Source of the DNA: Tetradesmus obliquus
Lineage: Eukaryota > Chlorophyta > Chlorophyceae > Sphaeropleales > Scenedesmaceae
Reading direction: 5' to 3'
Assembly (NCBI GenBank): GCA_030272155.1
Contig: CP126196.1
Span: 3,782,001-3,846,000 of the forward strand
Length of the DNA: 64,000 nucleotides
The notes below the pieces were generated by a model. It did no database searches and had not been told where the DNA came from. It saw only the letters and a program-made list of their open reading frames with translations. The position numbers were made by a program, and so were the translations under genes. Positions 1-64,000 of this stretch are shown piece after piece; position 1 is the first letter of the stretch; every line of letters starts with the position of its first letter.

Positions 1-217
1 GCACACCCGCCCGCCTAACTTCCCGAGCAGATGGTGGCAGTACGGCTTGTCTACTGTGACTCTGCTGCCCATAACACTTGTTATATTTGTTTTTGCGGCG
101 CGGTGCACTGCGTGCTGCACTGCTGCATTGGTTGACACAGCACACTGGGTTTCCAGGTCCAGGAAGTCCAGCATGAAGCAGCGCAGAGCTTCTGCATAGA
201 ACTTCATGTGGGAGTCC
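1..217 (-). CDS. possible partial exon of an unidentified minus-strand gene at the left edge
   Basis: Reading the minus strand from 217 to position 1 there is an open frame of about 72 codons behind a good acceptor (TGCCTGCAG). The product begins DSHMKFYAEALRCFMLDF and runs off the window. A second frame over the same stretch is also open, so openness alone is weak evidence. The stronger hint is that three partial copies of the acceptor plus the first bases of this exon lie just upstream (218-360), the same arrangement seen around proven exons elsewhere in the window. I do not recognise the family. It would belong to a gene continuing beyond the left end. Confidence 0.3.
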
Positions 218-360
218 CTGCAGGCAGCAGCATAGAACATCTGGTGGAATCTTTGTGTAAGAGTCCCTGCAGGCAGCAGCGAAAAACTTTAAGTGGGAGC
301 TTCATGTGGCAGTCCTTGCAGGCAAGAGCACAGAACTTCATGTGGGAGTCCTCGCAGGCA
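218..360 (-). repeat. three partial copies of an acceptor/exon start
   Basis: The motif TGCCTGCAGGGACTCCCAC at the proposed exon border (about 217) recurs in diverged form with centres near 268, 313 and 348. Each copy keeps a sequence resembling a splice acceptor followed by the start of the exon. The spacing is about 35 to 55 bases. Confidence 0.55.
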
Positions 361-803
361 TGAGTTGTTTCGTAGCTGAAGTATGTACAGTCGCACTAAC
401 GGAGTAAAGTGCGTGTATTAGAGCTGCCATCCCTTGCAGGGCCGTTGGCAAGGCAACTGCTGCAATGCCTGTGCTGACACAGCCATCAACTATAATCTGC
501 AGGTGAGACAGCATCCAGCAAGCGTGAGCGCGCGTGTGGGTACACAATTGTTACTACACATGTGTAATTAAAAGCTACACCTGTTTACACACTGTTGTCC
601 ACTGTCAGGCGCATATACCAAGCATCTACATCACACTGCTCACCCAATGAGCCACAAGGTACGGCCTTGCAGGAATCTGCAACCGTATTGCAGCAGCAGG
701 TGCAGCAGCAGCGACAGTGTGGATCAGGATGCGATGTCGACTACTCCTGGCACCAAGCATGACTGCCATCAGGCACTAGCTGAGAAACATGCTGCCAATG
801 TTC

Positions 804-849
<46 letters not shown>

Positions 850-1540
850 AACCCCTGGCAGTGCATGTACATCCCACCTGACATATGCTTACTGGCCCAG
901 CGCTGCCACTTGGCATGCAATGCTCTGTTACTGCATGACACTGGCACCTGCAGCCTTTTCCCTTGCCTAACAAACAGCATCAGGGCATCACACATTCTAT
1001 CAGGTCATAACACTTTCAATGATACCTGTGCAGCTCGCAAGGGCTGAAATCCGTCATGGCTGTTCCTTCAGCCGCCTGAGCTGCTTCCAAAACTGATGCT
1101 TGCTGAGAGCCCTTGCACTTCCATGGCAGCGCTGGGTTGCACTTTCCAGCAGCCCTGAATGGTGCAGCAGCAAGCGTGACATGAACCAGATGCATGCATG
1201 TTGAGGGCAGCTACGAGCTGTAGCGGTGAGCAGGGCTGCATGCAGCTACAGCAGGGGCGGACAAAGGCTTGCATCCACTAGATGCAGCAGCAGCTGCCTG
1301 TGGCTACCACATCATCAGTGTATTGGTGCCCCTGCTAATGTTGCTGCCGCCGCCGCTGCTGCTGCCACTGCTGCTGCTGTTGCTGCTGCTGCCGATATGC
1401 AAGTTTCAATCTACTGTCAACCATGCCCGTGAATAACAATAATGCATCTATCAGCTTCTGCTGTTGTCATTCTGCTGACCTGCATCAGGCATGCAGTGCT
1501 GCTGTTGCTGACGTTGCAGTTGATTTGTATGGCGACATAC
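361..1540. other. no recognisable gene; CTG microsatellite at about 805-849
   Basis: I see no protein family here. Open frames on both strands are made of Cys, Ser, Ala or Gln runs translated from the (CTG)14 tract near 805-849 and from shorter CTG tracts at 1340-1395. The stretch could hold introns of the unidentified minus-strand gene. Confidence 0.4.
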
Positions 1541-1758
1541 TTTGATCCTGTGCGCGGCCGGCAGTTGCCTGTGCATCTTGTGAAGCCGCCACCAAACAGC
1601 AGTGGTGTTCCCTCAAGGGTGTACTCTACTGGACACTCTGCTGTCGCTGCTGCTGCTGCTGCTGCTGCCTGCTGGTGCTGGGCGCTAACATGGCCACTGC
1701 TGTGCAGCAGCAGCAGCAGCTGAAATACTAACATGCGGCTGTAAATTATTCTGCTCAT
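1541..1758 (-). CDS. possible first exon of a secreted protein, unidentified
   Basis: From an ATG at 1758 or 1734 the minus strand encodes a short basic start, a hydrophobic run (MLVFQLLLLLHSSG) and a plausible signal-peptidase site (HVSAQ), then an Ala run and a Cys-containing segment ending RPRTGSK. The frame then meets GTATGT, a good donor, so the exon would end at 1541. This looks like a signal-peptide exon. No downstream exon could be joined with confidence, although the open frame at 1-217 on the same strand is a candidate. No family is recognised. Chance translation is possible because part of the exon is a CAG tract. Confidence 0.3.
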
Positions 1759-2329
1759 GTCTGCCACGCGCAATAATCGCACATGTCAGCAGTGGTCCAT
1801 TTGCCGCGCTTCTGCTGTGCGCGCTCACGTGGACTGCGATACCAGTACCATTCGCATATAAGCCTGGTTATAGTGGCTTACGTTGGTATCGTGATAACTC
1901 AAAAGCGGTATATGGCCAAGGCGACTGGAAGTCTTACTGTCAGGCAGCACCGAGCTCATCTGTGGTCTGCGAAGTTACCCCACGATTTCACCAACATCAA
2001 CCAGTTTGCACCGTAAGCTACTGGAACATACGTATAATGTACGGGACAACAGCTGCAGGTCGTCACCAGCGTGTTTTAGCGGTTGCTCAGTGGTGCAGGA
2101 GGCGTCACCAGAGTTACCCACGTCATGTGACAGTACAACAGTCGCTGTGATGGATGGCAGTGCATGCAGCGTTCAAACGCTGGTTAAAAGCCTGCAGTCA
2201 CAGATGCGTGACTCATTGCAGGCAGTGCACGTCGGTGACTGCAGTCTGATTGACTGCCAATGCTGAACTGTGCAAAAAGCAGTATACAACCACCACAATC
2301 CATGCAAGCGCACCACCACAATCCATGCA
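1759..2329. other. no feature seen
   Basis: No coding, RNA or repeat feature could be supported between the possible secreted-protein exon and the downstream copy of the gamma-tubulin complex gene's 3' end. Confidence 0.4.
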
Positions 2330-2480
2330 AGCGCATCACAAGAGCAGGCCTAGCCGTGCAGCCAGGCCAGCCATAATGTGCCCCTCTTGGTCTAACCAGC
2401 TGTCTCTTCAGTACCTGCAGCAGCAGGCGGAGGCACACCTGCCCGCCAACCGTCCCACATCTGCTCATGCAATGGCGGTG
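2330..2480 (-). repeat. extra copy of the last coding segment of the gamma-tubulin complex gene
   Basis: About 330 bases past the real stop at 2666 the sequence encoding the last residues (AGLAARLGLLL and a stop) reappears around 2337-2383, followed by a diverged copy of the preceding exon sequence up to about 2480. It lies outside the gene model and is best read as a tandem duplicate of the terminal exon. Confidence 0.75.
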
Positions 2481-2665
2481 TGTGTGTCACCCATAAATGA
2501 TGTACAGGCAGCAGCAGCGCACCGCGGCAGCAGCGTGCACTTGCCAGCTGGTCATCCATGCCAGCGCATCACAGATACCAGTTACCAAAGTGGGGCCACA
2601 GGCCCACCCACTAAGGAGCCAGACAAGGCTCACAATCACGCTTTGGATTTCAGAACAAGTGAACA

Positions 2666-5568
2666 TCACAGGAGCAGGCCCAGCCGTGCAGCCAGGCCAG
2701 CCATGGAGTGGCCCACCTGCCCTGCCCTGCTGCCTGCCAGCTGCCTCTTCAGTGACAGCAGCAGCCCCTCTAGCCCAGCACCAGCAGCAGCACAGCCCTG
2801 CCACGACCCCTCATGCTGCAGCAGCAGCTGCGCCAAGCAGCCGGCGCTGACACCCTCCCTGCATGCGCCAGTAGAGGCAGTGCTGCTGCTGCTGCTGCTG
2901 CTGCTGGTGTCTGGGGTGAGCGACAGCAGCTGCTGCACCTGCTGCTGCAACTGCCATGCCGCAGCAATCAGTCGATACACTGTACCTGCCAGCTGGCTGT
3001 GCCCCGTGCTGCTGCTAACCTTCTCCTTGTCTTGCTGCTGCTGCAGTGGCAGCAGGCACACCTGCTGTGCAGCCGCCAGCAGCCTGTCATGTGCTGCAAT
3101 GATGGCTGGCAGGCTCACTGGCTGGGCACTGACTGCTGCCTCAAACTCAGCCCACAGCTGACCTGACAGGTCACTCAGCATGCCGCCAAGCACACTGGCC
3201 ACACAATTAAGTGCCATGGCGTGCCAGCGCCGCAGCTGCTGCAGCCGCAACATGTCTGCTGCTGCTGCTGCTGGTGCTTGTGCTTCTGCTGCATCATCTT
3301 GCTGCGACTGCCGCCGGTTGATGGGGATTCTTAGACTGCTGCTGCTGCTGCCCCTACCTGTCCTTGGTGCGTCAGTCCTGCTGCTGGCCGCACCCTGCCT
3401 GCTGCTGCTGCTGCTGCTGCTCCTGCCAGCTCGGCTGTTGAGTGCTGCCCACTGGCTGGTGAGCTGCTGCTGCAGCCGCCGCAGCCGCAGCAGCACGCTG
3501 AACACTGCCGCATACTGCTGCAGCTGCTGCTCGCCAGCTAACAAGTTGACAGGCCAGGGCACCTCATAGGTCAACACAAATGCATCTGTGGCTGCCTCAG
3601 GGGCGTGCTGCAGTGTGTTGCTGCTGCTGCTGCTGCTGCTCCAGCCAGGTAGAGTCCTGTCAGGGTCGACCTGCATGGCAGCAGACGCATGTTTCTTCAA
3701 TATGTGCCGCAGTGTTGCTGACTGCACTTTACACAGCATACAAGGCTGAGCACTCTGCACACCAGAACAACAAGCACTCTGCAGAAGCCAGTGACTGCGC
3801 AGCAAGTCAACGAAACGCGCAGAGCGAGAGCGGCACTACAGGTACGCTATGTTGTTGAACCAATTGCATGCCGCAGCTACATCCTTATTTTAGTTTAAAA
3901 CTCTACATCCGCAGCTCTCACCGTCATGCTCATGCGCTCAGCATCAGGCTGGCCAGCCAGGCAGCTCTGCTGCACCGCCGACTCCAGCATCAGCTGCACA
4001 GCAACCGGCGACAGCCGCACCGCACTATTTGCTGCTGCTGCTGCTGCTGCTGCATTGTCCGGCGCAAACATGAGCTGCTGCTGCTGCTGCTGCTGAAGTG
4101 CCTCGAGCAGCAGGTCCACCCAGTCGCCCTGCTGCTGGAAGAACAGTGCCTGCAGGGAGGCCAGCCGCTGCAGCAGGCTCTGGTCCTGCAGGGCAGAGCC
4201 AGCAGCGGAAACACCAGCAACACGAGGAGTTGTAAGGTAGTGAAAGGCGGTGACAGCGCAAGGCAGGCGCAAGCGAATGATGCCAGCCGCTGCAGCAGGC
4301 GCTGGTCCTGGAGGGCAGGGGCAGCAGCGCAAACAACAGAACACGAGCAATTGTAAGGTAGTGAGAGGCGGTGACAGCGCAAGGCAGGCGCAAGCGAATG
4401 ATGCCAGCCACTGCAGCAGGCGCTGGTCCTGCAGGGCAGGGACAGCAAGAAGAAGCGATACAATGGAGTGACAGCACGCGGCGGTGAGCACAAGGTAGGA
4501 ACAAGCTATGACAGGGTAAGGCTAGGTAAGACAGCAAGCCGCACAGCGCTAGGTTGCTGGCACCAAAAGCCTCTGCACGTCTGCAGCAGAAGCAGTTGGT
4601 GCTGTCGTGCTCACCTGCAGCAGCAGCTGCCAGCAGGCCAGCGTTGTCAGGCGGTGCTGTGCCAGCAGCGGCCACACCACCAGCACCTCCAGCATAGTGA
4701 TGAGGGGGGCGCTGCTGTCCGCAGCATCTGCACCCTCAGCCTGCTGCTGCTGCTGCTGCTGTGCTTGCAGCTCTTGGGGCTGGAGCTGGTACCCTCTGCT
4801 GGTGCCGTTGGTGACAGCTACAGACACTGGCAGCACTGCATGCGACGCATCCGCTGCTGCTGCTGCTGCTGCTTCATCAGCATCATCCATAAGCTGCAGC
4901 AGCACATCCTCCTGTGTTACGGTGTATGCACCATAGCCAGATGCTGCTGCTGCTGCTGTGGCAGTGCTTGCGCCCGCAACTTGAGACAGCAGCAGCGGCC
5001 CATGCTGCCCCATGCTGCTCTGCCGCTGCTGCCGGTACATGCCATGCTGCTGCTGCTGCTGCAATAGGCCTTGTGTCATGTCACTTGTTATAACAGTGTC
5101 AGCTTGCTCTGGGCCCCAGGAGGCAGCCCTTCTGTGCAGCTGCCGCTGCGCTGAGGGCAGCCCTGCTGCGGGTGTTGGATAAACAGGCGGACCCCACTTG
5201 CTCCGCTGCTGCTGCTGCTGTTGCTGCTGCTGATGGTGTTGCTGCAGCAGCTCACTGGCTGAAGGCCTGCGGTTTCCAAACCCTAAACCGCCCCCGCTGC
5301 CAGCTGCACCATGTGCTGCTGGTGTGGGTGAGCTGGGGCGGCTCCTAGGGCTTGTGAGGGTTGAACCCTGACCCGCCAAAACCCTGGGTTTTGAATTTGA
5401 ACGGCGGCCGGCGGCTGGCAGCGCTGCTGGGTTAACTGCTGATGCTGCTCTTGAGCCGATTATGGCCAGTGGTGGCACTTTGGCTGCTGCTGAGGCAGCT
5501 CCTGCAGCAGGGGTGGGGTCTACAGGTGCACCCCAAGTTGGGCGCTTGTGACCTGCAGCTGCCTTGCC

Positions 5569-5601
<33 letters not shown>

Positions 5602-8600
5602 ATGTTCAGCGTCTGCACCATCAGCAGGTGCTTCCTGCTCCCACTCCTGCTGCTGCAGTGCACTGGTATCAGCTGCTCTGCCAGAACCTTCGCCACCAGT
5701 GGCAGTAGCAAACTCAGCCGTCAGCCTGGCTGCAGCAGCAAACGGTGAGCTGGGAGGAACCAGCTCTGCTGCTGCTGCGCATGCCTCGTTTGCATTGGCC
5801 CCTTCTGCAGCTGCACGAACCGCTGCTGCTGCTGGTTCAGCTGGTTCTGCTGCTGCTGCTGTAGCTGCACGAGCCGCGTTCTCAGTCTGCAGCACACGCT
5901 GCGTCACAAATGCCGGTAAGTCCAGGCCCGCCCTTGCTGCCCGTGCTGCCTCCAGCTGCAGCAGCTGCAGTGCATTCTTGTGCTCTGCAGCAGCAGACTG
6001 AGCCAGCAGCGACCGCTCAAGTGCAAGCTCCTGCTGCTTGGTGCTGCGCCGCCTGCAGAGCAGATGATGAAAGGCAGGCAGGCAAAGCAACAAGCGAGAA
6101 CGAAGTTGGGGTTCAGGATACCACATCAGCTGAGCGTGTAGGCAGGAGTGCTTGCTTGCAAGCACATGGCCTCTTCCAATGCATAGCCTGCCCAATGCAT
6201 GACACAAGAACATGGTGACACGCGCTCAATTGACAGCATCAAGCAATCATTGTCTATGCTGTGGCATGTTTGCTGCTCTTCCTCCGGAATTCCAACAACA
6301 TATGCACACCTTGCAGCTGCCACTGCCAGCTCCTCCTGCTGCTGCAGCAGCAGCTGCCGCTGCCGCTGCCGCTTGCGCGCTGCCACGCTCTGCTGCAGCT
6401 GCAGTCGCTGCTGCTCCGCTGCTGCCTTGTCCAGCTGCCTGCAACGCATCATAAGAAAAGAACAGGGAAGCAGAGCAGTGCATTCTAAGAAGGTCAGCAT
6501 CGTCACATGCCATTCTGCACTCAGTGAGGACAGTTGTGTAACATATGCCACAAGAGCATTGCTGCTGCAAGTCAACATCATGCGCCGCAGCTTAGCAAAT
6601 CTTCTCACCTGCTGGTCAGCCAGACTTGCGCTGCTGCTGCTGTTCACCACCACTAAAAAGTGTGCTGCAGTTCAGTGCGTGCACCTGACATGCTCAACCT
6701 CTCACCTAATAGCCAGCCAGGCTTGAGCTGCTGCATCGCCAGCTGCGCGAGCAGCAGCCAGGCTGCTGACCACCTTGGCCAGCTCCAGCTGCCTGGCTGC
6801 CTCAAAGTCCGACACCACAGCAGCAGCCTGAGGGCAGAAAAACGGCAGAGGGGATAAGCAGCAGCGTCAGAGTCGGTTGAGCAGTGGGTGACTGGTCTAC
6901 GTGATGAGAGTTAAATATTGCAGCTAGCTCAGCTGCCTGGCTGCCTCAAAGTCCGACACCACAGCAGCAGCCTAAGGGCAAGACAGCGGCAGAGGTGACA
7001 AGCCGTAGGGCACATAACGAAGCAGGGACCAGCAGTGCCGAACTGAAGTGTGTAGGATGCAGTCAGCCCCAGTTGGCTCGCTGCCACAAACTGTGAACGC
7101 TGCTGTAATAAAGCATAGGGGCAACAGATACCCCATCAGCCTAATGCACACCTATCAAAGAAGGAAACCTGTGTAAGCTATGCCTGCTCTGCACACACGT
7201 CAAAATAATACTCACGTGCTTCAGCTGCCGCATGCTCAGGCTGAATGGAACGTAGACCCTGCCCTCCTGCCCACCAAGACCAGCAGCACCTCCGCCAAAC
7301 CCTCCTCCTGCTGCTGCTGCTGCTGCTGCCGCATCTTGCATGCCACCCAAGCAAGCAGCAGTAGCAGCCAAGCCTCCCCCACCCAGCAGTAGATGCAGCC
7401 CACTATCCCCAGCCACATTGTGCCTGCTATCTCCTGGTGCTGCTGCTGCTTCTGGCCCCATAGCTGCATCTCCGCAAGCCATCCTGTTGCCCCTGCTGCC
7501 ACCCTCAGCAAACTCAGCACCCTTGCTGCTGCTGCTGCTGCCAGCCAGCAGCTCCCTCAGCTCCTCATGCTCCAGCTCAGCCAGCCACCCCAGCCGCTCC
7601 GCAAGCTGCTGCCCCGGACCACCCAGCAGCTGCAGCAGCTGCAGCTGCAGCCCTGCCACAACAGCCGCCTCTCTCACACCACCCAGGAAAGAAGGGCAGG
7701 TAGGGGCCCTGCTTTGAGCAGCCTGCCAGGCCTGCAGCAGCAGCGAGGATGATGCGGCCTGCACTGCACGGTCGTTACTGCCGCTGCTGCTGCTGTTGCT
7801 GCCTGCAGTGCGGCTGGGGTGCGGCTGCCGCATCTTATAGCTGCTACTGCTAGTAAAGCGACTGCCAAACCCGGCTTGTGCTGTCGAGGGATTTGTTGTG
7901 AGGGCAGCAGCAGCAGCAGCACCAGCAGTGCATGCCCAGCTGCTGCTGCTGCCCGATGCCACGCTGCTCATGGCAGCAGCAGCAGCAGCGGTTTCTGCCG
8001 CATGCAGCTCTGGCTGGAAGGCCCATGTGAGGATGGTGTGCAGCTGCGGCTGCAGCGCTGCTGCAAACAGGTGCCGCAGCAGTGGCGCTGTCTGCGGCCC
8101 TGCATGCAGCAGGCCTGCAGCACAAGACCAGGCAAGGTAGGTGTGGGGCAGTGAGCAGCACACGAGTATGTCATTGCAGCGGCAGGATGTGAAACCATAC
8201 CATTCATGCAGCAGGCCAAAGCACACAAGCGTGGCATGCAAGGAGGCGCTGGCGCTGTCTGCGCCCCTGCATGCAGCAGCCCTGCAGCACATCAGAATGC
8301 ACGGCAAGCAGGGGACATCAAGCAACAACAGACTTATATGTCAGTACTGAGCAGTGTGTGCGAGGACACTTCACAAGCAGGCCACGCAGGCCAAAGCACA
8401 TGAAGCACGGGGGCATGCAGAAAGCCTGTAGAACAAGAACAGGCGAGATATGTGTGGGGCAGTGAGCAGCACATCAGTATAACAGTGCCGCAGCAGGATT
8501 TGCAACAACGATATACATGCAACAGGCCAAAGCACAGGACCACGTAAGGCAGGGGGCAGCCAGGGGCCACGCAGCTCACCATTGTCTCAATCCTGCAGCA

Positions 8601-10610
8601 GCGTCCTGCGCTGGCACCATAGCCATTACCAAACAACATGCGTGTGCTCTGCTTGACATGCATCCAGGAACGGCTGTCCTAGACTCAACAACTGCACATA
8701 CAGCCCAGGTCTAATATAACACACCAGCACCACCAACAGCAGCAGCAGCAGCAGCACCACCACCACCACCACCACCAGCAACAGCAGTGCTCACCTTCAT
8801 ACAGGCACTCCAGCACTGCAGCACCCCCCATGAAGCCCCGCAGCAGCTGCCACCTGCCGGGGTCCCAGCCCCAGCAGTCAGCAGCGCATCACAAAGCAAC
8901 AAGCTTGCTGTTCTGCCGCACACCAAACCGAGTGTGGCTGTTCCAGCACCAACCGCTGCACACAACCCCAGCCTATTTTATGATCGCAAACCAGCACCAC
9001 CACCACCAAAACCACCATAACCAGCAGCAGCAGCAGCAGCAGCAGCACCACCACCAGCACTCACCTTCATACAGGCACTCCAGCACTGCAGCACCACCCA
9101 TGAAGCCCTGCAGCAGCTGCCACCTGCTGGGGTCCCAGCCCCAGCAGTCAGCAGCGCATCACAAAGCAACAAGCTTGCTGTTCTGCCGCACACCAAACCG
9201 AGTGTGGCTGTTCCAGCACCAACCGCTGCACACAACCCCAGCCTATTTCATGATCGCAAACCAGCACCACCACCACCAAAACCACCATAACCAGCAGCAG
9301 CAGCAGCAGCACCACCACCAGCACTCACCTTCATACAGGCACTCCAGCAATGCAGCACCACCCATGAAGCCCTGCAGCAGCTGCCACCTGCTAGGGTCCC
9401 AGCCCCAGCAGTCAGCAGCGCATCACAAAGCAACAAGCTTGCTGTTCTGCCGCACACCAAACCGAGTGTGGCTGTTCCAGCACCAACCGCTGCACACAAT
9501 CCCAGCCTAATTCATGATCGCAAACCAGCACCACCACCACCAAAACCACCATAACCAGCAGCAGCAGCAGCAGCAGCACCACCACCACCAGCACTCACCT
9601 TCATACAGGCACTCCAGCAATGCAGCACCACCCATGAAGCCCTGCAGCAGCTGCCACCTGCTAGGGTCCCAGCCCCAGCAGTCAGCAGCGCATCACGTAG
9701 CAACAAGCTTGCTGTTCTGCAGCACAGCAAACCAGGTGTGGCTGTTCCAGCACCAACCGCTGCGCACAATCCCAGCCCTACTCAACAGCACAGAACACCA
9801 CCACCACCACCACAACAGCAACAGCAGTGCTCACCTTCATACAAGCACTCCAGCAATGCAGCACCCCCCATGAAGCCCCGCAGCAGCTGCCACCTGCTAG
9901 GATCCCAGCCCCAGCAGTCAGCATACGCTGCTGCTGCTGCTCCTGGCCAGGGCAGTGCAGCAGCTCTCGCTTTCTCCGCAGCAGCCCGCGCCTCAGCAGC
10001 AGCAGCGGCAGCTAGGTGCCCTGCCGAAGCAGCAGCAGCAGCTTTAAAGCCTGCTGCAGCAGCAGCGCTGGCGATAGCATCATTGGCGCTGCTGCTGGGC
10101 TTGGTCCTGCTTGATCTGAGTATCAGCAGCCGCTCTGTTGTCGTCCTGCAAGCAGCACCAGCATCTGTGCTGCTGCTGCTGCTTGTTGAGGTGGCAGCAG
10201 TTGCTGGCAAGCGGACCCCTGCTTGTGGGTCTATTGCAGTGCCATCTGCTGCGATGCATGGCGTGCACCAGCAGCACAGTGCCAGCTGCTGCAACTGCTC
10301 CCGCATGCTGCGCAGTTGCGCCACTAGCTGCAGCAGCGTCATACCAGGCGGCGGAGCAGCTGCACACCCTGCTGCTGCTGCTGCTGCTGCCAGCTGCTTG
10401 CTGCGCTGCTGCTGCTGGTACAGCAGCAGCTGCATTGCTGCGTCGTGCATGTCCAAAACCTCATTGACTGCTGACAGGAACGCCTGCAGCACCGGCTGAC
10501 TGCTGACGTCATTATCAAAGCCACCCTCCCCCTCACTACCAGCGTTCTCCAGCTGTTCCGCAGCGCCATTAGCATCATTGGCACTGCTGCTGTTGCTGCT
10601 GCCCTGCAGG

Positions 10611-10651
<41 letters not shown>

Positions 10652-13023
10652 TGCAAAGTGCTGCAGGAAGGCCTGCAGCCGCAGCCGCAGCTCAGCAATG
10701 TGCAGAACTTGAGCCAGCAGCTGCTGCTGCGCTGGGGAGCGGGCCAGGCCTACCAGCCTGCAGGAGACGTGAGGTGTGACACAGTTTGCGGACATCAGGA
10801 CATACATGCAGCTGTGAGAAACATGTTTCTGCACAAGAGACGCTGCAAACCAACTCAATAATTGAAAGAAGGCATGCAGGCTGCATGCACTCGCCACAAC
10901 AATAGTAGCCCAAGCAGCCCTAGTAGCCCAGGGCATGAAACTGACTGGCACGTGCGCACCTGTTGCTGCTGCTGGCCTCCGGGGGCGCTGCTGCCATGCC
11001 CCACAGCTGCCCCACAGCCGACCACACACCCTGCACTGCCAGGCAGCTGAGCGACACAAGCTCCGTCTCTGCTGCTGCCCTGGCCGCAGAGGGCGGTGCA
11101 GCCACAGCAGCAGCAGCGGCGCAGTTTGCAGCTGTAGCTCCTCTTGCTCTGGCTGGGATCAACAGCTTGCTGCTGCTGTTGCACGATTCGGCGCTGGCTT
11201 TGAGGCCTTGTCGCTGATCATGTGCAGGTGCATCACGGGCTGTTGGCACGGCATCCAGCTGCTGCTGCTGCTGCTGACTTGGCAGCATGTGTGCTGCTCC
11301 TGATCCCACCTCTGCTGCTGACAGCATCATCAGCGGCAGTACACCCGAGCGCTGGGCAGCAGCCGACGCGACTGCCGCTGCAGCATCTGCTGCTGCCTGC
11401 GTTACATCCTGGTCTTTGCTGCTGCTAACCATGCTGTGGTGGGCTTTCCTGCCGCCCTGGTCGCTGCCGCTGCTGCTAGCAGCAGTATCACTGGCTGCAG
11501 CTGCATCCGCTGCCAGGCCTAATGGCCGCAGCAGATGCGGCTGTGAGGCCAGCTGCAGCTGTTTTGTGAGGCAGTCTACCATCGGCTGCATTGCCAAAGT
11601 GCTGCTTTTGGGTTTCTCTGCATGGCTAGACTTGCAGGCATCTGCGGCAGCATCCAGGGGCATCTGCTCCAGCAGCTGTGTTGCAGCAGCTGCTGTACTG
11701 AGCCAGGTGCCAGCTGCAGCTGCCTGCTGCTGCTCCTGCAAGTGCTCTGCCAGGCGCCGCAAACCTGCAGCCACATTGTGCGTCTCCTGCAGCTGCTGCT
11801 GCTCCTTTGGCTGTAGCTTCTCTTGTGCAACTGCCGCTGTACGTTTCTGCTGCTGCACAGTTTTGGTTGCATCTGCTTGCTCAAGCCAGCTCAGCTGCCA
11901 AGCGGCACTCGCACCCCAGCTCTGCGGACCTGCTGCTGCTGCTGCCACAGCTGCTGCCGCGCGCTGCTGCACTGCTGCAAGTGTGCTGCTGCCAAGCGCT
12001 GGCAGTGCTGTCAAAGTGGGCTGGGGTTCTGGCGCTGATCCTTGCAGTGCAAACAGCACTGACAGCACTGCCTGGTGCTCTTTGAGGGGAGCTGGGCTTG
12101 GTATGTCATCAAAGTCTTGTGGGACCCCTGGTGCCCAAGGCTGGTAGTGGTCGATGCTGCAGAGTGTACACATACATATGGGGAGTTTCAGGGTTAGCAG
12201 TGCCTGTATCTGTATGGAGTTGCTTTATGACATGCGACTATGCAGGCTGGGTGGCTTGTGCTACCGCATGAGCTGCAATATGCATCAGCCAGGGGGATTG
12301 TTGGGGAGCAGGTGTTTCTGCAACTGCTGTTGGTGGTAAGCCAGCTGCTGCTGCTGTTGCTGCTGCATATGCTGATGCTGATGCCAAAGCTTCAGCTGCT
12401 CACCCTTGCCACTGCTGCAGCAGCTCCCCCAGGCGGGTGGCTTCTGCACACCGCAAATTCTGCTGCAAGTCCAGGCATGCCTGCGATTTCAAGGACACAC
12501 ACCCTGAAGACCTGGCAAATTCGTGGCTTTTCAGACACAACCTTCAAGTTTTGTAGCCGTCAGAGCTTTGAAAAAAAGCAATAGTGCAGCGGGTGGCGTG
12601 TAGGTGTGTGACACGCATGCTGCAGCAGCGCTGCAACCAAGTCCAGCGCACCTGTGCAGCTGCAATCCTGTTATGCTGCTCCCTGTCTGGCACATCCTGC
12701 AGCACCTGCAAAAAAAAGGTAACTATAACGAATCCTGCAACAAATTCTATGCTTGTACCACCTATCCTTGCTCTGCCATACCACATGGCAGGATGCAAAT
12801 AAGGCTGTACCATCCTACTGCTGCTGTGCTCTTTCCCCACCTCCGATGTGTCTGCGGCATCCAGATCCAGCAGAACAGCCCAGGCTTTGCTCAACAGACG
12901 TGAGCAGTTGTTACGGCCGCATCCAGCTGCTACTTGCTGCACCACACCACGCAGAGCTGTTCTGACATTGAGTTCTGGCGCGTGCAGGTTGGCGTGCCGT
13001 TGATCCTGGGTACAGGATTCCAT
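2666..13023 (-). CDS. gamma-tubulin complex component, GCP5/GCP6 type (Spc97/Spc98 family)
   Basis: This is a subunit of the gamma-tubulin ring complex that nucleates microtubules at centrosome-like sites. The model has eleven exons (minus): 13023-12841, 12705-12652, 12462-12404, 12156-10960, 10757-9835, 8114-7216, 6827-6706, 6438-6310, 6052-4615, 4185-3922 and 3670-2666. All phases match and the sum is 6273 nt, 2090 aa. Family signatures are APLLRHLFAAALQPQL and ILTWAF (about 815-840), PSFLGGVREAAVVAG (about 945), VVWPLLAQHRL (about 1650), LQALFFQQQGDW (about 1675) and, in the C-terminal domain, LTYEVPWPVNLL (about 1790) and LRRWHAMAL (about 1915). A long Ala/Gln/Ser-rich insert with a coiled coil (about 1106-1270) separates the two halves, as in GCP6, which is why I favour GCP6 over GCP5. 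The first exon and start are the least certain part. Several introns contain copies of exon edges. Confidence 0.88.
4180..4445 (-). repeat. triple acceptor/exon-start array of the GCP gene
   Basis: The sequence around the acceptor at 4185 (CTGCAG, then DQSLLQRLASL in the exon) recurs at about 4302 and 4423, giving three units with a 121-122 base period. The middle copy reads CTCCAG and the outer copy CTGCAG at the acceptor. The outer copies lose the continuation of the exon and diverge into intron. Confidence 0.85.
6607..6640 (-). repeat. downstream copy of an exon 3' edge with donor (GCP exon 7)
   Basis: The end of the exon at 6706 (encoding QAWLAI, then GTGAGA) has a diverged copy here encoding QVWLTS followed by the same donor, GTGAGA. 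A stop lies just upstream in the same frame. It sits in the intron after exon 7. Confidence 0.65.
6920..6985 (-). repeat. upstream copy of an exon 5' edge with acceptor (GCP exon 7)
   Basis: About 60 bases that match the first half of the exon starting at 6827 (AAAVVSDFEAARQL) are repeated here, including a usable acceptor (CCCTTAG). The copy runs into a TAG soon after the shared part, so it would not serve as a full exon. Confidence 0.8.
8115..8560 (-). repeat. intronic tandem duplication upstream of GCP exon 6
   Basis: The exon start at 8114 (LLHAGPQ) has a partial copy at about 8262-8290 behind a similar acceptor. The intron stretch 8132-8240 is repeated, diverged, at about 8440-8540, roughly 308 bases away. 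No alternative exon can be completed here. Confidence 0.65.
8791..9834 (-). repeat. four tandem copies of the 3' edge of GCP exon 5
   Basis: The last 90 or so bases of the exon ending at 9835 (encoding RWQLLRGFMGGA and LECLYE, then GTGAGC) plus about 150 bases of intron are repeated with donor positions near 8791, 9061, 9325 and 9595, in addition to the real one at 9835. Periods are 236 to 270 bases. In every copy the exon frame stays open and the donor is kept. CAG and CAC triplet tracts of differing length separate the units. His- and Gln-rich open frames seen on the plus strand here are shadows of this array. Confidence 0.92.
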
Positions 13024-14791
13024 TATTTAATGATGCTACATAATAGTATAGAAATGATGTTTCTGCTTATTGTGCCTAGTGGATGTTGCTGGGTGCGGGT
13101 ACGCTACGGCGAATTCAAATTTAGCTGTGTCACAAGCCACGACAGCTTCAACAATAGACTTTAAATGGCAGTTCAAAGCAATCGTGGGTCCTGTCATGGT
13201 ACCGTGCTTAGCTGTCAGTCACATGTCAGTCTCTGCTGTTCAAACGTGCAACCAGACCACGCGCAACCTTGCAATGTGTCCTGTAACTTTTGTGGGTTCC
13301 CACTGCACTTCAACTTCATAATGCTGCAAGCAAAGCATACTCTGAAGCATGGAGTGGTTGGAAGTATGCGAATCACGGATGCTGCTCTATTAACAGCTCC
13401 ACACTACAGCTCCTCTAGAGCAGCACCAGTTGTGCAAAAGCACGTGTTGCAACAAGACTTTACTTCGGTCACTTCGCGCTCCTTAGGGCTGTATGTGCTG
13501 CTGGGACAAGATGCAGCCCTGCTTGCACAACACTGTTGCTGTGTGACTCACTGTGCTGCACTGTGGCACATGTCGGACATGCCACTGCATGGCAACGACT
13601 GCCTGCCAATTAACTGGGTCCAAAGTGCTGCTCAACGTCCACAGCGTATGGCTGCAATGCACAAAATGCCTCAGGGCACAACTGTCAGGTATGTCACCAC
13701 TGGTGCCGCTGAGCGGCTGGTCACCAGTGCACTGGGCCACCCAATGACTTGAAGGATTGCACCAAGCGCTGGGTAAATCCTGAAGGCGTGCTGCAACTTG
13801 CAATGACGTTCGATTGCATGTTGCACGCCGTGCCAGGCAGGCCATCGTTTGACAGCACTTGAGCTCATGGCACTGGTGTGAAATGCACTTGTGGATTTCT
13901 GCCTATGTGGAAGCAGCGGAACAGTTGGTGAAAATACAGCCTCAAGTATCAGCGAGTGTGTTACACATGGCGGCATGAATCCAAGCAGGGCTTAGTTGGC
14001 CATGCTGGAGCTCATGGCACTGCAGTGCAGCTGCATGATGTGTGAGCAGGTGGGAAAGCTTGGCCCTGAGTGACACTTGCTCTCAGGGCCAAAATCTAAT
14101 CATGCTGCAGCATATATGATTGACAAGCAACCGAACATTGCGTTGGCCTGATTGTGCTGCCGATCGCGAGCTGGTGTCGTCATCGACGCTGCCAGGTTGA
14201 GGCGAGACGTCTCGCCTAATCTGTTACCCAAGTTGCATTGTAATGCCTTGCACATAAACATAAAGGATATTTGTTGCTAGGATCCTGCTGATTGTATTAG
14301 CAACGCGTTTCAACTCTAATCTGTCACAGATTACAGTGTGAAGCAGCTGCAGCATTTTTTCGCCCCTTCGACAGGAGAAACATCAGTGAGTGCAGGGAAG
14401 ATAACAAAGCAGACTGAGCTTCACTACACAGATAATTAACGTGCATCAAGGATTGTCTGCTCATGCTGCGCTGTCGGGCATGATCAGGCTGGGTAAATAA
14501 ACTGCAGCCTGCTGCACTGCAGGCCTGAGGCCTAAACCATCCCTACTGTAGCTAGTACCGTACATGCAGTGGTTGCATTGTCATATAATGCACAGCAATG
14601 ATATCCCATGCTCATTGATGTACTCCCTGCTGCTCCAGCAATTACATGTGAACTCCCTTGCGCGATTTAATGCCTGGGTCCTGACAAGCACTCCCGCCTG
14701 GCTAGTGAGCTCAACTGGCTGCATCTGCCACTCTTCTTTATTGCAATAACACATCCAGCAGCTGCATTTCTATCTATCTGCAGCAACAGCC
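13024..14791. promoter_or_regulatory. divergent intergenic region between the GCP and P450 genes
   Basis: No gene is recognised in these 1.8 kb. The two flanking genes are transcribed away from each other, so both promoters should lie here. Composition is less triplet-rich than in the genes. The only discrete element I can support is the perfect palindrome at 14210-14227. No convincing TATA box could be assigned. Confidence 0.5.
14210..14227. promoter_or_regulatory. 18-base perfect palindrome between divergent genes
   Basis: AGGCGAGACGTCTCGCCT is its own reverse complement over 18 bases. It contains an ACGT core of the kind bound by plant bZIP factors. It lies about 565 bases upstream of the P450 start. 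A role as a binding site is inference from position and symmetry only. Confidence 0.4.
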
Positions 14792-17700
14792 ATGATGCTC
14801 CATCATCGCACAGCACTGCGCACTGCACAGCACCGCACAGCTCCTGCAGCAGCAGCGCCCCGGCTACCTGCCACCTCTTCTTTTCCTGCTAGTGTCCACG
14901 GCAGGTATGCCTGCAGCAGCAGCAGGATCCGTTGCTCTCCTCGCCCCATCTCTCCTCTGCAGTCACATGATACTGCAGCTGCAGCTAACAGCCATGAGGG
15001 CCAGCAGGGGCTTCCTGCTGCAGCAGCAGCAGCAGCAGCGCCTGGCTGCCCTTTTCACCAGCAGGGCCAGGCCGCATCAGCAGATGTTGCACCAGCAGGC
15101 ATAACAGAGGCAGCAGCAGGCGCTGCTGCTGCTAATGCGCATGGGCACCACAGCAGCAGCAGCAGCAGCAGCAGCAGTGCTGCCCATGGCGTTGCCAACC
15201 TTGCAGGGCCGGGCGGATGCTGGCGGGTGCTGCCAAACGGCAACACCAACCAGGCAAGTGTGTGGCCGCATTGCTGGGTGTTCCATCAACATATTTGCTG
15301 ATTTAGGGAATGCAGTGTACAGCAGCTTCTTACGCTGTTCAATGAGATAAGCCTGTCTTTTGGCGTGGTGTTCAGCCTGGCGCTGCGCCCAGCAGCCTTC
15401 ATGTCAATGTATGTGCCGCTGTTGGACCCCACACTGCTGTGCTGTGTGCTGGGCTTCGTGCCGCTTGCTGCTTGCAGCTGCCAGAGGTCCCTGGGCGTGG
15501 GGGAGTGGTGATCACCCCTAAGCAGCCCATTGGGGAGTTTGCTGAGCTAGAGGAGAAGGGAGCAGCACCCTTCCTGCTGCAGCGCTACAGGTGGGTGGGG
15601 TGCACACTGTGTTGCTTCGGCAGCGTTGCTGTAGGTGCATGCGTGCGCATGTTCAAAGGGTATGCACTGTGAGTTGCTCGGTGGTGGGTTTTGTCCTGCT
15701 GCACGCTGATATCCGCTGCAGCACCAAGTACTAGTTCGGCCAAAGATTTGATTGCTTTTGCCACTCCCCCCACTGCAGGTAGCACGGCCCCGTGTTCAGC
15801 TGGATGCTGGGGCCCAAGCAGATGTGCTTCATTGCCTGTGCTTGCCAGAAGCTTTTGTTCCTAGTTGTTGCATTGCAGCTTTCACACTGCAGGGAGTTCA
15901 AGCCCGCAATTCACTGTATGCTGGGCCCAATACAGATGAGCTCTCTTATGGTCTGTTGCTGTGGTAACATAACACTGTTGCTTGCACACTGCAGGGAGTT
16001 TGGCCCCGTGTTCAGCTGGATGCTGGGCCCTACCCAAATGACGACAGTGGTCGACTATGAAGCCATCAAGAGCCTGCTGCAGCTGGGCGACAGCAAGGTG
16101 AGCTGCTGCGAGCTGAAAGGTGCTGCAGCTGCAGAACAACAGGGTTGATGGTGTAGGGCTAGCCGCTGCTGCTAGGGCACAGCAAGGTGGGCATGACGGC
16201 GTGTGTGGTCACTATTGCTGCAGGAAGCTTGTGAAGTGCATTGATCGGATGATGGAGTCTGTAGCTGGGACATAAGCAAGGCGAGCAGCGCTGCATGTGG
16301 CTGCCTCTGTGTCAAGCCAGTGATGTGCATTGTGTGGTGGACTATGAAGTCATGGGTCTGCTGCAGCTGGGTGACAGCAAAGTGAGCTGAAAGGCGCCGC
16401 CACTGCCAGTCAATACAATGCAATACAAAACATCTCAGGACTGAAACCTGCTTCAGGCACTAGCCCAGCGAGCCGCAGTTACCCAGCTGCACAGGGCAGC
16501 CCGGCTGCTGTCCGCACTAGTCATTACATGCATTGCCTGACTGCAGCTGTCATTGTGTGCATTGCCTGACATTGGCGGGTACTGCGTGCAAGTGTCGTTT
16601 GGTGGGTTGCTGCACTTGACTCTGCAGGTCATAGTGGATTGGAACCCTGAGGCCTCGATGCCATGCTTGGAGAGCGCACGCGCAAAAGCTTGGAGGACCC
16701 AGCCACACGACTCTATGCCATGCTGCTGCCGCTGTTGTTGCTGCAGTGTACTAAATCACCTCACACTACTACTACTGCTGCTGCTGCTGCTTGCCGCTAC
16801 TCTGCTTGATCTGCAGGTCATAGTGGGCTGGAACCCTGAGGCATTTTATGCCATGCTTGGCGAGCGCACACGCAAGAGCTTGGAGGACCCAGCCACGCGG
16901 CTCAGCAACAGGCGCATGCTGCAGCCGGGGTTCACCAAAGAGGCCCTGGCGGGCTACATGGACAAGGTGTGTGACTGTTGGAACAAAGTGAATAGCTGGG
17001 ACTGGCGCCATGAGTCTGTGCTGGTTGTTCTTCAACAGGTGCTGTTGAGTGCAGCATCAGCTGTTGTGCGATACAGCAATGTCATAGGCTTTGCACAGCA
17101 GCTGGCCATGGTTGCAGGCTGTTGGGCACAATGTGGTATGCTGTCTTGCTAATACTGTAGTGCCCACAGGTTGAGCGCAACAGGTGTGCCTATCATCATG
17201 ATGTGCTGCATCATGTGCTGCCCCTGATGCCTGCTGCAGCTGGTCAAGATATGCACCACCCAGCTGGACGCATGGTCGGCAGCACAGGGCCCCGTGGACC
17301 TTGCTGCTCAGGGCAAGGACCTGAGCTTTGAGTTCAGCACCCAGCTGCTGGTGAGTTAACTTACCAACAAAACGTTCTTTGAATGGTTGCTGTTGCCGAA
17401 GAGTTGCCCCTGTTGCTGGGCTTGCAGCATTCCTGTACATACCCTTGCAACGACGTTGGGTTGTCGTGAACGGCGTTGTAGTTTTCCACGAGATGCTGCT
17501 GACGGAAGCATGCCCCTGCTCATGTGTTGCTCTTGGCACTCTGGCGCTACAACAGGTGTACTTTGTCACTTCTGTGTCACTGCACTGCTTCTGCTGCGCC
17601 TTTTGCTGCTGCTGCTGCTGCTGCCAGGTTGACTTTGACATCACTCCTGAACAGAAGCACCAGCTGAGGGACAAATTCGACGCGCTGTTCCAGGTGCTTG

Positions 17701-19721
17701 GACAAAAATACTGTGTGTCAATGCACAGTCAATGTTCTCTCACAACACGCGTCGCAAACGGCACACATTGCTTGGCTTGCTCGTAGCCACTGTGTCAGCT
17801 GGCTGCTCAGCAACCGCACAAGTGTGACAAGTCCCATGGCGGGTGTGTGTTGACACCTGCGTTGCAGCCAGCAGCAGCACAGCGCTCTCTCACCAACACA
17901 GATACACACATATGCCACCTTTGGATCACGGTTGCACAACTGACTGCTGCCTTCCTTTCTCTTCATTGTTTGCTGCTGTGACCGTTTGCGGCTGGCCTGC
18001 AGGGCATCTTCTCACCCCCTGACCCCACTCCAGGCTCCAGGTAAGACTGCAACCCACCTGCTGTTTAGACCTGTTTTGCCAAGCAGCAATTGGGCTTAGG
18101 GCATCAACAGACTTGCTGATAACTGTGCAGCTCTGATTCAACACTGGACTTGTATGTCGTGTGCTGTTGGCTGTTGGCTGACGCAGATGATTGCTGCTGT
18201 TTTTTGGTTAGATGCTTGATGCATCAGCTGGTTTGATGTCTCTGGGTTGGCTAACCCGCAACACTGCCGTAATTTGCACTCTGCAGGTTCTCCAAGGGCA
18301 TTCACGCAAACGATCGCCGGCGCGCCTTTCTTGCATGCACAACGCCACAGCTGGTGCTGTTGTCTTCAGGTTGACCGACGTATAATCACACTGCGACAAC
18401 CTGCATTTTGCAAACTTGCAGGTTCTCCAAGGGCATTGAGGCGCGTGGGCAGCTGCTGCAGGACATCGAGCAGCTGGTGCGGGCACGGGAGGCGCGGGAG
18501 AAGCACAGCAGCAGTGGCAATGGCGACAGCAGTGGCAACGGCCATGCTGCTGCTGTGCGCAAGAACGTGTTTGACTATACGCTGGACCAGCAGAGGCAGG
18601 AGGTGAGCAGGGAGGGGTGTTATTGCTGAGAACGTCATTGGCTGGTTTGCTGCATCTCAGCATCCTTGCAACCGCCACCGCAAGAGCTGCTAGTACCTGC
18701 TGTACTGCTGCGCAAAAGCTCGTGGCACAATCTTGCGGGCAGAGCTGCACCATACACAAGACCCCGCCAACAGTATATCATATATTGCATAGGTGTCACC
18801 CGTGCCAACTCACACCAGCTGTCTGCTTTCTTTTGTATGTTGCTCTGCCTGACGCTGCTCCATATCACTGTGGCATGCGTCAAACACAGCACGGTAGCGT
18901 CGATTATGCCGAGGCGGCTGCATCAGGCATTGGCTCATCATCGCAGGCAACGACAACACCGGCATGAGCCCAGGAATCACTGCATACTGATAAAAGCAGT
19001 GCTTCTACTGAATCACCTGCCCTTCGCTGCTGCTCTGCTTGCCGTCCTCCTTGTTCTGTTGTATGCTAACTGCAGCACAACAGCATTGACTTTGCCGAGG
19101 CTGCTGCGTCAGGCATTGGGCTGATCATTGCCGGCAACGACACCAGCGGCCTGGGCGTGTCTGCACTGCTGGCCACACTGCCACTGTTCCCAGAAGTGAT
19201 GGAGAAACTACGGCAGGAGCAGCAGCAGGTGGGTCGAAGTATCTTGCTCTTTGGCAGTCCTGGGCGTGTTGCGTCAGTGTCTGCGCTGCTTGCTACACTG
19301 CCGCTGTTCTCAGACGTGATGCAGAAGGTGCGGCAGGAGCAGCAGCAGGTGGGTCTCTTGCTTTTTTTGGCAGTCCTGCAAATGTCTGCACTGCTGACCA
19401 CACTGCCGCTGTTCCCTGAAGGGATGGAGCAACTGCGGCAAAAGCAGCAGCAGGTGGGTCTCTTGCTCTTTGGCAGTCCTGCAACTGTCTGCACTATTGG
19501 CCACACTGCCGCTTTTCCCAGGGAAGTTGAGAACCTCAGGGATGAGCAGCAGCAGGTGGGGGGTGTGGCGTGCAGCTCCTGCTTGTTACCACTTGCAGTT
19601 TGGCATGGCATTCCATGTACCATTGTGCCTGCAGCCATGCTTGCAGCAAACCTGCATTGTTTGCACTGCGCGCAGCAACACTTGCTGGCCTTAAAGTCAG
19701 TGCAAAACAAAGAGATGTTTG

Positions 19722-19766
<45 letters not shown>

Positions 19767-21256
19767 AGGTCATGCAGCGCCATGGTGAAGCCATGTCGCT
19801 GGCAGCACTTGACGCCATGCCATATGCTGATGCAGTCATCAGGGAGACGCTGCGTGTAGCGCCACCCTCTGCTGCTGTCTTCAGGATGGCCTTGGTGGAC
19901 CTGGAGGTGGGAGGGATGATGAAGCCGGGCTGCAAATGATGGGTAGTAATGTGCGATATGAGTGACTGCCTCTGAGCGACCATTGGACTGGGTCTGTCAG
20001 TGCGTATCGCTGAGCTGTGTGTAAGAACGGACAAGCAGAGGCTGGCACAGTTGAGGGACGCAAAAAGATGCACGCCCTGTTGAATTCACACCACCTTTTG
20101 CCTACAGGTGTGTGGCAAGTTTGTGCCTGCCGGCTCAGCCCTGATGTTCTCAAGCTCATGTGCCAGGTCTTAATAGACGCGCGCCTAAATCTCAGCAATC
20201 TGAGCCCTGCTGACTTGGTTTTCACACCATAACACGTTAATTGCCTGTAGGTGTGTGGCAAGTTCGTGCCTGCGGGCTCTCCTATCATGCTCTCCAGCTT
20301 CATGGGCCAGGTCTTGACAGACCCCCGCCTAAGTCTCAGCAACCTGAGCCTTGACGACTTTGAGGCGCTGGAGCAGCACTGGGGCGCCATCCAGGCTGAC
20401 ACACTGAGGGCTGAGTTCAAGCCTGAGAGGTGGCTGCAGCAGGAGGGCAAGCCATCCGGCCTGCTCACCTTCAGGTGAGCTGTGGACCGTACTGAGTTGA
20501 TGCCTCTGGGGTGCAGGGATACCGCAGGTACTGCATATATATCCGGTATCATGAGCATTGCCTGCTCAGCATCTCATGGTGTCAGCAGCTTGCCCCCCCG
20601 GGCAGCCACATGTTTCATAGTAGTAGTTTGTTGCAGCCACGCTCATGGTGTGAGCAGCGGCTGGCGGCACTGCTTGCTCATGAAATAATGTACAACACTT
20701 GCCGATGCTGTGATGATCTGCTTCTGCACTGCTTGCGATGCTGTGCAGTGTGGGCCCGCATGTGTGCCTGGGCATGAGCCTGTTCTTCACTCCCCACACA
20801 AAGTCTCACAGTGTCCTGCTGCTGTTGCCTGTACCGCTCACATACAGTAGAGTTCTGGCTTCGTGCGCGAGCCTTGCTGCTGCCAGCAAGTCAAATCTCA
20901 CATGCAGTACATTCAAGCAAAAGGATTGAGACGTGCTGCTCTGCATTTGCTGAATTGTCTGTATTGTGCTGTGCAGTGTGGGCCCGCATGTGTGCCTGGG
21001 CATGAGCCTCTTCTTCACTGAGGCAAAGGTGCTGCTGGCACTGCTGGCCAGGCACTACAGCATGGAGCCGATTGGCAGTACAGGCAGTACAAGCCAAACT
21101 GGCAGCGGCAGTACAACAGCAGCAGCAACAGCAGGAGGGCCTGACTTTGGGGTGTACTTGGGCAATGTGCTGCTGCGGCAGGCAGCAGTGAAGTTTGGCA
21201 AGCTGCAGGGAGATGTGGCAGGAGCAGCAGCAGCAGCACATGCACCAACTGCTTGA
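14792..21256 (+). CDS. cytochrome P450 monooxygenase
   Basis: This is a heme-thiolate monooxygenase. Twelve exons: 14792-15253, 15478-15590, 15995-16097, 16817-16966, 17240-17350, 17628-17693, 18003-18040, 18422-18602, 19076-19228, 19769-19906, 20251-20474 and 20977-21256. Phases agree and the sum is 2019 nt, 672 aa. Family marks are a proline-rich start (LPEVPG), the C-helix segment LSNRRMLQPGFTKEAL, the I-helix oxygen-binding motif IAGNDTSG (about 426-433), ExxR in IRETLRV (about 485-488), FKPERW before the heme loop and the cysteine loop F-S-V-G-P-H-V-C-L-G (about 579-588, Cys 586). The first 150 residues are Ala/Ser/Gln-rich and could include a plastid transit peptide. A C-terminal tail of about 60 residues follows the last helix. 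The subfamily cannot be named. Intron 1 uses a GC donor, and most later exons have partial copies nearby. Confidence 0.93.
15254..15259 (+). other. GC-type 5' splice site of P450 intron 1
   Basis: The only junction that keeps the frame between the N-terminal exon and the LPEVPG exon places the donor at CAG|GCAAGT. GC-AG introns are a known minority class and usually keep an otherwise strong consensus, as here. Confidence 0.6.
15312..15475 (+). other. unexplained open, hydrophobic coding-like stretch in P450 intron 1
   Basis: A frame beginning near GTACAGCAGC encodes LLTLFNEISLSFGVVFSLAL and a further hydrophobic run up to the acceptor at 15477, then reads out of frame with the P450 exon. It resembles a membrane segment, which some P450s carry just before the proline-rich start. 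I could not find a donor that joins it in frame, so it may be an alternative exon or chance. Confidence 0.3.
15776..15960 (+). repeat. two upstream copies of P450 exon 3 start
   Basis: Copies of the acceptor plus the segment encoding FGPVFSWMLGP lie at about 15779 and 15894, before the real exon at 15995. The first reads GTAGCACGG where the real exon has GGAGTTTGG, which creates a stop. The second stays open but has changed residues. Confidence 0.9.
16335..16395 (+). repeat. downstream copy of P450 exon 3 end with donor
   Basis: The segment encoding VDYEAIKSLLQLGDSK plus GTGAGC (exon end 16097) is repeated here as VDYEVMGLLQLGDSK-like sequence ending in AAAGTGAGC. Confidence 0.88.
16621..16730 (+). 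repeat. upstream copy of P450 exon 4 start
   Basis: About 100 bases match the exon starting at 16817 (VIVGWNPEAFYAMLGER). The copy keeps a CTGCAG acceptor but has lost bases after NPEA, so the frame shifts. Confidence 0.92.
18280..18345 (+). repeat. upstream copy of P450 exon 8 start
   Basis: CTGCAG followed by the bases encoding FSKGI matches the exon beginning at 18422. After GGGCATT the copy diverges. Confidence 0.85.
18875..18965 (+). repeat. upstream copy of P450 exon 9 (I-helix exon) start
   Basis: Sequence matching the bases for SIDFAEAAASGIG and most of the AGNDT motif of the exon at 19076 is present here, diverged and frame-broken near the oxygen-binding motif. Confidence 0.85.
19262..19558 (+). 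repeat. three downstream copies of P450 exon 9 end with donors
   Basis: The exon end at 19228 (SALLATLPLFPEVMEKLRQ and a Gln run, then GTGGGT) is followed by three copies ending at about 19349, 19453 and 19556. Each retains the CAGCAGCAG|GTGGG donor. Two stay open over the repeated part; the last is rearranged. Confidence 0.93.
20104..20235 (+). repeat. upstream copy of P450 exon 11 start
   Basis: Acceptor CTACAG plus about 115 bases resembling the exon at 20251 (VCGKFVPAGS through LSNLS). In-frame TAATAG interrupts the copy. Confidence 0.92.
20740..20795 (+). repeat. upstream copy of P450 exon 12 start (heme-loop exon)
   Basis: GTGCAG plus the bases encoding SVGPHVCLGMSLFFT match the real exon at 20977 nearly perfectly, then diverge after the Thr codon. 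Confidence 0.92.
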
Positions 21257-21471
21257 CCGGGCAGGCCTGATGAGTGGCAGCTTGCTGCTCTGCTGTTGCT
21301 GCTCTGCTGTTGCTGCTGGTGGTGATGGTGCTTGCCTGGTTGCCCCGCGTGTGACTGGCCACCTGTGTTATTGGGCAGCGACGAATGGTGTTGAGGAAGG
21401 TGGTGCATGTGCCTGCAGGAAGCGTCAATACGGCTGCTACCACATAAGTTGTATGTGCTTATGGTTGTTCT

Positions 21472-21476
21472 TGTAA
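21472..21476 (+). terminator. TGTAA poly(A) signal candidate for the P450 gene
   Basis: TGTAA occurs 216 bases after the P450 stop codon. TGTAA is the common poly(A) signal of chlorophyte algae. Cleavage is not shown by the sequence. Confidence 0.45.
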
Positions 21477-21635
21477 CGGTGTTGCCCTCTTGTGCCTCAT
21501 GGCACCGTGCTAGCTGCAGCAGCAAGCGGTGCGGCAGCAAAAGGTAGAGGCCATGGTTGCCGGTGCGGCCTATCAGAGGGCATACCTGACGCCCTTCCTT
21601 GGCAACGCTGATCACTGACTATGCTGCCGAAACTT

Positions 21636-21661
21636 CCGTACTAGGGTTCGGCCTAGTACGG
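21636..21661. terminator. hairpin with 10-base arms in the convergent intergenic region
   Basis: CCGTACTAGG and CCTAGTACGG form perfect inverted arms around a six-base loop, between the convergent ends of the P450 and sulfotransferase genes. It could mark transcript ends or be a small mobile-element remnant. Confidence 0.4.
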
Positions 21662-22725
21662 ACCGGAACTCGACGTTGGTGGACGCACCTATATACCCCA
21701 GCTGCTAGGCCAGCCCTGATTCGACGGTGCTGTGTAACCCCCCCTCCTTAAAGAAGGTGCTGCTGTCGCCACGTCAGCACAGGTTGGGGCATTGTACCAA
21801 AGGTATGCAGCTGTTCAAAGCTGAAACAGCAACAGAATTGTCCACAGAGCATACTCAGGGGGCAGGTACAATGTGCAGCGCGATGGCGGGAAATGTCTAC
21901 GAGCAGGAGCACCGGTCCCGCCAACGACAGTTGCTAGCTGCCAAACACGCGACAGGCCATCGAAAATTATTGCAGAAACGCGTAAAAAAACTTAATGTTG
22001 TACTGAGAGTTCAGGAAGCATCAGGAGTTGCCTTACAACTCGTCGCATAATGTGACAGCTAGCAGTCACTGCAGTGACTCGGATAAGGTCCCCGACCCGG
22101 GAGGCCATACTCACTGCACCAATTTCATCTACTGCCGGGAGCTGATGTCGGATTTGAACGAATGTGAACGGATGACAACAGCACGGCCACACCTCTTTTC
22201 ATCACGTCAGCAGTACCACTCCTCATTGGATTGGATTGTCCGACAATATCCTATCGGATAGGCCGCAACCAACAAAAGCAGGGCCTCAGCAACTGGCAGC
22301 TCCCTAAACTGCTGCTAGCAAGACACACTTTGCTTGCCTAAACGCAATGACCCAGTCCACACACAATACACAAAGACTGTCAAACAATACCAGCTGCAGG
22401 AATGTTGAAGATATGTCAAAACAGCTGCAGGAAATTCATGATTTCAACTACGCTGGGCGGATCTACTTCTATTTGCTGGTTGAGCAACATCTGTTCCCAT
22501 AAGCGACTGCAGCTGCATATGCTCTGGTGGCTTACGGACAAACACCGCCGCTGCTGCCCTGGAAATAGCAAGCATCCCTTGTCACGACAATATGCTGCAA
22601 GTGCCAATCACAAAGCGCTCGCTTGGAACTGCAGCAACAACAGCAGCAGCAGCAGCTGCAGCTGCTGCTGACAAGATTCAGTTTGTCGTGAAAGCCACAA
22701 CGGCGGCCGCTGCAGCTGCTGCATT
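21662..22725. other. convergent intergenic stretch, no gene seen
   Basis: No recognisable coding sequence. A short inverted sequence CCTATCGGATAGG lies near 22249-22261. A TTACA (TGTAA on the minus strand) at about 22032 could serve the sulfotransferase-like gene but is far from its stop. Confidence 0.4.
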
Positions 22726-22915
22726 TCACTACAATGATTTGGCTGGCTTCTGCTGCGCCTGCTGAATAGCAAGGCAATCCCTGCCGCAGCAGCAGCAGCA
22801 GCCAGCACAGGTTTGCAGCCTGTATCGACTGGCGGCATTGTGCATGTGGTCCTCCATGGCTTTAAAGCCTTGCGTGTCATTGACATGCACAAAAAGGCCT
22901 CCACGGTGGCTGCCC
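22726..22915 (-). repeat. extra copy of the sulfotransferase-like gene's last coding segment
   Basis: A diverged copy of the C-terminal coding sequence (HVNDTQGFK, the membrane segment and SRR) lies past the real stop at 22995. The copy is broken in the segment between the HVNDTQGFK part and the hydrophobic end. Confidence 0.85.
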
Positions 22916-22994
22916 AGGCCAGTCGACAGCAGCCCCATTTGCTGCAGCCCAAGACCCCATAAAAGCCATGACACTAACTTTCCCTGCTGCGGCG

Positions 22995-25652
22995 CTACTG
23001 TCGGCTGCGCCTGCTGAGCAGCAGAGCAACCCCTGCCACAGCCGCCACAGCCAAAGCAGGCACTGCTATTTGTATTGTCTGGTGCCGCTTGTGCACGTAG
23101 CGCACCATGTCCTTAAAACCTTGTGTGTCATTGACATGAGGGAAAGGCTGCTGAGGGACTGGTTTGCCTAGAAGGGCACAGAGGGGCTCCCAGCCCTGGC
23201 TCGGGTGGAACACCAGCAGCCGGTCAGCAGGCACGTGCTGCAGGCAAAATCAAAAAATAATACAACAGCAGCAGCGTGTCAGCAGGAGTATTCACTGCAG
23301 ATACAGGCAACACGAGTTTCTGGCACAGCCCTGTGTGACGTGAGGGAAGGGCTACTGAGGCATTGGCCTTTTTAGGAAGGCACTCCAGGTAGCGCTGCTG
23401 TGCTGCTTCCCGGTGCTCAAAGTCACCCTTGAGTATGCCCTGCCACAGCACCTTGTCCATCATGGAGCCCATCTTGCGGCCAAAAAACGGGGAAACTGCC
23501 ACTGCCTGCTGGCTGCGTCAAAAACAAACAGGAGCAACTAGGCACGACCAAGCAACAACGGCTAATCAGCAGCTACCCAGTGCTAACACATTACAACCTC
23601 ACCTGCTTCACGCCCGCATTCTACTCCAGGTAGCGCTACTGTGCTGCTGCAGGGTCCTCAAAGTCACCCTGCAGTATGCCCTGCCACAGCACTGCCTCCA
23701 TCATGGGGCCCATCTCACCCTGCAGCGAGGCGGAAAATTGACCCTTTCCTGCTACATCAACAGACACACAAGCACTAGACACGCCAAGCAACAACTACTG
23801 AGCGGCAGCCACCCCAAGCCAAAGCAATACATTACACTCTCACCTGCTTCACGGCCTCGTTCCACTCCAGGTAGCGCTGCTGTGCTGCTTCCCGGTCCTC
23901 AAAGTCTCCCTTCAGTATGCCCTGCCACAGCACCACGTTCATCATGGGGCCCATCTTGCGGCCGGGAGGGAAGAAGCCATCTAGCCAGCGCACATAGGCA
24001 GGTGCATCTTCTATTGCCTGATACAATAGCGGCAATGCAAAGACAAAGCAGTGTGTTGAAGGATGTGGCATAACAGCGTGCATATGTGGTGGTATTGCAA
24101 GCTTGCAGCATAACGGGAAAGAGCCGTCCAGCCAGCGCACATAGGCTGGGGCATAATCTATTGCCTGTTGGGTTTTGGGGGCAGCAGCATAATGAGAAGT
24201 GACAGCATGTCGGCCAGGATGTGACATAAAAATGTGTGAACATGTGGTTGCCAGCTGGCGGCCGGGTCAACAAGGATGTGACGTAACAATGTGTGAACAC
24301 GTGGTTGCAAGATTGCACGGAAGGAATGCAGCCGTCCAGCCAGAGCACGCATATCTCTTGTTGGCACAACAGCGCGGCGGGAGCGACGAACAACAGCACG
24401 ACCAACAGCCCGACCCCGAGCCATCAGTGCAAGCACTAGTAACATGTACATCAACCCTTATTCTGCCCCAGACAACAACACTCCACCGTTCCTTGCTGCC
24501 CACCTTGCAGATGGCTCACACTGTATCCTTCACCGGCCGGCCAGTCGCCAGTCTCTGCCCTATTACATAACATCAAAGTAACGCTCGACCCTTCCGTGCT
24601 GCCCACCTTGCAGATGGCCCACACTGTCTCCTTCACACTGTCGTACCAGCTGGCTGGGTCACGCACCGTCAGGATGACCTGTAGCAGCATCAGCATCAGC
24701 ATCAGCATCAGCATCAGCATCAGCATCAGCAGCATCAGCAGCAGCAGCAGCAGCAACTAGCTAAATGCCGGCCGTCACACGTTCAAGCATTGATGAATAT
24801 CCAATGTTGTTTGTGAACTAGTTGGCTGACTGCAGAGCCCTAAGGGACGCTGGCAAGCTGTGTTAGACATGCCAGCCCAGCTGCAGCAGTGATGGCATGC
24901 AGCACGGCGCCCGCGCAAGCGTGGCTCAACACCTAGGGCCTGAGCTTCAGGCAGCTATAAGTGGGTTTGGGCTCCATGCAGGGTTCACCTTTGCGTCTGG
25001 GGACGGCGGTGTGGAAATGCCACCTGCCCAGCTGCGCATGCATAAGCCGCTGGTGCTTTGGCAACCTGTTACACAAGCTGTTATGGATCCTCATCCTCAC
25101 GGCTTCAGTGCTTACCTTTGCGTCAGGGTAGGCCTCCATGAGCTGCTTGTAGAAGAAGTTGGCTGGCCAGTCGCAGACAGCAGCACTGCCCGCCAGCACC
25201 GACCTGAAGTCAACCGCCTTGCCTGTGGCGGCGCAGCAGCAATACGCAGTTGTGGTTGGTGTTGTGAAACAGCGGTGACTAAAGTAACATCCAACTCATG
25301 CGGCAAAGGTGGCTGACCTTCGATGCCGTGCCAAACACAAAACATGAACCATGGCAGTTGAAACTGTGACGCTGGTGACCAGGGCATGGTGCAAACAAGT
25401 TGCTGCTGCTTGCTGGCTGCGCCTCCTGCTGCCGTTGGCGCTCTTGCTCTTGCTGCTGCAAGTCTGGTACCACAGCTGCTGCTGCCAGTGTTGCTGCTGC
25501 TACTGCTGCCAGTATGCTGCCGCAGCAACTAGCCAGGCACGTTGCACACCTTCTGCTGCATCATGCCAGAAGCCCACGTCTCCCCTCTGTATGATGGTGA
25601 CCATATGGTAACATGGCATTCCTAGAATCTCCAATGCCGTCTGCAAGCCAGT

Positions 25653-25705
<53 letters not shown>

Positions 25706-25993
25706 GGCACAGCAGTAGCACACACAACAACACCTGCAGCAACCTCAAACATGTAACCAAGCATTTCAAAACCTAGAGCTGGCAAGTGTCTGAAGCTGTA
25801 AAAACTCGTCAAGCTGCGCTGCAGCAATTGGCCGCACCTTCAGCGATAAAGTCCCTGTCCGGCCGCATCCCGCGCCAATGAGCTCCATCGCAACGTTTGA
25901 CTGCCGAGACATTCCATTAAAACTTTGCTTGAGCTTTGCTGCTGCAAGGATGCCCTTCTCAGGTGTCGCTGATTCTATCACAAATGATGACAC
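22995..25993 (-). CDS. P-loop sulfotransferase-like protein with C-terminal membrane anchor
   Basis: This is related to the sulfotransferase group of Pfam Sulfotransfer_4, whose members bind PAPS and transfer sulfate; the acceptor is unknown. Six exons (minus): 25993-25838, 25640-25550, 25222-25116, 24678-24607, 24017-23844 and 23237-22995. Phases agree and the sum is 843 nt, 280 aa. The 5'-phosphosulfate loop is GAGCGRTGTLSLK (about 40-52), followed by ALEILGMPCYHM. CDWPANFFYKQLMEAYPDAK and VILTVRDPASWYDS (from about 119) carry the 3'-phosphate-binding Arg/Ser region. ADRLLVF and LCALLGKPVP are typical of the C-terminal half. Residues about 255-274 (IAVPALAVAAVAGVALLLS) form a single membrane segment ending in SRRSRQ, suggesting a tail-anchored protein facing the cytosol. 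The start could instead be the Met at residue 36. Several exons have partial copies. Confidence 0.85.
23380..23505 (-). repeat. second downstream copy of sulfotransferase-like exon 5
   Basis: Encodes KMGSMMDKVLWQGILKGDFE and EAAQQRYLE, matching the exon at 24017-23844 (KMGPMMNVVLWQGILKGDFE). It lacks the exon end and donor. Confidence 0.9.
23603..23725 (-). repeat. first downstream copy of sulfotransferase-like exon 5 with donor
   Basis: Matches the 3' part of the exon at 24017-23844, including VKQ|GTGAGG at the donor. In-frame stops occur inside the copied segment (in the RYLE part). Confidence 0.9.
24110..24170 (-). repeat. upstream copy of sulfotransferase-like exon 5 start
   Basis: Encodes AIDYAPAYVRWLDGSFP, matching AIEDAPAYVRWLDGFFP of the real exon. 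A weaker third copy encoding LWLDGCIPS is near 24325-24350. Confidence 0.88.
24500..24560 (-). repeat. downstream copy of sulfotransferase-like exon 4 end with donor
   Basis: The end of the exon at 24607 (VKETVWAICK, then GTGGGC) is copied with one nonsense change (TGG to TGA) and the same donor. Confidence 0.85.
24683..24756. repeat. AGCATC/CAGCAG microsatellite in an intron
   Basis: About nine repeats of the hexamer AGCATC merge into a CAG tract, directly upstream of exon 4 of the sulfotransferase-like gene (minus-strand sense GATGCT/CTG). Confidence 0.9.
25653..25703. repeat. (CAG)17 microsatellite (CTG in the sense of the gene)
   Basis: An uninterrupted triplet run lies in intron 1 of the sulfotransferase-like gene, about 15 bases upstream of the exon 2 acceptor at 25640. 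Confidence 0.95.
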
Positions 25994-28264
25994 CCACTGC
26001 CGTCAACCCAGGTGACTGTCAGCATAATCCATGCCGGATGTTAGGATTTATAACCCGCAGACATGCGGCAGACTGCCATATGTATAATGTAAATAGCATT
26101 TTTTGAATCGTGCTGCTTCTACAACACACCATGGCCAGACAGCACAGAGGTTACCCTGCTAGTGAATTGCCACATGGCTGCAGTCATGCCGCTGCCCACA
26201 GGCCAGCCACTTTCTAAGACGCAAAAGCTTACAACTTTGGGCCGCCAGAACCAGCTCAGCATACAAGCATCCTGCGCATTCCATCGTATGCATATACTCG
26301 CTGCGCAGTGCAGTGCAGTGTCTCACCAGCACAGCGTCCCTGCTGCGGTGCCACCGCCGGGCGGCTGCTTGCATGCTGCGCAAATTGGTTGTCAATGTAG
26401 CACACACAATTGATAGTTTACTATGAACCGCCACTCATAATCAGCACCAGCAAGCCTCACAGCTAAGCATGTGACATATGCATGCCTCGGTGTCGTTCTG
26501 CTGCTGACAGCAAACTGTCAGGACACCCCGCACAGTGGTACCGTCTACCACTGCACCCCGCCTGCAAAACCTGTGGCGCTGCTGGCCACAGCCAGCTCGC
26601 TGCCTTGGTTCATGCCGACATAGTCACGCCATTCTGGCATTACCAGATTTTACTTCACGTGCCAGCCCACAACCTGCAAGAACCGTTATGTGAGCTGTGA
26701 CAGCTGCTGTGTGTGCAGCCGCTGCACAGGCTTGTTACTTTCGCCAGCTCCGAGTACGTGTCCAGTCAGCGCTGAGCACTGAATCAGGCTCAATGGTAAA
26801 TACATAGCACATGAACACCATAGAATATCAAGTATTCTATACTATGCAGGCAGCAAAGCTGCAAGTGCCTCAACGTTGGGCAGTTATCTGCTCATGGGAG
26901 CATCAGATGCAAACCGCAGGATCACCAGCATCACGCCATCACTGCCACCACAACAACAACTGTGAGGGGCTCAAACTACAGCTCCCAACGCACGAACACC
27001 AGCCTGTGGCGCAGCTGCTCGCTGGAGCTTCAGCTGCAACCTGCAGAACACCACCACCACAGTCAACACTAACATGGCAACACAAAGGATCTGCTTGCAG
27101 CAGCTGCACTGCAGCTGTCAGCGCACAAGCGCCAGCCACCAAACACGTTCAACAGCAGGAACCATGCAGATATACTGCATACGCTGCAATACCCAGACAT
27201 GCAATGCAAAGCTGCACAGAGGGTGCACTGGCCATGCAGTCAGCGCTGCTGCTGTAAGCGTGCGCTGTTGGGGGCGGCCACCATCACACCATCACTGCCA
27301 CCACATAACAAACTTTGACGTGCTCAAACTATAGCTCCTAACGCACAAACATCAGCCACCAAACACGTTTAACACCAGGAACCACACAGAATCTGCAGAT
27401 TCTGCATCTGTTGTACGGTTCAGACATGACACACACGGTTGCACAGAGGGTGCACTGACCATGCAGTCAGTGCTGCTGCTGTGAGCTAGCTGCAACCCAG
27501 CACGGCCTGTTTGAACGGCCTACATACAGACAGGCCATGAATGACCCTGTGCTGACATGACGCAATACGTGCACCTTAATACGTCAGGCCACAGCTGAAT
27601 GGTATGCATACATGCATAGACTTAGAGACTGGAAGCCAGCTGCTGTCTGGCTATCACACAGGTAAGACATGCGCATGCGGTGATGTTGCAAGACCGCACC
27701 GGAAACCAACAGCCGGAAAGCAGAGCAGCTGCACGGCAGATGAGCAAGTCAAACCGCGTTGTGTGGCTGACATGCACAACAAAGGAAGCACCTGTTTAGT
27801 TAGTACGCTGCGAAAGGCCCGTGGCCCGCAGAACAATTGGAAGAGGGGAACACAAAGGGCGCCTAAAAGATGGATGCAATGTGACCATGCAGTAGTATAG
27901 GTAGCAGCATGCACCTGTTGTTATGCATCATACAACAAACCATGGACATACGTATCAGCCTCAGACAGACCTCCTGCCTGAAAATTGCTGCGTACACTTG
28001 TGCGAGGTCCACACTGCGTAACATGACTCCTCTAGTGCACGACACACATCGTGGCTCATCCCTGTTGCTGACAAGTCTTGCATGCAACACGCCTGGGCAT
28101 GTCAAGGCAGCTGTTAGAAAGTGTTAGAAAGCGCGGCTCTCGCAAGTTCATCACATTCTTCAACAACACACTGCAGACGTCGTCATGCGCAATGCCAATC
28201 TTCATCGCAGCTGCTGTCTATTAGAGAGAGCATCCCGAATCACATGCAGCCAACCACCTTTCTT
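25994..28264. other. 2.3 kb without a recognised gene; contains a diverged tandem duplication
   Basis: No protein family is visible. The segment 26930-27260 is repeated at 27283-27485: both contain CCATCACTGCCACCACA near the start, CACCAAACACGTT in the middle and GCACAGAGGGTGCACTG near the end. The second copy lacks an internal block of roughly 130 bases. Confidence 0.6.
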
Positions 28265-29284
28265 CTACTTCCATTCAATCTGCTGCTGCACTGCAGTGAG
28301 GCCCGCCTGCTTGCAGCGACCAGCGCAGCGCGCCTCCAGCTGCTGCTGCTGCTGCTGCTGATGTGGATACTTGTCGTGGCGTGCGAAGCCAGCTGTTGCC
28401 AGCATCATCGCTCCGGCTGATGCGTCGCCTGTGAAAGGGCAAAGCTGCAATGCCTCTGACAGGGTTGACATTGCCATCAGCGATCCAGGGGCAGGACGGC
28501 TGCTGCTGCTGCAGCTGCTGCTGCCTGCATAGCTGGTGTGCTGAGATCCGCCTTTCTGTGTACCATGCTCTGTGACAGCTGCGCAGCTGTTGTGGCTGCT
28601 TATTCCTGTGTTTCCTGCAGGCGTTAGTGCCTGGCTGCCAAACCCTGAACCCTGAGGCGCCAGTTTGAATCGAGTGGCGTGACAGCTGGCAGATGTAGCG
28701 CTCCGCTGCTGCCGGCTGCCGGGGTCCGTGCTCCTGCTGCTGCTGTGGTAGCTGGATTGGATGAGTGATCCAGCACGAATCAGCGGCTGTGCTGTTGAGC
28801 TGCTGTTGTTTTGGTTGATCTGGCATCCCGGGTCAGAGTTGGTCATTGCCAGGGAGAAGAGCATGCAGCTGCCGCCTGAAGATTGCAGGGAGCGTGTGTG
28901 CTGTGCAGCATGCTTTGGAGATACTGGAGGCGACCCTCGCACAATGTACCTGCCGCCACCCCCACTGCTGCTGCTGCTGCTGTTTGTACCGTCGCTGCCA
29001 GTAGAAAGCAGGTTGCTGTTGATGCAACTGATGCGCAGCCTTGCGGCAGGGCTGCATGTGCTGTTGGCGCCGGGTGTGCCAGCATCTGCTGCCATGGAGC
29101 CTGCAAGCACGGGTACCACGAAGTCTAGAAAGCTTTTTCTAGTGACAAGTATTAGCTGCAGCAGCAGCAGGAAAGAACTTGTGCTGTCACCAGCATGTGC
29201 AACAGGTGTTGCAGCACATGTACTGTACAGCAGCACCGCCCCTTTTGCTAGCTGTTCTGGCCCCATAATGCTGGATTTTTGCAA
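28265..29284 (-). CDS. Ser-rich hypothetical protein (single open frame)
   Basis: A 339-codon frame on the minus strand. It is rich in Ser, Gly, Thr and Asn, with short motifs such as RYIVRGSPPVSP that look like phosphorylation sites, and a Gln run near the end. No conserved domain is recognised. Unlike most open frames in the window it is not dominated by one triplet tract, which is the main reason to keep it. The N-terminal 70 residues may be non-coding or belong to an upstream exon. It could be a chance frame in GC-rich DNA. Confidence 0.4.
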   Translation of the reverse strand: MQKSSIMGPEQLAKGAVLLYSTCAATPVAHAGDSTSSFLLLLQLILVTRKSFLDFVVPVLAGSMAADAGTPGANSTCSPAARLRISCINSNLLSTGSDGTNSSSSSSGGGGRYIVRGSPPVSPKHAAQHTRSLQSSGGSCMLFSLAMTNSDPGCQINQNNSSSTAQPLIRAGSLIQSSYHSSSRSTDPGSRQQRSATSASCHATRFKLAPQGSGFGSQALTPAGNTGISSHNSCAAVTEHGTQKGGSQHTSYAGSSSCSSSSRPAPGSLMAMSTLSEALQLCPFTGDASAGAMMLATAGFARHDKYPHQQQQQQQLEARCAGRCKQAGLTAVQQQIEWK

Positions 29285-30660
29285 ATATACGTTTCTGCTA
29301 TCAGAGATTCCAGTGCGTACTGCGTTCTGACCTGCTGTAGCGTTCTGAGTCGCTACTGTACAGGCGCCCAGCCAACTGCCGATTGCGTGAGATGCTCTGG
29401 CCTGTGACGTTCAAGCACTTCACCAGAAGCGTTTCAAGTTGTAATTGCTCAATTGCTCACGACAGCAGAGATACCAGAAGTACAGAAAGCAAACGCACAC
29501 AGTACGGCGGATAAAGACGTATCAAGCTGTGCTGCTGCGTGCTTCACTTGCACAGCAAGCAGCCTGACTTCCGGTAGGTTATGTTGTCGGCCTTATACCT
29601 GTTGGCGCATCATTGGCAACGTGGTGTTACAGTTGACCCGATGACAGCGGGCAAAGATACAGATGCCCATGCATCTTGCATATGCAAGGAATCGACTGGC
29701 ATCTCCCATGCTTACAGCAGGCATATATATCTGCATGTCGTAGAACATGTTTTAAGCGCATACGTTTCAACACCCACCCACGAAACCCTGCTTGTGCAAG
29801 CACATGCCTACTGCTGCCAGCAGGCGGGCAGCATTACTGCAGTAATGCTGCGGCAAGCAGATCCGCCACAATCTGCAAACAGGGTGCATCAGCACAGCTA
29901 GGTGCCATGTTGGACGGTCTGCACTGCACAGCACTGCAAGGCACAGCCCTGCAAAGGATGGCAAACAAAGCCCATTGAAATTAACCAAGCAAGCTCAAGG
30001 ACGCTGCTCGAGGACAGCAGCGCGGCGAGCTCGAGGTTCAATGACGTTTCAGCAAAACACACGCATCACATCAGCACAACACAACTACGCTACTCTGTGC
30101 ACGTCTCCTCTTCTCTGCTACCCTGCTGCCAGCAGCAGTCCGCCAACAACCCTCAGCAACCTACCACGTTGATATCCGTCACATGATGTGACATAGCTGT
30201 GTGGTAGTAGAATGAGATACGCATGTATGCTTGCACAGCAATACGGCAGGCACCAATGCAAGTCAGCAGCGCGCCAACAGGCTGCTGCCACACAAGCAAC
30301 GCCCACAACAGGGCAACGCTGACACCCAGCACTGACACAAAAAAACTCGCTTTGTGTACACCCAAGCATGGTGCAAGGGACGCGTCCTGCTGATGGTACA
30401 TGCACAGATCCGCTCCAGACTGGCTGGAGGTTTTACCCACATCAAGTTCAAAGTCTAAAAGTTTGTTGGTTCAAAGTGTTCGTACAAAACCAAGAAGGTT
30501 TCCCTGCACCCACTGTCACCTTCTCACGCACTTGGAGCAGCACACGCTACGCTCAGATTTCCCCACAGAAACACACACCAACACCAGCGCAGCATCGGTG
30601 CTGCAACAACTGCTCTGCCTTTCAAACAGCTGAAGGCGCCAACTGAACGCACTCCCTCTC
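29285..30660. other. no feature seen
   Basis: This stretch between the Ser-rich frame and the extra terminal-exon copies of the DnaJ-ferredoxin gene shows no family, repeat array or RNA gene that I can support. Confidence 0.4.
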
Positions 30661-30689
30661 ACACTGGTTGCTGGTCAACCTTTGCTGTC

Positions 30690-31076
30690 AGTCCTGCAAA
30701 GACGTCGCTGTCAGCAGCAGGCTGGACTGCTTGCCGCGCCGCTGCAGCTCCTGCCAGCTCTTCCACTGCCCAGCAGAAACACAGCTGCCAGCTGCAAAGA
30801 AAAGCGTCCACGAGACTGGCCCATCATGATGCAGGTCTGCTGGTTTGTGCTGCTGCTGCTGCTGCTGCTGCTGCTGTCACGACTGCTGCTGCTGCTGACT
30901 GCTGCTGCTGCTTCAGTCCTGCGAAGACGTCGCAGTCAGCAGCAGGCTGGACTGCTTGCCGCGCCGCTGCAGCTCCTGCCAGCTCTTCCACTGCCCAGCA
31001 GAAACACAGCTGCCAGCTGCAAAGACAAGCGTAAACGAGACTGGCCCATCATGATGCAGGTCTGCTGGTTGCTTTG

Positions 31077-31114
<38 letters not shown>

Positions 31115-31300
31115 ACTGCTGCTGCTGCTGACTGCTGCTGCTGCTTCAGTCCTGCGAAGACGTCGCAGTCAGCAGCAGGCTCGACTGCTTGCCGCGCCGC
31201 TGCAGCTCCTGCCAGCTCTTCCACTGCCCAGCAGAAACACAGCTGCCAGCTGCAAAGACAAGCGTAAACGAGACTGGCCCATCATGATGCAGGTCTGCTG
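30690..31300 (-). repeat. three extra tandem copies of the DnaJ-ferredoxin terminal exon end
   Basis: The final coding segment at 31375 (WKSWQELQRRGKQSSLLLTA, then TSSQD and stop) is repeated at about 31160, 30925 and 30695. The period is about 225-233 bases. The two nearer copies keep the stop codon, and CTG tracts lie between units. All three are past the end of the model. Confidence 0.92.
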
Positions 31301-31374
31301 GTTGCTTTGTGCTGCTGCTGCTGCTGCTGCTGCTGCTGTCACGACTGCTGCTGCTGCTGACTGCTGCTGCTGCT

Positions 31375-32779
31375 TCAGTCCTGCGAAGACGTCGCAGTCA
31401 GCAGCAGGCTCGACTGCTTGCCGCGCCGCTGCAGCTCCTGCCAGCTCTTCCACTGCCGCGCAGCCCTCGCCGCCTTTGCAGCCAGCTTGGCAATCCTAGC
31501 ACCCTCTTTCGTACCCGCCCCAGCATCACCATTCCCCTCACCATACCCGCTGTAATCGCCGTAGCTGCTGCTGTCGTATTCGCCGCTGCTGCTGGGGTTG
31601 TCGCCGCCATCATAGCTGCTGGAGGCACTTGCTGCTCCCGATGCTGCTCGGCGTGCCGCACTCGCTGCCTGCGCATACATGTTGGCGCCAGCGCTGGCAC
31701 CTCCCACTGCGCTCCACCAGCTGGCGAAGGCGCTGGCTGCTTCCTCGCGCTGCAGCTTGGCACGCATGGCTGCCTGGCGCTTCTCCCATGCTATGCTGGC
31801 CTCCTGCATGGAGTCACGAGGAGACGACATAAGAAAACAGCGGGAGATGAGTGCACAGAGGCAAGAGTAGGTTGCATATGAGGGGATGCGGCAACACATG
31901 GCTGCCTGGCGCTTCTCCCATGCTATGCTCGCCTCCTGCTTGATGCGTCAAACAACACAAGAGATGTGTCATGGAACGAGGAGGGGTGGGTAAACAGCGG
32001 CCAAGGAAACTTGACGCAAGGGAGGTGCCGCAAGGGCAGCATGGTGGCCTGGCATTTCTGGCAGAGTGTCTCGGCTCAAGCAAGTGCTGTTGCGTTCAAG
32101 ATTTTGGCCGTATCTGGCCCTGGCTTGTGGGTTTGCACCCACTAGTTAGGAATCACTTATGGTGATTTGGGAACGGCTCCCTCCTCTGGGTTCACCTCTT
32201 GCTAGAAAAACATGTAGTTGATTGATTGCTTGGCTTGGCTCATGTGAGACATGCAGCACGCCACTGAGGCTGGGTGCATCTACACATAGCTGCGTTGCAG
32301 TGATAACTGTGCAGCAGCCACCTTGTGCGAAGCAGAAAGCAGTCGCAGCAGCAGCAGGTTCTTACGTTTTACGCGTCGCGGCCGCCGCCCCCGCCGCTCA
32401 TGAGGCTCCACACCGCACGACAGCATTTATGCATTTATGCAGGTGGGATCAAAGCCCCACACAGGACCAGAACTTGCGCCAGGCGCACCCACATGTGTCC
32501 AACTGTTAAAACTGCCCACACACTGCGACTTTAAACAGGACGACATGAAAACAGCAGCAGCAACTCACGTTGAACACGTCGCGGCCGCCGCCCCCGCCAC
32601 TCATGAGGCTCCACACCGCCACCCGCTCCATGCGCGCCATGCTGGCTTCTAGTAGCGACAGCTGCGAGGCAGTCACCTGGCAGCAGCAGTGGGGTGCGTT
32701 AGTGCCACACCACCTGTGGTGTGTTCCATGAGCGCCATGCTGGCCTCAAGCAGCGGCAGCTGTGAGGCGCTCACCTGGC

Positions 32780-32830
<51 letters not shown>

Positions 32831-33816
32831 GCATGATTGCACACCAGTGCTGCTTGATGCATGCTATGCTCTGTGACATATTGTTACGTACCAGGCAATG
32901 TCTGCTGGGAGAGAGTTCCACATGCTGAGTATCTGGGTTTGAGCTGGACTGCTTATGTTTCACTGCTTTGACTTGAAGCCCTGCTGTGCTCTGAAAACGT
33001 AATGCACACGAGCGTTATTCTGCAGCTCACCCAGTGGATGCAGCTGACGGGGCAGGTGTCGATGGCCTCCTGCAGCTTGTCCTCCGTGTCAACACCTTGC
33101 CGCATCACACGCGCACGCCCATAGTCCTCCTCTATGGCAAAGGAGCTGGGGCACACGTTGGTGCACTGCACAGAGAAGAGCAGGCAGGGCAGAAGGGTAG
33201 GCAGCACAGACGGCACAGCGACAAGGCATCACAGGGGAAAAAATCGTCCTCAACCAAAAAGGATCTGGGGCCACACACTGGTGCACTGCAGCAGGCGAGA
33301 CAGCGCAGTCCAGGGGTCGGCAGAGGACAGCAGTATCAGGCCGTTTGGGCGACAGTATGACAGCTAGCATGGCTGCTCTCCCGCTGCTGCAAGCAAACTG
33401 CCAATGTTGCATGCCTGCAGCGCTTGTGGTAGCAGATTGTCTGACAAAGACGATAACCCACGCTTGATATGACTCAGCAGCAAGGCAGCAGCGCACTAAT
33501 GGAACACTACAATGGGTGCAGCAAGCACAGCTACCCTGCTGCGCGCTGGTACTGCTGCTGCCCATGCAGTTCAGCACTCACGTTGCGGCAGCCGATGCAC
33601 GTGAACTCGTCGACAAACACCTGCAAGCGCAGCAACAACAGCAGCAGCAAGCAGATTCAGCAGTGCAGCGATGTCAGCCTCTGCAGGGGTGGACTCTGTA
33701 ACAGCGTACGTTCTCCATATAGATGACTGGTCTCATCAAATGGCACCATGCAGTATGTAGGGGGGTGGTGCTGCTTCTGCTGCCGCTGCTGCTGCAAGTG
33801 AGCTGTATGCCCTGGG

Positions 33817-33861
<45 letters not shown>

Positions 33862-35392
33862 GAACAAGGCGCGTGCCATAGCCGCGCTGCGTTCCCACCT
33901 GGTCCGCTGGCAGTGACGTGTCCATAAAAGGGTTTATGCTGTTGGCGCTGAACCCTGCCAGGGCGTCATACGTGGCACGCCTTTCAGGGTCCATAAGGTC
34001 TGCAGCAACAGCCAGCAACAGCCAGAAACAGCCAGCAGCAGCAGCCGCAAGCGATCAATTTTGGTTCAACAACCTGCTGCCAGGGCTGCGCTCGCCTCTC
34101 AGGGTCCATCAGGGTCTGCAGCAACAGCCAGCAACAGCCAGAAACAGCCAGCAGCAGCAGCAACCGCAAGCGATCAAGTTTGGTTGAACAACCTGCTGCC
34201 AGGGCTTCATACGTGGCTCGCCTCTCAGGGTCCATCAGGGTCTGCAGCGAAAGCCGGCAGCAGCGGCAAGCAGCAGCAGCAGCAGCAAGCAAGCGCTATT
34301 GTTCCAACTATCTGCTGTAGCAGGCTGTTGCAATGAACTTGTGGTGGCACACCACTGCAACAACGGCTGCTCTCACATGCTGCTGCATTGCTGCCAGGTG
34401 GAAACCCTACTGCCCTTGCTATGCCATGCAGCTGAGATGGCTTGCAGCGACCTTGCAGGACACGGCTTGCAGGAAACGGCTTGAAACACGGCCCGCCACT
34501 GCGGACACGCCAGTGATGCACCTGGTGTGCACGTACATTGAGTAGCTCAGATCACTGCTTGGCAGCTACTGTTCTGCTTGGGTGGTTCGTTGCTGGCCTG
34601 CAGGAGCTGCCAGCTGCAGGCAAAAGACAACCTGTCCTTGTCACCCTATTGCGGAGTTTGTTTGGCTGCGCACCTCGTAGATTTCATTGAGCAGGATGCA
34701 GAACTCTGTGCTCTCGTCATCGCCTGACAGGTCGGGGTGGAAGTCCTTCATCTGTTGGGGAGTATGCATAAGAATGCTTGTTACATCAGGCGTCAAGCCA
34801 ACACATTTGCTTTCATCTGTGTGTGTTGCATATGCGCGTCAAGGGAAGCAAACACAGAAGGGTGTATGTGTATGTACAGCACGCCATGTGCCGTGCCAAG
34901 ACTTGCAGCTTGCAATGGTGCAGGTGGCATGCAAGGCAGCTGTCGGATGAGCGCATGCAAAATAAGCAAACAGTGTTGGTTGTGCAACAGCCAGCTGGCT
35001 AGTGCTAGCATCACGTGCTGTAGCAGATACAACAGACAATATACATCAGGAAGGCAACACACCATGGTCTTGTAAGCTCGCTTGATGTCCTTAGGCGATG
35101 ACAGAGGGCCGACTCCCAGGATTTCATAGAAGTTGTCTGCCTGGTACTCCTCTAGCTCAATGTCTGTAGCAGCTGCACGCGCTGCTACGCCTCTATTTGG
35201 CCCCCGTGCGAATACTGACGAGCTGCATGATGGCGCTTGCTGCCTGCTAGCGACGCCTGCGCTGTTCAGCAGTTGCTGCTGTCTGGCGGGGTGCCACCTG
35301 GCAGGCATGCCACTGCTGACGTGGTGGTGTGTGAATGAATTGGATTTGAACATGCGACTGCAGGACATAGTGTGCACACAGGGGCTCAGCAT
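31375..35392 (-). CDS. chloroplast DnaJ-like protein with ferredoxin domain (CDJ3-5 / DJC76-type)
   Basis: This is a plastid J-domain co-chaperone with an iron-sulfur domain, expected to guide stromal HSP70, possibly in a redox-dependent way (known for the Chlamydomonas CDJ3-5 group). Exons (minus): 35392-35063, 34751-34674, 34241-34193, 33954-33899, 33620-33582, 33165-33031, 32676-32569 and 31803-31375; 1224 nt, 407 aa. The first 75 residues are a Ser/Arg/Ala-rich transit peptide. The J domain begins NFYEILGVGPLSSPKDIKRA, has the HPD triad in DFHPDLSG (115-117) and continues to LMDPERRATY. The ferredoxin domain has CIGCRNCTNVCP (Cys 179, 182, 185, 189) and CPVSCIHW (222, 226). The Ala/Ser/Gly-rich C-terminus ends TSSQD. 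The J-domain exon needs an upstream duplicate because the copy at 33999 has lost one base after its acceptor. The gene lies head-to-head with the MORN gene. Confidence 0.92.
31895..31945 (-). repeat. upstream copy of DnaJ-ferredoxin last-exon start
   Basis: Encodes EASIAWEKRQAAM, identical to the start of the exon at 31803, but without a clean CAG acceptor (AAGCAG is present). Confidence 0.88.
32361..32419 (-). repeat. downstream copy of DnaJ-ferredoxin exon 7 end
   Basis: Matches the exon end at 32569 (SLMSGGGGGRDVFN, then GTGAGT). The copy carries a TAA in place of the Phe codon and a GTAAGA donor. Confidence 0.88.
32720..32829 (-). repeat. upstream copy of DnaJ-ferredoxin exon 7 start, flanked by a (CAG)16 tract
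   Basis: At 32720-32775 the exon start (VTASQLSLLEASMARM) is copied as VSASQLPLLEASMALM with its CAG acceptor. The triplet tract at 32781-32829 (CTG in the gene's sense) runs up to this copied acceptor. Confidence 0.9.
33243..33292 (-). repeat. upstream copy of DnaJ-ferredoxin iron-sulfur exon start
   Basis: CTGCAG followed by bases for CTSVWPQI resembles the exon at 33165 (CTNVCPSS). The second cysteine of the motif is changed to Trp in the copy. Confidence 0.75.
33818..33861. repeat. (CTG)14 microsatellite in an intron of the DnaJ-ferredoxin gene
   Basis: An uninterrupted triplet run about 40 bases beyond the donor at 33899. Here the gene's sense strand reads CAG, the opposite of most acceptor-associated tracts. 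Confidence 0.93.
33955..34241 (-). repeat. three-copy array of the J-domain LMDPERR exon
   Basis: Copies with a CTGCAG acceptor begin at 34241, about 34119 and 33999. The first two read ACCCTGATGG (TLMDPERR in frame). The third, which is continuous with the downstream coding sequence, reads ACCTTATGG and is one base short. The middle copy has lost the TYEALA part. Confidence 0.9.
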
Positions 35393-35849
35393 TTTCGGCT
35401 GTCGACACGCAAACCTCTCACTCGCAGGACAGCTTCTCTTGGTGAAAAATACACTGCAGATACTCGATCAAGCATTGTTGAGTTGTTTGTACCATCCCAG
35501 GACCACTGCCATGCGAAGTGGACAAGTGACACCAGGGCTTTGATCTCGCCGTTTGAACTGAACAACAGAACTCAGCTTAAACATCTAATTGTTGTACAAC
35601 AATCTGAGTATGACAACTCTTTGCTGTTTGTTGCCCCTATGCGCACCGCACCGGGTGATCGAACCCCTCGAGTGCACATGCTTTTATGGCCCGTCGCTCC
35701 CCTGTCTGCTTCGCTGAAACCTCACACCAAACATAGTCCGAGCTTATAAAGATATCATTTTGAGCTGCTGAGTAGCGTTCGCCTGCGTCACATCATTGTT
35801 CAACCACAGCAGCAGCACCACAGCCCACACCACCACTGGCGTGGCAAGC
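35393..35849. promoter_or_regulatory. 457-base bidirectional promoter region
   Basis: The DnaJ-ferredoxin start (minus, 35392) and the MORN-filamin start (plus, 35850) are only 457 bases apart and diverge, so both promoters and 5' leaders must share this interval. The segment is AT-richer than its surroundings and lacks triplet tracts except just before 35850. Confidence 0.6.
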
Positions 35850-36233
35850 ATGGCACCTGCAATGGCAGACATGCAGGCCTACCTGCAAATGTTGAGGCAA
35901 AAAGTGGCACTGGAGGAGGCAGCGCTGTCTGCTGACGCTGGCAGCAGCAGTAGCAATGCGCTGTCAGAGTAAGCTTGCACACTGCAGAATGTACCTGTGC
36001 TTGCAGCCTGCTGGCAAATTGCATGCCCATGAACCATCAAGTCATTGGAAACGCACCCAATAATTCGATTGCATTGCCAGGACCTGTCCTGCCCTTGCCT
36101 GCCTGCGCCCACGCCAGAATTTCTCTTGGTCAAATCCAGGCTACCCCAACTAATTCCTTCCCTCTGCACTGCCTGCACCCTTCCATATCTTCCTCCCCCT
36201 GCTTACCTGTCATGCTTTTGCTTGCATGCAGCC

Positions 36234-36300
<67 letters not shown>

Positions 36301-37115
36301 GATGGTGCTGCAGGAGCGGACTGTTGAGTACACCAATGGAGACACTTACACAGTGAGTGGTGGCACACATGTATGGTTGCTCAGCTCCTGCTGTTGATGC
36401 AGTGGACTAAAATTGATGCACTTGCCCGTGCAACTCGTGTGCTACCTGTCTATTGGGTTCTTGACAGCGTGATCTGCGGTCAAAAGTCAGTTCTCCTGAC
36501 ACTGCTGCTGCTGCTGCTGCTGCTGCCGCCAGGGCTCCATGCTGGGTGACCTGAGGCATGGCCGGGGCAGCCACACCACCTCCACAGGTGACAGCTACAC
36601 AGGCAGCTGGAGGTGAGCCCTGCTGTTGTCAGCTGTTGCAGCGACACATCAACATCTGCAGCATATACAGCTTATAATTCACGCTACAAGCCTGCAGACC
36701 AAAGGCAGCTGCAATGATTGATCAGACGCCATGCTGTGTTACCTGGAGGGCTTTCCTCTGGCACCCTTGCTTGCCATCGTATGCAGGGCGTGAGTGCTGC
36801 GCAGTTCTGCGTGGCTGACGCATTTGGCAGCAGCTGCTGTGAACCTAATGTTCGGATTGCAACTTCTGGCGATAAATCTCTGTGGGCTCTGGCTCAAATG
36901 TGTGCTGCAGCTATGACCGGCGCAGCGGCACTGGCAAGTTCACACTGGGCCGCAAAACCAACACACATGATTGCTGTGCACCTAACTCACATTGGTGTGT
37001 GCTGGCGGTTGTGTGTGCTGCAGCTACGACCGGCGCAGCGGCACTGGCAAGTTCACGTTGGCTGATGGCACCTGCTACGAAGGCCACTGGGAGGATGACA
37101 AGGCCTCCGGGTGAG

Positions 37116-37154
<39 letters not shown>

Positions 37155-38511
37155 GGCGGCGGCGGCGGCGGCTGCTGCTGCTGCTGCTGCGGCGGCGGCT
37201 GCTGCTCCTGCCTGTTGTAGGTCAAACTGCTGGTCTGCTTTTGCTGCCATGCTGCTCGACTTCACTGCTACCAACGACCATTTACTCAGGGGTCATTGAC
37301 AGCATGCATTCTGTTTGAAACCACCACAGCAACATGGAATCAGCATGCATCACTATGCACATTTTAAGCACTCATACCGTCATGCAACTGCTGCTGCCTG
37401 TGCTGTATCCTCTTCAGCACCGGCAAGAGCAGCTACTTTGATAGCAGCAGCTATGAGGGGGACAGGCTGACTAGCTGCAACTAGGTTGCTCTGCACTCAC
37501 TTGCCGTTTCCTGCTTGTTTCATTTCTGTTCCCTCTGCAGCACCGGCAAAAGCAGCTACCCTGATGGCAGCAGTTACGAGGGTGACTGGCAGGCGGATGA
37601 GCGCAGCGGCTGGGGCAGCCTGGCCACTGGTGATGGACAACACTATGAGGGGGAGTGGGCGCACAACCAGCCGCATGGTGAGCTGCTGTGTTTAGGGTTT
37701 GTTTCAGCTGCTTAGCTGGTTGCGAACTGCATTGAGATGGGGTCTGAAGGCAGCACTGCAAAGGGATTTGGGGCACACAACCAGGCGCAGCATGAGCTGC
37801 AGCTACTAGTGACATGGGTGGTGGGCGACACCAACTGCTGCTGGGATGAGCGCAGCGGCTGGGGCAGCCTGGCCACTGGCGATGGTCAACGCTATGAGGG
37901 GGAGTGGGCACACAACCAGCCGCATAGCAGCCTGGCCACTGGTGATGGGCAGCACTATGAGGGGGAGTGGGCGCACAACCAGCCACACGGTGAGCTGCGG
38001 TTTCAAACAACAGCATGAGCTGGAGAAGCATGGGTCGAACTGGAAGGGATTGCTGCTATGAAGCACAACGTGGAGAGGCTTGAACACTGCCAGACTCAGC
38101 ATGAGCTGCAGCTGGACAAGCAGGGCTTGAATTTGCAATAGGGGATGGTTTTGAGGCCCTTTGTGAGGAGACGGGAACACTGCCAGACGCAGCATGAGCT
38201 GCAGCTTGGAATTGTGGAACAAACTGCTGCTGGGAGGTGATTGGTGCTGTATGTGCAATGGTTGAGGTGTAGGTGGCGGCCTGTCCGCTGCTGCTGCTGC
38301 TGCTGCTGGCGGGGGCTGTCTCTTGCATCTGGAAAAGTCGCTGCTGCTGCTGCCGCCACTGCTGCTGCTGCCAGGTCAAGGCCGCTGGCTGTTTGCCGAT
38401 GGGCGCAGCTTTTACGAGGGCAGCTTTGCAGCAGGGCAGCGGGTGCAGGGCAGGCTGGTGCTGTTTGTGCCAGGCACGAAGCAGCCAGTGGAGACGTATG
38501 ACGGCAGGTGA

Positions 38512-38549
<38 letters not shown>

Positions 38550-40695
38550 CTTGTTACACCAGTCCCCTAGCGCGTACATTATACTTGTATGTGATGTCGG
38601 TGTGGTCTAGACACCAGAGCGCATGGTGCATTGGGGAGTGAGCAGTACTGGGAGTATGATTGAGGCGTTGAACCGCTCCGGCAACTGCTGACTCTCAACC
38701 ATTGTGTTTGCTTTTGCCATCAAGCCCGTTGACATCTACACTACCGCAATCCCGCCTCCACGCGCGCCATCATGACAAAACACATCATCTTTTCCTTTGC
38801 TGAAATGCGAGTGCTGATTCGTGTCTGCTACGTGCATGTTCGCTCCTGCAGCTTCAAAGGCACCCAGAAACATGGCCAGGGCGTCGGGGTTCTGGAAGGC
38901 GCCTGGGTTTACCGTGGCGCCTGGCGCAAGGGCGTCAGGTGGGGCAAGGGCAGCTGCAGCTATGCTTTTTTTGTTGGAGGTTGAACCCACTGGCTATCTC
39001 TGCTTGCAACGCAGTTCAAGTTGCTTGCTTTCTGGACGTACAATGCGAGCTTGATGCACTTGGGACACCTGTGTCCATCATCAGGCTGCTTGTTTGACTT
39101 GAACTCTTGCACACAAGTATAAGCCATCAGGCACAACAATATACATCCAAGGTGTGGGTTTTTAATGGGCTGCAGGTGGGGCAGCGGCAGCTGCAGCTAT
39201 GTGGATGGTTCAATTTATGAAGGGCAGTGGAAGGGCGATCAGCGCAGCGGCAGCGGCACACTGAAGCGGCCTGATGGCTACTGCTACACGGGAGAGTGGC
39301 TGGCTGACAGACAGCACGGCACAGGTGAGTGAGTGTGGTGTCACTGTCCCACTACTAGAGCATGGCTTTAGTGGAATGTTGACTGACTGCTGTTACGGGC
39401 GTACGACAGCATGCCAGCAAGGTATCACACTGTAGGATCTGAATGCACGTAGGTTATTCCTTTAGCCTTGCAGCGAGAACTGCATGTCGGCAACATCACG
39501 CTAGTCCATATGTACATGCTGCATGTGTGAACACTACTTACCTGTTCTGCATGTGTGTGTCGTGCTGCGCGCAGGCAGGGCCCGCTATGCCAACGGCGAC
39601 AAGTATGTGGGCCACTGGCAGCTCGGCAAGCGCCACGGCCAGGGCAAGTGGCTGGGTGGCAGCAGCAGCAGCAGCAGTGCTGCTGCCGCTGGTGGTTCTG
39701 GAGGAGCAGCAGCAGCAGTGGCAGCAGCAGGGCCAGAGCAGCGTGACAGCTACCTGGGTCAGTGGGTGGATGATGCCAGGGAGGGCCAGGGAGTGGCGGT
39801 GTTTGCTGATGGCGGCAGGTGGGTGCGGGTCTCGGCTTCATCAAAGTTGTTCAGCAGCGGCCGTGCTGCTGCTGTTTCCTCTTGGCAGTTTTCAGCCTGG
39901 GATGATGCGAAGGAGGGCCAGGGAGTGGCGGTGTTTGCTGGTGGTGGCAGGTGAGAGGGCTTTCATGTTTGACTGTACTCTCATGTCGGCTAGCAGATGA
40001 AGACGAGGACGACGGCTAGCAGACGGCGGCTAGGTGACAGCTGAATGATGGCTAGATGACGGCTAGATGACGGCTAGATGACGGCTAGATGACGGCTAGA
40101 TGACGCCTAGATGACAGCTAGCAGATGAAGGTGAGGTGCCTACCAGCCAAGATGTGAAGCATGTGGCAGTGTCTGCTGATGGTGGCAGGTAACGGCTGCG
40201 CACAGGAACGCAGGTGTATATGTGCTGCCGGCTGAACTAATGCGCATGCCAGCAGCGAGAGCTACCTGGGTCAGTGGGTGGATGATGCGAGGGAGGGCCA
40301 GGGAGTGGCGGTGTATGTGGAGTCTGGGCTGTTGTTGATGGTGGCAGGTGCGTGCGGATGTCGGCTATAGCATACATGTTCAGCAGCAGCTGCGCTGCTA
40401 CCCTCTCTCAGTAATGTTGAGCAGTGGCTGGGCTGTTGTTGCTGCTTTTCAATCACACATGCCTGGGATGATGCGAGGGAGGGCCAGGGAGTGGCGGTGT
40501 TTGCTGACGGCGGCAGGTGGGTCTGATCTAGAGCTTCAGATGCTGTATCATCATCATCATGATCTCCCTTGTTGTCAACTGCTGCTGCTGCCACACAGTG
40601 TGCTGCTGCTGCTGCCTACTAGCATATGCCTGCAAGGCAACGCCCGTTGACCTTCTGCAATAAATATTCCTGCTGCTGATATGTCATTATTCATT

Positions 40696-40726
<31 letters not shown>

Positions 40727-40801
40727 AGGTACCAGGACAGCTGGAAGGCAGGGCAGCGCCACGGCCAAGGCTTTATGGTGTTGCCTGGTGCTTGAAAGAA
40801 A

Positions 40802-40840
<39 letters not shown>

Positions 40841-43672
40841 AGGTACCAGGGCAGCTGGAAGGCAGGCCAGCGCAACGGGCAAGGCTTGATGGTGTTCCCT
40901 GATGGGGTGGTGTTCAGGGGCCTGTGGGAGGGTGATGCCTGGCTGCAGTCTGCTGCTGAGCCTGGGCTGTGCCGGCTCAAGGGGCCCGGGCTGTCCCGAG
41001 CAATAGCCGGACAGGCAGCAGAGTTTGTGCTCAAGGTGAGGGTAGTGATTGTGTGTAAACAGGGGTATCGATACATGCACATCATGGCGATAAGTACCGT
41101 TTGTAGTTTTCCAGGGGTGTGGTGGCGATGGTGGCGTTGGTTTGTGCTGCATGTTTCAGTGTTCAGTGGTCTGTGGCTGGCTGATGCCCTGCTGCAGTCT
41201 GCTGCTGAGCCCAAGCTGTGCCGGCTGAGGACACCCGGGCTGCCACGTGCAATAGCTGGATAGGCTGAAGAGTTGTGATCAATGTACTCTCACGTGGCTT
41301 GGGTGGAGTGGTGTGGGTGGGTGGGGCGCTAACCTCAACCCAGTTATGGCCTGTGATGTTCTATGCTGCAGCTGCCACAAGTATTCATCCATCATAAAAC
41401 ACCTATGTTGCATGTTACTACTTGCTTAACGCAGGCCAGGGATGAGCAGGACAACCCTAGGCTGAGTGGTGGCGACACATTTCAGGTGCTGCTGCTGCCT
41501 GCCAGGCCTGCAACACAAGCAGCTGTGCCTCTTGCAACACAGCAGCCAGCACTCCCCAGCAACGCCAGCAGCAGCAGCAGCAGCAGTGCTGCAGATAGCA
41601 GGGGTGGCTTTGTGCAGCAGAGACTCACCAGCAGCCTCCTGCAAGGCTTGAAGCAGCAGCAGCAGCAGGATGAAGCTGCTGGTGACGATGCAGCTACTAT
41701 GGAGATCGTCGGCGGGAAGAAAGCAGAGGCAGCAGCAGCAGCAGCAGCCTTTTCAAAAGCACATGCACGCCTGGCTTGTATCGAGGAGGAAGAAGAACAA
41801 CAAGCAGAAGAAAAAGCATCTGAAGAGGAAGAGGAGGTGTTTGAGTCAGCAGTGCCGCAGGTTGTGACGGCTGTAGCAGTTGGTGAAGTGCAGGACAATG
41901 GGGATGGCACATACTGCTGCAGCTACAGCCACACTGCGACAGGCGCATACGAGCTGCATGTGCTGACGGGTGAGAGGGTGGCGGGCCGAATGCACAGTCT
42001 TTGCAGAATGTAACAAGTCGCCTGCAGCATGCGGCATATAGCATGCAGCAAGTAGCATGTACCCTGTGTTGCACTGCACTGCACTGCACTACACCGCACC
42101 GCACGACACCTGATGTCTTAAGCAATGGGATTCACGTGACAGACCTACCAGATTTGATCCCTGTCAGGCAGCCATCATCCCAGCCATGCCGCTGAAACTC
42201 ATCCTCTGCTGCTGCCCTATGCTGCACGCGTTTTGAACTTACAGGGGAAGGAGAGCACGTGGCTGACTCGCCCTACCCCATCAGACTGCTGCCAGGCCCG
42301 CCATCAGCCCACCAACAAACCTCACCCCTTTGTTGTACTGCACTGCCCTACACTGCACGGCACCCGACATCGGCAGGAGTGGGAGAGCAGAATGCAGACA
42401 CACCACACACTCGGCAGACCGCAATCATCTCAGCCATGTCACCAACCTCACCTTATGCTGCCCCGCCTTACATTGCACAATGTTGATGTGTTGCAAGCAG
42501 GGGGGGGAGAGCACGTGGCTGACTCGCCCTACCCCATCAGGCTGCTGCCAGGCCCGCCATCAGCCCGCCACAGTACAGTCAGCGGCCCAGGCCGGCACAC
42601 CGCAACAGCTGGCGCACTCGCTGCATTCTATGTCACAGCCAGAGACGCCCATGGGAATTGCTACGACACAAACTGGAGCAGCAGCAGAAGTTTTGATGCT
42701 GATACTGCTGCTGCTGTGGATGTCTCAGATGGCAGCAGTGCAGGCTGTGAAGCTGCAGGAGGCAGCAGCAGGGTCAAGGACTGCCTCAGTGCAGAGCAGC
42801 TGCAGGAGCAGCTCCCTCTGCAGGTGAGTGGGAAGGCGCTCTGCGCGCATTACTTCCACTGTGGACAAATGCACGTGTTGGTACGCTCATGTTTGCCAAC
42901 GTGCCATCATACACCGCACTGCCCAAAAGGCTTTTGTGCAAGCATCTCTAGCTGAAATTATGTATGTGGGGCCTGCCAGGGCATGGGGCAGTCACCACGA
43001 CTGTCGCAGTATCCGCATGCCGGCCACATGGGTATCCCCAAATTGACACGCTGTTAAGACATATTTGCTTGTGCTTGTGGTTGCAGGCACAGCTGCTGGG
43101 CAGCAACACGCTACCTGCTGCAGCAGCGCAGGTGCTGCCGCTGCGTGGCGGCCGTTACCGCTGCAGCTACACGGCACCTGCTGCTGCTGGTCGGTACGTG
43201 CTGGAGGTGACGTCATGCGGCAGGCACCTGCAGGGCAGCCCCTTTGCAGTCAAGGTGGGTATGCTGAGTATGGGTTTTGGTGAATGCAAGTTTCGGGTCA
43301 CAGGGTGTAGTGATGTGGCTCCATGTTGGAGTTTTTATGTTCTGTGCTGAGCAGCACTTGATTTCCAGTGAAGGAGCCACAGCATGGCAATGCGTGCACA
43401 CTGTTATGGAGCTGGTAAGTATACTGGCTGCCTGTGTCGGGGGTATGTGCTGGATGTGACGTCATGCGGCAGGCACCTGCAGGGCAGCCCCTTTGCAGTC
43501 AAGGTGAGTGTGCTGCAATTGGGCTTTGAATGATTTTAAGTTCATGTTTAGGGTAGTGAAATATGAAGTTGCGTGGCGCCAAGTTATCCTATAACTGCTT
43601 TGTTTTCTGTGTATTATGCAACGCTTCATTTCCTCTGTGTGTATTGTGAGGGCCTGCTCTTACGTTGATGCC

Positions 43673-43710
<38 letters not shown>

Positions 43711-44618
43711 CTTTGATGCATGCACAGGTGACTGAACCCCAGAACGCCGCATTAGATGCAGCAGCAGCGACAGCAACACCCTCAAATAGCACCACCAGCA
43801 GCAGCAGCAGCGAGCAGCGCACCCAGCAGCAGCAGCAGCTTGACAAGTCACTCTGGTGGCGTGAGGTGGCGCGTGCAGCGTATGCTGCTGTGGATGGCAG
43901 CCTTGATGGCTTTGACGAGCGTGCGAACAATTCAGCAGCCGCTGCAGCGGGGCTGTCTGGTCCTGAGGCTGACATGATCAAGGTGGGCATTGTGTTTCCT
44001 ACGCTGACTTGGACCGTCACACCCTGGCAGGCGATGCATGCTGGCACCGCTGCAAATGTGTGTGACGTGTTTGTGCGGTGGCGCACGCAGCGTATGCTGC
44101 TGTTGTCGGCAGCCTTGCCGGCTTTGATGAGCGTATCAGCAGTTGCGACAATGATGACTCAGCAGGGCTGGGCGCTGCTCAGCAGGGCAGAGCTGTCTGG
44201 GCCTGAGGTTGGCATGGTCCAGGTGAGCGCCATGCTACTTTCAGCCCAGCCAGCAATGCACCCCTGCACGTATGCAACTGTGTGTGCCGGGCACATGATT
44301 GCAGGCAGCTGGAGTGTCGACTGTTTGCGAAGGCGCCTGCAGCCTGAGAGTGCTGCCCTATTGTGCGTTGTGTCTCATCTTATAATTTCAGGCTGCCTGC
44401 CTGCCTCCCTGCAATGCCAACACCATGCAGGCCGACCCCTCCCTGTAGTGCAGCGGCTGCGATGCTCCTGATTGTGTATGTGTATTGCCTGGTTATCTGG
44501 TTCTGATCTATATGCATTGTTCTGTTGTTGCTGCAGGCCGACCCCAGCCTGCCTGTGGTGACGCGTCTGGAGGACATGTGGCTGCTCAGCAAGCTGCAGC
44601 AGGAGCGCAAGGCGCGGC

Positions 44619-44661
<43 letters not shown>

Positions 44662-45094
44662 CGAGCAGTTGACGCCTATGGCAAAGCAGCAGCAACAGCA
44701 GCAGCCGCCAACTCCAGCCGTCCCAGCTGTGCAGCAGCACAACCTGCAGGGGGGCTGCCCTAGCCCTTCTGGGGAGCCAAGCATGGAGCAAAGTGTGGCA
44801 GCAGCAGGTGCTGCTGTAGAGTCTGCAGATGCTGCTGTTACGGTGGTGCTGCCAGCATGCCCTGAGTCTGCTTTTGTCTCTGATCAATGTGCTGGCCAGT
44901 CGCATGCTGGTGAGGAGAAAAAGGCGGGTGCGAGCTGCAGCACAACTGCAGGCTCGGGTAGACATGTTGCCCAACCCAACGCAGCAGATGGTGCTGCAGA
45001 GGGTGCTGCTAGCAGTACAGATGACAGCACTGCGGCCGCTGCAGCAGGCCGTGTGGCCAGGCAGGCGAGTTGCCGCCTGTATGAGCTGGATTGA
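35850..45094 (+). CDS. MORN-repeat and filamin-repeat protein
   Basis: A large, probably cytoskeletal or membrane-associated scaffold. Fifteen exons: 35850-35968, 36232-36352, 36533-36612, 37024-37110, 37541-37677, 38375-38507, 38852-38938, 39176-39324, 39575-39818, 40843-41035, 41435-41969, 42501-42823, 43087-43254, 43728-43982 and 44537-45094. Phases agree; 3189 nt, 1062 aa. After a poly-Ser run come about a dozen MORN units, for example YEGDWQADERSGWGS, YEGQWKGDQRSGSGT and YVGHWQLGKRHGQGKW. An acidic, Ala-rich linker follows (EEEEEQQAEEKASEEEEEV). Two filamin-type Ig repeats come next: DNGDGTYCCSY, ELHV, HVADSPYPIRLLPG, then GRHTATAGALAAFYVTARD, GRYRCSY and GSPFAVK. The C-terminus is Gln-rich, with LWWREVARAAY and RLEDMWLLSKLQQER segments. 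MORN repeats bind membranes or form scaffolds; the partner here is unknown. Many exons have edge copies. Confidence 0.88.
36238..36298 (+). repeat. coding (AGC)n tract giving a poly-Ser run in the MORN protein
   Basis: About twenty AGC codons in exon 2, directly after the acceptor, encode an uninterrupted Ser run. The same CAG tract is non-coding elsewhere, so length variation between strains is likely. Confidence 0.9.
36905..36965 (+). repeat. upstream copy of MORN exon 4 start
   Basis: GTGCTGCAG plus bases for SYDRRSGTGKFTL matches the exon at 37024 and diverges after TL. Confidence 0.92.
37117..37210. repeat. mixed CTG/CGG triplet tract after MORN exon 4
   Basis: A (CTG)12 run passes into (CGG)5, then CTG and CGG again, beginning seven bases after the donor at 37110. 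It is in intron 4. Confidence 0.95.
37410..37470 (+). repeat. upstream copy of MORN exon 5 start
   Basis: CTTCAG plus bases for TGKSSYFDSSSYEGD matches the exon at 37541 (TGKSSYPDGSSYEGD). Confidence 0.92.
37840..37992 (+). repeat. two downstream copies of MORN exon 5 end
   Basis: Copies of DERSGWGSLATGDGQ and YEGEWAHNQPH follow the exon end at 37677. The first lacks a donor and passes directly into the second, which ends in CACG|GTGAGC. Both stay open. Confidence 0.92.
38939..38970 (+). repeat. copy of MORN exon 8 start fused to the exon 7 donor
   Basis: Immediately after the donor at 38938 the intron reads as the beginning of exon 8 (WGKGSCSY versus WGSGSCSY). The sequence GTGGGGCA therefore acts as a donor here, while the matching GTGGGGCA is the first exon sequence at 39176. 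Confidence 0.85.
39890..40518 (+). repeat. three downstream copies of MORN exon 9 end
   Basis: Segments encoding WDDAKEGQGVAVFAGGGR (39898-39951), YLGQWVDDAREGQGVAVY (40262-40315) and WDDAREGQGVAVFADGGR (40465-40517) repeat the exon end at 39818. Two of the three keep a GGCAG|GT border. Confidence 0.93.
40045..40132. repeat. 11-base tandem repeat (ATGACGGCTAG), about eight copies
   Basis: Eight contiguous 11-base units with few mismatches lie between two copies of exon 9 of the MORN gene. Further imperfect units extend upstream to about 40016. Confidence 0.93.
40699..40842 (+). repeat. upstream copy of MORN exon 10 with duplicated CTG tract
   Basis: The unit consists of a CTG run, CTGCAG acceptor and bases for YQDSWKAGQRHGQGFMVLP (40730-40788). 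It is repeated as the real exon at 40843 behind a longer CTG run (about 40803-40842). The tract and the exon start were duplicated together. Confidence 0.93.
41161..41275 (+). repeat. downstream copy of MORN exon 10 end
   Basis: Matches FRGLWEGDAWLQSAAEPGL through RAIAG of the exon ending 41035. An in-frame TAG follows IAG in the copy. Confidence 0.9.
42240..42310 (+). repeat. upstream copy of MORN exon 12 start (filamin segment)
   Basis: CTTACAG plus bases for GEHVADSPYPIRLLPGPPSA matches the start of the exon at 42501. The copy stays in frame but then diverges into sequence with no filamin similarity. Confidence 0.92.
43437..43507 (+). repeat. downstream copy of MORN exon 13 end with donor
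   Basis: Encodes GYVLDVTSCGRHLQGSPFAV, then AAG|GTGAGT, almost identical to the exon end at 43254. Confidence 0.93.
44060..44224 (+). repeat. downstream copy of MORN exon 14 end with donor
   Basis: Diverged copy of the exon end at 43982 (AAYAAVDGSLDGFDER through LSGPEADMIK) ending LSGPEVGMVQ|GTGAGC. One-base shifts break the first half. Confidence 0.88.
44420..44465 (+). repeat. upstream copy of MORN exon 15 start
   Basis: CATGCAG plus bases matching ADPSLPVVTRL of the exon at 44537, with an in-frame stop. Confidence 0.85.
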
Positions 45095-47788
45095 TGCTGA
45101 TGTGCGGTTGCTGTATTTGGGTTTGAATCAAGCCGCTTAAGCGGCAAGCTTGCTTCCCAGTTGTCTGGGTGTCAAATGATGCGCCATGAGGCTGGTTATG
45201 TTCCGTCCTTGGCACGTGTGCTATCAAAAGAGCTTTTGAGAGAGAAGAGTTGCATGCTTGCCTGACACTGTTGTTTCAGCCGCTCCTGTGGGGCCCGGGG
45301 CCGATGGCGACGTTGCTATGGCTTGTCTGACACTGTGTGGCCATGGCTTCAGGCTCAGGCCAGCAGGATGCTCACGTTATTGCCCTGAGTGTGCAACACG
45401 TGTCAACCTTGGTTGCGAACATGGTGCAATGCTGTTACAAAGCCAGTTACACACATTGATGGGCTGGTGCACAGCCATATCCATGCAGCCCGCACGATGC
45501 ATGCCATGTGGCTCAACACACCACTGGTATGCTGGTGCAGCCGTCAGCAGCCTGGCAGGCTGGTGCAGCCGTCACTGACGATGCTGGCAGCATTAGCAGT
45601 TTGCATGCACACGATACGATTCATTGTCTGATCACACCTGACATCACCGCTGCGTGCTGTCACATGATAGCTATAGTGGCTTGGAGTGAGTCAAAGTGCG
45701 TCATGTGTGGTAACAGTGCCGTTGGTAACAGCATGTTGCGAACGGACTTGCTGTAATGAAATAAAGCTGGCAGCTGTGCACAGCATGTGCTGTGCAGCAG
45801 CGCCGGCTGGGCAGGCACAGGCCTGGCAGCCGCCATGTAGGTTGGCAGCGCTCTGCCGCATTCAGCACAAAATGCACATAATGCAACCCATGTATACCGT
45901 AGTATTTTACTACTGGCAGCTCAGCAGACGCGGCGAGCCAGCTGCTAGCAACTGCCTGTTGTGAGCACTCCTTTGTGACCAGCTCAGCAACGCGCTTGTT
46001 CCAACATTGACAAAACATATCACAGCACGAAACGTGCTCAAGATGTCAAGTGCACATGTTTGTGCCCAATCACACATGCCCCTGTTCCAGTCGTGCTGCT
46101 CTGAGCACCAGTTTTGCAAGCCATGTGCACAGCACAGCAGCACCTGCAATGTCTTCACACAGCACACAGCACAGCACAGCTTTACAAAGCCTCGGTGCAG
46201 TGCTTTCGATGCCAGCCAATGCTGACCAGCACAGCACAGCAGCACCTGCATTGTCTTCAAGTCTGGCATCCTCACAGGAGAAAACCTGCTGCATAGACAA
46301 TGCTGGCTGTAAGGCAAATCGCTGCAACATGGTTGTGCCACAACGCAGTGCGTCCACACCAAATTGCTGCAAGTTACTAGCATGTCGTGTAACATGTTAC
46401 TAACGCTGCCACAGAGCTGCAGCAGCCTTCAGCTGCTGACATGCATTCAGCATTGAAAGCAGTGCAGGCGGCCCCAGCAGTGCCGTGTGTCTCAATCTGC
46501 TGCTATTGGTGCTGCAACACATGAATGAAGGGCAAGTGCCTGTTGTTAGGTGTGTTGGTGTGCTGCTGCTGGAGTCAGCACGGTCAAGACACAGTAGCAC
46601 TGACTTTGGTCAACGCACTGCTGCAAGCCACATTCGCTGGTGCACAGCGTGACAAGTGCTGCCTGCAATGCGTTTGCGAGCTGCCTGGCTGTGCTGTTGT
46701 GCTGCAGCAGCACACACCAAAACTCGCAGACGCCGACACCGACACTGCATGTCAAGTTGACGGCCTACACCCCAAACAAGCACGGCTGATCAAAGGAGGT
46801 CAAACCCTCGACCAGCCGGCTAAAAGTTTGACCAAAACATCGCACACTAGTTAGTTGTACACGCTGTGAAGCCGCATTTCTGAAGAGCCAAGACATGCTG
46901 GTCTGGGCCAAGAAGCTGAAGAGCCAAGAAGCGCAACACCACAGCGGGCTCATGGCCTGTGTTGTGCTTCTGTACAGCCTGTTGTCATTGCTGCTGCACG
47001 CACGCAACACGCCCAAACACACAGCACATGTGCTTGCTGCACAGACAATGCATGGCTGTAAAACCAAGGACATACACAGCTGCGCTGCGGCGTCCCCCCA
47101 GAATCAAGTTTTGACGCAACCCCAGCCACGGTTGCCTACTTTTACTGTGCACTGCGAAGTACCTGTTTCAACTCCGCTGCAGCTGACTTGCTCACCCGCC
47201 TGCCTTTTTTGCAGAGGCAAGCTGCGCACGTGCAACGCAGCTGCCGTAACAGCTGCAGTAACACAAACACACATGCAGCAGGCATCACTTGTGCGCCGCA
47301 ACAGCGCTAAGCAGCAACGCAACAGCCGCAGGGTGGCTTGACTAGAAGCATGGGAGGGCTTTTGCAAGCCGGCTAATGTTTCAAGCCAGCTTGGTCAAAG
47401 GCTGCTAATGCACATGCTTCAGCCACAGCCCTCACAGCACACCCCAGCCACTCTCGGCCATTGCACACACCCACAAACACACGCGCAACAACCTAGGCTA
47501 GCACCCAATCACACAACCAAACCACCCAAGCCACAACCCAGCACTGAGTGCCTAAGTGAATGCAGTACTGAACAATGAGCAGCGCCGATACACATGATCA
47601 TCATTTTCCTGGCACCATCACCATGCGTCAAACTCAACTCAACAGACTCGGCTCAACATCAAACAGCTGCTGCAGTGCAGCAGAGTGCTGCTGCAATGCA
47701 GCACAGCCCATCGGCTGCTCTAAACAGCTACCTTCCAGCTGGGTGAGGGTTGAAGGTTCTAGGGTTTTCAGCTAAACCCTCAACCCTA
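45095..47788. other. 2.7 kb convergent intergenic region without a recognised gene
   Basis: Between the convergent ends of the MORN-filamin and glycoside-hydrolase-like genes. A short tandem duplication (CAGCACAGCAGCACCTGCA at about 46131 and 46234) is the only structure seen. Open frames have no recognisable similarity. Confidence 0.5.
45752..45756 (+). terminator. TGTAA poly(A) signal candidate for the MORN-filamin gene
   Basis: The first TGTAA I can find downstream of the stop at 45094, about 660 bases away. Confidence 0.3.
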
Positions 47789-48342
47789 TCAGCCGAAGAT
47801 GCTGCCCCAGAAGTTGTTGTTGTTGTTGTTGCGGTTTTGGCGGGTCGCAGCCCTGGGAGGTGGTGCTGCTGCTGCCTGCCGAGCCTCTTGCTGCACACTG
47901 CTGCTGCTGGTGGGCATGCGTGCGTACGGCTGAGGTTCCTGCGAGTAAAAGTTGCCAAGCTGTGCCTCCTGCTCATTGAGCCTCTTGTACTCCATTGCAG
48001 CAAACTCCGGACCTTTGGCCGCGAGCGTCTGCGCAGCAATCACCTTGATGTTGTGCCTTGCAATCTGCTTGACCATGTTTGCGTCGCGGTATGTGCCCTG
48101 TGCAGTGCTTGAGTCCGGGTACAGCCCAAACAGGTCCCAGCTGGCCATGCCCCACACGAAGACGTCGCAGATCATGTAGGTTTTGATGGTAGGGTTTGCC
48201 AGCCACTCAAGGGTTCTGTTGTAAAACTCGGTGCGGTAGGCCTGCAGGGAGGGTATCTGCCAGGGGTCGGTTGAGGGGCTGTAAAAGCCTGCCACGCCTG
48301 CCCAGGGCTGCTTGCCCACCATGCGCGCGCTCACGGCAGGCT

Positions 48343-48382
<40 letters not shown>

Positions 48383-49786
48383 GGGAGAGGTCAGATAGAT
48401 GTGGAGGTGCAGTGCTTGAAAGTCCGGGCGCAGACTTGGTGTGTCACGTCCAATGATGCAGGCTGTATGCTATGCTTGAGTGACAGCTGAAGAACGTGAA
48501 CACAGCCAAGGCACTCCTAGCACAACATCCAGTGTCAATGATCAGTCATGCTGCACACAAGCACCTTTGAACCCAGGCTATGGTTCAACCAAACCCTAAC
48601 TCACCGCTGCATTGCCCTCATTGCCGCCTCCAATGCCAAACTCGCTGTAGTGCAGCTCCAGCTTGCCGCTGTTGACCAGCGAAGCCAGGTCGATTCCATT
48701 GCCCAGGGTCCTCAAGCTATCGCCAACATTGAACGCGCTGTTTTCGAACTCGTTCAGCGTCATGCCGGGGCCGCTGTATGGGGCGTACGCGGAGATGCCG
48801 ATAAAGTCAATCTCGTTGTTGACCAGGTTGTTGAGTGCTGCTCCGTCGATGCTTGGCACGGGGTAGCGGGAGGCACGTGACCCGCTGCCGAACATCCAAC
48901 CAAGGCCCGTGTTTGGTGCCACGGAGTATTCGGTTTGGTCCAGGGCGTTGAAGTTGAGGCCCACTCCAACCTTGACGTCTGTAACAAGAGAATGAAGAAG
49001 AAGTAGAGTTAGAGGAAGGATCACAGGCACGGACAGAGCAGAAGAGCAGCAGGGCGATGGTTGGGCGGTGCAGGAGTGCGAGCACACCACTGGGCTGTAT
49101 TTGTGACAATAAGGACGTGTCTCCAGTAGGCAGGCGTGCAGCAGCTGTCTTGCAGGAAAGATGCAGGAAAGATGCAGGAAAGATGCAGGAAACTACAAAG
49201 GCAACTGCTAGTGCTTTGGGTTACGCCGCTTTCACATAAAAGAGTGCTGCTGACGCCTGCCAGCTGCTGTGGTGTGGTGCTGCATGCTAATTGCATGCTA
49301 AATGGCGGCACCCGTACCTGCCAGTGTGGTGCCAATCATCCTGCGCAGGTCAGGGATGGTTGATGCCCAGTCACGTGTGTACCGCATCATTGTGGCTGAC
49401 ATCTCGCCTGCACAGGCAGCACAATGTAGTGCAGCAGACAGCATAGCGTTAGCTCACACCACACGACCTCCAAGGACGTGTCTAGGCACGCAATGGCGAT
49501 ATACTGTGTGTGCAAATGCTTACAGGAAAAGGCTGCGCACGTACTGCTGCACCTGCTTCTGCTGCTGCTGCTGCACTGTCACCCCCTCCCCCACACAGCA
49601 CAACAACAGCAGCAACAGCAGCAGCTGCCCTCAAAGCAACTCACCCTGAGCGCCACATACACACGCGGCCGCTCCAGGTTGGGCATGGACTGGCCAAGCC
49701 AACACACCGACAAGGATATGTTTGGGCACGAAAAGCAAGCTAAGCACTCTCCTGCTTGCAGGAAGACAGCCGCATACATACCTTTG

Positions 49787-49823
<37 letters not shown>

Positions 49824-51747
49824 ACTGTCCTCGCTTAATGCACATTCCATCAACCGTCTAGGCGCCCAAACCACCACAGCAGCAGGACCTGGCAACACTC
49901 ACCCTGCAGGGCCACATACACGCGCGGCCTCTCCAGGTGGGGCATGGGCCACAGCGTGCCCTCTGCTGCCACAACCTTGAGTGCCCCTGCCAGCGCCTTG
50001 GCGAGCGGGTCCAGCATGATCTGCTTGTAGGTGTAGGTGCCGTACTGGATGATGGGGCTGAACAGCAGCCCGTTGCGCCAGATGCCCCTGCAGCAGGTGA
50101 TTGTACAGCATGTGAGTGTAGAATAACCAAAAAAAGATTTGGTGGAAGGGATAGAGCATCAAGATGGGGCTGAAGCAGCCCGTTGCGCCAGATGCCCCTG
50201 CGGCAGGTGAAAGAACAGCATGTGTGGTTTAGAACAAGGAATAAGAGGTTTGGTGGCAGTGAAATAGCATCAAGGATGCTCCTCTCAAAGTAATCGAAAC
50301 TTCAACATAATTCAGATTTAAACGTGAACCGCAAGCAACAAAACCGTAAGCACCGCTCACCTCTTATAGCCGTCGTCCAGGTGGGGCCTCAGGTAAGGTG
50401 TGAAGCAGCTATTCATGCTCCTCTCAAAGTCATTGATTCCAACCCTAAACCACACACACAAAAACCTACGGCCCCGCGCACCTCACGTAGCCATCGTCCA
50501 GGTGGGGCCTCAGGTAAGGTGTGAAGCAGCTGGTCATGCTCCTCTCAAAATCATTGATTCCAACCCTAAACCACAAACACAAAACCCTACGGCCCCGCTC
50601 ACCTCATGTATCCATCGTCCAGGTGGGGCCTCAAGTAAGGTGTGAAGCCGTTCCTGAACGCTTCTGTGAAGCAGATGGTCACGGACTCTTCCAGTTCATC
50701 AACACAAAAACATAACACACAAAAACCAAAACTTGAAGGCCCCGCTCACCTCACGTAGCCATCGTCCAGGTGGGGCCTCAGGTAAGGTGTGAAGCCGTTC
50801 CTGAATGCTTCAGTGAAGCAGATCGTCATGCTCCTCTCAAACTCATCAATCTTGGACTGGTCCCAATCACCGCACACCATCTTGTCATCTGCATCCTTGT
50901 ACATATAGCAGAAGTGATCAATGCCAAAGCCCTCTGATCCGGGAATCCAATGGTGCGTAGGCACAAAGTTGAGTTTGTTGCCTCGAGCTAAGCGGCGAGC
51001 CCGCCACACCATGTCCAGACAGCGGGACCATGGCTTGCCATTTGAATCAGGGATGATCTGCCAGTCAAAGTATCCCATCAGCAGGAGAGATGGGGACAGC
51101 TGTGCTGCCTTGGGTGACATATCAACTGTAAAATCGATCTGCGGGCCGGTAGGTGCTGGGGGTGGCACTGGTGTCACCTCTGGCACTGCTGCTGCTGTTA
51201 CTACTGCTGGGGGTGCACGCTCCTGCAGGGTAAAGCTACCCGTGCTAGCTGGCTGCTCGATGGGCACTCCCTGCTGTGTCACCTGCTGCTGGTTGGTGCG
51301 CAGCACTGCATTGTTGCGGTTGGTGGTGCCGCGGCTGCCTGTCTGCTGCTGCTGCTGCTGGTTCCTGTTGCGGTTGCGGCGCACAGAGCCTTGAGTGAGC
51401 ACCTGCGTGCGTCGCACCGGCTGCTGCTGCTGCTGCGCCCGGCGCATGTTGCTCTGCACCGTAGCTCTGTCCAGTGGAGTGTACACCGCGTCAGGCGCCT
51501 GTGCTGCCTGCTGTGCTGCAGCAGCTGCTGCCTGTTGCGCTGCAACATCCTCTGTTACTCGCTGTGCTGCTGCTGTTACTGCTGCTGGAGCTGGTGTAGC
51601 TGGCAGAGGGGCTTGCAGACCAGTCACAGGATCAACAGGCCCATCTGCATACTGTGCTGCACCCACTGACAGTGCTACTGCCAGCAGTAGGCACAGCAGC
51701 GGGGCCCGCCAGGCTCGGCTGCCGGCTCTTTGTGTTCGTTGACCCAT
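47789..51747 (-). CDS. secreted glycoside-hydrolase-like protein (TIM-barrel, GH113/GH5-like)
   Basis: Probably a secreted or cell-wall carbohydrate-active protein. Five exons (minus): 51747-50750, 50087-49903, 49407-49318, 48978-48605 and 48340-47789. Phases agree and the sum is 2199 nt, 732 aa. The start chosen at 51747 gives a clear signal peptide (APLLCLLLAVALSVGAAQ). A Gln/Arg/Asn-rich linker follows to about residue 190. The catalytic-domain-like part contains LLLMGYFDWQ, FTPYLRPHLDDGYVRG, FIGISAYAPYS, LHYSEFGIGGG and YMICDVFVWGMASWDLFG. The pattern of PHL, IDFIGISAY and YSEFG recalls clan GH-A barrels, where a Glu in the SEFG position is the usual nucleophile. The family assignment is inference. 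The C-terminus is Gln/Asn-rich and ends NNFWGSIFG. Exons 1 and 2 have edge copies. Confidence 0.7.
49151..49192. repeat. 11-base tandem repeat (GCAGGAAAGAT), four copies
   Basis: Short perfect direct repeat in the intron between exons 3 and 4 of the glycoside-hydrolase-like gene. Confidence 0.9.
49650..49705 (-). repeat. downstream copy of glycoside-hydrolase-like exon 2 end
   Basis: Encodes MPNLERPRVYVAL followed by a GTGAGT donor, matching MPHLERPRVYVALQ of the exon ending 49903. Confidence 0.92.
50165..50215 (-). repeat. upstream copy of glycoside-hydrolase-like exon 2 start
   Basis: The bases encoding GIWRNGL and their acceptor (real exon at 50087) recur here. The acceptor region reads CCGCAG in the copy and CTGCAG at the real site. 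Confidence 0.88.
50355..50670 (-). repeat. three downstream copies of glycoside-hydrolase-like exon 1 end
   Basis: The exon end at 50750 (TPYLRPHLDDGYVR, then GTGAGC) recurs with borders near 50605, 50482 and 50361. Each keeps the LRPHLDDGY codons; two retain a Met-to-donor layout. Periods are about 120-145 bases. Confidence 0.93.
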
Positions 51748-53640
51748 GCTTGCTCGGTCAACAAGCGATGGCAGCTGCGCTGGAGCGTCCTCTGCAGGCC
51801 TATGGTCAGGAGCGCGGCAGCAAACCGTCCACAGCAACACCGGTGAGCTCTAGCCACAGCTTTAGAGTAAAACGTTTGGATCCTTGCTGTGTTACCGATG
51901 AATGGAGCAGGAAAAGCCCGCTGTCGCAAGAATGAATTAACCAAGCCCGGCTACCGCGATTGCAAGAAGACCACAACGAAAGCCATGCTACGGAGATAAA
52001 ACTACACCAATATGGCTGATTAAAGATTTAAGCGTGTCCTGCACCAGCTGCTGCTTTGTTTCAGCTCTCACCTCCTGGTCCCACAGTGACTCGCTGGTGA
52101 CACTGCTGTTCCCGGCCCCGAAGCCCAATGAATATGTATCTTTCGTACTATATTTGACACTGGCAGTCAATGCTTGGCACTGGTGCACCTCGCTGCTGAA
52201 CGTTAGGGAGAGCTCGAGCCGGCGTTGGAATGCTCAGCAGTCGCCGCTGAAGGTGCACTTGTAATGTTGAATCAATGAATAGTGACCAAGAGTTGCATAC
52301 GAGCAAGCGGGGGCTACATGAACAGGCGATCGTGTGTCACTTAAGCAACAAAGAAATTCAACAGCCACAGCCGACGGGACCTGACAACCATGAGTTTAAC
52401 GCTCGAAGTCCAGGCCATTGTCTCGCGTACTTATCTACAAGCAAATGAGGGCCAGCTCTTGAATGCGCGGGAAAGCCGGCAGCAGCTTCAGGCTGCGTAA
52501 GCAGGCAGCTTCCCTTTGAATTTGATCACAAGCAGCTATTACCGAGGGCAGGGCATCTGCAGTAGCCACCTGATACGTCACAGCTCTGCATCAGCTGCAT
52601 TCTTGCAGCGCACCAAGCTGCCACAAGGTGCAAACACAGCCAACCAGCCGCTGTGACTCTCAGCCTGAGAGCAAGGGTCTGTTCTGCTCCACTCTGAATC
52701 AGAGTCTCTGATCCCAAACAGGCAACAAGGCAGAGTCATCAATATCAAGTCTTGCTGCATGTAGGTGGTGCATGGCAGCTACTTGCAGCTGACACAGCTG
52801 CTGACACTGCAGCCTGTGGGCAGCCCACATGCTGCACTGTGACACTGCGTCCCACACATGCCATGCTCCTGCTCTCACCTTGACCAATGGCACAGCAGCC
52901 TTTAGCCAAGCCAGTTGCATGTAATCTTGACACAGCAGCTCTGCCACCCACACTGCTGCGCTGTGACCTGAGGTCCACGCGCCCAGGGGTTGGTAATGCC
53001 AATCCCCTGCTCTGATAGTTGAATCAAGCAACAGCAGCTGCCAGCGAGCCAATGCGTGCATAACGTGCATGTTGGCTGGAACTACAGCTCTGCGCTGTGC
53101 CCACACTGCTGCACAGTGGCACTGCGTCCCACGGCCCCATGGCACGAGGACGCAAATTTGCCATGCAACGGGACACATTCAAAAAGTAAAATGCATGGTT
53201 GCAGTCTATTATTTGAAAACCCATAGCACTGCGTCCTGCGGCCTTCACATGGCATGCGTCCCACGCCACCCATAGCAGGCACTGATGTGTGCAAATCTGT
53301 CACATGCTGTGCTGGAAAGATTCAGCACTGCAGACACGCACAGGTCAGGTGACTGCGTCGCAGCACACTACTCGAGTGTAGTACACACCATGGCACAAGC
53401 ATGCGCAGCAGCGGCACCCTGCATCTGCTGCTGGCACTCCCTGCAAGACGTGGCACAGTGCAGCAGATCAACCAGCTCAAGCAAGGGACTTGTCCTGGCA
53501 TCACATGCTGCGGGCGGTGGCAGCTGTCGACTACACTGTCAACTCACAGCTGACACCCTCCACCTGAAACTACTGCAAGTCAGGACCGCACTCCAGATAC
53601 AGTCTTGCAGCAGTCACTACAGTTGCTGCACTAGCCGATC
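51748..53640. other. 1.9 kb upstream of the glycoside-hydrolase-like gene, no gene seen
   Basis: A minus-strand frame at 52188-52075 ends WDQE|GTGAGA and could be a small exon, but nothing joins to it. Between about 52830 and 53275 the phrase CACTGCGTCC recurs several times with diverged flanks, suggesting an old tandem repeat. Confidence 0.4.
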
Positions 53641-53644
53641 TCCC

Positions 53645-54200
53645 CTGCAACACTTCACTCGACGCGTACACCGTGCGAGCGCAGCGACTTGATCAGAGCC
53701 CAAACCTTGCCCGTACTGCTGCTGCTGCTGCTGCTGCTTGTGCTGCTATTGCTGTGGCAGGTGCTGCTGCTGCCGCTGCTGCTGCTGCGATGGCGGCGGC
53801 AGCTGCTGGCATCCTACAACACCTCCTGTCAGGACCTGGCGTGCCGCATATCAAGCATGCACTTGAGCAGCTACATCTGTTCACTTCACATGCAGGCCGT
53901 GCAAGCGCAGCGACTCAATCAGCGCCCGCAGCTTGCCCTGCAGCAGCAACCCGTACTGCTGGTGGTGGTGGTGCTGCTGCTGCTGCTGCTGCTGCTGTGC
54001 TGCACCTGCTGCTTGCATCCTACTGACTTTCCCACAGGAGCTGCTGTGGCGCATGCCAAACACGCTCCGTGCTTGTGCAGCTGGCACTGACGCAGCAGAC
54101 CGCTCCATAATGCAATCGTGCTGTCAACAGCTGACCGCTTCACACGCAGGCCGTGTGAGCGCAGCGACTCAATCAGCGCAAGCAGCTTGCCCTGGTGGCG
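53645..54200 (-). repeat. three extra tandem copies of the uL18 terminal exon end
   Basis: The end of the ribosomal protein gene (GKLRALIESLRSHGLRVK and stop, at 54359) is copied at about 54128-54190, 53883-53945 and 53650-53705, with a period of about 231-245 bases and decreasing similarity. Triplet tracts separate the units. Confidence 0.92.
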
Positions 54201-54358
54201 CAGCTGCTTGTGGTTGCTGCTGCTGCTGCTGCCACATGCTGCGCTGCTGCCGCCGCTGCTGCGGCAGCTGCTTACATCCTACAAACTATACTGCAGGAGC
54301 TGCTGTGGTGCGCGCCAAACATGCTCCTCAGTTTGGCAGCTGTCACCAGCAAAGCAGA

Positions 54359-54925
54359 TCACTTCACGCGCAGGCCGTGTGAGCGCAGGCTTTCAATCAG
54401 TGCCCGCAGCTTGCCCTGGTAGCGCAGCTGCTTGTGGTTGCTGAAGTGCACCTCTTCTACGTTTGCTGCTTTGGCCTTTTCAGCGAGCAGCTTGCCCACC
54501 AGCACACTGGCCTTCATGTCACAGGCCGACTGCTGCTGCTGTTCAAGCGCCTGCAGCAGGAGGAGCAGCGGCAGCCAGCAGCCGGAATGCAACATCAGTG
54601 ACGCTGGCAATGGTAGTGTTTTGGATTGCAGGCGTGAGCTTGTGTGCTTGGGGGTGTTCGACTGCTGTGGTGCTGCTGCGTGTGGCTGGATGTCTGGCTG
54701 CAGCGTGTTTTGTGCTTGTGATTGATCCTACTGGCGATCACTGCTTCAAACACAGTTCACATCACTTGCAATCCACCCACCTGCCGGATGTTCCGTTGCA
54801 GAGTGGATGCTGCTGCCACATAATGGCCGCCGTCTGAGGGGTTGGCCTTGTGCAAGATGGAGGCGTACGTGTAGCGGTTAGAAAGAAACACCTTGAGGTG
54901 ATACGGCCGCCACGCCGCCATGTGC

Positions 54926-54927
<2 letters not shown>
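54359..54927 (-). CDS. ribosomal protein uL18, organellar type (probably mitochondrial)
   Basis: uL18 binds 5S rRNA in the central protuberance of the large ribosomal subunit where 5S is present. Two exons (minus): 54927-54781 and 54550-54359; 339 nt, 112 aa, phase 0 at the junction. The product starts MHMAAWRPYHLKVFLSN, continues RYTYASILHK and YVAAASTLQRNIRQ, and in exon 2 has VLVGKLLAEKAKAANVEEV, HFSNHKQLRYQGKLRAL and ESLRSHGLRVK. These match the beta-strand, AAST and YHGR-like segments of uL18. The length fits the bacterial/organellar form. The RPYHLKVF start resembles plant mitochondrial members more than plastid ones, but no separate transit peptide is present. The 5' leader holds a CAG tract directly before the ATG. 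Confidence 0.85.

Positions 54928-54980
<53 letters not shown>
54928..54980. repeat. CAG tract (sense) directly upstream of the uL18 start codon
   Basis: About sixteen triplets with one interruption lie between the 5' leader and the ATG of the uL18 gene. Confidence 0.9.
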
Positions 54981-54982
<2 letters not shown>

Positions 54983-55188
54983 GTGGTGGTGGTGCGTTGC
55001 TGCTGCGTGTACTGCTGCGGCAGCGGGCCGCACCAGCTGCTGACGACGTGCGACTGCTGCTGGTGCTGCTAGCGCCAGTGCTGCGGCTGCAAGTGCTGCT
55101 CAGCCACTGCAAGAAACGGAGAGGGTGTTGTGGGAGCTGCTCTGTATCCGTAAAGGCCTGCAGGAGGCAAGCAGGGGCAACAGAGGTT

Positions 55189-55223
<35 letters not shown>

Positions 55224-55984
55224 TGTTCCCTGCTGCGAGATGTAACCGGGTGTCTTCCCGCCCACCGTAAGCTTTGTCACAGCTTTGCTTTTGCACAGTT
55301 GACAGCGAGTCACAGCTGAAAAAGCACGGCTCAGTGCCTACCTGGGCCTCGCCGATCCAGAATGCCCAGTCCTGGAGCAAGGTTTGTCAAACCTATTACT
55401 ACAAACGTTTTTAGACGAGATTGATTTGCTCGATTTGTGAGTTGGTGACGGATATGGGACTGTGGACGCAGTAGTGCGACGCAGCAGAACAGCTCACAGG
55501 CAAACACAGTTGAGAGCTACACAACACAACTGCTATTCACAACGTCGAATTCAAACCTGTGGTTTCACACAGTTCAGCGCATGATCGCCCGTTCTGCAGG
55601 AGTGAAACAGCTGCAGTAACATTGAACCGCTACAGCCTGTTGTAGCTGTGTTACACAGCAGGGTCCCTGTTCAGCATAGCAGCAAGCACCGCTGGCGTCT
55701 TCACTGCGGTGAGAGTGAACTAGTGCACCACACTTCAGCTGCTGCAAGTACATCGCCACACCATGCTGCGGCAACCCACCACACATGTGTCGCTTGTATC
55801 TCGATATATGCAAGTGTTCTTGCAATGTGGTGCATACAATGTGGCTATCCTGCACAACACAACAGTGCCAAACATCCAATTCCCTGCAAACCACAATGCC
55901 CGGCCATCCACTTCCAGCACGTGCCGCATTCCTGCACATGCCACGTGGCATGCCATGCCAGCAGTGCTACATGCCACGTCAGCG
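54981..55984. other. 1 kb with no gene seen
   Basis: A minus-strand segment near 55377-55341 encodes LLQDWAFWIGEAQ followed by GTAGGC. It could be an isolated exon but cannot be joined to a neighbour. A CAG tract lies at about 55192-55222. Confidence 0.35.
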
Positions 55985-55987
55985 CTG

Positions 55988-56035
55988 CCCCAGGTATGCC
56001 CCAGGTATGCCTCCACCAGCTGCTGCAGTGCAGTC
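55988..56035 (-). repeat. distal copy of the transporter's C-terminal codons
   Basis: Encodes LQQLVEAYLG, matching the end of the amino-acid transporter (VQQLVEAYLGQ). The last four codons are themselves duplicated (AYLGAYLG). Confidence 0.75.
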
Positions 56036-56229
56036 TGCCAGTTGGGGCATCGTTCAATGTACATGTGCACGCATGCATGCCGTGATGTTTCCCTGCTGCA
56101 CAACTCCCGCCCAATGGGCGGCAGTGCCGCGTCAGCGCTGCTAGCTGCTGCATTGCAGCCTACCACGAAACAGCATACAATGCGCATGCATGCAGCGATG
56201 TAAAATGACGAATTCTAGACAAAGCCAGG

Positions 56230-56770
56230 ATTCAAAGGACGCTGGTCATGCACAGCTGCGCAGCTTCAATCACATTTTGGAAGTTACAAGAGTAACCTCG
56301 TCCGTTGGGGAGCCAATGACAGGCTCATTGGGCAGAGAAAAACGGCAAACTCAACCAGTCCGTTTTTAAAAGGAAAGACACTACCAAATCTCATCCTGAA
56401 AATCGTCGCACATAAGATCACATAACGGTTCCTGGTGACGTTCATCAATCAAGTGCACCAAGTGTGCAACTGCACTTTGCTTCTCATGGTTCATCAGTCT
56501 GTGCATACACGCAGGGTTGTTGGGACCACCAGTGTCCTGATACAAGCGTCTGAATCGCTCACATATATCATAATACCAATAGCATTCAAACATGACATGC
56601 TTCTCATCTTCAACGCGAGACCCTACACACCTGGGGCATAGGCGGTCACTCCGTTGCACACCACGCCATCGGCCCTTTGACACCTCCAGATGATGCACCC
56701 CCAACATAATCAAGAGCGGATCTGCCTCCTCTGCACGAACGCCGCACATGCCACATCGCTGCTGCCCCAC
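56230..56770 (-). mobile_element. 5'-truncated non-LTR retrotransposon (LINE) 3' end
   Basis: The minus-strand frame 56770-56381 has the Cys/His-rich tail typical of LINE reverse transcriptases: RLCPRC, then VEDEKHVMFECYWY and ERFRRLY. The catalytic part is missing, so this is a dead 5'-truncated copy. About 150 bases of 3' untranslated sequence seem to follow. It sits between two copies of the transporter's last exon, so insertion postdates or accompanied that duplication. Confidence 0.75.
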
Positions 56771-56776
56771 TACTGC

Positions 56777-56880
56777 CCCAGGTACGCCTCTACCAGCTGC
56801 TGCAGAGATGAGAAGATGCTGCAGCCGCTGAGGCCTACTGCCAGCACCAGCAGCACCCAGCAGCTGGCTGCCTCAGTGCT
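56777..56880 (-). repeat. proximal copy of the transporter's terminal exon
   Basis: Encodes CWVLLVLAVGLSGCSIFSSL, then QQLVEAYLGQ and a stop, matching the end of the exon at 57002. The frame and stop are intact. Confidence 0.93.
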
Positions 56881-57001
56881 TTGCAGGTACATGCAATACG
56901 TTTTTGCATTGTGGTGATACAAGGTGACAATCCTGTGCAGAACTGCCAAACAAAAGCATCGTGTAAAACCATGCGATTTGGAACCCGCACATGCTGCATC
57001 A

Positions 57002-58467
57002 TTACTGCCCCAAGTACGCCTCCACCAGCTGCTGCACAGATGAGAAGATTCCGCAGCCGCTCAGTGCCACCGCCAGCACCAGCAGCACCCAGCAGCTGTA
57101 CATTTCAAACCTCCTCAGCTTCAGCAGCTTGAGTGCAAACAGGCACGGCAGCCCAAACATGCTCATGACGTCACCCAGGCTCGCGATTACTGCCATGACG
57201 ATCGAGAAAAAGGGCAGCGTGTATGCAATGGCGGCTGAGACGACAATGCATAACAAAGTGACGGCTAGCCACAGGCTGCGCTTGCTCCAGCCCTCCGTGT
57301 GGTGGTGTGACAGCTCCTGGGCATACCTGGGGGACAGCAGGTTACAGCAGCAGCAGCAGCAGCAGCGGCAGTGACGCCAGCAGCAGCAGCATAGTGGATG
57401 CTACATGTGTGGTGGTGCGACAGCTGCTGGGCATACCTGGGTCACAGCAGGTCACAGCAGCAGCAGCAGCAGCAGCAGAGTGGATAGTATCGGTGTCATG
57501 CGTGGCGATGACCTGCCCTTGCAGTGTTCGAAGGTACACAGCTCACTTGCTTTCTGCGCAGTAATGAGGCAGCAGAATCAGCAGCACCAACAGCACCACC
57601 ACCAGCAGCAACGACGGAGGCATCAAATTGAAACAGAGGTTGTGGCAGGTATGTTGACCAGAGTGCATCACCCTCTTACGATTGTTGACCAGAGTGCATC
57701 ACCCTCTTATGATTGTTGACCAGAGTGCATCACCCTCTTATGATTGTTGACCAGAGTGCATCACCCTCTTATGATTGTTGACCAGAGTGCATCACCCTCT
57801 TATGATTGTTGACCAGAGTGCATCACCCTCTTATGATTGTTGACCAGAGTGCATCACCCTCTTATGATTGTTGACCAGAGTGCATCACCCTCTTAAGATT
57901 GTTGACCAGAGTGCATCACCCTCTTATGATTGTTCAGCGCTCACTTGGCCAGCTGCAGGCTACATTACTAAAAACAAGTCTCCCTGCACATGACTGCTGC
58001 TACAAGTCTCCCTGCACATGACTGCTGCTACAAGTCTCCCTGCACATGACTGCTGCTACAAGTCTCCCTGCACATGACTGCTGCTACAAGTCTCCCTGCA
58101 CATGACTGCTGCTACAAGTCTCCCTGCACATGACTGCTGCTACAAGTCTCCCTGCACATGACTGCTGCTACAAGTCTCCCTGCACATGACTGCTGCTACA
58201 AGTCTCCCTGCACATGACTGCTGCTACTACATTGAGTTCTTTTCTGCCGTTTCTTCTGGCGGCTTGGACGATGACGATGTTTCCTCCCCCTATGAGCCTC
58301 TCGTTGGCTCCTGACTGGGGTTCCCACTCCTCGTTGAGTGGAGCATGTAATGTGTAATGTAATGTGTAATGTAATGTGATGCTCACTTGGGGTTGGTCAG
58401 CTGCAGCAGCAGGCTGCACCACACGTTGACGTTGACCTGGTACGCGATGACGCAGTGCAGGAAGATG

Positions 58468-58499
<32 letters not shown>

Positions 58500-58601
58500 G
58501 ACATAGTCAGCAACCAAGGTTCACCACCTGCTGCAGTTGACAAGCCATTGGTGCGCGCTAATACAGCACATATGTGGTCTTCTGTCAAGCACATGACCAG
58601 C

Positions 58602-58635
<34 letters not shown>

Positions 58636-61600
58636 GCAGCAGCATGACCTAAGCACTGCATAAGCACTGCAGGGTGCTGCACAGCAGATTGCAGCTTGGG
58701 CAGCCGAAACAATTGGCGGCTTGGCAGCAGCTGCAGCTTCCTCAGGACATCCTCATATGTACACACACACCTGCATTCATGATGACGCTCCACATGTCTT
58801 GCCCTACAACAGATGAAATGGGCCTGCAGGCAGGCACAGGCAGTGTTGTGCTTGAGCGTTCAATCATTGCTGCTCGCGCCTGGCATTACAGCAGCTACGA
58901 TGGATGCAAGGAACTTCTTGAAACACGGATTTTGACTTCTGGCTTGGGTGTAACTCACATCTTCGCAAGACATCCATGCACCTCTGCTGACCTAGCATAG
59001 TGTGACTTTCCTACAGTGCCGAGGTCGCATTGCTGCTTTTGAAGAAGCGCACTTGCATACATTGTGTCTGGCGCAAGTGATTTGGCCAAGCTGTAGACTG
59101 GCTGCAAACCCCCCATCTGCAGATGAGGTGCACACTCATACTTCATATCAATTAATATGAGGTGCACACACATATTACATATCATATCATACCCTCACTT
59201 GTGCACATCGATGCCTGCACCAAACACTGAGTAGCCAGTGACAGAGATGACTAGGTACACACAGGTCATGAACCCTGCGGCCACACGGCAGCAGCAGCAG
59301 CTGTGTTGAGCAGCAATGCCTCAAGAAGTAATGCTTGTTGCGTGGCAACATTGGCGTCGAAACAGCCATTGGCTCCACCCTAATTGTCGGAACTTGCAGT
59401 CAACTGCTCTGCTGCTGTGTCCGCTGCTGTGGGCAACCACATCAGAGCACAGCACAGCACAGCACAGCACATCACCAAACACATGCAGCAACAGTGTCAG
59501 CAACAGATGCCAAACTATGACGTCGCATCGGCCAGGCGCACACCTGTAGTGAGCGATGCTGCTGCTGCAAACTTGTTACGCTGGCGCATGGTGGTGATGT
59601 ATCGCATCCAGTTGATCTGGCCACCAAAGGCAAACGCAATGTCCATGGCACCCACCAGAGCCGACTGCAGCAGCAGCAGCAGCACCAGCACCAGCAGCAG
59701 CACCAGCACCAGCAGTAGTAGTAGTAGTGATAGCAGGAAGAACACAAGCACCAGCATGCGGGATGATTATCATAAGCAGTCAGCGCAAGCTGCGACAGCT
59801 GCCGGTTTGGAGCAGCAACTAGGACGCGTCAGCACCAGCACCGGCGCCTGCAGCACATCGTGCCTTGCGGGAGCAGTGGGCAAATGCACGACATGCCAGC
59901 AGCAAGCTGCTGACGTGCATATGCTGCTCATGCTACTGCTGCTGCTGGCAGCAACGTTCGTAACACGTGTGAACAGAAACAGCTATCGCTTTACGCGTGG
60001 TGGTCACCCAGACGCATGGCAGCGCGATTGACCGCATGTTTGATTAACTCACGTTCAGGCCCTGGCCAGTTGAGATGAGCTCTGTTGGTGCTGCTGGTGG
60101 TGAGGTGGCATAAATGGCTACCAGCTTGCCCACCACCACCACCATCGCCAGCAGCATGCCCACTGTGCCAAAGATTGACACCCAGGCAACGTCTTCGATG
60201 TTGTGCATCTGCAGCATTCCGGCAGCACAAGCTTAGACAAGTCAGACAAGCAGAACGGGAAAGGTGACAAGATGATGTCAACACGCACAGCAGCTGCTGC
60301 TGCCAAAAGTGGACACCCAAGCCACATCCTCAATGTTGCGCATCTGTGCAACGTCCAAAACAGCAGTTGGGCACATGTTGGAGCATATGCTGCTGCTGCT
60401 GCTGCTGCTGCCATTCGACCATGCAGGTCAGGATCGCTTGCTGCACGCCATGCGTGGACCATCATGCTCCAACCCTGCTGGCTGCTGGCCATCGCAACAT
60501 GTGCAATCCTACACAATGTGTGACAGGAGGCGCGGCTCACCCTCAGAAGCCTGCCACACACCCATCTGGGCTAGGCGCACAATGAGCACCTGCTGTTGCT
60601 GCTGCTGCTGCTGCTGCTGTGACGCTGACCAGGGTCTCACCTGGGCCAGGGGCACGATGAGCACTGTCACTATCAGGCAGGCCATCGCCGGGCTGATGTC
60701 GTACATGTAGAACGTCTGCAGCAGCAGCAGTGGCATCACCAGCAGTATTCGGCGTCATCAAGGCACACATAGATTGCTCATGCCAGTGATGCGCAAAAGC
60801 ATGGTACCACCCTGCTGGCAGCCGCTTATGCTGCTGCAGCTGCCGGCAGCAAATGCGCCCACACAGCCAACCAGATCTGCAACTGATCTAGGCTGCAGCA
60901 TAAACATGCTTGGTTTTCACAAACAACCCTCACAGAGCCAGGCTACAGATGAAAAGTAACAAGTGTTACTTTCCGCGTCATATTATTTGCTCACCTGCCG
61001 CAGCGTCTCCATGCACGTGATGTGCAAGATGATCGGCACACAAAAGATTGACGCGTAGATCGTGCCATACACCATTGCACTGCCGGCCGTGCCCAGCGCT
61101 GCTCTCCCGATCTGGTCAAACACCACAGCACCAGGCACCCGCAGTGACAGTCGCTGGTAGAGGCTGCCGGAGTAGGAGCACATCGCCGCAAACCATGCAA
61201 AGATAAGCAGCGCGGGTAGCCAGCCTAGCCGCGCAAAGTCGCCCGGCAGTGAAAGCGTGCTGCGGGTGGGTAGGGTGGGTGGGCAGGGGGCATGAACAGG
61301 GGCTGCGCTTTAGGGGACAGAGCAGGGCTTATGGTCGCTTGTTACATTGGTATGGCAGAAAGCAGGGTAAACGTCAGGGTGTTGCAGGCAGCATGGCAAG
61401 TGGGCTGGGAGCCAGCCCGAGGCGCGCACAGTCGGCTGGGAGGGACGGAGTGTTGTTGGAGATTGATGCGGTGATAGCGGCAGTGCAGTGGGGGCAGTAG
61501 CAAGAGGGTGTAGGGTCTGACAGCAACAGCTGGACCAGCAGTGTCTGTGTACAGTCCCATGCAAGTGCTAGTGCCAGGGTTGCTGCTGCCTCGAGCTTCA

Positions 61601-62121
61601 ACTGCACACGCGCTACACCTGTAGCTAGGCTTGCTGGCATGCATCTAACTGCATTGCTTAGTCGGCGTGCAATTATGATCAACCTGTCAACTGTTAATGC
61701 ATTCACTCTGTCAAACTGCATTCATCTTGTCAACATGCAACCTGGCCCAGCCCATCATCATCATAGCAGCAACACCGTGCTTGCAACGACACACCACCAT
61801 CGTACATCCCACATACACCCAAACCAGGCCAACCACTTGCAGAAATAGCAACGCACTCCAGTTCACCCACCCTAAGCCAAACATGTCGCTGAGCATGATG
61901 GCAGTTGTCAGAAGCCAGTGCGTGCCTCGCAGGGATTGGGCCAGGCCCTGCTGCTGTTGCTGCTGCTGCTGCTCTTCCTGCAAGCTGACGTGTACTGCAT
62001 CTGCAGTTGCTGAGGCGTCCGTGTTATCACGTGAGACTTGATGTCTGTTTTGATTACGCAGCTGGGGCAGCAGGGGCGCCTGCAAGCCCGGATCCTGCTC
62101 TGCTGCTGATTGAGGCGCCAT
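57002..62121 (-). CDS. amino acid transporter, AAAP family
   Basis: A multi-pass membrane permease of the amino acid/auxin permease family, expected to import amino acids with protons. Nine exons (minus): 62121-61871, 61259-60995, 60715-60641, 60208-60053, 59664-59544, 59274-59199, 58823-58771, 58468-58387 and 57326-57002. Phases agree and the sum is 1404 nt, 467 aa. The first 65 residues are a cytosolic Gln-rich tail. TM1 has the family signature MFGLGTLSLPGDFARLGW. Later helices include YASIFCVPIILHI, MACLIVTVLIVPLAQ, VSIFGTVGMLLAMVVVV, DIAFAFGGQINWM, CVYLVISVTGYSVFG, VIMNAGIFLHCVIAYQVNVN and LPFFSIVMAVIASLGDVMSM. The last exon ends VQQLVEAYLGQ. The 53-base exon at 58771 was found by phase and is well supported by AAAP similarity. 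Introns hold edge copies and two minisatellites. Confidence 0.92.
57400..57440 (-). repeat. upstream copy of transporter exon 9 start
   Basis: Acceptor CCCAG plus the bases for YAQQLSHHHT match the exon at 57326 (YAQELSHHHT). Confidence 0.9.
57653..57931. repeat. minisatellite, 31-base unit, nine copies
   Basis: Nine head-to-tail units beginning GTTGACCAGAGTGCATCACC, nearly identical (single-base differences in the first and eighth). Located in the last intron of the transporter gene. There are no unique spacers between units. Confidence 0.97.
57974..58225. repeat. minisatellite, 28-base unit, nine copies
   Basis: Nine perfect or near-perfect head-to-tail units beginning ACAAGTCTCCCTGCACATGA, in the same transporter intron and only 42 bases from the 31-base array. 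The sequences of the two units are unrelated. Confidence 0.97.
60300..60345 (-). repeat. upstream copy of transporter exon 4 start
   Basis: CACAG acceptor plus bases for MRNIEDVAWVSTFG, matching MHNIEDVAWVSIFG of the exon at 60208. Confidence 0.93.
60570..60602 (-). repeat. downstream copy of transporter exon 3 end
   Basis: Encodes VLIVRLAQ, matching VLIVPLAQ at the exon end 60641. The donor after it has changed from GTGAGA to ATGGGT. Confidence 0.8.
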
Positions 62122-63128
62122 AGCAGCAGCACTACAGAACACGCTAGAGTGGCAGCTCTCTCGGGGGCGGTCGAGACGAACAAGAACGCTAATGTTTTGA
62201 ATGAAAATAAATTGCAGATTGAGGTTCGCTGTTTGGCAGGCTGTCGAGAAAGGCGCCGATCGCAGACTTCGGATCCGTCCTTGGCTTCGCAATGTAAATC
62301 GAGAATTGCTTCAGAAGTAAAGCATAGTCTCGATGGTTTCCGCACCGTGGCAGGTCAAATCCAGCACTGCACGTACTAGCCATGTGACTTGCTGACTGTG
62401 CCATGCCTCTTCCTTTCATGCGCTCTGGGTTGGTGCCAACTGGCATCCTGAACACAACACCAAAAACATCAAAGCACAATTCACGTTGCAGCCTGACAGG
62501 GGTAGCAAGAGCCATGGTGCTTCTCAACAGTACTGGCTGAACACCGTTGTTCCTGGTGACCAAGCGCTTGGTGGCCAGTGGCACTGGCCAAGCTCGATGT
62601 GCCATGTCTGTGCTAGGAGCTGCGAGCTACTTACATCAGGTTTCAGAAGGTAGAAAATCTCTTCGCTTGAAAATGCCTCTACCCCTTACCAAAGCTCGTT
62701 GTGCCACAGCAGCACATAATGTGCACACTGTCGTTGCCTGCCGGCAGCACAACCTGATGCTGAGGCGCAATACAAAAGGAGAACTGCTGACAGAAAGCAT
62801 CCGATTTCTGTATCACGAGTAACTTCCTGCTGTGTGTGGTGGATAAGGTAACGATACACTCGGAAGAATCGTAGAATCTTCTCACTCAGCTTGAACATGC
62901 TGTAACAACTCCTGCGCAAACCAAGGTACACATCATACCGCATTGATCCATGCTTGACGTGTGCTTTAGATGCGTGTGCAATACGACAAGCTACAACACA
63001 GCCACAAGGAATCTCGTCCGAGCACAGCTTATCCCACCTGCTGCTGAACCGTGATGCCATTATCAAACATCTTTTAACACTAACACCTCAAAACAACTCA
63101 AACAGCCCCGCCCTGCTCTTGAGGGAGC
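62122..63128. promoter_or_regulatory. 1 kb divergent intergenic region between transporter and ATPase genes
   Basis: The transporter (minus) and the P-type ATPase (plus) start codons face away from each other here. Medium-length open frames on both strands have no recognisable similarity. Discrete promoter elements could not be assigned. Confidence 0.5.
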
Positions 63129-63611
63129 ATGGCGATCGCGATCAAACCCTTGCACGAGATAGCGTGGCATACGCTGCAGGATGACCAGGTTCTCAAGCAG
63201 CTGGACACCAGCTTTGAAGGAATAAGCTCTGAGGAGGCAACGAGGAGATTGCAGGAGTAAGTCATTGGCTGGCCTGGTTGACCGCACTTGCGAAACCAAC
63301 GGCCCAGCCCATAGGCGCCTCGATCAGCAGAGCTGCCGAACCAAACACAACAGTATCTGGATCTATACTGTTTCGTGACGAGTCCACACGCATGCAGCAT
63401 CACTGTAGCTGTCTGGCCGTGTCACTCCACTGGCAGCAGAGCCTCGGGATGACACAGGCTACAGCAGACGATGCGTGGCCTAGTGAATGCTTCAGCACGC
63501 GCAAAACGATCTACAGGGTCATCTCATGTTGTAGTTATCAGCAAAGCTGCCTCCATTCAATGAAACCTCACTGCCAACCAGCACTGCCGCTGCTGCTGTT
63601 GCTGCTGCTGC

Positions 63612-63648
<37 letters not shown>

Positions 63649-63872
63649 GCTGCCGCTGCTGCTGCTGCCGCTGCTGCTGCTCCAACGCTGTCCAAAACCC
63701 CACACAACCCCGCCTCGTGCACCCAGGTATGGCCTCAACGCGCTGACCCCTCCCAAGAAGCCCGGCTTCTTTGCCAAGCTGTGGGCCCAACTGAACAATG
63801 TGCTCATCTTCATCCTGCTGGCGGCAGCGGTGGTCACCGCAGGCCTGCAGGAATGGATCGAGACAGGGCTTA
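63129..63872 (+). CDS. P-type cation-transporting ATPase, N-terminal exons (gene continues past the window)
   Basis: An ion pump of the P2 class (Ca2+/Na+-ATPase-like N-terminus). Exon 1 is 63129-63256 and exon 2 is 63727-63872; the next donor is GTGAGT at 63873 and the rest lies beyond the right edge. Exon 1 encodes the cytosolic N-terminus (MAIAIKPLHEIAW and GISSEEATRRLQE). The split Glu codon joins to YGLNALTPPKKPGFF, the typical cation-ATPase N-domain ending, followed by the first membrane helix NNVLIFILLAAAVVTAGLQ. The phosphorylation site and pump core are outside the window, so the ion cannot be named. The intron contains a long mixed CTG/CCG tract (about 63588-63683) before the acceptor. 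Confidence 0.9.
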
Positions 63873-64000
63873 GTGAGTTATGTTGTGTATACAAAAGCAG
63901 GGTGGGGCGTTGGTGATGCGCTCGCTTTGCTTTCTCTCTAATTTCGCTGCACAAAGTGCATGGCGTTGTGGCAGCACATAGCATGGGAGTTCCCTTACGC

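Follow-up and report, generated by a model that had tools for sequence, protein, structure and literature searches.

Local direct copies of exon edges in Tetradesmus obliquus favour a step of about 115 bp

We identified numerous partial, direct copies of exon edges in a 64-kb stretch of the Tetradesmus obliquus genome (C6:3782001-3846000, referred to below as the window) and in loci sampled from other contigs. A typical copy comprises a splice site together with about 50 nt of exon. It is located on the intron side of the edge that it resembles and, in young pairs, ends sharply at the splice junction. About one third of well-supported exons (82/244 across 19 sources, 34/67 in the window) had such an edge-spanning copy nearby. 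The elementary event is already known from single cases; the density of the copies, their step and their exon-only sharpness did not appear in the literature searched.

The genome contains 104.66 Mb in 17 contigs. Twenty loci of 10 kb, drawn from 16 other contigs, were analyzed together with the window (21 sources), and exon statistics were based on 19 of these (the window and L002-L019), with the repeat-rich L020 and L021 left out. The latter two, on C16 and C17, consisted mostly of long repeats (coverage 0.59 and 1.00). Gene models were predictions of a self-trained HMM, partly hand-edited, whose splice consensus was CAG/GTGAG for donors and cTGCAG/G for acceptors (the slash marks the junction). 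Exons with a coding score of at least 8 and a length of at least 30 bp were considered strong (n=244, including 67 in the window). Pfam analysis of the predicted proteins revealed P450, MORN, sulfotransferase, amino-acid transporter and DnaJ-ferredoxin genes in the window. Two further window models had no Pfam match; one of them was part of the gene apparently labelled GCP in a previous sequence-only reading of this DNA, and that label was not confirmed. Scans of the window for tRNAs and Rfam families gave no matches.

CAG/CTG tracts were numerous in the window, and self-comparison was carried out after masking tracts of period 1-6. At 40 bits or more, all 87 pairs detected in the window were direct, whereas the 20 sampled loci, 18 of which contained at least one direct pair, had 175 direct and 4 inverted pairs; all four inverted pairs were within L021. 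At 34 bits or more and offsets below 2500, the 21 sources contained 280 direct versus 3 inverted pairs, compared to means of 11.7 and 2.7 in three sets of local Markov-3 shuffles. Chance similarity was ruled out by this comparison, and triplet tracts were ruled out as the source of the pairs by their persistence after masking. Thus, the central claim of the sequence-only reading, that exon-edge copies exist, was borne out, and similarity was not limited to triplet tracts, the outcome that it had named as speaking against the claim.

For the 19 sources, expected numbers of pairs were obtained by shifting the exon map circularly 1000 times. Edge-spanning pairs were 1.7-fold enriched (141 versus 84.8 expected, sd 9.5), those without contact to a strong exon occurred at 0.6 of expectation (72 versus 120.7, sd 11.5), and pairs touching an exon but no edge were near expectation (53 versus 60.5, sd 8.4). 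Blastn may overlook offsets below ~50 bp; an independent gapless lag test is free of such a limit. The lag test found 151 edge runs (99.7 expected, sd 14.6), 64 runs touching an exon but no edge (107.4 expected, sd 14.9) and 175 non-exonic runs (182.9 expected, sd 22.3). The tests thus differ as to whether exon interiors are depleted, which was the case in the lag test and not in the blast test. The edge enrichment is real yet moderate, and the duplication process is not limited to exons. Under strict rules, 116 copies remained, of which 62 belonged to acceptor and 54 to donor edges; they came from the window and 12 loci (13 of the 19 sources). The window itself contained 42 distinct, mostly noncoding intervals that copy a predicted exon edge, or 30 under strict rules, fewer than the more than fifty counted previously. 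Each multi-exon window model that corresponds to a gene named in that count had at least one copy, as judged by reading.

Among 184 edge records, 150 covered one edge and 34 a whole exon, and in 131 of the 150 one-edge records the copy was on the intron side, consistent with the earlier observation that acceptor copies lie upstream and donor copies downstream. Copies ended 0-15 bp into the intron in 85 cases versus 18.1 expected (maximum 33 in 500 shifts), whereas mirror ends were rarer than chance (7 versus 17.9). In records of at least 92% identity, the median intronic and exonic parts were 10 and 54 bp for acceptors (n=15) and 5 and 72.5 bp for donors (n=20, seven of which came from two arrays). 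Alignments of records with 70-86% identity, largely array alignments, extended deeper into the intron (medians 34.5 and 65 bp). Alignments of pairs at 88% or more showed exon edges recurring behind differing intron flanks.

A regularity beyond the earlier reading is the preferred step of ~115 bp (about 100-150 bp). The lag spectrum was highest at 110-119 bp, with 3.0 runs per lag compared to 0.3-0.5 at 40-79 bp, and dropped again beyond the peak; a second peak was present at 240-259 bp (near 250 bp), and shuffled sequence had neither. Lags of 100-129 bp were represented by 50 distinct places in 15 of the 19 sources. The 110-119 bp peak was common to edge and non-exonic runs (1.0 and 1.07 per lag at lags 100-129), and for 55 of 74 edges the nearest copy was 95-161 bp away. 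Lagging-strand or nucleosome-scale processes may set this step, which is a guess.

After tandem duplication with step d, homology is expected to extend across all of d. We defined young pairs as at least 92% identical, and gapped pairs as those with homology shorter than 0.9 of d. Overall, 72 of 90 young pairs were gapped. Young edge pairs were gapped in 38 of 48 cases and complete in 10, with a median ratio of copy length to d of about 0.4; among young non-exonic pairs, 8/31 were complete tandem units. The 72 gapped pairs comprised 38 edge, 11 exonic and 23 other pairs, and 18 of these 23 corresponded to weak predicted exons or to two copies of one edge. At least 67/72 were therefore tied to an exon or to one edge, 9 of the 67 through a weak exon alone, and 5/72 were apparently exon-free, one of which (L016 802/1174) looks by eye like a missed exon.

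Intron flanks were compared with controls from other loci, as same-locus controls carry arrays (99th percentile 113.7). Flanks scored above the 95th percentile of these controls for 22 of 48 single-copy edges, where a simulation from exonic divergence expects 92%, for 11 of 26 outermost array copies (92% expected) and for 32 of 42 inner array copies (95% expected). Single and outermost copies together reached 33/74, versus 5% by the control percentile. With a nearer control and array units included, 37/65 acceptor and 36/61 donor pairs exceeded the 95th percentile. Flank homology was also visible by eye in several cases (L012 1477/1343, window 50087/50197, L017 7956/8082). Many founders thus keep flank traces, and those at least began as ordinary duplications. 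Simulated flanks fitted best, among the settings tried, at 2-3 times the one-clock rate. One clock with 0.5 indels per substitution (mean size 10) left 31% of flanks unrecognizable, nearer than one clock with fewer, shorter indels to the observed 55% but still short of it. A higher indel rate could thus by itself account for part of the flank loss. Young single pairs with exonic identity of at least 0.90 (n=21) included none with full flank homology; the highest flank score among them was 72, compared to ~200 for identical flanks. The gapped young pairs and diverged flanks argue against simple tandem duplication: the exonic part is renewed, preserved or specifically copied by something. Repeated tandem duplication across exon-intron borders, the process suggested previously, accordingly holds for local direct duplication, arrays and the spanning of borders, but not for homology over the whole step.

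We propose that border-spanning duplications of ~115 bp are tolerated through the copied splice site and that their exonic part is later kept alike by recombination, a reading to which we give an even chance. Local direct duplications, favouring a step of about 100-150 bp, would be frequent. An event across a border would also copy the splice site, which is why it could be tolerated: one copy would serve as the exon edge and the other would become an intronic, untranslated decoy. Duplications wholly within exons would probably be purged. The exonic parts, being short direct repeats, may then continue to recombine by slippage or gene conversion in which the constrained exon survives as the template, such that the exonic part of the decoy stays exon-like and more units are added, while the intronic parts diverge. 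The outcome would be an exon-anchored micro-array of exon edge, spacer and exon edge, cut sharply at the splice junction. The direct orientation, the step, the sharp boundary of young pairs, the near-neutral decay of the copies, the unequal divergence of exonic and intronic parts and the arrays are findings of this analysis; recombination as the source of the renewal, the purging and the way in which the step arises are inferred. Several points count against this proposal. If plain duplicates were born steadily, some young single pairs with full flanks would be expected, and none was present among the 21. Homology of 35-60 bp is short for gene conversion. Stop-making changes are in deficit, and the third-position ratio of 1.99 is slightly above its estimate of ~1.57 (both discussed below). 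In addition, only the lag test speaks for purging, indels may explain some of the flank loss, and the alignments of 70-86% pairs reach deeper into the intron. A stronger version, exon-anchored concerted evolution, in which a genome-wide duplicator with a ~115-bp step seeds both kinds of edges and exon selection, passed on by recombination, refreshes the decoys, is tentative and less likely than not. If true, exon borders would be micro-arrays that renew themselves and influence both intron length and the supply of splice sites.

Plain recurrent tandem duplication with ordinary decay, in which the exonic part seems sharper as only one copy drifts, would account for direct-only pairs, arrays and partial flank homology. 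It also agrees with the mismatches: where flanks aligned at a score above 32, the flank/exon mismatch ratio was 1.5-1.9, close to the roughly 1.6 expected; by our estimate, flank pairs diverge ~1.6 times faster than exonic pairs under joint duplication because the exon stands nearly still. However, about half of the founder flanks were unrecognizable where 92% should be visible, and the gapped young pairs were almost all exon- or edge-tied, which makes this explanation rather unlikely.

Copying specific to exon edges, such as repair synthesis that uses splice motifs (cTGCAG or CAGGTGAG) as priming sites and carries 30-90 bp of exon into the intron, would give rise to copies without flanks. The excess of junction ends, together with the scarcity of mirror ends, is what it predicts, and copies of 98-100% identity lacking a flank match were indeed found, e.g., 20739-20791 in the window and the outermost copy L003 2627-2685; in addition, the flanks of 15 of 26 outermost copies did not exceed the 95th control percentile. 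Yet the 33/74 single or outermost copies with flank similarity far exceed the 5% expected, and exon-free motifs should also prime, whereas only 5/72 gapped young pairs looked exon-free. We therefore consider edge-specific copying quite unlikely.

Selection on the copies as functional decoys or alternative splice sites would fit their anatomy (a splice site with about 50 nt of exon) and a deficit of stops, and is improbable in view of their decay. Splice dinucleotides were intact in 113/142 copies, in agreement with the earlier remark that splice sites are often preserved; this proportion (0.80) is close to the 0.82 expected from identity. The dinucleotides decay at the copy's own rate, and selection inactivating decoy splice sites was rejected for the same reason. 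In the strict copies, mismatches at the three codon positions amounted to 160/2226, 172/2228 and 329/2221. The corresponding third-position ratio of 1.99 (CI 1.66-2.38) compares with ~1.57, our own rough estimate for the case of a constrained exon and a neutral copy, and the doubling at third positions is roughly what a synonymously drifting exon facing a near-neutral copy would give. Indels were not a multiple of three in 55/61 cases, 37/116 copies had a frameshift in the aligned part, offsets modulo 3 showed no frame preference (43/38/35), and 8/116 copies were readable through, so that neither the frame-keeping offsets nor the open extensions typical of functional alternative splice sites were observed. 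Frameshifts, frame-breaking indels and frame-free offsets reject a coding function for most copies. Stop-making changes accounted for 5/619 mismatches, and in the 116 strict copies stop-making differences were about 3.5 times rarer than neutral (4 versus 14.2 expected, P 0.0015; the neutral expectation was 14.2 with CpG context and 15.6 without). The previous statement that many copies carry stops or frameshifts is thus correct for frameshifts and not for stops, and the deficit leaves a small door open for the use of some copies. By their sequence, most copies look like near-neutral decoys, as had been suggested. An assembly artefact is hardly credible, as the copies are diverged (70-100% identity), variably spaced and present by strict rules in 13/19 sources on different contigs.

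P450 paralogues provided a view of copy turnover. L030 (C3) and L037 (C6) matched the window P450 gene in exons and triplet tracts only, as judged by reading, and both had local copies of exon edges, among them the exon-9 end that is also copied in the window gene. Exon-to-copy identity within a gene (P2, 0.86; P3, 0.74; window P450, 0.76-0.86) was similar to exon-to-exon identity between genes (P1-P2, 0.84; P1-P3, 0.75; P2-P3, 0.68), and some other edges, by eye, had copies in one paralogue that were absent from another. These observations fit turnover, suggesting that copies are frequently born and lost, and are not old and fixed. The exon-9 copies of the three paralogues gave a weakly supported tree (about 77 bp).

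In the window P450 gene (forward strand), the three donor copies previously assigned to exon 9 were found at about 19282, 19387 and 19490 (19277-19567, copies of the end and donor); the predicted exon had overrun its end near 19234 into the first of them. Exon 15995-16097 had two acceptor-edge copies (15771-15939) and a donor-edge copy (16334-16389). Further acceptor-edge copies were those of exon 16817-16966 (16615-16713, with a frameshift), the exon at 19076 (18838-18969), exon 20298-20474 (20098-20216) and the exon at 20977 (20739-20791; 53 bp, 98%, offset 228, flank homology not found). The MORN gene, on the same strand, contained acceptor-edge copies of exons 37024-37110 (36899-36943; 45 bp, 98%) and 37541-37677 (37403-37467) and a donor-edge copy of exon 40843-41035 (41159-41285). 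The MORN exon end at 39822 had copies as claimed, and further copies of the end of this exon (39575-39822) occupied 39895-40538; an 11-bp repeat, CGGCTAGATGA, present 8.6 times at 40027-40121, lies between them. The weakly scored exon 42501-42577 had an acceptor-edge copy at 42242-42314 (forward strand; 73 bp, 95%).

The other window copies listed here are on the reverse strand. Four donor-edge copies, with units 236-270 bp apart, lie behind exon 9835-10757 (8790-9777) and apparently correspond to the four copies once ascribed to "GCP exon 5". Three donor-edge copies of exon 31378-31803 (30690-31302, units about 225-233 bp apart) are accompanied by an acceptor-edge copy at 31894-31942, and an array of donor-edge copies of exon 50750-51222 was found at 50338-50681. 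Exon 49903-50087 had a donor-edge copy (49639-49688) and an acceptor-edge copy (50163-50274) whose exonic part was identical in 35/35 positions and whose intron flank matched in 46/62. The acceptor-edge copy of exon 6706-6827 (6923-7003) was 98% identical in its exonic part and had a diverged intron flank. Copies were also seen around sulfotransferase exons, in line with the earlier description: an acceptor-edge copy (24115-24167) of exon 23844-24017 and a donor-edge copy (24477-24533) of the weakly scored exon 24607-24678. The remaining ones were acceptor-edge copies of exon 146-217 (328-360), exon 3922-4185 (two, steps 122 and 243, 4279-4447), DnaJ-ferredoxin exon 33899-33999 (two, 34090-34255) and amino-acid transporter exon 60053-60208 (60301-60346). 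Such copies put gene finders at risk because they are readily predicted as exons, e.g., in our own models at 50361-50653 and 8795-9641.

Several known systems are related to these copies. Whole tandem exon duplication, including mutually exclusive exons, differs in that a whole exon was spanned in only 34/184 records. Minisatellite arrays grow and are homogenized between direct repeats, features shared by the copies described here; unlike in minisatellites, a working exon edge forms one of the units, and the founder pairs are of the gapped type. In the potato RdRp gene, an intron was gained by tandem duplication across an intron-exon border: the 3' part of the intron and the exon start were directly duplicated and the upstream exonic copy became intron (PMC4974935). 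The copies in T. obliquus are likewise direct and close (280 versus 3; 95-161 bp in 55/74). However, the potato account concerns one gene, whereas here 30-42 copies per 64 kb affect both donor and acceptor edges, with a ~115-bp step, an exonic part far better kept than the intronic one and homology below 0.9 of the step in 38/48 young edge pairs. The earlier view that no named class matches the copies must therefore be narrowed, as such an event has been described for this potato gene; their density was absent from the literature searched, which covered few subscription journals and contained no report of such density, step or sharpness. The AGGT model also involves local direct duplication within genes that copies splice signals, but there an exonic AGGT is duplicated to create a new intron (Rogers 1989, Hellsten 2011, Gao and Lynch 2009, cited in PMC4974935), whereas in T. 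obliquus the copies carry the exon's own acceptor or donor, and both the duplicated splice site and the intron around the copy would have existed beforehand. Introners (PMC9860276) are repeated sequences linked to introns and splice sites that spread into many genes; the copies share the link to introns and splice sites, but are local copies of their own exon and not a dispersed element. Window pairs were near in 110 cases versus 10 far, and a genome search with window regions 36500-56400 and 14000-33900 gave dispersed matches to a few short stretches among the best 39 of 1855 and the best 39 of 508 candidates. If this frequency of copies holds genome-wide, they would provide a natural laboratory for how splicing discriminates true from false sites, and for intron growth, intron gain and the cause of the ~115-bp step.

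Additional repeats were present in the window. Segment 32077-32237, perhaps a fragment of a mobile element, occurred in at least 39 places genome-wide at 80-92% identity, and three short dispersed repeats (56270-56400, 42950-43038 and 16411-16476) had many genome-wide matches. Two adjoining near-perfect minisatellites with unlike units were found at 57652-57934 (31 bp, 9.1 copies) and 57974-58227 (28 bp, 9.1 copies). The start of another predicted gene, which we take to resemble a P-type ATPase, occupies 63129-64000.
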